Virus record (IMG/VR): IMGVR_UViG_3300037089_000776
Coordinates: 1-33,856 of that record
From: a virus
Length of the DNA stretch: 33,856 nucleotides
Direction: 5' to 3' (one strand)
The translations under genes and the position numbers were made by a program. Shown one piece after another: positions 1-33,856 of this stretch. Below the pieces are notes generated by a model. That model saw only the letters and a program-made list of their open reading frames with translations, was not told the DNA's origin and did not search any database. The first letter of the stretch is position 1, and each line of letters begins with the position of its first letter.

Positions 1-95
1 TGTTTGCCATCTATGTATAATGTTTATAGCACTACCAATATAACATCTTTCTGGATGTACAATTGATTGAATTTTATATATACCAGTTATTGCCA
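1..95 (-). CDS. GIY-YIG endonuclease, N-terminal part (cut by window edge)
   Basis: An open frame starts with ATG at 95-93, three bases after the stop of the tail-fibre gene, and runs off the left edge after 31 codons. It opens MAITGIYKIQS and continues with CYIGSA and an Arg (IIHRW) at the spacing of the GIY-YIG nuclease core: GIY strand, YIG strand, then the helix Arg. This family includes free-standing phage homing endonucleases (Seg type) that cut DNA and spread by recombination. Placement directly behind a structural gene and in the same orientation fits a mobile endonuclease gene read through from the fibre. The C-terminal half with the catalytic Glu and DNA-binding region is outside the window, so activity cannot be judged. 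Confidence 0.72.
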
Positions 96-98
96 TTG

Positions 99-2141
99 TT
101 AACAATTATAATTTCTCATATAATTCAAATCCAGTTTTAATTGGTCAACTTCTTTTTTTAATGTTTTCACAGCTTCAATTAATAGAGCACCCAGCTTGTC
201 ATATTTAAGACCAAGTTTATCATCAGTAATACCATATTTAGCATCATTTTCATCTGGAATACTATGTGAAACAACTACAGGAAGTATTTTTTGCACATCT
301 TGTGCAATTAAACCTATTTGATTTTCATGTAATTCATCATTACATAATTCATAACAAATGCCTTGTAATTTCATCACTGTTGATAATGCACCCATAATTG
401 GTTTAATACAAGTTTTTAAACGACAATCTGATGTTGCAATCATATCCACACCAACAAAACAACCAGAAGCACACACAACACCTGCAGAAGTTATTCTCAT
501 TCTTTCAGGAGGTATATCTCCTGGACCAGTTGTATTTCGTGTGAAAAACACTAAATCACCGAATGTATTTCCAGCAGTACTTGTATTAACAAGTGCAATA
601 TAAGCTGGTGATGAATCAGTAGATGAAGTAATATATCCAAATCCAATTCCTTGTACTGCACCAGCAGTCCACTCAAGATTACCAATTGAGATATATCTTC
701 CTGCAAGTAATGATGTTGGTGCAGTATTATTACCACCTACTTGTATATTTAATTTTGAATAAGGTGTAGCAGTAGTACCAATACCGACATTACCAGCAGC
801 ATTTTGTAATATAATTGAACCACCATCAGCAACATTATATTCAATTGTTTGAAGTGCAACACATCTATTTCCAATAGCAGCAGCACCTATAACATTAAAT
901 CTTAATCCAAATGGATTTGAACCAGCAACTTCACACGAACTAATAAAAAATGTATTTCTTGCTGATGTATCAGTTTTTACAAATCCTGAAGATGTTTGCA
1001 AAACAGAAACTGGTATTACTCCAACACCAACACAGCCTGTAAATACTGGTGAAGAAATAGGTGCATATGTATTAGCTAAATTTCCACCCAAACATAATGC
1101 ATTTCCAGCAGTCGTTGCACATAGTGCAGTACCACCAACAGCTAAGAAACATGCGGGTACACAACCACAAAGTGCTGATGAATTAGTAGCAGTAGCATTA
1201 ATACCTAAATAGGTTAATGCCAAACATGTACCATTTTCAATAAACTTAACGGCATTTGCAGAAGTTGAAGCACAAACAAGTGGAGAACAAATACAAGTTG
1301 AACCCAAATGAACTGGACCACACAAACATGTACTACCAATAATAATTGGTGAAGATATACAAGTTGAACCTAAAACAATTGGACCACAAACACAGGTTGA
1401 ACCTATGGAAATTGGTGTGCAAACACAAGTACTACCAAAAACAATTGGTGAGCAAGCACAAGTTGTTCCAATTACTATTGGTGAACAAACTTTTGTCGAA
1501 CCTGATATGATAGGAGAACATACTGCTGTTCCAAAATAACCACAAGCACCACAATGAATAGGTGAACACGAAGATGTACTAAATAAACCTATTGGAGAAC
1601 AAACACAAGTTGAACCAATAATTATTGGACTTATAGCACAAGTACTGCCACAAGTAATTGGAGAGCATATACAGGTACTACTGAGAATTATTGGACCGCA
1701 AACACATGTTGAACCTATTGTAATTGGTGAAGTAGCACAAGATGTACCACAAATTATTGGTGAGCATATTTTTGTGCTTCCGGTTATTGTTGGAGAACAT
1801 ACATATGTACTTGCTTTAATATTACCTGTAATTGACAAACTCGTACCATCAAAGGTCATATTTGGATTTGAACAAATTTTTGTTCCCGAAACATATGTGC
1901 CAACACCATTTGCAGTTGAACCTGTCCAAGAAATACCACTACCGGAAGATGTACCAGATAAAATAGTACCATCACTTTTAAAATATGCTATTGATGTTTC
2001 TGCAGTTTTAGCCGAAACATTTGTTAATTTAATTTTTGGACTAATGGTACATGCTGATGCACAAACAGTTGTACCACTAAGGATTGATGAAGCGTAAACG
2101 CTTTGAATACTAATGGAACTATCGAACTCTAATAAATTCAT
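99..2141 (-). CDS. Tail fibre with 11-residue cysteine repeats and C-terminal S74 chaperone domain
   Basis: This 680-residue virion fibre is probably a host-recognition appendage. Residues about 571-680 form an S74 intramolecular chaperone: they begin SDCRLKTCIKP and contain IGLIAQDVQKILP, and the family trimerises fibres and usually cleaves itself off at the Ser of the SD pair. Residues about 110-290 hold some 15 tandem 11-residue units of consensus GSTCxCSPI plus two hydrophobic residues, giving a CxC pair in most turns. That regular pattern suggests a beta-helix or beta-prism shaft. Residues 290-560 are Gly/Ala/Thr-rich with further cysteines. The gene has its own 10-mer promoter motif at 2173-2182 and lies behind the terminator of the neighbouring gene. 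The fibre role is well supported. The cysteine function (disulfide staple or metal binding) is unknown. Confidence 0.85.
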   Translation of the reverse strand: MNLLEFDSSISIQSVYASSILSGTTVCASACTISPKIKLTNVSAKTAETSIAYFKSDGTILSGTSSGSGISWTGSTANGVGTYVSGTKICSNPNMTFDGTSLSITGNIKASTYVCSPTITGSTKICSPIICGTSCATSPITIGSTCVCGPIILSSTCICSPITCGSTCAISPIIIGSTCVCSPIGLFSTSSCSPIHCGACGYFGTAVCSPIISGSTKVCSPIVIGTTCACSPIVFGSTCVCTPISIGSTCVCGPIVLGSTCISSPIIIGSTCLCGPVHLGSTCICSPLVCASTSANAVKFIENGTCLALTYLGINATATNSSALCGCVPACFLAVGGTALCATTAGNALCLGGNLANTYAPISSPVFTGCVGVGVIPVSVLQTSSGFVKTDTSARNTFFISSCEVAGSNPFGLRFNVIGAAAIGNRCVALQTIEYNVADGGSIILQNAAGNVGIGTTATPYSKLNIQVGGNNTAPTSLLAGRYISIGNLEWTAGAVQGIGFGYITSSTDSSPAYIALVNTSTAGNTFGDLVFFTRNTTGPGDIPPERMRITSAGVVCASGCFVGVDMIATSDCRLKTCIKPIMGALSTVMKLQGICYELCNDELHENQIGLIAQDVQKILPVVVSHSIPDENDAKYGITDDKLGLKYDKLGALLIEAVKTLKKEVDQLKLDLNYMRNYNC
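1272..1814 (-). repeat. About 15 in-frame 33-bp repeats coding the CxC units of the fibre
   Basis: The DNA has a 33-bp periodicity that codes residues about 110-290 of the fibre, one 11-residue unit per period. Units are imperfect. The Gly-Ser-Thr-Cys-x-Cys-Ser/Gly-Pro-Ile core is kept while the two hydrophobic residues vary, and one unit (near codon 197) is longer. Repeats of this kind can expand or contract by recombination. Confidence 0.8.
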
Positions 2142-2172
2142 ATTATATATTTATATGCCACTATTATGTACA

Positions 2173-2182
2173 TATAAATACC
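2173..2182 (-). promoter_or_regulatory. 10-mer motif GGTATTTATA before the tail-fibre gene
   Basis: On the minus strand the site reads GGTATTTATA, 31 nt before the fibre ATG and just downstream of the terminator hairpin of the preceding gene. It matches the motif found before at least nine other genes in the window and is proposed as a phage late promoter element. Confidence 0.55.
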
Positions 2183-2183
2183 A

Positions 2184-2220
2184 TAAAAAAATAAAGTAAG
2201 CCTAAATGACTTACTTTATT
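2184..2220 (-). terminator. Rho-independent terminator after the exonuclease-like gene
   Basis: The stem AATAAAGTAAG pairs with CTTACTTTATT (2190-2200 with 2210-2220) around a 9-nt loop. On the minus strand it is followed by a run of seven T. It lies 26 bases past the stop of the 2246-3067 gene and separates that gene from the fibre gene. Confidence 0.85.
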
Positions 2221-2245
2221 CAAATAATAACATGGAAATATAAAC

Positions 2246-3067
2246 CTATAGTTGTCTGAGTTCAATCATTAATTGTATGACTAAATTTGTTTGAGTTGCT
2301 GATTGTAATGCCACATATTCCTGTGCATCTTTAACTGAAACACTGCATTTGTTCCAATATTCTTTTGATACTTCCGGCATTGCCTGTAAATCTACAGTCT
2401 TTTTAAGTTGAAGATAATCTGCAATTAACATCAATGTTTCATAATTATTACCATTAAATTTCCATACATTAACAGTATCGACAATTCCGGAATCCCAAGG
2501 TTTTGCAGTTAAACATTTTTTAATCATCAATGGAATTAATTTATCTTTTCCTTCAAACTTATCTCTATATAAAATATAACGTTTAAGTAATAAAGGAATA
2601 TCATAATTACTAATATTATGTCCGCAAAATGTTAAAAAATATTGTGGAGAAGAATTTACCGCATCAGTTGATAATTGTCGTAAAACATCCATAAAAGTAG
2701 CAATGACCATATATTCATCGTCATTTGTAATTTTTTTAAAATATCTTTTAATTTCGCCATTTTCAGAACGTAATTTAGCATATGTTATTGCTATAATTTT
2801 ACAAAATTCCGGATGATAAACAGCTTTTTCCTGATATATATCTTCAACAACTAATGGAGTTTCATTTATTACCATACCTCCACTATAACGTTTAGTTTCA
2901 AAATCCGTACCATATTTTGTTTTAGACAAATACTTCCAACGTTCATATAATGCGGGATTTTGTTCTTTTAATATATTCAATGAAGGATATTCCAAAACTG
3001 CCTTAACATTGAAAAACAGCATATCAAATATGCTTAATGGATGAAAAACTTCTTCAAAGAGTTCCAT
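2246..3067 (-). CDS. 3'-5' exonuclease-fold protein (PolB-like/DnaQ superfamily) with missing catalytic acids
   Basis: The 273-residue protein resembles the stand-alone PolB-like 3'-5' exonucleases common in Bacteroidota. Matching landmarks are the N-terminal strand followed by EYPSL, the Exo II motif CGHNISNYDIP (H150, N151, D156) and VDTVNVWKF with D197. Two catalytic blocks are altered. The Exo I strand, normally DIET-like, reads FFNVKAV, so the DxE pair is N20/K22. The Exo III block, normally YCxxD followed by V, reads YVALQSATQT after E250, with no Asp in place. Such a protein should not bind the usual two metal ions. It may serve as a DNA-binding or regulatory pseudo-exonuclease. It has its own host-type promoter and a strong terminator. 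The fold assignment is fairly secure; loss of activity is inferred from the sequence. Confidence 0.7.
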   Translation of the reverse strand: MELFEEVFHPLSIFDMLFFNVKAVLEYPSLNILKEQNPALYERWKYLSKTKYGTDFETKRYSGGMVINETPLVVEDIYQEKAVYHPEFCKIIAITYAKLRSENGEIKRYFKKITNDDEYMVIATFMDVLRQLSTDAVNSSPQYFLTFCGHNISNYDIPLLLKRYILYRDKFEGKDKLIPLMIKKCLTAKPWDSGIVDTVNVWKFNGNNYETLMLIADYLQLKKTVDLQAMPEVSKEYWNKCSVSVKDAQEYVALQSATQTNLVIQLMIELRQL

Positions 3068-3090
3068 TGGTTTATAAATTTATTAATATA

Positions 3091-3121
3091 CAAATATATA
3101 GTATTTATGAAAAATAACAAG
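3091..3121 (-). promoter_or_regulatory. Host-type promoter CTTG-N19-TATATTTG for the exonuclease-like gene
   Basis: On the minus strand CTTG (3121-3118) is followed after 19 nt by TATATTTG (3098-3091), a full match to the Bacteroidota -7 consensus TAnnTTTG. Transcription would start about 17 nt before the ATG at 3067. The site overlaps the plus-strand 10-mer at 3100-3109, so the two promoters face away from each other over shared bases. Confidence 0.6.
3100..3109 (+). promoter_or_regulatory. 10-mer motif AGTATTTATG before the holin-like gene, on the plus strand
   Basis: The motif lies on the plus strand, 18 nt before the ATG at 3128, in the same relation as the minus-strand copies have to minus-strand genes. 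This is the best evidence that the motif is directional and tied to the downstream gene. Confidence 0.55.
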
Positions 3122-3127
3122 CATATT

Positions 3128-3484
3128 ATGGAAAATAAAATACAAACTCATGGTGTACGTAAAATATTTTTTGATTTACTTCGAGATACAAATTCTACAA
3201 AATATAGTCTTACTTTAGTTGCTTCATTGATTGGTTTATTACTACTTTCGGCAACCGTTATAATAAGTTTAATAATTATGGTTAAAGCAAAAACAATTGA
3301 CCATACACTTATTGTTGAATTAATTGGTTTTGTATTAACACTTTTAGGTTATAAAAATGGTTTTGGATTTAAAAAGAATCCACAAACTCCAATTACTAAT
3401 ACCAAAATTGACCCTTATGTAAAAGAAGAAAAATTGCCCAGAGAAAAAATTGATGATACTACCAATGATAGTATCAAACATTAA
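3128..3484 (+). CDS. Small two-helix membrane protein, candidate holin
   Basis: The 118-residue protein has a short N-terminal tail and a long hydrophobic helix (TLVASLIGLLLLSATVIISL region). A second hydrophobic stretch (LIVELIGFVLTLLGY) and a charged C-terminal tail rich in Lys, Asp and Glu follow. Size and layout suit a two-helix holin that would release the GH25 lysozyme encoded nearby. I chose the ATG at 3128 rather than 3041 or 3107, because the 10-mer at 3100-3109 would otherwise lie inside the gene or overlap its start. It is one of only two plus-strand genes. Its stop overlaps the end of the convergent gene 3474-3827 by 11 bases. Any small phage membrane protein would fit equally, so holin is a guess from context. 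Confidence 0.6.
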   Translation: MENKIQTHGVRKIFFDLLRDTNSTKYSLTLVASLIGLLLLSATVIISLIIMVKAKTIDHTLIVELIGFVLTLLGYKNGFGFKKNPQTPITNTKIDPYVKEEKLPREKIDDTTNDSIKH

Positions 3485-3827
3485 AAATAAACCGAAGTAT
3501 TTTGCTTAAACCAGTTTGTTTATTTTTTAAATTATCATATATATTTTTAACATCTTCAAAACCATATGATTCCAATATTTTTAAAGTAAATTTTTGTGTA
3601 CTTTTATCATGTTTAAGAATATAACGAATATATTTACTTTTTTGAATATTTAGTCTCATTTTTTTTGCTTCTATTTCAGCAAGTAAATCCTCACCGACTT
3701 CCTGAAATTCATTAGCAATTTTAGCTTTATTTCTTTTGGTATCATCTTGGAGAAAATTTGAAAATGATTTAATATCAATATTTTCATCATCAGAATCAAT
3801 AGATAATATTTTCTTATCAATAGTCAT
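3474..3827 (-). CDS. Unknown 117-residue charged protein
   Basis: I do not recognise a family. The protein is acidic at the N-terminus (SDDENIDIKSF), helical and Lys/Glu-rich in the middle (GEDLLAEIEAKKMRLN), and ends in a short basic and hydrophobic segment. It starts six bases after the stop of the 171-residue gene, so the two are probably translated from one message. Its last 11 bases overlap the convergent holin-like gene. No signal peptide or membrane helix is visible. Confidence 0.6.
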   Translation of the reverse strand: MTIDKKILSIDSDDENIDIKSFSNFLQDDTKRNKAKIANEFQEVGEDLLAEIEAKKMRLNIQKSKYIRYILKHDKSTQKFTLKILESYGFEDVKNIYDNLKNKQTGLSKILRFIFNV

Positions 3828-3833
3828 AGTTGT

Positions 3834-4349
3834 TTATGCACTATGGGATGCATCAATCCTTATTGGTGGTATTGTCGTTTCGGTATCTCCGGAAATAGTA
3901 TTAGATTTTATTGTCCTCTTTTTTCTCTCTTTTTTTGTTTGATTTAAGCCATCAATAAAATTATCATTAAGTTTTTTGAACGAATTTTCTTTTAGTTCAT
4001 CCAATTCCAGAAAAAAATCTTTAGCTTTTTTTTCAAGACCTTTTTTCATTTCTTCCATTTGTGCCTTAAATTCTTCTTCTTTTTCAGCAATTTTTTTGTT
4101 TGTGTTGACTACAATATTAACAAAAAGAATCAAATCATCAATAACAACTTCAGAATTTTTAGGAAAAATTTTTAAAAGTTTACCTTCTTCAACTTCATTA
4201 ATTACTTCAATACCAATTTCATTATTTTCGTTAAATACCCAATTTTTTGGTATACCAATTTCCAGTTCATACCAGCCATTAATAGTATTTCTCGTAATTG
4301 ATGATAAGCAATTACTGATTGGTTCTAATATTGATTCAACTTCTTTCAT
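3834..4349 (-). CDS. Unknown 171-residue protein with coiled coil
   Basis: No family is recognised. The N-terminal half looks globular (GWYELEIGIPKNWVF, then a strand-rich part). Residues about 80-130 form a long Lys/Glu-rich heptad region typical of a coiled coil. The tail is basic (KKERKKRTIKSN) and then Thr/Ile-rich. Its ATG overlaps the stop of the upstream 65-residue gene as ATGA, a usual sign of coupled translation. It is likely a phage accessory or minor virion protein, but the sequence gives no clear function. Confidence 0.62.
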   Translation of the reverse strand: MKEVESILEPISNCLSSITRNTINGWYELEIGIPKNWVFNENNEIGIEVINEVEEGKLLKIFPKNSEVVIDDLILFVNIVVNTNKKIAEKEEEFKAQMEEMKKGLEKKAKDFFLELDELKENSFKKLNDNFIDGLNQTKKERKKRTIKSNTISGDTETTIPPIRIDASHSA

Positions 4350-4543
4350 TTAATTAGGTATGAAAAAAATATTGCTAATGAAATCCACAATATTATTTTT
4401 TCAATTGATGTTAAAATAAATTTAGTATCCTTATTTAATTTAAACCTTCCATACACTTTTATTGTTAAATCACTTAAAATATAAACCATAAAAATGATGG
4501 AAGATATAAACAAAAACTTATATATTTCAGCAAATATATTCAT
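4346..4543 (-). CDS. 65-residue protein with two membrane helices
   Basis: This short gene begins MNIFAEIYKFLF with ATG at 4543, one base after the stop of the 101-residue gene. GGAGAA just before it is one of the few Shine-Dalgarno-like sequences in the window. A longer frame reaching 4738 would run through the proline-rich gene out of frame, so I take the short start. Two hydrophobic segments (FLFISSIIFMVYILSDL and IILWISLAIFFSYLI) flank a basic loop. It could be a holin, antiholin or other lysis-timing protein, given the nearby holin-like and lysozyme genes. Function is not shown by the sequence. Confidence 0.65.
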   Translation of the reverse strand: MNIFAEIYKFLFISSIIFMVYILSDLTIKVYGRFKLNKDTKFILTSIEKIILWISLAIFFSYLIK

Positions 4544-4544
4544 A

Positions 4545-4850
4545 TTATTCTCCGTGAGTCTGACCCGGATGTACTTGTCCTGCTGGTGCTGGTACAGGTG
4601 GTCCAGCAACAGGTCCTCCTGCATTTGGTACTGGTGGTGTTCCCGGTACTGGTGCAGGTTGTTGAAAGTATTGTTGAACAAGAACCAATTCTGCGTTAAA
4701 AAAACTAATATTTGCAAGTCTTTGAGACATCTCATCAATTTTTTGTCTATAATTCATATTTGGGTCTTGTGCAAGACGTATTAATTCAAGTTCTTCATAA
4801 TATTTATCATTACTTATTTTATTAATAAGGTCAATTTTTAAATCTGCCAT
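4545..4850 (-). CDS. Small helical protein with Pro/Gly/Ala-rich tail
   Basis: Of 101 residues, the first 60 are helical and charged (DKYYEELELIRLAQDP, then YRQKIDEMSQRL). The last 40 are dominated by Pro, Gly, Ala and Val (PAPVPGTPPVPNAGGP) and are probably disordered. I do not recognise a family. Similar short proteins with a proline-rich tail occur among phage virion and assembly factors, but that is only a resemblance. The gene leads a four-gene run (4850 to 3474) and has a host-type promoter about 40 nt upstream with the CTCTTG box. Confidence 0.65.
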   Translation of the reverse strand: MADLKIDLINKISNDKYYEELELIRLAQDPNMNYRQKIDEMSQRLANISFFNAELVLVQQYFQQPAPVPGTPPVPNAGGPVAGPPVPAPAGQVHPGQTHGE

Positions 4851-4889
4851 GTTAGTAATCTGATTTTAATAGAATTATTTTTGCGCACA

Positions 4890-4931
4890 TAAAAGTACAA
4901 TAATTAAATACTAAGTGCAAGAGTTTTTATA
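4890..4931 (-). promoter_or_regulatory. Host-type promoter with upstream 16-nt box: CTTG-N20-TACTTTTA
   Basis: On the minus strand TATAAAAACTCTTGCA (4931-4916) contains CTTG. After 20 nt comes TACTTTTA (4897-4890), one base off TAnnTTTG. The 16-nt box is identical to the one before the SbcCD fusion gene. An AGTATTTA core (4913-4906) also lies in the spacer. The predicted leader to the ATG at 4850 is about 33 nt. Confidence 0.55.
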
Positions 4932-5349
4932 CGATTTCAAGAATATTTTTTTCCTGATTTATTGATGTATCAAAAATATTATATATCTCTATCATCGTAT
5001 TAATGATGTTTTTATTCTTTTGGTTATCAATTTCAAATATATTTCTCCAAAATTTTTCATAATATGCAAGAGATACTTCCTGAGTTTCTTTTTTATAAAA
5101 CTGATGATAGAAAAAATCAAAAAAATAATTTCTTAAACCAGTATTTTTACTAAAATCAATATTTTCTTTTTTAAATTCATCACAAACCTTATTAAAACAC
5201 CAATTGTAATGATTTTTTATATCATTATCATCACTAAGAGTTTCACTATCAAGATAAAAATCAACAATATAATTAAGTAAATTAATTGTAAAATCTTTAT
5301 AAATTTCAACCCTGTCTTTTACGATAATATATTTTTGACTACTGCCCAT
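4927..5349 (-). CDS. Unknown 140-residue aromatic-rich protein
   Basis: No family is recognised. The protein is mostly helical, with many Phe, Tyr and Trp residues (YFFDFFYHQFYKKE), and ends in EKNILEIV. It starts two bases after the stop of the GH25 lysozyme gene, so it is probably co-transcribed with lysis functions. The 16-nt promoter box of the next unit overlaps its final codons. It has no signal peptide and no clear membrane helix. Confidence 0.62.
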   Translation of the reverse strand: MGSSQKYIIVKDRVEIYKDFTINLLNYIVDFYLDSETLSDDNDIKNHYNWCFNKVCDEFKKENIDFSKNTGLRNYFFDFFYHQFYKKETQEVSLAYYEKFWRNIFEIDNQKNKNIINTMIEIYNIFDTSINQEKNILEIV

Positions 5350-5351
5350 AA

Positions 5352-6038
5352 TTAAAATGAATTAAAAAAATCGCTTTTCATGATACTTAAATCAATATCA
5401 CCAGTATAACCATTAACTCGTCCGATTTCTGTAAATTGCCAGATTTTCCAATCTGTCCAGCCATTTGGAATTTTTGGTAAACTAACTTCTGGATTGTTTA
5501 AATATGCAGCAATCCATAAAGGATTTTTACCAAATATTGGACTTGCATTAGTATCAAAAAAACTTTTATATGTGTATATAATAACATTAATGTTTTGTTC
5601 GGATAATTTTTGAATAAAAGTACCGATAAACCTATTCATATGGTCAACTTTATTGGTCCAGATATTATAATTTGAATATGCCTCAATATCCAATACTAAT
5701 GGTAATGTAACTTCAGGTAAAAGATTTATATGTGTTAAAACATTTTGTACTTCATCGTTAGCATCATTTTCCGGAAGATTGACATTTCCTGGTCGGGCAA
5801 AATGATAATAACCAACTTTAACACCATTTTTTAACGCACTAAGAACTCTTGCATTTAAATTATAAATATTATCTTCATGGTAACTATTTCCTTCTGTTAT
5901 TTTAATAAAAGCAAATTCAACACCAAAATCATGTGCCTTTTTCCAATTAATATCTTTTTGGTATTTGGAACAATCAATTCCAAGAACACATTCCAATTCA
6001 TTTAATCGTTTATTTGATATTGTTGTTACCATTGTCAT
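5352..6038 (-). CDS. GH25 lysozyme (phage endolysin)
   Basis: This 228-residue muramidase cleaves the beta-1,4 bond between N-acetylmuramic acid and N-acetylglucosamine in peptidoglycan. The GH25 landmarks are all present: GIDCSKYQ at the first strand (D22), VGYYHFARPGN, then LVLDIEAY with D117 and E119 as the acidic pair, and WIAAY and WKIWQFTE near the end. The fold fills the chain, so there is no separate wall-binding domain. No signal peptide is visible, so release would need a holin such as the candidates at 3128-3484 or 4346-4543. It follows the Vsr-like endonuclease gene by three bases and is probably read from the promoter motif before that gene. Confidence 0.93.
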   Translation of the reverse strand: MTMVTTISNKRLNELECVLGIDCSKYQKDINWKKAHDFGVEFAFIKITEGNSYHEDNIYNLNARVLSALKNGVKVGYYHFARPGNVNLPENDANDEVQNVLTHINLLPEVTLPLVLDIEAYSNYNIWTNKVDHMNRFIGTFIQKLSEQNINVIIYTYKSFFDTNASPIFGKNPLWIAAYLNNPEVSLPKIPNGWTDWKIWQFTEIGRVNGYTGDIDLSIMKSDFFNSF

Positions 6039-6041
6039 AAT

Positions 6042-6926
6042 TTATATTAATGCTTTTAATTTATTTTCAATATCTTCATCATATTTTATTCTTATGAGAT
6101 TTATATCATTTTTATTACAAAATTCTTTTTTTATTTTATCTCTTTCTTGTCGTATTTTCAATCCCTTTTCTCCCCCAAAATATTTAACCGTTTTAAAATG
6201 TTGTTTTCCATCATATTCAATTAATGTATTATAGTCAGGCAAATAAAAATCAAAATATAATGAACGTTCATTAATACACCCATCAAATTTTTTCTGATAT
6301 TCATAATTTAAATTATTTTTTATTAAAAATTGATTAATTTTAATTTCACCTTTTGGTTGTTTGCATTTAGGACATCCTTGACCATAAATATGATTATGTG
6401 GTGTTTGTGAAAAAATACCATGTTTAGGACATATAATATCTATCTTAATTTTATTACCCACATAATTAACCAATGAATAATCATATTTATTATTATGTAT
6501 TTTATTTACATTTTGAATAAATTCATCAGATGTTGGTTTATATTTTTTTGCACATTTTGGACATCCTTGACCATTCAAATGGTCTTTTGGTTTTTGTAAA
6601 AATTTACCATGTTTATAACAAATTATTTCAATTTTATGGTTTGCATTAAAATATTGTACCAACGAATAATCATATTTATTATTATGTACATTATTTGCTT
6701 TAATAATATATTCTTCTGTTGTGGGTTTATATTTATTACTACATTTTGAACATCCTTGACCATTTAAATGATTATTAGGTCTTTGTTCAAAAATACCGTG
6801 TTCGGGACAAATAATTTTTATTTTTGTTGAATTATCAATATAATTTACAATCGAATAATCATATTTATTTTCATGAATATTTTTTGCTCTTTCAATAAAT
6901 TCAATATTTGTTAGGTTTATGCCCAT
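6042..6926 (-). CDS. Vsr-like (EDxHD-type) homing endonuclease with three DUF723-like repeats
   Basis: Three repeats of about 60 residues each carry KYDYS, an IICxxHGxF core and a closing GQGCxKC, which look like small zinc-binding DNA-recognition modules. The C-terminal part has FDFYLPDYN, LIEYDGKQHF and a following RDKIKK, the layout of Vsr-fold endonucleases related to the EDxHD homing family. The enzyme would cut a site in a phage lacking the gene. I start it at ATG 6926 (MGINLTN). The 10-mer at 6940-6949 lies 13 nt upstream, whereas the longer frame starting at 6965 would include the motif. It sits alone between a strong terminator and the lysozyme gene. It shares its nuclease part with the gene at 23168-24046 but has different repeats. 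Confidence 0.83.
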   Translation of the reverse strand: MGINLTNIEFIERAKNIHENKYDYSIVNYIDNSTKIKIICPEHGIFEQRPNNHLNGQGCSKCSNKYKPTTEEYIIKANNVHNNKYDYSLVQYFNANHKIEIICYKHGKFLQKPKDHLNGQGCPKCAKKYKPTSDEFIQNVNKIHNNKYDYSLVNYVGNKIKIDIICPKHGIFSQTPHNHIYGQGCPKCKQPKGEIKINQFLIKNNLNYEYQKKFDGCINERSLYFDFYLPDYNTLIEYDGKQHFKTVKYFGGEKGLKIRQERDKIKKEFCNKNDINLIRIKYDEDIENKLKALI

Positions 6927-6939
6927 AATATTACTTTCA

Positions 6940-6949
6940 TATAAATACT
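6940..6949 (-). promoter_or_regulatory. 10-mer motif AGTATTTATA before the Vsr-like endonuclease gene
   Basis: A perfect copy of the proposed late promoter element lies 13 nt before the ATG at 6926 and after the terminator at 6987-7013. It can also supply the lysozyme gene downstream. Confidence 0.6.
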
Positions 6950-6986
6950 TTTCAATATGAAACATTTGGTATCATAGTTATCACAT

Positions 6987-7013
6987 AAAAAAAAAGGCAT
7001 CTGAAAAGATGCC
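6987..7013 (-). terminator. Strong Rho-independent terminator after the 1100-residue gene
   Basis: A perfect 7-bp stem GGCATCT/AGATGCC closes a 4-nt loop. On the minus strand it is followed by nine T. It lies within 40 bases of the stop of the 7023-10325 gene. The plus strand also has a T run, so it may work in both directions. Confidence 0.92.
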
Positions 7014-7022
7014 TTTTTTATT

Positions 7023-10000
7023 TTAAAGTTTATTGTTTTTAGTGTTTAAATAATCTTCTGGTTTATAACCAAGTAAATGTTTCATTTTATTGAATTGTTC
7101 ATTTACTGGACGCTTTTTAGTCTTCTGTTCATTTTCATTCAATTTTTGGACAGGATTTTTCATTGCAAATACTTTTGTACCATCAGTAAAGAATTTATTT
7201 TCATTCATTGCCTTAACAACATTTTCATTTATATCAACTTTTGATGTATATGTATTACCCATACCTTCAAGACTTAATTTTTGAAGTTTTTCAACTTCTT
7301 TGATATCGGTAATTTCTGTGACTTCTTTTAAATCAAAATCAACTATTTTTTTCTTACCAAGAACATCAAAATATTTACCAGATACCATACCTTCTTTAAG
7401 TCCAACTCTTTCATTCCAGCCAGTTTGTTCTTTGTCAAATTGTACTTTCTTTGCTTTAGTTTGTTCGATTGGTTGTGGGTCTTTGTTATACATAGGTGCT
7501 TTACCTCTGAACTCAAGATTTATTTGACGTTGTTTATAATTTTCATCACCCATATCGGCTTTCATACGGTCTTCAAATCTCTTACCAGGTTCATTATCAT
7601 AAACATAATCTTTTAAGTTAAGTTTATATTTCTTAACTTCTTCAGCTTCTTCTGTAGTCATATTACGTTTTGGAATTTCATCACCTGCATCATTTGCCGA
7701 ATCACCAACATCTTTAAGTGCTTCTCCACTTTTTGCGTCAGTTGCTTTAATTTCACCCTTTTCAAGTTTTTCACCTAATTCATAAGGGTCTTTAACTTCA
7801 GTTTGCTGGTCATTATATTCCAAAGCATTTTCAATATCTACAATTTTCGAAATTGAACTATCTTTCAAATCTTTTTTGAAATTCTTTTTGTTTTCAACAC
7901 CCAGACGGTCTTTGAGAACTAATGCTGACGGTTTTCTGTCTTCTGTCATTTTTTTAAGTTTATCTTGATGAATTGAAAATGCTTTCAATTCGTTATTTAT
8001 TTCTTCCAATAGGTTAGCGGATTCGCTTATGCTACCACCACCACCTGTACTTCTTGCACCCATGTCCACATTCGTACTCTGGTCGCCCGTAGGAACTGCT
8101 TTATTTGACATGGACATTCCATCTGATTGTATCATAGTCTGTGTTTCTTCTTTAACATTATTTTTATCAATACCCATTTCTTCTCTCCATCTGCTGTAAT
8201 CATATACTAAATCGTGTCCAAATCTGTAAACACCAATATCAGTTTTACCATCAGGATATTTAGCATTTACAAACTGCCATTTAATACCATTTAACATAAA
8301 AGGTTCTTCACCACTTCTATCTGATATATATTCTACAACATCATGTAAACTCAAAGTTTCATCAACCTTCTCAGGTAAATTTTTATGTTTTGTCGAAGCA
8401 AAATCATCAGCATCTTTATAACTCATAGAATCTGCTGCTTTTGCTACCTTACCACCAACTTTATTTGGACTTAATTCACCCTTTTGAACAGCATGAACCA
8501 TACCCATAAATCTTTGTTGTGCTTTTGATTTTGATTTTTCATCAAGATTTTTTGATTCCAATTCACCTGTTTTTATTGTATTCATTTCAGTATCCTTATC
8601 AGCTTTATCCCAACCCTTTACAGTATTATTTGTAAAAGCTGAAGTATCATCGACAATAGTATTATCTTCTTTAGCAACACTATTTTTTTTATTAGTTTCT
8701 TTCAAAGTACCGGAAATACCATCATTTTTCAAATTTGGATTATCTTTATGTGGAAAGAAAGAATTTTTCTTTGTCATATCATTATGAAGAATATCTACAT
8801 CTTTGTCTCTCATCAAGTCTACATCTTGGTCAACAAATAACATAGTATTGTCACTAATTTTCTTTTCCTTTGCTTTACGGTCAGAAGATTGTGATATCGG
8901 ACTTACACCCATACCCTTATTACTGTTTGTATGAGTTGATTGATATTCTTTACCAAGTCCTTTATTAAATGAATCATCTTCATTTAATATTTTAATAAAC
9001 TCTTCAAAACCATTAGTTTCTGTTAAATAATTACTTTCCTGAATAATTGTACCACCTTTCCATGCAGGAGTTTTCTTTACTTTAGCTTTACCTTTGACTT
9101 TCATCAAATCACCTGAACCCCACATTGCAGGACCATAATATGGACCACTGCCACTACTATTAGTACCATCCGAACCACCACTACCACCACCAGTACCAGT
9201 TGTTTCATTTAAAATATTACCATCATCATCAATTAAACTTAAATTTCCGTGGTCAGAAACATACCAAGTATTTGGATTGAAATTATTTTTTGCTTTCCAT
9301 TTTTTAATAGCATCGAGAGAATCCCTTGTCTCAATAAATTCACCAACATATTTACCACCACAGGAAACAATTTCTTTATAACCATTTGATTCGATAAAAC
9401 AATCATCCTGTTCAGGTTTATCAGGCATATCTACTTCTTCAGGTTCAGCAACATTCAGAGGTTCATTTTCAGCAACTTTTTTCTTATATCCTAAAGGTGC
9501 AGTATATTGACCTGTACCACCACCAAATGCACTACCCATACCACCTGCGCCACCTCCAGAACCTGTTGTCTCTGCCATACTATTAAGTACTTCAAGATTA
9601 TATCCAATACTTTCAAGTTCAGCTTTTAAATCTGCATATTCTTCAGGTGTTGCCGGACGACTTTCTTTTGCATATTCCGGAGAAGCAGATGTGTGTTGTC
9701 CTACATGTGAATATGCCATTTTATAGTTTCCGTGGTCATCTTCTTCTGGAAAATAAGCAAATAAATCAGGATTTCCAGGGTCTTTTTCATTAACTAAAAA
9801 TTGTACTTTAGTTAATGGTTCATCATTCTCTTTAACCACTGGTTTCAAACCAGTTGGAGCGAGTTTTGTGGGTTTTATATCACTTTTATGTTGCATAGTT
9901 TGTACTCCTGTTTTTTTAAGTTGATTTATACCGCTTTTATCTCTTCTTTTTTTCTCTTTAGGGACTGCTTGTTTATATTTTTGTAAATATTTTGGACTAT

Positions 10001-10325
10001 TGAGAACATAATCATTAAATAACATATTCTGAATAGTTTCATTATAATGATAACCATATTTTTCTTCACCGTTTTCAGCCATTTCTTCATATTTAGCTGA
10101 TAATTTGGGGTCTGAAAAAACCAACGCTTCCATTTTAGCCAAACTGAAAATTTTCTTTTTTAATGACTGTTCAACTTCATTCAATCCATTATCAATTTCA
10201 TATAACATATCAGTAGCTTCACTTAATTTTACGTGTTTTTTATTTATCACATCATTAAATGTTTTTTCATATCCTTTAGATAATTGACTAACAGGTTTTT
10301 GTAATGTTGGTTTAACGTCTGCCAT
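7023..10325 (-). CDS. Large mosaic, mostly disordered phage protein (candidate virion or scaffold protein)
   Basis: The 1100-residue protein is highly charged and mostly low complexity. Small folded modules are separated by Gly-rich linkers (near residues 254-272 and 380-395). One module around residues 170-245 contains FAYFPEED and VGQHTSASPEYA. A second around residues 310-365 contains KNNFNPNTWYVSDHGN. A third near residue 680 contains MLNGIKWQFVNAKYPDGK. The first two resemble small conserved domains I associate with phage proteins, but I cannot name a family. The C-terminus ends FNKMKHLLGYKPEDY. Cysteines are few. Its start overlaps the stop of the 68-residue gene (TAATG), and a strong terminator follows. 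A head-core, scaffold or carrier role is possible but unproven. Confidence 0.8.
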   Translation of the reverse strand: MADVKPTLQKPVSQLSKGYEKTFNDVINKKHVKLSEATDMLYEIDNGLNEVEQSLKKKIFSLAKMEALVFSDPKLSAKYEEMAENGEEKYGYHYNETIQNMLFNDYVLNSPKYLQKYKQAVPKEKKRRDKSGINQLKKTGVQTMQHKSDIKPTKLAPTGLKPVVKENDEPLTKVQFLVNEKDPGNPDLFAYFPEEDDHGNYKMAYSHVGQHTSASPEYAKESRPATPEEYADLKAELESIGYNLEVLNSMAETTGSGGGAGGMGSAFGGGTGQYTAPLGYKKKVAENEPLNVAEPEEVDMPDKPEQDDCFIESNGYKEIVSCGGKYVGEFIETRDSLDAIKKWKAKNNFNPNTWYVSDHGNLSLIDDDGNILNETTGTGGGSGGSDGTNSSGSGPYYGPAMWGSGDLMKVKGKAKVKKTPAWKGGTIIQESNYLTETNGFEEFIKILNEDDSFNKGLGKEYQSTHTNSNKGMGVSPISQSSDRKAKEKKISDNTMLFVDQDVDLMRDKDVDILHNDMTKKNSFFPHKDNPNLKNDGISGTLKETNKKNSVAKEDNTIVDDTSAFTNNTVKGWDKADKDTEMNTIKTGELESKNLDEKSKSKAQQRFMGMVHAVQKGELSPNKVGGKVAKAADSMSYKDADDFASTKHKNLPEKVDETLSLHDVVEYISDRSGEEPFMLNGIKWQFVNAKYPDGKTDIGVYRFGHDLVYDYSRWREEMGIDKNNVKEETQTMIQSDGMSMSNKAVPTGDQSTNVDMGARSTGGGGSISESANLLEEINNELKAFSIHQDKLKKMTEDRKPSALVLKDRLGVENKKNFKKDLKDSSISKIVDIENALEYNDQQTEVKDPYELGEKLEKGEIKATDAKSGEALKDVGDSANDAGDEIPKRNMTTEEAEEVKKYKLNLKDYVYDNEPGKRFEDRMKADMGDENYKQRQINLEFRGKAPMYNKDPQPIEQTKAKKVQFDKEQTGWNERVGLKEGMVSGKYFDVLGKKKIVDFDLKEVTEITDIKEVEKLQKLSLEGMGNTYTSKVDINENVVKAMNENKFFTDGTKVFAMKNPVQKLNENEQKTKKRPVNEQFNKMKHLLGYKPEDYLNTKNNKL

Positions 10326-10531
10326 TATTTTATATCACTTTTCCAAAATTCTCTTTTCTGCCATAATACTTTATAAACAGCTTCCATTGCATTTTTTATC
10401 GTTGAAATAAGTTCATCTCTTGATGCACTATTGCCGTTACGAAGTATTCTTTTTATCTCTTTATCAAGGTTGTCATTAACAAATTTTTTTATTTCACTAT
10501 TAACAACAGCTTTAACATCAGTATTGTCCAT
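10325..10531 (-). CDS. 68-residue helical protein, translation-coupled to the 1100-residue gene
   Basis: No family is recognised. The protein is a charged alpha-helical chain (EIKKFVNDNLDKEIKRIL) with an aromatic C-terminal part (YKVLWQKREFWKSDIK). Its stop TAA shares bases with the ATG of the large gene downstream, so the pair is translationally coupled and the products may act together. The 10-mer AGTATTTATA lies 19 nt before its ATG and makes it the first gene of the unit. Confidence 0.7.
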   Translation of the reverse strand: MDNTDVKAVVNSEIKKFVNDNLDKEIKRILRNGNSASRDELISTIKNAMEAVYKVLWQKREFWKSDIK

Positions 10532-10550
10532 TTTATATTTATCTATCGTT

Positions 10551-10560
10551 TATAAATACT
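10551..10560 (-). promoter_or_regulatory. 10-mer motif AGTATTTATA before the 68-residue gene
   Basis: A perfect copy lies 19 nt before the ATG at 10531 and downstream of two terminator hairpins. It would drive the 68-residue and 1100-residue genes as one unit. Confidence 0.6.
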
Positions 10561-10584
10561 TGGCTAACATGAAAAAATGATTAT

Positions 10585-10624
10585 AAACAAAAAGAACGCA
10601 TATCATAATTAATATGCGTTCTTT
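10585..10624 (-). terminator. Second, 13-bp terminator hairpin after the exported-protein gene
   Basis: A perfect 13-bp stem AAAGAACGCATAT pairs with ATATGCGTTCTTT (10591-10603 with 10612-10624) around an 8-nt loop. On the minus strand the stem itself ends in T and is followed by a T-rich tail. It backs up the smaller hairpin at 10632-10656. Confidence 0.75.
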
Positions 10625-10631
10625 AGAAATA

Positions 10632-10656
10632 ATAAAAAGTCCTCCACTTGCGGAGT
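10632..10656 (-). terminator. First terminator hairpin after the exported-protein gene
   Basis: On the minus strand CTCC and GGAG pair around GCAAGT and are followed by GACTTTTTATT. It starts within ten bases of the stop of the 10664-11158 gene. The stem is short, so it may need the second hairpin. Confidence 0.6.
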
Positions 10657-10663
10657 ATATTAC

Positions 10664-11158
10664 TTAAAACGAGTGTGAAAGAGTTATTAATGGCATAATG
10701 TGACCATTAATATATCCCACACCAGCACCAATAAGTTTATTATATGCGTCAACAGTAATTGCAGCACCAATTTTCACACCTTCAGCACCACCTATTTTAT
10801 ACTCTGTTAATAATAATGCATTTACAGAATAATAACAATATGCATCTTCTGTTGAAAATTTACCATATGATAAACCAAGTCCAGCACTTGTTAATGAAGT
10901 GAGATTTGCTGGTTTATTCGAAAAATCAATAGCAAAAGCTGTTAAAGTAATTACTGGTCTGAATAAAAACTGCATATTTGTTGTAGGAACAGCAAAATTA
11001 GGATTAGCAAATAACGCTTCAGCAAGTTCTTCTTGTTGTTTTTGCATTACACGTTTAATCGAATTACCAAATCCATACCAAGGACTTTGGGTGCTTTGAG
11101 CACTCAAGGTTATTGCAAACATTAATAATACAACAATTGTTAAAATTTTCTTTTTCAT
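10664..11158 (-). CDS. Exported protein with Bacteroidota-type signal peptide, possible outer-membrane barrel
   Basis: The 164-residue precursor starts with three Lys and a hydrophobic core ending ALTLSAQ-like (observed: AITLSAQ), then STQSPWYG, a typical Sec signal peptide for this phylum with cleavage after SAQ or nearby. The mature part alternates hydrophobic and polar residues (FLFRPVITLTAFAIDF, AGLGLSYGKFS, GVKIGAAITVDAYN) and ends in LITLSHSF. A C-terminal Phe is usual for outer-membrane beta-barrels. It may act in lysis, superinfection exclusion or envelope remodelling, but no family is recognised. It is the second gene of a unit starting at 11742 and is followed by two hairpins. Export is well supported; the barrel is inferred. 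Confidence 0.7.
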   Translation of the reverse strand: MKKKILTIVVLLMFAITLSAQSTQSPWYGFGNSIKRVMQKQQEELAEALFANPNFAVPTTNMQFLFRPVITLTAFAIDFSNKPANLTSLTSAGLGLSYGKFSTEDAYCYYSVNALLLTEYKIGGAEGVKIGAAITVDAYNKLIGAGVGYINGHIMPLITLSHSF

Positions 11159-11169
11159 TATTTTAAATA

Positions 11170-11742
11170 TTATTTTTGTAAAACGTTATTTCTCCAATAT
11201 TTATAAAAAATATCAAAATATGATTCAATTTTTTTAATTATTACATCATTATCAGGATTATCAGCAGTAAAATCCGGAAGGTAATTGAATTGAATTCCTG
11301 TAGTCTTTTCATCCGGAGTTACTTTATAAACAAATTGTAAAACACCATCAATTGTACCACCCCAAAAAATCAAATTATCATAGATACTTAACTCAGTGAA
11401 TTTGATATCAACATTCATATCGTTAAAATAATTTCTGAATTTTTCTTCCTCTTCACTTTGGTCAAAATCGGTCTTTTTATTTACTTGTTTATTATCTTCA
11501 GTATCATCAGGAATTGCAGGATTTGCGGGAGTATTATCTGTAGGATTATTAGTTGCTACAACATCTTCATTTAAATCCAATTTACGATGACGAGTTATTT
11601 TAAGCAAATCTCGCATACTCAAATCCTTTGGAATACTATCAAGTACTTCATTAACATTGGCATTATATTTACCATCACGCATTCTTTTCATGAGTATTCT
11701 CATTTGATTCGGAGAAGTTTTATCGTTGATATTGTTTTTCAT
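11170..11742 (-). CDS. Conserved-looking phage protein of unknown function (190 residues)
   Basis: The N-terminal third is basic and helical (MRILMKRMRDGKYNANV). A Thr/Asn/Pro-rich linker with acidic residues (about 65-105) follows. A folded C-terminal domain contains YDNLIFWGGTIDGVLQFVY and ESYFDIFYKYWRNN. It reads like a conserved phage protein of the virion or packaging region, but I cannot name it. The first Met has a 10-mer motif ending 12 nt upstream. The spacing to the next gene (exported protein) is 11 bases, so the two probably share a message. Confidence 0.68.
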   Translation of the reverse strand: MKNNINDKTSPNQMRILMKRMRDGKYNANVNEVLDSIPKDLSMRDLLKITRHRKLDLNEDVVATNNPTDNTPANPAIPDDTEDNKQVNKKTDFDQSEEEEKFRNYFNDMNVDIKFTELSIYDNLIFWGGTIDGVLQFVYKVTPDEKTTGIQFNYLPDFTADNPDNDVIIKKIESYFDIFYKYWRNNVLQK

Positions 11743-11754
11743 ACTATTTTTTTC

Positions 11755-11764
11755 TATAAATACT
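11755..11764 (-). promoter_or_regulatory. 10-mer motif AGTATTTATA overlapping the amidase-like stop codon
   Basis: The minus strand reads TAAGTATTTATA, so the last A of the upstream stop TAA is also the first base of the motif. It lies 12 nt before the ATG at 11742. Confidence 0.6.
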
Positions 11765-12375
11765 TACAATTCTTTTTGTAGCATTTCATTAAATTTTGAA
11801 ATATTAAATAATGGATTAATATCACTACTGTCTTCAATATAATTACTGCGAAAGACAATACCTCTGAATTTTTGTGTATCTTTATGATAATCATGAAATT
11901 CAATACAAGTTCTTAATATACCAAAATCATCACAAAGCCTTCTGCATAATAAAGCAGTATTTTCAATTTGTTCCTCAGTAAATTTTTCCCAATAATTATA
12001 TCCACGCCATTCTTTTTCTTCAATATTTTGTGGTTCACAAACTTCATTTAGCCAATTAATATACTTATTATTGGGAGCAACAAATAATGCTCCCATATTT
12101 TCCAGTACAATTGAAATTGATTTTTTATCAGCTTCTTTATCACCAAGAAAATCTGAATGATATTTGGGGTCAAAATGTTGATAAATTTCACCTGTCCTTG
12201 AAACTGTGAAAGTATTCCACTTTTTAGTTTTATGATAATCCTTATTTTGTAACCTGATAATATGATTACCATCTTTTCTCAAACTTGTTGCTAAAATAAT
12301 CTGGGTTTTAGCTATTTGAGTTTTATAGTGACTTTTCTCATCAGTTTTATATTTATCACTGTCTATGCGCAACAT
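11764..12375 (-). CDS. N-acetylmuramoyl-L-alanine amidase-like protein (Amidase_2 fold)
   Basis: The 203-residue protein follows the layout of Amidase_2/PGRP enzymes, which cut the bond between N-acetylmuramic acid and L-alanine. After a KTQIILATS strand come WNTFTVSRTGEIYQHFDP and SISIVLENMG. A C-terminal part has CIEFHDYHKD, then FRGIVFRSNY and DINPLFN. In the standard family the first zinc ligand is a His in the IVLHxT strand; here that position is Ala. A nearby His (GNHI) may substitute. The second zinc His could be one of the two in FHDYH. It has no signal peptide. With the GH25 enzyme it would give the phage a second peptidoglycan-directed protein, either for lysis or in the virion. Activity is uncertain. 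Confidence 0.6.
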   Translation of the reverse strand: MLRIDSDKYKTDEKSHYKTQIAKTQIILATSLRKDGNHIIRLQNKDYHKTKKWNTFTVSRTGEIYQHFDPKYHSDFLGDKEADKKSISIVLENMGALFVAPNNKYINWLNEVCEPQNIEEKEWRGYNYWEKFTEEQIENTALLCRRLCDDFGILRTCIEFHDYHKDTQKFRGIVFRSNYIEDSSDINPLFNISKFNEMLQKEL

Positions 12376-12378
12376 AAT

Positions 12379-12819
12379 TTAAACATATTTAACTTCAATT
12401 CCACATTCATTAAATAATTCTTCTGCAATTCTCCAACTTTCACCCCATTTTTCATTATTAAAATCAGGTTTAGTACAAACAACTCTTTTAATACCTGATT
12501 GTATTATTGCTCTGGCACAATCTACACAAGGATATAATTGCATGTATATTGTGGCATTTCTTGTTGAATCACCCTTTTCTGCTGCCGAATAAATTGCATT
12601 TCTTTCTGCATGTTCAGTATATAAATACTTCTTATCTTTTTCATACCTACTTTCAATAGAATCATCAGCACCAATTACAAACCCATTATAACCCGTTGAA
12701 ATTATTCTGTTGGAATCATTAACAATTACTGCTCCAACCTTCGTGGTTTTATCTTTTGACCAACCAGAAATGTGTTTTGCTAAGTCAATAAATTTTAAAT
12801 CCCATTTTTCTGTACTCAT
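12379..12819 (-). CDS. Deoxycytidylate (dCMP) deaminase
   Basis: This zinc-dependent enzyme turns dCMP into dUMP and so feeds thymidylate synthesis during phage replication. The 146-residue chain has the zinc-site HAE (H70, E72) in TEHAERNAIY and the PCVDC motif (C98, C101). A substrate-side TGYNGFVIGADD loop typical of the dCMP deaminase group is also present. Length is normal for the family. It begins eight bases after the GIY-YIG endonuclease gene ends and is followed after three bases by the amidase-like gene. The matching motif copy inside this gene (12620-12629) codes KYLYT and is probably chance. Confidence 0.92.
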   Translation of the reverse strand: MSTEKWDLKFIDLAKHISGWSKDKTTKVGAVIVNDSNRIISTGYNGFVIGADDSIESRYEKDKKYLYTEHAERNAIYSAAEKGDSTRNATIYMQLYPCVDCARAIIQSGIKRVVCTKPDFNNEKWGESWRIAEELFNECGIEVKYV

Positions 12820-12826
12820 AATTTAT

Positions 12827-13723
12827 TTATTTAAAAATTTCATTTAACCAATTATTTCTTAAAGCATTATGATATGCACCACCATATTTTTTGGAAAATT
12901 CTGTTTTTGTTTTACAATCTTTTGCTGCTAACAAACATTTATCATATGTCCAATATATTATATTATATGGTAATTTATACATATGCTCAGATATAATATC
13001 AATCCATTTATTTTTCACTGCAGTACTATATCCAACAGAACATTTTTCTTTAAATTCTTTTTTAGTTAAATATTTTAATGCTTCATTTTTACATTTATCA
13101 AAAGTCCAAAAAATTTCTCGTTTGGGTTTTTCCATATGAGAACAAATATCGTTTAGCCATTTATTTTTTTGTGCTGAATTATATGCACTACCAGAATTAA
13201 TTCTAAACTCATTTTTGAATTTATACTTTAATGCTTCTGTTTGACATTTATCATATGTCCAAATTAAATTATTTCCACCAATACCGCCAGTTTTTGCTTT
13301 ATTAAGTATACACCAACTATTATTTTTATATTCTTCAACATATTTACCTTCTAACATTATTGCTTCATCAACAAAAATATACTCTGTTAGTTGTTTAAAT
13401 TTGGGTATTAAACCAGTTTTATCAATATATTCAGTTACCGCATCCTTATTATCATTTTTTCTCCACATCATTCTATTTTGAATATTATAAGTTAATCCAA
13501 CATATACATGTTTATCCGAAAATTCATAGGAATAAACACATTTATGTTTTTTATTTCCCAATCTTATCATATGCAAACAAATATCATTTAAAAATTTACC
13601 CTTTCTTGCACTAATATATGCACTTGGATATCTTAATTTAAATTCACTTCTTGATGTACATTTTATTGATTCAGCATAGCAATTCTTTTTATTCCAATAA
13701 TTTCTATTTTTTCTTTTTTTCAT
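12827..13723 (-). CDS. GIY-YIG homing endonuclease with flanking DNA-recognition repeats
   Basis: Residues about 60-150 form a GIY-YIG nuclease: CVYSYEF for the GIY strand, YVGLT for the YIG strand, Arg in NIQNRMMW and the catalytic Glu in LEGKYVEEY. One repeat lies before it and three lie after it. Each resembles WTYDKCxxEALKY, then EF and AYxxAxKNxWLNDI, of about 45 residues. These are probably helical DNA-reading units that give a long recognition site. Free-standing enzymes of this kind promote their own transfer between phages. It has its own 10-mer motif and ends eight bases before the deaminase gene. The nuclease residues are intact. Confidence 0.85.
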   Translation of the reverse strand: MKKRKNRNYWNKKNCYAESIKCTSRSEFKLRYPSAYISARKGKFLNDICLHMIRLGNKKHKCVYSYEFSDKHVYVGLTYNIQNRMMWRKNDNKDAVTEYIDKTGLIPKFKQLTEYIFVDEAIMLEGKYVEEYKNNSWCILNKAKTGGIGGNNLIWTYDKCQTEALKYKFKNEFRINSGSAYNSAQKNKWLNDICSHMEKPKREIFWTFDKCKNEALKYLTKKEFKEKCSVGYSTAVKNKWIDIISEHMYKLPYNIIYWTYDKCLLAAKDCKTKTEFSKKYGGAYHNALRNNWLNEIFK

Positions 13724-13738
13724 AATATCTATTTTAAT

Positions 13739-13748
13739 AATAAATACT
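13739..13748 (-). promoter_or_regulatory. 10-mer motif AGTATTTATT before the GIY-YIG endonuclease gene
   Basis: The motif lies 15 nt before the ATG at 13723, in the 57-base gap after the 13781-13993 gene. It would drive the endonuclease and probably the deaminase and amidase-like genes behind it. Confidence 0.58.
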
Positions 13749-13780
13749 ATGTTTTTTTAATTTTCTTACTTCTATAAAAA

Positions 13781-13993
13781 TTATCTTAAAACAAAAAGTC
13801 GATGCTTAACCATTTTTTTTGCTTTTTCAATTAAATCTTCCAAATCTTCCCTGTCATCATCGTTTGCGAAAATATCATCTGCATCCATTTTGCTTAATTT
13901 ATCAACAATTTTCAAAGAATCTTTGAGAAGTGTTGCTTTTTCATGGTCTTCAGCAAGTTGTTTTTGCTGTTCTTTACTAATTGGTGTTGCCAT
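13781..13993 (-). CDS. 70-residue acidic helical protein
   Basis: No family is recognised. It is a charged helical chain with an acidic middle (DADDIFANDDDREDLEDL) and a basic end (KAKKMVKHRLFVLR). It starts two bases after the stop of the 83-residue gene, so the two form a pair read from the motif at 14264-14273. It has no membrane or export signal. Confidence 0.62.
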   Translation of the reverse strand: MATPISKEQQKQLAEDHEKATLLKDSLKIVDKLSKMDADDIFANDDDREDLEDLIEKAKKMVKHRLFVLR

Positions 13994-13995
13994 AA

Positions 13996-14247
13996 TTATT
14001 TAATTTTTTCAAATGCTTCAATTACCCAACCAACTACTAAATCTTCTGTAAATGCGGGTCTTGTTGGGTCGGGCACGCATTGCCATGTTGATAAAGAATG
14101 ACTAAATTTTTTATCGTTTTTTTCAAACACAACGGTATGACCATCTACACCAAGAAATTCAATGCCGTGTTGTTTAAGTCTGTTAACCATTCTGGTATAA
14201 CAAGCCAAATCACGTTCAAAATTGGGGTTTAAATCATATACATTCAT
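13996..14247 (-). CDS. 83-residue protein of unknown function
   Basis: The chain begins MNVYDLNPNFERDLACYTRM and looks like a compact alpha/beta protein, with strands around GIEFLGVDGHTVVFEKN and a final helix. I do not recognise a family. It is the first gene of a two-gene unit with the 10-mer motif 16 nt before its ATG. It lies between the SbcCD fusion gene and a mobile endonuclease gene. Confidence 0.65.
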   Translation of the reverse strand: MNVYDLNPNFERDLACYTRMVNRLKQHGIEFLGVDGHTVVFEKNDKKFSHSLSTWQCVPDPTRPAFTEDLVVGWVIEAFEKIK

Positions 14248-14263
14248 ATTATTTTATTGTTTA

Positions 14264-14273
14264 AATAAATACT
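14264..14273 (-). promoter_or_regulatory. 10-mer motif AGTATTTATT before the 83-residue gene
   Basis: The motif begins two bases after the stop codon of the SbcCD fusion gene and ends 16 nt before the ATG at 14247. Confidence 0.58.
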
Positions 14274-14275
14274 AA

Positions 14276-17200
14276 TTATTCTAAAATCATAGTCGATATC
14301 CCATTTTCATCTAATTGAACACTAATTAAATAATCAGGATTAATTTCATGTATTTGTTCAATTATTAAAACTTTTTTCATATGATTTTTAATCAATTGCA
14401 AAATATTAATGAATTCTTCAACACTGCCTTCCAAATCAAATTTGCCCATAATTTCATCAAGCAAAAACATCATTGGTTTTGCTTTGACGTTGATTTGATT
14501 TAAAGCAAATTTTAAAACAACACTTGCAAAAGTTCTTTCTTTTCCGGAAGCACTAATACAATCAATAATTGCTGTAGGTCGATTATTATATACCAATTTT
14601 GGTCTTAAATCATCCAAATCCAGCCAAACTTTAAATAGTGCTACTGATAATATATTTTCAAGTGTCACATTAATTTTTGGTAAAATATAATTTGATAATA
14701 TTTGTGTCGGTATACCATCCCTATGAACACATTTTTTATACAATGACACAACAGAATCCCGATATTCCTGTTCTTTAAATGCGGTGATTAATTTGTTATT
14801 TGCCGCAATTTTTGCGGACTTTTCACCAATAGCAGTTTTTTTAAGATAAATATTCTCTTTCGAATCTTCTTCTTCTTCTTCCAAAGTCTCAAGTCTTAAT
14901 TTTGCCGTATCGACAACCTTTTCAATTTTATGGTTTTCTTCAATTTGTAATAAACTATTATCATAGTTGTCAATTTTTTGTTGCAATAATTCAATATGAA
15001 GTTCTTCATTTTGAATTTTTGTGGGAATCTGGTTCAATTCTGTTTGAAAAATATTACGCTTATTAACATCATTCATTTCATTTGTAAGTACGCCAATTTC
15101 CTGCAATACTTCTTCCATTTGAAGAGCATCAGATTCAATATCAACACTAATATGACCAACATCAGCTTTTTTGGCATTAATAATTTCCAGATGTGCAGGT
15201 ATGTCGCTTTCTTTGTCCCTAATTTCATTAGCAATACCGAACATTTCTCTTTTAATTTTAGAAATATTTTCATCAATATGTTTTAAATGGTCAGGAACAA
15301 TTTCTTGTTTACAGGTAGGACAAATGGGAATTTCAGCATTTTTTCCTTCCATTAATGCTAATACTTCTTTCTTTTTTGAAGCACCGTCTTGTTTTAACCT
15401 AAATATTTCACCATTTATAATTTCAATTTGATGTTCTTCATCACGAATATTCTGTTGAATTGATTTGATGCTTAATCTTTTTTGATATTCTTCTGTTTTA
15501 TGTGCTTCTTTCTTTTCAAGAAGTAATTTTAACCTCTCAGCATCATATGTTTCTCTTAAAATAGCAATACTTGCCTTTAAAACCTCTTCACGTGCTTTAT
15601 AATCGTTTATATTGGTGGTATAGATACCAATACTCTTTTTAGTATCATCTACGCTTAAATTGTATATTTCAGGGTCTATTTTAAATAATTTCTTTGATAA
15701 GTTTTCGATATATGTTCTTCCGAATTGAACTTTATTACGAACTTCAGGAAGTGTGGTTGTTTCAATTGATTGAATTTCGTCTTCAAGTGCAAAAATTTCT
15801 GTTGTTAATTGTCCGTTTTGTTCTTCGGTTTTTAAAACATCACATACAACTCTGGTTTTTTCATTAATTTTTTTCTGATAAACTTTTAAACTTTCAAGTT
15901 TTTTATCAAAAATATCCAAACCACTATCGTATAATAATGAATCAATAAAAACAGCCATATCATTTGACAATATCCGGTTAAGTGTATCAGAAGTTGTCAT
16001 TACAATACGCATGAAATTATCGTAATTTCCAATGATTGTTTCAATTTTCTGTTGAGTTTTTACTCTACGGTCTTCATCGAGTTTATCCAATGAAGTATTG
16101 ATATCCATTGCTTCATCAGGATTTGTGAGCAAATAATAATCTATTGTAGTTGGAGCACCATTGATTTCGCCTGCTTTATTACGAGTAATTTCGGTTTTCT
16201 TTTTAATACCATAATATTCACCATTAGCTTCCAATACCAAATAACCTTCACAACCAGTAGCATCATTTCTGTTATTAACAAAACGTTGGTCACCATATTT
16301 CATACGTGTTTCGGTTTCCAATGTCTTACCAAAAAGAATATATGATATTAACTTCATTATGGTAGTTTTACCCGCAGTGTTTATTCCGGTTATCTGAAAT
16401 AAACCATCCATATCCCTCCAATCAATATCAAGTTCATGATATGACATAAAATCTTTACCACCGAACTTAATAATATTCCATTCAATATTACTTACATCAT
16501 CAAGAATGATATCTGCAGAAATTTCTTCATCAAGCGCAATAATGTCTTCAATGAGTTGTTTGTCAGTTCCAATTCTTTCCAGATATTCATTAAAAATTTC
16601 ATGCTGAACAGTTGTTTCAGTAATATTTTCTAAAGTAACATTTTCATTGATTTCAATATTTTCACTTTCAAGAAATTTATTTTCATGAGAAATCGTAAAA
16701 TTATTATACTTTGATTTTATGTATTCAACTAATTTTCTTTCATTTTCCTTAGTCCTTGTTTGTGGTAATGTACCCCAAATAAACCGAATTTTCATATATT
16801 TAGTAACATCAGGAATTTCAAAATCCAAATCATTAAAATCAGTATACGGAGTTATTTTAACATTTTTAAAAGACCATTCATTGGCAATTGGAACTTCCTT
16901 GACTGATATATTCTTCTTATCCTTAACATTCCATAATAAATAACCATGAAAAGCATCATCACCTTCAGAAACATCCTGTGCAATTAATGACCCGCAATAT
17001 GCCATTGTTTGGTTCTTACCCAAATATTGCATTTTGTGTATATCACCAAACATTGATAATGTACCTTTAAAATCAGAAATTTTATAATATTGTTTGCTTT
17101 TCATTTCAAAACCTGTTGTGGATTTGCAACCATTAATAGGGTCATGAAATAAGTCAATAAAAGTAGAATCTGGTAAATTAGCAATAATTATTTTTTTGGC

Positions 17201-17623
17201 ATCTTTATGTTTCCAAGGATTGTTATTTTTTTCTCCATGATGCCAAACTGCCCAAATTATATTGTCATCACCATAAAATCCTGTTTTATCATAATAAGTA
17301 ACTTCAGGATTATTTAATGTTTTTACAATTGCTTTAATACTATCAACACGTCTGAGATTTTTCTTTCTGCAATCATGATTACCACGTGTTATTCTTACCG
17401 GAGCAATTTTACTCAACTCGGTGAGTAATTCGTGTGCTAATATTAATTGTTCACCCTGCAGGTCCAAATAGTCATGAACTAAATCGCCAACAATTACGAT
17501 TCTGTCAGGTTTTTCCGTTTTTAATGAATCTATGAGGTTTTTAAATACATTTTCGTATTCTTCTTTACGTAAAGGTGCTTTTCTTATATGTATATCTCCA
17601 AGATGTGCTATCTTTTCAATCAT
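14276..17623 (-). CDS. Single-chain Mre11-Rad50 (SbcD-SbcC, T4 gp47-gp46-like) nuclease/ATPase
   Basis: One 1115-residue frame joins both subunits of the recombination nuclease that processes DNA ends. The Mre11-like part (residues 1 to about 330) has all metal motifs: LGDIHIR, VGDLVHD, RGNHDC, VWHHGE and FGDIHK. The Rad50-like part begins about residue 390. It has Walker A GINTAGKTT (GKTT at 418-421), long coiled coils around a CPTC zinc hook (C768, C771), a signature-like SASGKERTF and Walker B MMFLLDE (D1056, E1057), then an IIEQIHE loop. In T4 and E. coli these are two genes. I start at MIEK (17623), because the longer frame would begin inside the promoter -7 element. The gene has a host-type promoter with the CTCTTG box, fitting early or middle replication expression. 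Confidence 0.92.
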   Translation of the reverse strand: MIEKIAHLGDIHIRKAPLRKEEYENVFKNLIDSLKTEKPDRIVIVGDLVHDYLDLQGEQLILAHELLTELSKIAPVRITRGNHDCRKKNLRRVDSIKAIVKTLNNPEVTYYDKTGFYGDDNIIWAVWHHGEKNNNPWKHKDAKKIIIANLPDSTFIDLFHDPINGCKSTTGFEMKSKQYYKISDFKGTLSMFGDIHKMQYLGKNQTMAYCGSLIAQDVSEGDDAFHGYLLWNVKDKKNISVKEVPIANEWSFKNVKITPYTDFNDLDFEIPDVTKYMKIRFIWGTLPQTRTKENERKLVEYIKSKYNNFTISHENKFLESENIEINENVTLENITETTVQHEIFNEYLERIGTDKQLIEDIIALDEEISADIILDDVSNIEWNIIKFGGKDFMSYHELDIDWRDMDGLFQITGINTAGKTTIMKLISYILFGKTLETETRMKYGDQRFVNNRNDATGCEGYLVLEANGEYYGIKKKTEITRNKAGEINGAPTTIDYYLLTNPDEAMDINTSLDKLDEDRRVKTQQKIETIIGNYDNFMRIVMTTSDTLNRILSNDMAVFIDSLLYDSGLDIFDKKLESLKVYQKKINEKTRVVCDVLKTEEQNGQLTTEIFALEDEIQSIETTTLPEVRNKVQFGRTYIENLSKKLFKIDPEIYNLSVDDTKKSIGIYTTNINDYKAREEVLKASIAILRETYDAERLKLLLEKKEAHKTEEYQKRLSIKSIQQNIRDEEHQIEIINGEIFRLKQDGASKKKEVLALMEGKNAEIPICPTCKQEIVPDHLKHIDENISKIKREMFGIANEIRDKESDIPAHLEIINAKKADVGHISVDIESDALQMEEVLQEIGVLTNEMNDVNKRNIFQTELNQIPTKIQNEELHIELLQQKIDNYDNSLLQIEENHKIEKVVDTAKLRLETLEEEEEDSKENIYLKKTAIGEKSAKIAANNKLITAFKEQEYRDSVVSLYKKCVHRDGIPTQILSNYILPKINVTLENILSVALFKVWLDLDDLRPKLVYNNRPTAIIDCISASGKERTFASVVLKFALNQINVKAKPMMFLLDEIMGKFDLEGSVEEFINILQLIKNHMKKVLIIEQIHEINPDYLISVQLDENGISTMILE

Positions 17624-17656
17624 TAAAAAATTTATGTTAATAATATTATTTTTACA

Positions 17657-17698
17657 CAAATATATCTAAAACGCTCTTGTAATGCAAGAGTTTTTATA
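17657..17698 (-). promoter_or_regulatory. Host-type promoter with 16-nt box for the SbcCD fusion: CTTG-N20-TATATTTG
   Basis: On the minus strand TATAAAAACTCTTGCA (17698-17683) includes CTTG. After exactly 20 nt comes TATATTTG (17664-17657), a full TAnnTTTG match. The leader to ATG 17623 would be about 27 nt. The -33 region is also part of an inverted repeat, CTCTTG with CAAGAG (17674-17690), that could bind a regulator. Confidence 0.68.
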
Positions 17699-17714
17699 AA
17701 TAGTCAAATGACAT

Positions 17715-17759
17715 TTTGTCACTAAATGCTCTCTGGTGCAATATTTGTTAATATTTATT
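17715..17759 (+). promoter_or_regulatory. Promoter region of the small heat-shock gene
   Basis: On the plus strand TTTG (17715-17718), a 21-nt spacer and AATATTTG (17740-17747) give a near-consensus Bacteroidota promoter with one mismatch in the -7 element. AATATTTATT (17750-17759), one base from the 10-mer motif, follows 29 nt before the ATG. Either or both may be used. Confidence 0.42.
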
Positions 17760-17788
17760 AAAAATAATAATATTAAAACTTAAAAGCC

Positions 17789-18214
17789 ATGCCAACAGTA
17801 AGACACATTCATCCTTCAAAATTTTTAAATTTATTCTTTGATGAAGATTTTGAATTTCCAACAATTCATAATCCTTTCGAACATTCAGATTATGAATGCC
17901 CAATTCATGACATTATTGAAAACGACAAGGAGTTTGTTGTTGAAGCAATGATGGCAGGAGTAAAAAAAGAAGATATTTCTGTTGAAGTTGAAAAGAATAA
18001 ATTACGAATTAAAGCAGAACGTAAAGAAGTTAAAGACCAGAAATATAATCGTAAAGAATCCTTCACAGGTATTTACAGAAGGTCGATTATTATGCCTGAT
18101 AATGCTGATGTCGATAACATCACCGCAACAATGACTGATGGGGTTTTGACTGTAACAATTCCAAAACTTGCAACTGAACCAACTCCTGTTAAAAAACAAA
18201 TCGAGATTAAATAA
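17789..18214 (+). CDS. Small heat-shock protein (Hsp20/alpha-crystallin)
   Basis: The 141-residue ATP-independent chaperone would hold unfolded proteins. The alpha-crystallin domain spans residues about 38-125. It has the EAMMAGVKKEDISVEVE stretch, a YRRSIIMPDNAD segment and the family hallmark ATMTDGVLTVTIPK (A-x5-GVL). The short C-terminal tail carries the usual basic residues. It is transcribed alone on the plus strand against almost every neighbour, with its own promoter-like sequence and a strong terminator, so it behaves as an independent cassette. Hsp20 genes are known in some large phages, where they may protect virion assembly. Base composition looks less AT-rich than neighbouring genes by eye, which may point to acquisition from a bacterial host. 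Confidence 0.95.
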   Translation: MPTVRHIHPSKFLNLFFDEDFEFPTIHNPFEHSDYECPIHDIIENDKEFVVEAMMAGVKKEDISVEVEKNKLRIKAERKEVKDQKYNRKESFTGIYRRSIIMPDNADVDNITATMTDGVLTVTIPKLATEPTPVKKQIEIK

Positions 18215-18240
18215 CGCATATTGGTAGTCTCAAACTGAAT

Positions 18241-18270
18241 GGGGTCACAGATTGTGACCCCTTCTTTATT
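18241..18270 (+). terminator. Rho-independent terminator after the Hsp20 gene
   Basis: A perfect 9-bp stem GGGGTCACA/TGTGACCCC closes a 3-nt loop and is followed on the plus strand by TTCTTTATT. It sits in the short space between the convergent Hsp20 and sigma-factor genes. Confidence 0.85.
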
Positions 18271-18877
18271 CTGATAAATCCTCAGAAATATTCTTTTTTA
18301 ATTTTGTTTTTATATAATTAATTTTATTACTTACAGTACTACTTGTAAGCTGAAATTCATTACCAATTTCTTTATAATTATATCCTTGCACATATTTCAT
18401 ATCAAGTAATGTAAAATCGGTTGGTGATAATTGTGTTGATATATAATTTACTGCATTACAATTTTCAAAATTACTTGCCGAATTACTATTTGATACGGCA
18501 TCAAGATTAGCAGTATTAGTAGTAAAAGTACTATTAAAAAATGAACCACTATAATTACAGGATGTTAGTGAAGCTGATAATATTGTAGTACGGCATGCTG
18601 TAGTACATCGCCATTTATCAATCATATAATTTTTAGTAATGCTTAATACCCAAGATTTGAATTTTGATTTATTTTCACTAAAATCTTTAATATTTAAAAA
18701 AACTTTAATCAAAATTTCCGACACATCATCATCAATATCATAATATGTGGGATATTTACTGAGAATAAAATCTTTTACAATTTTTCTATAACGCTTATAT
18801 AGTGTTTCTTGTGCTGTTTGATTTCCATCCAAAATATTTTGTATCAGAACTATATCTTCTTGTTCTTTGTTTATCAT
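18266..18877 (-). CDS. Phage RNA polymerase sigma factor, ECF-like
   Basis: The 203-residue protein has the two domains of a minimal sigma-70-family factor. Region 2 lies at residues about 20-90 (AQETLYKRYRKIVKDFIL, then SKFKSWVLSITKNYMIDKWR). Region 4 lies at about 150-196, a helix-turn-helix with LDMKYVQGYNYKEIGNEF and STVSNKINYIKTKLKK. The linker between them (91-148) is unusual: rich in Ser, Thr, Asn and Cys and probably unstructured. Such factors redirect host RNA polymerase to chosen promoters. The repeated 10-mer before the structural and lysis genes is the obvious candidate target. The ATG lies 83 bases inside the upstream primase gene, in another frame, so the two are tightly coupled. 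Confidence 0.85.
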   Translation of the reverse strand: MINKEQEDIVLIQNILDGNQTAQETLYKRYRKIVKDFILSKYPTYYDIDDDVSEILIKVFLNIKDFSENKSKFKSWVLSITKNYMIDKWRCTTACRTTILSASLTSCNYSGSFFNSTFTTNTANLDAVSNSNSASNFENCNAVNYISTQLSPTDFTLLDMKYVQGYNYKEIGNEFQLTSSTVSNKINYIKTKLKKNISEDLSE

Positions 18878-19880
18878 AAGGTTTACTCAACTTATAGCTA
18901 AAATAATCATCAATAGTTAAACCCCTTGCGCCATACAGACTTTTTATTACTTCATCAATACCTCTATTTTTACGAAGTAAATCCATATCCTTCTCATAAG
19001 GAATTTTAACTATCCTGACCCTTTCTTCGCAGTCCACATAAATAGTATGTAAAATATAAAATAGTTCAATAGCATTTTTATGTGCATCGGGGTCTAATAA
19101 AACCACAACATTCGGTTTTAACTCTTTCAATTTAAAAAATAGTGTAGTTGAAATTGTTTTTCCCAACATTGGTATAATATTCACGGGAAATGATAACATT
19201 TCAAACGCACCTTCAACAAGATATACAGTAGAATCCCAATTTATTAAGCCTTCATTAAAAATAATTTTATCCTTATCGGATTTTGGATTATCATATGGCT
19301 TTTTCTTTTTATTTACAATATCATAATTACGTGCAACGAAATAATTTACTTCACCGTTTTTGTCGTATGAAGGTATAATTATTCGTTTTGTATATTTTCC
19401 AGTAGTACAAAAACCAAGCCTGAATTTTAAAATAATATCTCTCGATATCATCCTATCATTAATCATATAATTATATGCTTCGAAATGTTCAGAATTTGTT
19501 GCATCCATCTCAGAAAACAATATCATTTCTTCAGGAAGTTTTACTGCAACATATTCTTTTTCATAATCTTCTTCAAATGTATAATCAGCATATATGCTTG
19601 CATATGATTTATACAGGTCATAATCAATCGATGTTCCAAATTCTCTTATTAATCTGCCCAGAGAACCACTAAATTTAGGGTTATCACATTTCCAACAATG
19701 AAATCCCCGTCTTGCAGTATTAATTTCCAAATTGAATTTACCATCCGGATAAGCAAGTCCTTCTCTTTCCTGACAATGTGGACAATTAATCTGAAGTTGT
19801 TCAGATACATTTATACCTTGAACATCGCCAAAAACATTTTGAATGATTGCGTGAAACTCCTGACCCCTAATATTTGCCAT
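18795..19880 (-). CDS. DnaG-type DNA primase (zinc ribbon plus TOPRIM)
   Basis: The protein makes RNA primers for phage DNA replication. An N-terminal zinc ribbon has CPHC and CWKC pairs (about residues 33-36 and 62-65, counted from MANIRG). A catalytic core follows with RLGFCTTGKYTKRIIIPSY. The TOPRIM acidic sites are YLVEGAFEML and VVLLDPDAH. At 361 residues it is short, with no helicase domain. The first Met of the longer frame (19886) overlaps a TATATTTG element, so I take ATG 19880. Even then the predicted transcript would have almost no leader. The last 83 bases overlap the sigma-factor gene. Its Lys/Arg/Ser-rich C-terminus (RTRRYSSDTKYFGWK) may be a tail constrained by that overlap. 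Confidence 0.88.
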   Translation of the reverse strand: MANIRGQEFHAIIQNVFGDVQGINVSEQLQINCPHCQEREGLAYPDGKFNLEINTARRGFHCWKCDNPKFSGSLGRLIREFGTSIDYDLYKSYASIYADYTFEEDYEKEYVAVKLPEEMILFSEMDATNSEHFEAYNYMINDRMISRDIILKFRLGFCTTGKYTKRIIIPSYDKNGEVNYFVARNYDIVNKKKKPYDNPKSDKDKIIFNEGLINWDSTVYLVEGAFEMLSFPVNIIPMLGKTISTTLFFKLKELKPNVVVLLDPDAHKNAIELFYILHTIYVDCEERVRIVKIPYEKDMDLLRKNRGIDEVIKSLYGARGLTIDDYFSYKLSKPYDKQRTRRYSSDTKYFGWKSNSTRNTI

Positions 19881-19883
19881 ATA

Positions 19884-19914
19884 CAAATATAAAAAAAATT
19901 TGCCTCAAAACAAA
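19884..19914 (-). promoter_or_regulatory. Host-type promoter TTTG-N19-TATATTTG for the primase
   Basis: On the minus strand TTTG (19914-19911) is followed after 19 nt by TATATTTG (19891-19884), both full consensus. It overlaps the terminator of the upstream gene, and the start point would fall within a few bases of the primase ATG. Because part of the match comes from the terminator T run, chance cannot be excluded. Confidence 0.5.
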
Positions 19915-19930
19915 AGGTTTTAAGGCAAAT
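19891..19930 (-). terminator. Rho-independent terminator after the coiled-coil gene
   Basis: The arms ATTTGCCT and AGGCAAAT, extended past one mismatch by AAAAC/GTTTT, form a long hairpin with a 5-nt loop. On the minus strand it is followed by a run of eight T. It lies about 18 bases past the stop of the 19948-20499 gene. Confidence 0.85.
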
Positions 19931-19947
19931 CAGGTCCTTTTAATTAA

Positions 19948-20499
19948 TTACTTAAATCTCTTTTCGTTGGCAAGAAATGGAAAAAATTGAATCAACCTGT
20001 TTAAAAATGCTGCAGGTACAATAACAAAATTTGGTGTACCAATTGTAGGTTGTGTTGTAAAGCCAGGATTTTTCATATAATTGGATTGAATTTCATGAAA
20101 TATTGTTAATACTCCTTTTTTCAAATTATCATCATTTAAACCACCACCACCTTTAAGATTTTGAAGTTCATTAAAAATTCTTGTATAATCGGTTTTTGCC
20201 ACTTGTAAATCATTTCGAAGATTTTGATTTTCACTTGAAAGTAATGCAACTTGTTCCTGAAGCCACATAATATCTCCACCTTCTTTTGGTGGAGCATCAA
20301 TTTCAAACAAATCTTCTGATTTGGTTTTTAATGTTAAATCCACATCGCCCAATAAATTTTTAACAGTTTCTTTTGCTTTTATATCCCTTTCCTGTTCAGG
20401 AGTAAGTTTCTTTTCAACTACCTTTTCTGCTTTTTTAACAGGGGTAACTTTTTTATTACTACCTGTTGCTAATTTTACTAAATTACTTTTTGTTGTCAT
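19948..20499 (-). CDS. Unknown 183-residue protein with Lys-rich N-terminus and coiled coil
   Basis: I do not recognise a family. The first 50 residues are Lys/Val/Glu-rich and probably disordered (KKVTPVKKAEKVVEKK). A heptad region follows at about 77-115 (WLQEQVALLSSENQNLRNDL), then a Gly-rich hinge. The folded C-terminal part (VLTIFHEIQSNYMKNPGF, then LIQFFPFLANEKRFK) closes the chain. It follows the metallophosphoesterase gene by one base (TAATATG) and ends at a strong terminator, so the pair is one unit. A DNA-replication or virion accessory role is possible; the sequence does not decide. Confidence 0.68.
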   Translation of the reverse strand: MTTKSNLVKLATGSNKKVTPVKKAEKVVEKKLTPEQERDIKAKETVKNLLGDVDLTLKTKSEDLFEIDAPPKEGGDIMWLQEQVALLSSENQNLRNDLQVAKTDYTRIFNELQNLKGGGGLNDDNLKKGVLTIFHEIQSNYMKNPGFTTQPTIGTPNFVIVPAAFLNRLIQFFPFLANEKRFK

Positions 20500-20500
20500 A

Positions 20501-21994
20501 TTACGTTATTATTAAATTTGAATTTAAATGAGCAATGAGACCCAATTCATCATTCCAAATGAATCCTTCCCCTGCTTTAGCAGCACCAACAAAACCCTTC
20601 TTATGATGCCATTCTTCTGTACCAGTGAGACTTGAAAGATACCTTATTGTAACACCCAAATCTTCACTAACTGTTCTTGTCCTATCAAAAACAGCATAAT
20701 TTACATTACGTTTTCTGTGTATGTGACCTAAATGCCATTCATGATATAAAGTTTCACTCCACATTGGTTTTGATTCAATATCAGTTGCCATTATCATTGG
20801 TAATGAAACTTCTTTTTCTTCGCCACCGTGAGTTAAGCCAAGTAAAACTTTACCAAATCTGTAATATTTTCTTGGTGAAGCACCATTATTAACATTAACT
20901 TGGGTATCTTCATGAAACCATGCTTCCAAAACAGAACCCATGTAATAACTACGCTCAAAATCATGATTACCGGGAATTACCACAACATCAATAGGAACAA
21001 GTGTTTGTTTCAACATATTGATTGCATCAACAAGAAGTTTTAGACCAACATTAAATGTTTTTTGCCAACGTAAATCTTCATCCTGTGGTGTACCTTTAGT
21101 TGTAGTATTATTAAGATTATCACTGTTAAAAAAATCATTGCCCACAGGGAAAAGTATTCTTGAATATTGAAATCCATTTGCTCTTAGTATTAATGTTTCA
21201 ATTGTATTCAAAAATCTTTCACGGGCAATTTTAACATCATAATTTTCACCAGTTTCACCACCCCAAGCAAGTTTACCAATGTGTAAATCAAATATTGATA
21301 CTTCAAAAAGATTATTTTCATAAATATTTGCATGATTTTTTTCATAAAATTTAAATACTGGTGGTTTATATGTTTTTACCATATCCTGAAACATTTCACC
21401 AATAACTCTTTCTCTTATATTGGCTCTGTTTCTTTCCAGACGTGCTTTAACCTGATAATTTTGAACTGTTACTGGCGAACCTGTTTTCCATGAAGTAACA
21501 TCCCATTTATTAACAATATAACTCTCTACTCTCCATGTACTCAAATCTACTGCACATGCTTCAAGTAATTCGTCAAGAGTTTTTATATGGTCGGGAGGCA
21601 GATTTGAATTCCAAGTCCAATCTGCAGTTGCTTCATCGCCATCTTCATCTACAGTAAATTTAGTTTTTTCACCTTCAGGTATTCTGGGAATATCTGCTGC
21701 TGATAATGATACTGTTGTAGGAGCATTACCCGTAGTGCCATTAACAAAACAATAACTTGGTTCTGTTACTTCTTTAACATTTTTTTCGTAATTTTTGTAG
21801 GCATTATCGAACTTTGAATAAAGTTCTTCGGAAATTGCATTGTTTTCATATAAATCATAAACAATGGCTTTTACATTTTTTACATACGTGAACGAGTGTC
21901 CACATTTAACGGAGGCTTCTCTGACTGATATTTTATTTTTTATTGCATAATTTATAATTTCAATTGCTTTTTCAATTCTACTACCATTTATCAT
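20501..21994 (-). CDS. HTH-metallophosphoesterase (phage nuclease-like)
   Basis: The first 60 residues look like a helix-turn-helix (VREASVKCGHSFTYVKNV). The C-terminal half is a calcineurin-like metallophosphoesterase with all five metal motifs. These are FDLHIGK (about residue 235), VGNDFFNSD, IPGNHDFE (about 341), LTHGGEEKE and LGHIHRKRN (about 422). Related phage proteins are usually described as DNA repair or exonuclease-like phosphoesterases; the true substrate is not known. The HTH suggests DNA binding. It is 497 residues, longer than a bare Mre11 core, with no Rad50-like partner next to it. It is read from a host-type promoter with the CTCTTG box. Confidence 0.83.
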   Translation of the reverse strand: MINGSRIEKAIEIINYAIKNKISVREASVKCGHSFTYVKNVKAIVYDLYENNAISEELYSKFDNAYKNYEKNVKEVTEPSYCFVNGTTGNAPTTVSLSAADIPRIPEGEKTKFTVDEDGDEATADWTWNSNLPPDHIKTLDELLEACAVDLSTWRVESYIVNKWDVTSWKTGSPVTVQNYQVKARLERNRANIRERVIGEMFQDMVKTYKPPVFKFYEKNHANIYENNLFEVSIFDLHIGKLAWGGETGENYDVKIARERFLNTIETLILRANGFQYSRILFPVGNDFFNSDNLNNTTTKGTPQDEDLRWQKTFNVGLKLLVDAINMLKQTLVPIDVVVIPGNHDFERSYYMGSVLEAWFHEDTQVNVNNGASPRKYYRFGKVLLGLTHGGEEKEVSLPMIMATDIESKPMWSETLYHEWHLGHIHRKRNVNYAVFDRTRTVSEDLGVTIRYLSSLTGTEEWHHKKGFVGAAKAGEGFIWNDELGLIAHLNSNLIIT

Positions 21995-22030
21995 TACTTA
22001 ATAATTTAACATAAAAATTATTTTTGTTAT

Positions 22031-22072
22031 CAAAATTATGGTAAAATAACCATAAACACAAGAGTTTATATA
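22031..22072 (-). promoter_or_regulatory. Host-type promoter with upstream box: CTTG-N20-TAATTTTG
   Basis: On the minus strand TATATAAACTCTTGT contains CTTG (22062-22059). After 20 nt comes TAATTTTG (22038-22031), a full TAnnTTTG match. The leader to ATG 21994 would be about 30 nt. The box matches the two other CTCTTG promoters except for one or two bases. Confidence 0.65.
22037..22054. promoter_or_regulatory. Inverted repeat TATGGT-N6-ACCATA in the promoter spacer, possible operator
   Basis: A perfect 6-bp inverted repeat with a 6-nt centre covers most of the spacer and touches the -7 element of the metallophosphoesterase promoter. A repressor bound here would block polymerase. It could also be a small hairpin at the DNA level only. 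Confidence 0.4.
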
Positions 22073-22374
22073 AATACATTGCCACTTTTTTTTAGAAATC
22101 CCAAAGTTTCTTCAATTTTTTGACATTCTTTAAAAAAATCTACCTGAATACTTATGGGCATATCGAACCATTCACCCTTTTTACGACAATGTTCATATTT
22201 TCTTTGCAATATTCTTTCAATTTTATCAGCATGTTCCGTATAATAAACTTCAATTAATTTTAACGGTGAAGAATTTCCTGTCTGCAATTGCTCAACCCTT
22301 TTAGAAGGATTTTTTGATACACCTATTTTATAATAACCTTCTTCCAATGATTGTATTAAATAAATATATTTCAT
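22066..22374 (-). CDS. T5orf172/MUG113-type GIY-YIG-like protein
   Basis: The 102-residue protein has YIYLIQS and YYKIGVSKNPSKRVEQLQTGN, followed by LIEVYY and a helix with ERILQRKYEHCRKKGEWFDM. This is the pattern of the T5orf172/MUG113 branch of GIY-YIG proteins: the YIG strand is YKIG, and R and E appear at the expected places. Such small proteins are found alone in phages and may be nucleases or DNA-binding factors. It starts three bases after the stop of the tail-tube-like gene. Its last codons (NVFI, then stop) also form a TGTATTTATA copy of the 10-mer motif. Confidence 0.82.
   Translation of the reverse strand: MKYIYLIQSLEEGYYKIGVSKNPSKRVEQLQTGNSSPLKLIEVYYTEHADKIERILQRKYEHCRKKGEWFDMPISIQVDFFKECQKIEETLGFLKKSGNVFI
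22069..22078 (-). promoter_or_regulatory. 10-mer-like TGTATTTATA at the end of the MUG113-type gene
   Basis: The minus strand reads TGTATTTATATAA across the last codons and stop of the upstream gene. It lies about 74 nt before the metallophosphoesterase ATG, further than the other copies, and beside the host-type promoter, so its use is doubtful. Confidence 0.3.
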
Positions 22375-22377
22375 TTA

Positions 22378-23175
22378 TCAATACGTAAGCGTACAATATA
22401 ATGGTTTGATAATCATTCTGGGTTTTTCAATTTCATCCGAACTATAATCACAATTTCCAAAATCAATACTAATAATTTCTTCAACAGCAATCTGCCATTT
22501 TTCAACTGCTACTCCTGTTGGGTCAAGCATCTGAATTTCAAATAAAAATAATGGTAATTGTTGTGGTTCAGTATATATTTTAAATTTTTCAACAAATTTT
22601 ATGAGATTAAATAATGCTTTTGATGAAGAATGTCCTACTGCATCTCTAAAAACAATTTTCATGTTTGACCATTTATTTTTAACATATTTAGGTCTCTCAA
22701 TTGATTCAGTATACCATAATTCAAGTTGAAATTCATCGGGAAATTTTACCAAAAAACGATTTTGACGCATTGGTTCATATTCAACTGGCAGTGTCTTTTT
22801 TTCTTCCATATAATAATTTAAATTAATTCCACGAATTGTTACTAAATCTTCTTTCAGAAGATACATTGCAAATTTTTCGCCCTTATTTAGTCTTTCAGAT
22901 ACTTCAGCAACACTAAATTCTTTAACACAATATGTATGTCCATCATAACGGAATATTGGTAGAGATGGCACAATTACATTATCATTTTTAACTAAAGATT
23001 TAATATTTTCTGGTAATTCGGTAATTTCAATTTTTTCATCAAAAGAGAATTGACTATTATATAAAAACATTGCTTCTTTATATTCATTTTTTGAAACACC
23101 AGAATTATTCTCACCCCAATAATTCTCAAATTTATTTTCATTTATTTTTTCCACGATTTTTATATTTTTAAACAT
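22378..23175 (-). CDS. Tail-tube-like virion protein with N-terminal extension
   Basis: The C-terminal half looks like the T4-type tail-tube family. Matching stretches are PMRQNRFLVKFPDEF, WSNMKIVFRDAVGHS, the hallmark FEIQMLDPTGVAVEKWQIA, then SIDFGNCDYSSDE and a final beta strand IKPLYCTLTY. Those proteins stack as rings that line the tail lumen. Residues 1 to about 130 are extra and do not match that family by eye (EKINENKFENYWGE, then FAMYLLKEDLVTIRGI). This may therefore be a baseplate or tube-capping paralogue instead of the main tube. Its ATG overlaps the last eight bases of the Vsr-like endonuclease gene. I am confident it is a virion protein and less sure of its exact position. Confidence 0.72.
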   Translation of the reverse strand: MFKNIKIVEKINENKFENYWGENNSGVSKNEYKEAMFLYNSQFSFDEKIEITELPENIKSLVKNDNVIVPSLPIFRYDGHTYCVKEFSVAEVSERLNKGEKFAMYLLKEDLVTIRGINLNYYMEEKKTLPVEYEPMRQNRFLVKFPDEFQLELWYTESIERPKYVKNKWSNMKIVFRDAVGHSSSKALFNLIKFVEKFKIYTEPQQLPLFLFEIQMLDPTGVAVEKWQIAVEEIISIDFGNCDYSSDEIEKPRMIIKPLYCTLTY

Positions 23176-24046
23176 TAATATAATTTTTTAAATATTCTTC
23201 AATATTTTTTATGATATATGGTATTCTAATCAATTGAATATTATTGTCTACACAATATTTATTTTTTAATTTATCGTTTTGTTTTGAATCAAGATATGTT
23301 TTTTGCGCTTGTTCGTCAGAACATCCCCTAAAATTAACTGGTTCGTAATGTTGTTTACCATCATATTCAATTAAAATATTTTCTATTGGAAGATAAAAAT
23401 CAAATGGCATTTTTTTATTATTCTTACAATTATCAAATCTTTTTTCTTTTTCAAAAATAATTTTATTTCTTTCTAAAAATTCTTTTATGATTTTTTCACC
23501 ATGAGATTCATTACAAAAAGGACACCAAATTCCATTTTTTATTGAAGATGGTACAGCTAACCATTCATGTCCTTTATTACATTCCCATTTTAATTTAGTG
23601 TATGAGTTAATATATTTATTACTTAAACATTTACCACTTCTTTTTATTGCAATTTCTTGCATTTCCTTGATTGTTGATGGCATTAAATTGACACATTTTG
23701 GACACCAATGACCTTGTTTAATTATATGTGGCGTTGCTTGCCATTCATGATTTTTACAACACTTCCATTTTAATTTAGTTTCGACATTAATATAAGTTTT
23801 ACTTAAACACTCACCGCCTCTTTTCGTTGCAATTTCTTGCATTTCTTCAATTGATAATTGCATCTTACCAGCACAGACTGGACACCAGCTTCCATTTATT
23901 ACAATACTTGGTGTTGTTAGCCACACATGACCCTTACTACATTTCCATATTAATTTAGTTATATAATTAACATAAATATCACTAAGACATTCACCATTTT
24001 TTTCTTTTGCAATTTCTTGCATTTTTTTTATTGTCAATTTTTCCAT
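23168..24046 (-). CDS. Vsr-like homing endonuclease with three zinc-ribbon repeats
   Basis: Three repeats of about 60 residues carry MQEIA, a C-x4-GHxW core and a closing WCPxC, which are probable zinc-binding DNA-recognition units. The C-terminal nuclease has FDFYLPIEN, LIEYDGKQHY and a closing NNIQLIRIPY. It matches the nuclease end of the gene at 6042-6926 closely in layout (FDFYLP, IEYDGKQH, LIRI). Enzymes of this type cut phage DNA at long sites and spread by repair. It is wedged without gaps between the RuvC-like gene (stop touches its ATG) and the tail-tube-like gene (8-base overlap), the sign of a clean insertion between essential genes. Confidence 0.85.
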   Translation of the reverse strand: MEKLTIKKMQEIAKEKNGECLSDIYVNYITKLIWKCSKGHVWLTTPSIVINGSWCPVCAGKMQLSIEEMQEIATKRGGECLSKTYINVETKLKWKCCKNHEWQATPHIIKQGHWCPKCVNLMPSTIKEMQEIAIKRSGKCLSNKYINSYTKLKWECNKGHEWLAVPSSIKNGIWCPFCNESHGEKIIKEFLERNKIIFEKEKRFDNCKNNKKMPFDFYLPIENILIEYDGKQHYEPVNFRGCSDEQAQKTYLDSKQNDKLKNKYCVDNNIQLIRIPYIIKNIEEYLKNYINV

Positions 24047-24706
24047 TTATATTGATAAATATCTTTTTTTCCACATTTCTTTAGTAATAATACCCAATGT
24101 AATTAAACCCGCAATACCAACCACAAAGCTATCAGCCATATCAAAATTCATATCTTTGGGTGTTCCATCCTTCTTATAAAACCATTCAATTTCTTTTTCT
24201 AATTTAGCAACTTTTTTCCAAATATATAATTTTTTTTCATCACGATATTCTGGTGGAAAAGAAAGTGTTTCAATTGTTTCCATTTCACCAGTTTTTTTAT
24301 TTTTCTTATTTGAAGTATGAACTAAATTTATAAAAAATAATTTTCTTGAATCATATACATTTATTTTTTTTGGATAAATGTTAAAAACTTTATATAAAAT
24401 ATAAGAACAAATTCCATTAAATTCATAAAGCATTGATACTGTATTAGAATTATTGCTTCCACCTAAAGGTTTCTCAACTACAATATGTATTATTTCACCA
24501 TTAAGTTCATTTAATACACGTTCTTTATATTCTTCAATATATTTTCTGAAAATTTCAGCCTTATATATACTCCTGTTCTCAACAGATGTTTCTTTATCGG
24601 TTTTTAAGGCTAAATGTTTTAACTCAATTAATTTACCCTTTTCATCCCATAATGCACTACCAATATTTGTAGTACTTACATCTAACGACCAAATATACTT
24701 TTCCAT
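24047..24706 (-). CDS. RuvC-like Holliday-junction resolvase
   Basis: The 219-residue protein has the RNase H-fold acidic sites of phage and pox-type RuvC resolvases: SLDVSTTNIG (D9), HIVVEKPLGG (E78) and NFDMADSFVVG (D189 and D192) near the C-terminus. Such enzymes cut branched DNA so that concatemers can be packaged and recombination intermediates resolved. It is 219 residues, slightly longer than bacterial RuvC, with a lysine-rich insert around residues 130-145. It is preceded by the RHH-protein gene two bases upstream and followed directly by a mobile endonuclease gene. All four acidic residues are present, so it should be active. Confidence 0.88.
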   Translation of the reverse strand: MEKYIWSLDVSTTNIGSALWDEKGKLIELKHLALKTDKETSVENRSIYKAEIFRKYIEEYKERVLNELNGEIIHIVVEKPLGGSNNSNTVSMLYEFNGICSYILYKVFNIYPKKINVYDSRKLFFINLVHTSNKKNKKTGEMETIETLSFPPEYRDEKKLYIWKKVAKLEKEIEWFYKKDGTPKDMNFDMADSFVVGIAGLITLGIITKEMWKKRYLSI

Positions 24707-24708
24707 AG

Positions 24709-24972
24709 TTACTCTATTTTTATCTGTTCACCAGTAACTCTGTTAGTAATTATGGTACGTTCTTTCAAATCATCAATCATTTTTTGAAGACTTTTTGGGT
24801 CATGAAGATATAACCTTATTAAATCTTCAATAACACCACCAATTTTCATGCTCTTTCCTTTGCAAAGAGATTTAAACCTATTATGGAGTTGTCCATCAAT
24901 TATAATAGATTTTGGCTTAGTTCCATTGATATTAATTACTTTATCCATGTATGTATTATAAAATTTATCCAT
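24709..24972 (-). CDS. Ribbon-helix-helix-like DNA-binding protein
   Basis: The 87-residue protein has a strand (KSIIIDGQLHNRFKSL) followed by two helices (KIGGVIEDLIRLYLHDP, then SLQKMIDDLKERT). This is the plan of MetJ/Arc-type RHH proteins, which bind DNA as dimers through the strand. A repressor role for its own unit is possible. The ATG at 24972 is only 8 nt after the 10-mer motif. A second ATG at 24948 (MDKVININGT) would give a more usual distance of 32 nt, so the true start may be there. The RuvC-like gene follows after two bases. The fold is judged by eye only. Confidence 0.68.
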   Translation of the reverse strand: MDKFYNTYMDKVININGTKPKSIIIDGQLHNRFKSLCKGKSMKIGGVIEDLIRLYLHDPKSLQKMIDDLKERTIITNRVTGEQIKIE

Positions 24973-24980
24973 TATTTTAT

Positions 24981-24990
24981 AATAAATACT
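24981..24990 (-). promoter_or_regulatory. 10-mer motif AGTATTTATT before the RHH gene
   Basis: The motif lies 8 nt before the first ATG (24972) and 32 nt before the second (24948), in the 56-base gap after the 25029-25757 gene. It would drive the RHH, RuvC-like, endonuclease and tail-tube-like genes. Confidence 0.55.
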
Positions 24991-25028
24991 AAGAAATTAT
25001 AAAAAAATATAAAATGTATGTTTATTTT

Positions 25029-25757
25029 TTAAAAATCAATTGCAAATTGAATTGTTCGAGAAATATTTGCATTTTTTAATACGGGGTCATTAAATTTACC
25101 AATTGCAACAAGATTATTATTGCCATCATATAATCCAACCTCAGTTATTGATACAGATAATATATCCGGACTCCAAGTAGCATTGGTTGATGAATTATAT
25201 TGACCCAGTGGTAATGGAATTGAAAGATTTGTCGGAAAAACATCAGCATGAATATCTGTACTGACATTACCCAAAAAATATATTTCATCACCAAAAGATA
25301 GTTGACCTGGCAATATCGGATAATTCAAATATGTTAAATTATAAAATTGATAAGTATTATAATTCATTAATGGAACTTTGAATACCACACTCATTAAATT
25401 AGCTGGTGTTAATATAAATGTACTACCTGTTGTATAACCAGTAACCTGATTAGTAACATTTACAATTCTCCACTGGTCTGGAAGCGGCTTTACATCAGAT
25501 AAATTAGCATATGGAGAATTATCAATTAATTGTAATATAATATATATTTGATTTGCGGTATATCCAGTACCACCACCTACATTAGTACTTAAGAATTTAA
25601 AATCATCAATATCAATAAAATTAAGTCTTAATTCCTCATTATTCGGATTAGTAGTATCTATTACAAATGATTGTATATAGTTACAGTGAACAGCTTCAGT
25701 ATAACCCGAAGCAGGAACTAAAATGTATGTACTAAAAATTGTAAAACCGTTTGCCAT
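25029..25757 (-). CDS. Beta-rich virion protein, probably baseplate-associated
   Basis: The 242-residue protein is rich in beta strands, Asn, Thr and aromatic residues and has no charged low-complexity stretches. It includes FRLNF-like strands (observed ELRLNFIDIDDFKFL) and a central YNTYQFYNLTYLNYPILP. It ends SITEVGLYDGNNNLVAIG, then NISRTIQFAIDF. That closing pattern of a Gly-Leu-Tyr-Asp loop with a final strand recurs in phage baseplate and tail-fibre-attachment proteins. It follows the 1090-residue gene by 23 bases and is the last gene of the big structural unit. I do not know the exact family. Confidence 0.68.
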   Translation of the reverse strand: MANGFTIFSTYILVPASGYTEAVHCNYIQSFVIDTTNPNNEELRLNFIDIDDFKFLSTNVGGGTGYTANQIYIILQLIDNSPYANLSDVKPLPDQWRIVNVTNQVTGYTTGSTFILTPANLMSVVFKVPLMNYNTYQFYNLTYLNYPILPGQLSFGDEIYFLGNVSTDIHADVFPTNLSIPLPLGQYNSSTNATWSPDILSVSITEVGLYDGNNNLVAIGKFNDPVLKNANISRTIQFAIDF

Positions 25758-25780
25758 TATTATTAATTTATTTAATCATT

Positions 25781-28700
25781 TTATGGTATTGAAAATGTAC
25801 TAACACTTGGACTACCTATAGTTGGAACAATACCCACACTACTTGAAGAGTTAGGTAATGCAACTATGTTAAAACAGTTACATCCACCATGACAAGAAGT
25901 ACTATAATTACAGTAACAAATTGCATCACCGGAATTTATGGTAATTGTTGCATGACACATAGGTTGACATACATTAGGTGGATTAGTATTACATATTGTA
26001 CAGAATATTGAACTATTACGACAGAATTGAACATCTGAAATTGCTGCAGGTCCTGAACCACAATAACATGTTCTGAATGCAAATCCAGCACATATTGCAA
26101 CACATTGACCAGCACTTAATGCAGGTGTATAACAAATACGTCCCTGTACATTGCAATCAAACGAACTTGTATTACATGAAGTTTGAGATATTGTTAAAGT
26201 AATTGCTTTAGGAGTAATGCTTATTTCAGTACCATAAGATGTACCAATACTATTTGTTGCATATGCACGAATATAATAAGTAGTACCAGCTATTAATCCT
26301 GTTATATTACTTGAATATGAACCATTTCCACTACCATCAACAGTTTTGGTTGATAATACTACGGTTGGATTATGTGAAATATCCCATACAACACCACGAG
26401 CAGTAACTACAGCAGGAATACCCTGATTAAGTACATTACCACCAGTTGTTGCAGTAGTTAATGTCCAATCACTTATTGCTGTTGTGCTAACTGTTGGCAA
26501 TGATTCTGTCTGGAAAAATACTTCATTACCATAAGAAATATTAACACTATTAATTGCATAAGCACGAACATAATAACCTGTACCAGTATATAATCCTACT
26601 AATGCACTTGTAAATACTCCCGGTCCTGAAGCATCAACTGCTATACCTAAATTAAAACCTATTGTTGGACCTGAAATTGTACTCCACACAATACCACGTT
26701 GAGTTACTGGTGAACTACCTTCATTGGTTACTTCACCACCTGATGTTGCAGTATTTGTTCCAATTGGACTTACTGGAGAAGTAGTAATTGTAGGTGCTGT
26801 AGGTACTAAAACATTTGTTGTAAATGCACTGTCTGCACCATAAGCAGTTCCTACACTGTTTGTTGCATAAGCACGAACATGATATAAAGTACTTGGAGTT
26901 AATCCAACTATTGAACTTACAAATATTCCTAATCCTGAACTATCAGTAGTATGACTACCGCCTATTGTTGGATTTAATGATGTACTGTAAGCAACTCCAC
27001 GAGAAGTGACAGATGCTCCACCATCAAGAGTGACATTACCACCACCAGTTGCAGATATTTGTCCAATACCACTTATTGTTGTAGTTGTAACAGTTGGTAT
27101 TACTGCAGGAGCAAATGCTGTATGTTCTGTTTGTGTAGCACCATTATATTGTACAAAATCTACTTGTATCCATGCACGATATTCATAAGTTGTATTTGCT
27201 GCCAAACCAGTTATATTGCTTGAAAAAGCACCTCCACTTGGACCAGTATTTGGTGGCAATGGTGAGAATAGCCATGTACTATCACCAAGTACTCTATATT
27301 GCATAGCATAATATTGATAAGGTGGATTTGTAGCACCTGACCATACATCTGTAGGTATAGAACTTCCACCCGTACCAATAATTGAATTATATGTTACTGA
27401 AGCTGCAACTACTGTTTGAACACTTGGTGTTGCCAAAGTTGTAGCAGTTAATTGATTTCCATTTGTTGTACCCGTACCTGCAATAAAAATTGCTTTATAT
27501 AAATATGTCGTATTTGGTAACAAACCAGTTATTACCATAGTATACTGAGGTACAATCAATGTTCCAAGAACTGTTTGTTTAGTCCAGCCAGTTGCACCTA
27601 TTGCTCTATATTGTACACCATATTCTGTAATATTTCCAAAATTACTAATGTCAAATCCACCAGTTGTAATTTTTTGGAATTCTTTTGGAGTCATAAATTC
27701 GGCAGTTGTTTTTCCTGTTACTATTATTATAGGTTCAGGAGGTGGAATACAACCACTACCAGTACTTGTATTAGCAATAAAATCAGGAAGTGTCCATGAC
27801 CTATTTGCTTTATAGGACATAGCAAATAATAATTCTTGGTCTTCGATTACAAATATTTTTAAATCAGTAAATTGTTTACCAACAATATTACCATACGGGT
27901 CAGCCAAATCATAATATTGTAAATCCAAAGACCTTGTTGCACCTGTTAACAATTTAACATCACCAAATGCACTTAATATAACACCTAATGTTTTACCTGT
28001 AGATTTATGCCACATTATTGTAGGAATATTCAATCTCGGAGTTCTTAAATAAAAACCTTCACCATAAACATTTGCAGGAGAATCATTAGTATAATGAATT
28101 ACACCTAATTTTTTTAAAACTGGTGCTTGATTTTGAATATAAGAAACAAAACCACCATATGGAGCAGTATTGAATTGTCCATATGTTATATTTCCTGATT
28201 GAACACCAGCAATTTCTTCAGTAAATATGATTGACATATTCCAATATGGAAATATTATCGTAGGACACTGACTATTTTGAAAAAAATCAATAACACTTTC
28301 ATCAAGATAATCAGTTGCACTCATATTAAATATTGTATCACCACTGAAATTAATAAAATTATATAAAACCATAGCACCTGCCACAGCAGTTGGAGTAAAA
28401 CCACTGAAATTTGGTAAATTTCTATCAACAGTAATAATCACATTATTAGTAGCTAAAGTACCGCCAGTAATGCTAACAATTTTATAAATTAAAAATGGTG
28501 TGGGATATGATTTAGATGTTGTATATCCCGTTGTATTTGCAGTTAATGTCCATTTAACAAGTAACAAATCATCAATCGTAGGTTCTGCACCGCTTGTACC
28601 ATATGTTGGTGCTTTTTTCAGATAAATGGTTTTATTATTGGCAGTTGTCATTCCTGACATATAAATCATTGCATCCGGTTGTTTTATATGATTACTATCA

Positions 28701-29053
28701 ACAATAAAAGTAAATCCTGTTGAAGTACCTGTTGTCGGTTGAAAAAAACCAACCTCTTCTGCAGTATTTGTAACTATATATGTTGAAGCCGGAATACTTG
28801 GAATTACATTGAATGGAGTACCTGATAAATTTTGAGGAACATAAGATATAATATTTGGATTTACGTCTACGGGTCTTAATATTTTAGCATTGAAAGCATC
28901 CAAACCCGTTTCACTATTAAAAATATAATTTATTTCACTATCACCAATGGCAAAATATTTAAAAGTCAAATTACCTGTAGATAATAATTCTCTACCACAT
29001 GTGGTTAATCTGATGTTTAAAACAACAGGGTCTTTTTTATCAATGAATGCCAT
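25781..29053 (-). CDS. Giant baseplate/fibre protein with five FN3-like repeats and Cys-rich C-terminus
   Basis: This is a 1090-residue virion protein. Residues 1 to about 440 begin MAFIDKKDPVVLNI and LLSTGNLTFKYFAIGDSE, a start I associate with structural proteins of Bacteroidota-infecting large phages. Residues 443-950 hold five FN3-like repeats of about 100 residues. The last three have the Bacteroidota pattern TGGxVxxxG, VTxRGVxWS and YxVRAYAxNSxGxxYG. Residues 951-1090 form a terminal domain with 17 cysteines (ICYTPALSAGQC, CYCNYSTSCHGGCNC) resembling the end of the neighbouring 1520-residue protein. The FN3 part may contact host glycans or space the tip outwards, and the Cys domain is likely a stabilised tip. 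A 10-mer motif lies 14 nt before the ATG. Confidence 0.85.
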   Translation of the reverse strand: MAFIDKKDPVVLNIRLTTCGRELLSTGNLTFKYFAIGDSEINYIFNSETGLDAFNAKILRPVDVNPNIISYVPQNLSGTPFNVIPSIPASTYIVTNTAEEVGFFQPTTGTSTGFTFIVDSNHIKQPDAMIYMSGMTTANNKTIYLKKAPTYGTSGAEPTIDDLLLVKWTLTANTTGYTTSKSYPTPFLIYKIVSITGGTLATNNVIITVDRNLPNFSGFTPTAVAGAMVLYNFINFSGDTIFNMSATDYLDESVIDFFQNSQCPTIIFPYWNMSIIFTEEIAGVQSGNITYGQFNTAPYGGFVSYIQNQAPVLKKLGVIHYTNDSPANVYGEGFYLRTPRLNIPTIMWHKSTGKTLGVILSAFGDVKLLTGATRSLDLQYYDLADPYGNIVGKQFTDLKIFVIEDQELLFAMSYKANRSWTLPDFIANTSTGSGCIPPPEPIIIVTGKTTAEFMTPKEFQKITTGGFDISNFGNITEYGVQYRAIGATGWTKQTVLGTLIVPQYTMVITGLLPNTTYLYKAIFIAGTGTTNGNQLTATTLATPSVQTVVAASVTYNSIIGTGGSSIPTDVWSGATNPPYQYYAMQYRVLGDSTWLFSPLPPNTGPSGGAFSSNITGLAANTTYEYRAWIQVDFVQYNGATQTEHTAFAPAVIPTVTTTTISGIGQISATGGGNVTLDGGASVTSRGVAYSTSLNPTIGGSHTTDSSGLGIFVSSIVGLTPSTLYHVRAYATNSVGTAYGADSAFTTNVLVPTAPTITTSPVSPIGTNTATSGGEVTNEGSSPVTQRGIVWSTISGPTIGFNLGIAVDASGPGVFTSALVGLYTGTGYYVRAYAINSVNISYGNEVFFQTESLPTVSTTAISDWTLTTATTGGNVLNQGIPAVVTARGVVWDISHNPTVVLSTKTVDGSGNGSYSSNITGLIAGTTYYIRAYATNSIGTSYGTEISITPKAITLTISQTSCNTSSFDCNVQGRICYTPALSAGQCVAICAGFAFRTCYCGSGPAAISDVQFCRNSSIFCTICNTNPPNVCQPMCHATITINSGDAICYCNYSTSCHGGCNCFNIVALPNSSSSVGIVPTIGSPSVSTFSIP

Positions 29054-29067
29054 TTAAATAATTTATT

Positions 29068-29077
29068 TATAAATACT
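29068..29077 (-). promoter_or_regulatory. 10-mer motif AGTATTTATA before the 1090-residue gene
   Basis: A perfect copy lies 14 nt before the ATG at 29053, in the 57-base gap after the 1520-residue gene. It would also serve the 242-residue gene behind it. Confidence 0.6.
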
Positions 29078-29110
29078 ATTATATAATTTTTCTTTTAACA
29101 TAATTTTATA

Positions 29111-32100
29111 TTAACCAACTACCAAAAATTCAGCACCACCTCCACTAACTGTAATATTTGAACTGCTGCCCATTGATGATATTCCAATATAACTACATGT
29201 ACCACAAGCACAACAACTATTTGATGCGACTTGATTAAAATAACACAATTTTTCATTTTGATGTATTGTAACACTTAATGAATATTGTCCACAACATCTT
29301 GCTGGTGGACCTGATGACGGTGAATTAGTTATAAAAGGTGATGGACTTACAATATGCCATATTCCACCCACACAACAATAAATAGTTGTTATGTTTTGAC
29401 CACCAGTTGGGTTACAAGCAAATACTAAGTGTGATATATTAAAATTTACTGTAATACATTGACTTGTACTTAATGCTGGATTTGGATATATAGTACCGTT
29501 ACTTTGTTGTCCTGGACCTGTACCATTATGATTAGTTCTAACAAGTGGAACATAAATATTTGGTAATGGTAATGTTTGTATTGTTTGAACCACACCATAT
29601 CCCACACCCACACTATTCTTTGCAAATGCCCTGTAATATGTTGTAGTATTTGGTGAAAGACCAATAATTGATTTAGTAAATGTTATGCCCGTTGTACCTA
29701 TTGTACTTGTGAATACTTTACTTACTGTTGGTACATTACTGTATATTAAGTTTGTACTACTTCCATAGAATGCGTCTTGTGTATACAATACGCCATACTC
29801 AGTAGCCAAGACACCACCATCATCAGTCATAGCACTATTATTTATGGTAAAGCCAGTTGTTGTTATGGCTGTACCTGTACCAGTAGTAACTGTTGGTACA
29901 AATGTTGGTGTTGGTTGTGTTGTTGTTGTTAAAATTGTACCTCTGTATGGTAAACCACCAATAACCATATATGCACGATAATCATATGTGGTATTTGGAT
30001 TCAAACCATTGATTGTGGTTGTGAAATTATTAATTCCAAGCGGTCCGGTTAATGGTATTGATGGGAATAATTGCCATGTACCCGAAGGTGATGTTCTGAA
30101 TTCCATTGCATAATTTTGAATTAATGCAAATTCAACAATATTAATACCACCAGTACTATTGATTGAATTTATTCCTGTACTTATTGCAGGTTGTGTTTCA
30201 ATAAATGGTACAATTGGCGATGCTAATGTTGTTATTTGTAAAGTATTTCCGGTATATCCATATATTCCAACTTGTACAAATGCTCTATATTGATATGAAG
30301 TATTTACTGATAAACCAGTTAAACTTGTAGTGAAATGATTTGCAGAAAGTGCACCATTAAAAGTTATTTGATTCCAATTTCCTGTTATTCCTGTTCTGAA
30401 TTGCATACCATATTGAGTAAGTAAATTAAAATTAGTTATAGCATTTCCACCAGTATTATTGATACTTCCGACTGCTGAAGTACCACTTATAGTATTTACA
30501 AATAATGTTGGCGGTGTTGGATGTGGAGCATCTTGTGCTATCCAGAATACGCTACCATCATCACCTAAATATTGTAACGGAATCCTGTTATTTGAAAAAA
30601 CGTTAACACCTCTTAAATACATGAATTTTTGTTTAGTAAAAAGAGTGTTTCTGATTAATAAACCACCTTGTTTTAAAATAATTGTAGCGGGTAATAATTC
30701 ATCAACAAACTTTTGAAAAAATGCATTATATTTACTCAGGAAAGGATATAAATTTGCAAAAGTATAACCATTTGAATGTAATGGGTCTGTAATAGGCAAT
30801 AAACCTCTATCAAGATATTGTAAATAAATTTTTAATAATGCCGGATACCAACCACCTTTAAAATCTGATATTGTTTTTCTTGTTCTTACATTTATTAATC
30901 TTTGTTGAAGTAAATCAATAAATTCCAAAAATGATAATTTACTTATATCACCAAGACCATAAGTATCTGATACTATTGGAGTAAAAAATGAACTTAATGC
31001 AACAAGATAATAAGCACTGATAATACTGCCATATACAATACCTTTCGGTAAGAAAATTTCATATGGATTTAATGCATTGACATTATAATCTTTGAAAGGT
31101 TCTAATGCAATACCATCTACCAACATTTTAACATCAGCAGCACTATTTGCTTTATAATTAAGTTTATATACATATTTATTTGCACTGTTATTAAAATATA
31201 TTTTACCTGAATTGAAACTATCTACTCTCACAATTTCACTACGGGCATTAATACTGTTACTACCAATAACTTGAACATAAGTTACTTGTATATAGGGATT
31301 GGTTGCCAGATATGCAATGAATGTAGGATTTTGAATAATAATATTATTTGAACCACCCACTGAATTAGCGGGGTCAAGAACATAGTCAGCAATGAATTGT
31401 GGAGTACCTTTAGTAAGTGCAATACCATTTACCGTTACTTGTATATCTCCACGTGGATAACTTGGTAATGGAATTATTGTTCCCAATATATTTGCTTTAA
31501 TTCTTGTAACAATATATTGAACAGTAATACCACTGACAGGATAGGTATTACCGGAATAAATAAACGTTGCTTCAATTACATCTCTACGATTACCTGAATT
31601 TATAGCATTAGCCGTTAATAATGTGAATGTATTGCCTGAAACACTATAATCAGCTTTTATTAATTCTGTATATGTTCCACCCGTTCCACCACTAAATTCT
31701 TTTGGACCATTTAAAAGAATACCATTATAACGAACTTCAAGTGTGCCCTGAGTTTTATTATATGGTGTTGGAAGTGTAAATGTATTTTGTGTACCAGTAT
31801 AACCCAAAGAAATATTAACATATGAGAATGGTAAAGTATATCCGGTTGAATTTATTGCAAAATCTTTTAAAACATAATCATATACATCATATTCAATACC
31901 TTGTGCAGTATCAAGTGCTACATCAACTTCTTTGGTATTTAATACTAATTTACTATCTAATTGAAAATATTGTGGTGTATCGTAATGAACTCTTGTAATC
32001 TCACCTGCCTGAACCCATGATTTTTTATTATCAACTGTTTGCATTAAACTAAATCCGGCATTACGGAAATTATTCATATATGCCTGTCCGCTATCAGTAT

Positions 32101-33673
32101 CACCGGAAATTTGAAAATAAAAACTATTTGATTCCAACGGTGCTTGGGGATAACCACTATTATCATAAGGTAATGAACTATTTGGAAAATCTGCTGCATT
32201 TAAAAGTACTGTATTTGGATTTATTTTACCGTCTACAGTATAAATATATTCCGTTATATTTATAAATGGTGCTGGAATACCAATTAATAAAAATATTGCC
32301 TTAATTGCTTGACGTGTACCTTTAGATTTACAGAAAAAATTAGCATTAATTAAAATTCTTCTCCAAAGTTCAATATTAACTTCAGCAGGAAGTAAATCAG
32401 TATGTAAATTTCTTTCAGTTTCATTAATGCTAAAAATAGTCTGAACTAATTCAGATTCATTTACTAAATTAAAATAATTAAAACCAAATGTTTGTGCTAA
32501 ATTACTTATAAGTTGGTCTGGAATGTTGTTTATTTTATTATATGTTACTGTATTAATATTTGTTAAAGCATCAATAAATTTTTTCACTTGGTCAAATTCC
32601 CAACCATAAACTCTTAAAAGTTTAGTCATTTTCTGTTGCTCGGTTGTATCATATGTTTTAATTGATAAAGGAGTTAAAAATCTTGCAATTAAATCTGTTT
32701 TAATTAAATCATATTTACCACCAATTGTTAACACCGAATTTAAAAACCTTTGATATGTTGTACCTTCTATATCAAGATTATATCCATCGGTTGTTGCCCA
32801 TAGCATTGTTATATTTGAATAAATAATACTACCATCATCAAGAAGTGATGGGTCATTTATTTGAAATATAAAACCATTGGTATTATCTCTTTGTGAAACA
32901 ATATATTTTTCATAATCAGGTAATAATGAACGAAATTCTTCAAAAACAACATTATTGGGTTTGATATTAAAACTATATTTATTAGTTTGTGTAATACCAG
33001 TATTAAAAGGAAATGGATTACCTAATGTTTCAATCCAAACATACGGAACACCAGCAGTATCACCAGTAAAGCCAATTACATAAAATCCAACTGTTGGATT
33101 TACCAATGTTGAAACCACATATTGATTATATGATATGTTAAGGTTTTTAATCGGCATATTATTGGGCACACTCATGTTTCCCTGATTAAAAACTATACCA
33201 AATGTGTTATCTATGAATGCTGAAGGTATTCTGAATTTATAAATATTGGTTATTGGATTACCAGTAAAATTATCAAAAGTTATATTACCGCCAGGATTTG
33301 TATTTGCATTTACGAATAAACTTCCGGGATAATTATCAATAATATCTTGTATTGAAACTCTGAAAAATTCATATGTTGAACCAAATTTAACAAAAGTATT
33401 CAGATTGGAATTATCAAGATTTAATACGGCATTTGTTTGATTTTGATGAAGTACTGCAGATTGGTCATTAGTAATTCCCATTGTATCCAAAGTAACCGGA
33501 CGAACAAAAGTACTTAAGGTATTTGTATAGTCAATGGGTACTCTACCTGCAAAATTGGAAGTAACTGCAAAACTACCAAATTGAAATATAGTTTCGGATG
33601 TTGTATTATTAAATTTTGTACCATTTAAATTCTGGTCGAGATTAGCACCATTAATTACTTTTACATTTGCCAC
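29111..33673 (-). CDS. Giant baseplate/tail protein with gpI-like core, FN3-like repeats and Cys-rich C-terminus
   Basis: At 1520 residues this is the largest gene in the window. The frame starts with GTG at 33673 (GTG GCA AAT). The N-terminal third is beta-rich. Residues about 345-480 are helical (LLRVYGWEFDQVKKFIDAL, then FCKSKGTRQAIKAIFLLIG), reminiscent of P2 gpI-type tail and baseplate proteins. A long middle part has many short beta units. Residues about 1050-1372 carry three FN3-like repeats (GLSVNTSYQYRAFV, GLNPNTTYDYRAYM, GLSPNTTTYYRAFAKNS). Residues 1373-1520 form a domain with 11 cysteines (YCC, RCC, SCCACGTCSY) resembling the end of the 1090-residue protein. It probably joins baseplate to receptor-binding tips. 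A CGTATTTATA motif lies 16 nt before the start. Confidence 0.85.
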   Translation of the reverse strand: MANVKVINGANLDQNLNGTKFNNTTSETIFQFGSFAVTSNFAGRVPIDYTNTLSTFVRPVTLDTMGITNDQSAVLHQNQTNAVLNLDNSNLNTFVKFGSTYEFFRVSIQDIIDNYPGSLFVNANTNPGGNITFDNFTGNPITNIYKFRIPSAFIDNTFGIVFNQGNMSVPNNMPIKNLNISYNQYVVSTLVNPTVGFYVIGFTGDTAGVPYVWIETLGNPFPFNTGITQTNKYSFNIKPNNVVFEEFRSLLPDYEKYIVSQRDNTNGFIFQINDPSLLDDGSIIYSNITMLWATTDGYNLDIEGTTYQRFLNSVLTIGGKYDLIKTDLIARFLTPLSIKTYDTTEQQKMTKLLRVYGWEFDQVKKFIDALTNINTVTYNKINNIPDQLISNLAQTFGFNYFNLVNESELVQTIFSINETERNLHTDLLPAEVNIELWRRILINANFFCKSKGTRQAIKAIFLLIGIPAPFINITEYIYTVDGKINPNTVLLNAADFPNSSLPYDNSGYPQAPLESNSFYFQISGDTDSGQAYMNNFRNAGFSLMQTVDNKKSWVQAGEITRVHYDTPQYFQLDSKLVLNTKEVDVALDTAQGIEYDVYDYVLKDFAINSTGYTLPFSYVNISLGYTGTQNTFTLPTPYNKTQGTLEVRYNGILLNGPKEFSGGTGGTYTELIKADYSVSGNTFTLLTANAINSGNRRDVIEATFIYSGNTYPVSGITVQYIVTRIKANILGTIIPLPSYPRGDIQVTVNGIALTKGTPQFIADYVLDPANSVGGSNNIIIQNPTFIAYLATNPYIQVTYVQVIGSNSINARSEIVRVDSFNSGKIYFNNSANKYVYKLNYKANSAADVKMLVDGIALEPFKDYNVNALNPYEIFLPKGIVYGSIISAYYLVALSSFFTPIVSDTYGLGDISKLSFLEFIDLLQQRLINVRTRKTISDFKGGWYPALLKIYLQYLDRGLLPITDPLHSNGYTFANLYPFLSKYNAFFQKFVDELLPATIILKQGGLLIRNTLFTKQKFMYLRGVNVFSNNRIPLQYLGDDGSVFWIAQDAPHPTPPTLFVNTISGTSAVGSINNTGGNAITNFNLLTQYGMQFRTGITGNWNQITFNGALSANHFTTSLTGLSVNTSYQYRAFVQVGIYGYTGNTLQITTLASPIVPFIETQPAISTGINSINSTGGINIVEFALIQNYAMEFRTSPSGTWQLFPSIPLTGPLGINNFTTTINGLNPNTTYDYRAYMVIGGLPYRGTILTTTTQPTPTFVPTVTTGTGTAITTTGFTINNSAMTDDGGVLATEYGVLYTQDAFYGSSTNLIYSNVPTVSKVFTSTIGTTGITFTKSIIGLSPNTTTYYRAFAKNSVGVGYGVVQTIQTLPLPNIYVPLVRTNHNGTGPGQQSNGTIYPNPALSTSQCITVNFNISHLVFACNPTGGQNITTIYCCVGGIWHIVSPSPFITNSPSSGPPARCCGQYSLSVTIHQNEKLCYFNQVASNSCCACGTCSYIGISSMGSSSNITVSGGGAEFLVVG

Positions 33674-33689
33674 AATCTTTATATTTTAC

Positions 33690-33699
33690 TATAAATACG
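33690..33699 (-). promoter_or_regulatory. 10-mer motif CGTATTTATA before the 1520-residue gene
   Basis: The motif lies 16 nt before the GTG at 33673, just past the terminator at 33704-33732. It differs from the consensus only at the first base. Confidence 0.57.
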
Positions 33700-33703
33700 A
33701 TAA

Positions 33704-33732
33704 TAAAAAAATCCCAATGCATTACATTGGAA
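33704..33732 (-). terminator. Rho-independent terminator before the 1520-residue gene
   Basis: CCAATG and CATTGG (33714-33719 with 33725-33730) form a stem, lengthened by a G-T pair. On the minus strand it is followed by a run of seven or eight T. It ends transcription coming from the gene at the right edge. Confidence 0.8.
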
Positions 33733-33754
33733 TTTTTAATGTCAAAATTTGAGT

Positions 33755-33784
33755 AAACATTAAAAAATTAAGATTTTAATGTTT
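33755..33784. repeat. 11-bp inverted repeat after the right-edge gene
   Basis: AAACATTAAAA pairs with TTTTAATGTTT across an 8-nt centre, five bases past the stop at 33790. It has no T run of its own and stands about 20 bases before the true terminator. It may protect the transcript end or assist termination. Confidence 0.5.
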
Positions 33785-33789
33785 GGTTA

Positions 33790-33856
33790 TTATAAAACAT
33801 TGTTTATTACATCATCAAAATTTTCAGTATTATCAATATTTGTTCTTTTTTGTTTT
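33790..33856 (-). CDS. C-terminal end of a gene entering from the right
   Basis: One minus-strand frame stays open from the window edge to TAA at 33792-33790 and codes a polar end, KRTNIDNTENFDDVINNVL. The two other frames on that strand have stops within it. The position before an inverted repeat and a clear terminator supports a true gene end. The product cannot be told from so few residues. Confidence 0.45.
   Translation of the reverse strand, partial: KQKRTNIDNTENFDDVINNVL

Follow-up and report, generated by a model that had tools for sequence, protein, structure and literature searches.

Genes and promoters in the window

The window, i.e. the whole stretch of DNA analysed, measures 33,856 bases and corresponds to the complete IMG/VR record IMGVR_UViG_3300037089_000776. 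Its gene set is that of a large tailed phage, and includes genes for a tail fibre, an endolysin, a SbcC-like protein, a DNA repair exonuclease, a primase, a RuvC-like resolvase and a sigma-70 family protein. Several homing-endonuclease-like genes are inserted among the phage genes (6042-6965, 22066-22374, 23168-24046, minus strand). Through the exonuclease, close relatives were identified among IMG/VR contigs, the longest measuring about 350 kb; the lineage is one of uncultured jumbo phages, probably infecting Bacteroidota. The Hsp20 gene, used as a pointer to the host, matched no relatives. Relatives were sampled as 80 loci with related exonuclease genes and 14 larger records; six related records of 218–340 kb were read.

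A preliminary description of this DNA had singled out three promoters sharing a 16-nt box, placed at a fixed distance from a TAnnTTTG element. All three were located, and all lie on the minus strand. They are listed below with the genes that follow them, along with an additional promoter of the same type.

4931-4890, minus strand: promoter A, whole, TATAAAAACTCTTGCA-N18-TACTTTTA
4916-4931, minus strand: upstream part of promoter A, A-tract (UP-proximal-like) plus CTCTTGCA; TTG (-33) at 4920-4918
4890-4897, minus strand: -7 element of promoter A, TACTTTTA, 20 nt from TTG
4545-4850, minus strand: 101-aa ORF 3' of promoter A, without PHROG match
17683-17698, minus strand: upstream part of promoter B, TATAAAAACTCTTGCA after TATT; TTG at 17687-17685
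17657-17664, minus strand: -7 element of promoter B, TATATTTG; whole promoter 17698-17657
14276-17623, minus strand: SbcC-like/metallophosphoesterase-AAA protein, 3' of promoter B; start ATG at 17623; class-3 promoter (see below) in 5/7 orthologs
22057-22072, minus strand: upstream part of promoter C, TATATAAACTCTTGTG; TTG at 22061-22059
22031-22038, minus strand: -7 element of promoter C, TAATTTTG; whole promoter 22072-22031
20501-21994, minus strand: DNA repair exonuclease, SbcD-like (phrog_704), 3' of promoter C; class-3 promoter in 7/7 orthologs
19884-19913, minus strand: additional N19 promoter of class-3 type before the primase; TTG at 19913-19911, TATATTTG at 19891-19884; class-3 match in 5/7 orthologs

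The box is the same 16-mer in promoters A and B, and has 3 mismatches in promoter C. The TTG is separated from the -7 element by 20 nt in all three, as had been claimed. The TAnnTTTG sequence is exact in B (TATATTTG) and C (TAATTTTG) only, promoter A featuring TACTTTTA. Sites resembling promoter A reside in relatives at G001 129786 and G003 253886, both with TACTTTTA, and at G004 129465, with TAAATTTA. A search for the CTCTTG-N20-TAnnTTT pattern (AACTCTTGN{18,22}TANNTTT) gave 3 matches in the window, all on the minus strand, and 0 in the reversed control. With as many as 3 mismatches allowed, the window contains 6 copies of the 16-mer (1.7 expected; 6 was reached in 0 of 100 shuffles); the sites that have a -7 element at N18-22 do not include the three extra inexact copies (5838, 14513, 21572; 2–3 mismatches). 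Exact copies of the 16-mer found across IMG/VR, in 106 stretches, show no N20 peak, and were set aside as mostly due to chance.

The primase promoter shows two further features (19880-19929, minus strand). Its TATATTTG lies 3 nt 5' of the ATG, which suggests that the mRNA is leaderless. An inverted repeat, TTTGCCT...AGGCAAATTTTTTTT, partly coincides with the promoter and looks like a terminator for the gene upstream.

A promoter class shared by related phages

The same genes carry the sites in relatives: the exonuclease, the SbcC-like protein and, for the site at 4890-4931, a small ORF. Further copies, as the preliminary description called for, are present in phage contigs of the same lineage. 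In the 80 exonuclease-related loci, matches to AACTCTTG followed by TAnnTTT peak at N20 (7 matches; 0–3 at other spacings); the shorter TCTTG is found 41 times at N20, most other spacings scoring 6–32, and one 52. The pattern CTCTTGN{16,24}TANNTTTG is present in 11 of the 14 larger related records, at N20 in most. When TAnnTTTG sites located before genes in the six related records were taken as anchor, TTG was found at N20 in 80/343, at N19 in 33, and in about 7 at most other positions. Intergenic TAnnTTTG sites have TTG at exactly N20 in 34% of cases in phages vs 7% at ordinary host sites, and AAAnnCTTG in 9.3% vs none; the host sites were taken from Chryseobacterium, Flavobacterium, Pedobacter and Marinifilum.

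Scans of 1,151 upstream regions with position weight matrices (PWMs), controlled on reversed sequences (34.5 false matches expected per class), sorted phage promoters into three separate classes: class 1 (aGTATTTATAnnaAA, 333 matches), class 2 (tTGTAACAttt...tttCGTattat, 256) and class 3 (CTCTTG-N20-TAnnTTTG type, 255). The view that promoters A-C form a class of their own is borne out, class 3 being distinct both from the AGTATTTATA class, found at structural genes, and from the TGTAAC/CGTATAAT class. Class 3 is kept in the ortholog groups of the exonuclease (7/7), primase, SbcC-like protein, large subunit of ribonucleotide reductase (RNR), helicase and second sigma factor, and is a real phage-wide promoter class, located before replication and nucleotide genes. 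In 50 kb of phage PAU, a cultured distant relative, none of the three classes was clearly over control.

Near-identical N20 promoters of the TTTGG type are repeated before several small ORFs, in a fashion resembling early gene arrays, at L208 (G008, 31–37 kb) and L276 (G009, 183–193 kb).

Likeness to host rRNA promoters

TAHHTTTG is the known -7 element of the Bacteroidota primary sigma factor, sigma-ABfr (PMC6847099; PMC7366714). At ordinary promoters of F. johnsoniae and B. thetaiotaomicron the -33 element is weak or variably spaced (PMC6847099; PMC7366714), hence the sharp N20 of the phage sites stands out. The assignment of promoters A-C to the Bacteroidota core type holds, as the -33 TTG and -7 elements are used and the TTG falls within the range of about 19–21 nt in all three.

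Regions upstream of 16S genes from 90 Bacteroidota loci were used for comparison; they represent the phylum, and may differ from those of the phage's own host. TTG was found at N18-21 from the TAHHTTTGC sites in 155/170. Once aligned on TTG, rRNA promoters have a T-rich stretch at -13..-11 and an A-rich one at -8..-4, and phage promoters show the same positions at similar frequencies. With a PWM trained on nothing but rRNA promoters, phage TTG-N20 promoters outscore their own shuffles (p 4e-12), phage TAnnTTTG sites lacking TTG (p 7e-7) and ordinary host sites (p 1e-12). The three promoters of the window score -0.2, -1.7 and 2.2 vs a rRNA median of 6.4, a value that refers to the phylum and not to the phage's own host; they have the proximal A-tract, with a weak distal part.

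The T-rich/A-rich pattern resembles the E. coli UP element, and class 3 sites feature an A/T pattern like that of rRNA promoters, a T-run and an A-run, directly 5' of the -33. In five Bacteroidota genomes, among which the phage's own host may not be included, the alpha-subunit C-terminal domains (alpha-CTDs) retain SVRALNCLKA and FGKKS, through which the E. coli domain makes contact with UP DNA. By sequence, most of the bases that had been regarded as unexplained thus resemble an UP element followed by a -33 element.

Some features set phage promoters apart. C residues are more frequent in phage than in rRNA promoters before TTG (55% vs 19%), at -3, two bases further 5' (33% vs 17%), and after TTG (44% vs 26%), and the preferred spacing is N20 in phages, N19 in rRNA promoters. 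The flanking C residues (CTC-TTG-C) and the strict N20 fall outside the UP/-33/-7 account; they could reflect optimisation of strength for the host's sigma, or be the trace of a phage factor.

A proposed host-polymerase account

We consider it likely that class-3 sites are strong promoters of the UP/-33/-7 type for the host RNA polymerase carrying sigma-ABfr, used without an activator. Region 4 of sigma-ABfr would read TTG at -33, and region 2 TAnnTTTG at -7; the A-tract 5' of TTG would be an UP element docking the alpha-CTD, as at host rRNA promoters. Such a near-consensus combination probably enables the phage to compete with host promoters and capture host RNA polymerase for its DNA-replication genes. 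Prereplicative genes, encoding nucleases, primase, helicase, ribonucleotide reductase and the second sigma factor, would be expressed with no activator. The exonuclease gene probably gains a second start late in infection from the late-type element that overlaps its promoter. The data show the sequences, their spacing and conservation, the resemblance to rRNA promoters and the retained alpha-CTD residues; binding, timing and strength are inferred.

Class 3 shares with Bacteroidota rRNA promoters, also read by sigma-ABfr, the TTG followed by TAHHTTTG, and the T-rich/A-rich stretch before TTG. In rRNA promoters the usual form is TTTG with G, T or C as the next base, mostly at N19, and there is a strong distal A-tract and a GC-rich start region, whereas class 3 prefers CTTGC and N20, and features the proximal part only. 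In function, the closest parallel would be T4 early promoters, which have been called 'uber' promoters, of UP/-35/TGn/-10 build and with additional consensus bases (PMC2988021). Both are of near-consensus host-sigma type, have an UP-like A/T part and extra consensus positions and, as known for T4 and proposed here, compete with host promoters (PMC2988021). Unlike T4 early promoters, class 3 would act through the sigma-ABfr -33 TTG and -7 TAnnTTTG, and includes replication genes, which in T4 are mostly under middle promoters.

The proposed mechanism is ordinary, and is mapped here in an uncultured phage lineage. The data provide a sequence-defined promoter class for uncultured jumbo phages, probably infecting Bacteroidota, and suggest that phages of this lineage copy the design of host rRNA promoters. 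An UP element is proposed for sigma-ABfr promoters, and would aid the development of strong expression tools in Bacteroidota. A full-text literature search for an UP element in Bacteroides gave no match, and the one for Bacteroidetes a mycobacterial match only.

Is an activator needed?

The preliminary description had likened the upstream bases to the site of an activator such as MotA, which acts at T4 middle promoters. The two types of promoters are alike in having a short box at -30 to -40, before nuclease and replication genes. The MotA box, WWWTGCTTtA, takes the place of the -35, at 12±1 bp from the -10 (PMC2988021), whereas class 3 keeps an intact -33 TTG at 20 nt and its box is off the MotA position. 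MotA (PF09114) was found in 0/10 records, nine of which are related jumbo-phage contigs, and which may be incomplete; in the same ten, no AsiA (PF09010) match was over cut-off, weak partial matches being found in long open frames. Likeness to a MotA site is therefore not upheld, nor is the need for a MotA-like activator, since host rRNA promoters show the same T-rich/A-rich pattern before TTG.

An activator unrelated in sequence to MotA might still bind the AAACTC part and make these sites middle promoters, in a MotA/AsiA-like appropriation of sigma. The type of genes (nucleases, replication), the phage-specific C residues around TTG and the fixed N20 speak for it, but the A/T part is accounted for by an rRNA-type UP element, and C before TTG is unlinked to the A-tract (p 0.8; one promoter per ortholog group). 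A two-component model fitted to pooled orthologs picked out a subclass with the box, located 5' of long conserved genes (131 vs 90±5.5), which was lost when one promoter per ortholog group was used (gain 85.1; shuffled 84.1±6.0). The subclass was rejected, the signal coming from orthologous promoters counted repeatedly; the deduplicated set, which at 65 promoters has limited power, behaves as its shuffles. We regard this alternative as unlikely. Just as doubtful is a variant in which CTC-TTG-C and the strict N20 would mark a middle class needing a phage factor that retunes region 4 of the host sigma-ABfr, evolved independently of MotA/AsiA. An activator is possible, but unnecessary.

Phage sigma factors and other promoter classes

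Further elements are as follows.

18266-18877, minus strand: phage-encoded sigma-70 family factor (region 2 + region 4), between two nuclease genes; conserved in relatives
22065-22077, minus strand: complete class 1 (late-type) element, GTATTTATATAAA, sharing bases with the 5' part of promoter C; also kept in relatives
5' of 99-2141, 10325-10531, 12827-13723, 24709-24972 and 25781-29053, minus strand: class 1 elements; also L190-L283

The gene of the sigma-70 protein, placed between the SbcC-like and SbcD-like genes, holds the same position in G001, G003, G004, G006 and G008. In T4, gene 55 adjoins genes 46/47, and the location of the sigma gene beside nuclease genes is reminiscent of this order.

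Either this factor or the second one present in several relatives might read CTCTTG-N20-TAnnTTTG in place of the host sigma. At least one sigma-70 protein with regions 2 and 4 was found in 11/11 related records searched, and two in several, and the C residues of the -33 set it apart from host sites. Against this, TAHHTTTG is the sigma-ABfr -7 (PMC6847099; PMC7366714), the gene of the second sigma is itself under a class-3 promoter in 3/5 orthologs, and the AGTATTTATA and TGTAAC/CGTATAAT classes would better fit phage or ECF-type sigmas. Use of a phage sigma at class 3 is accordingly judged improbable, and we do not think that the 18266-18877 factor reads promoters A-C.

Class 1 is retained at the tail sheath gene and at large genes of late type, often 20–30 nt 5' of start codons, and is a candidate late promoter, perhaps read by a phage sigma factor. 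Its element aGTATTTATAnTAAA is found in 313/1,154 phage upstream regions vs 73 on the other strand. Class 2, which by sequence looks like an ECF-type promoter, was not found in the window. TTGTAAC(A/C)TTT-N15/16-TTCGTATAAT elements precede small non-conserved genes (median 138 aa) at L256-L266 (G004, 172–216 kb) and in other relatives.

The late-type element at the exonuclease promoter

Across related loci the exonuclease promoter has the structure AATGTATTTATATAAA-(3–5 nt)-TTG-N20-TAnnTTTG. The distance from the AT element to TTG varies while N20 is fixed, so that the supposed 16-nt box is not one unit, but two elements side by side.

It is very unlikely that most of the upstream bases belong to an additional late-type element (GTATTTATATAAA) that overlaps the -33 region and would provide two start sites per gene. 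In its favour, a full class-1 element is present in the exonuclease promoter in 25/41 distinct loci, and an overlap in another register (TTGTATTTATA) occurs at RNR and a 405-aa gene. Against it, the register of the exonuclease promoter is found in only 2/72 ortholog-unique class-3 promoters, and promoter B orthologs lack the element's G. The late-type overlap applies to promoter C, and was rejected as an account of the class as a whole.

The spacer of promoter C (22036-22056, minus strand) contains an inverted repeat, TTATGGT-TATTTT-ACCATAA, found as imperfect copies in some relatives, and possibly an operator.
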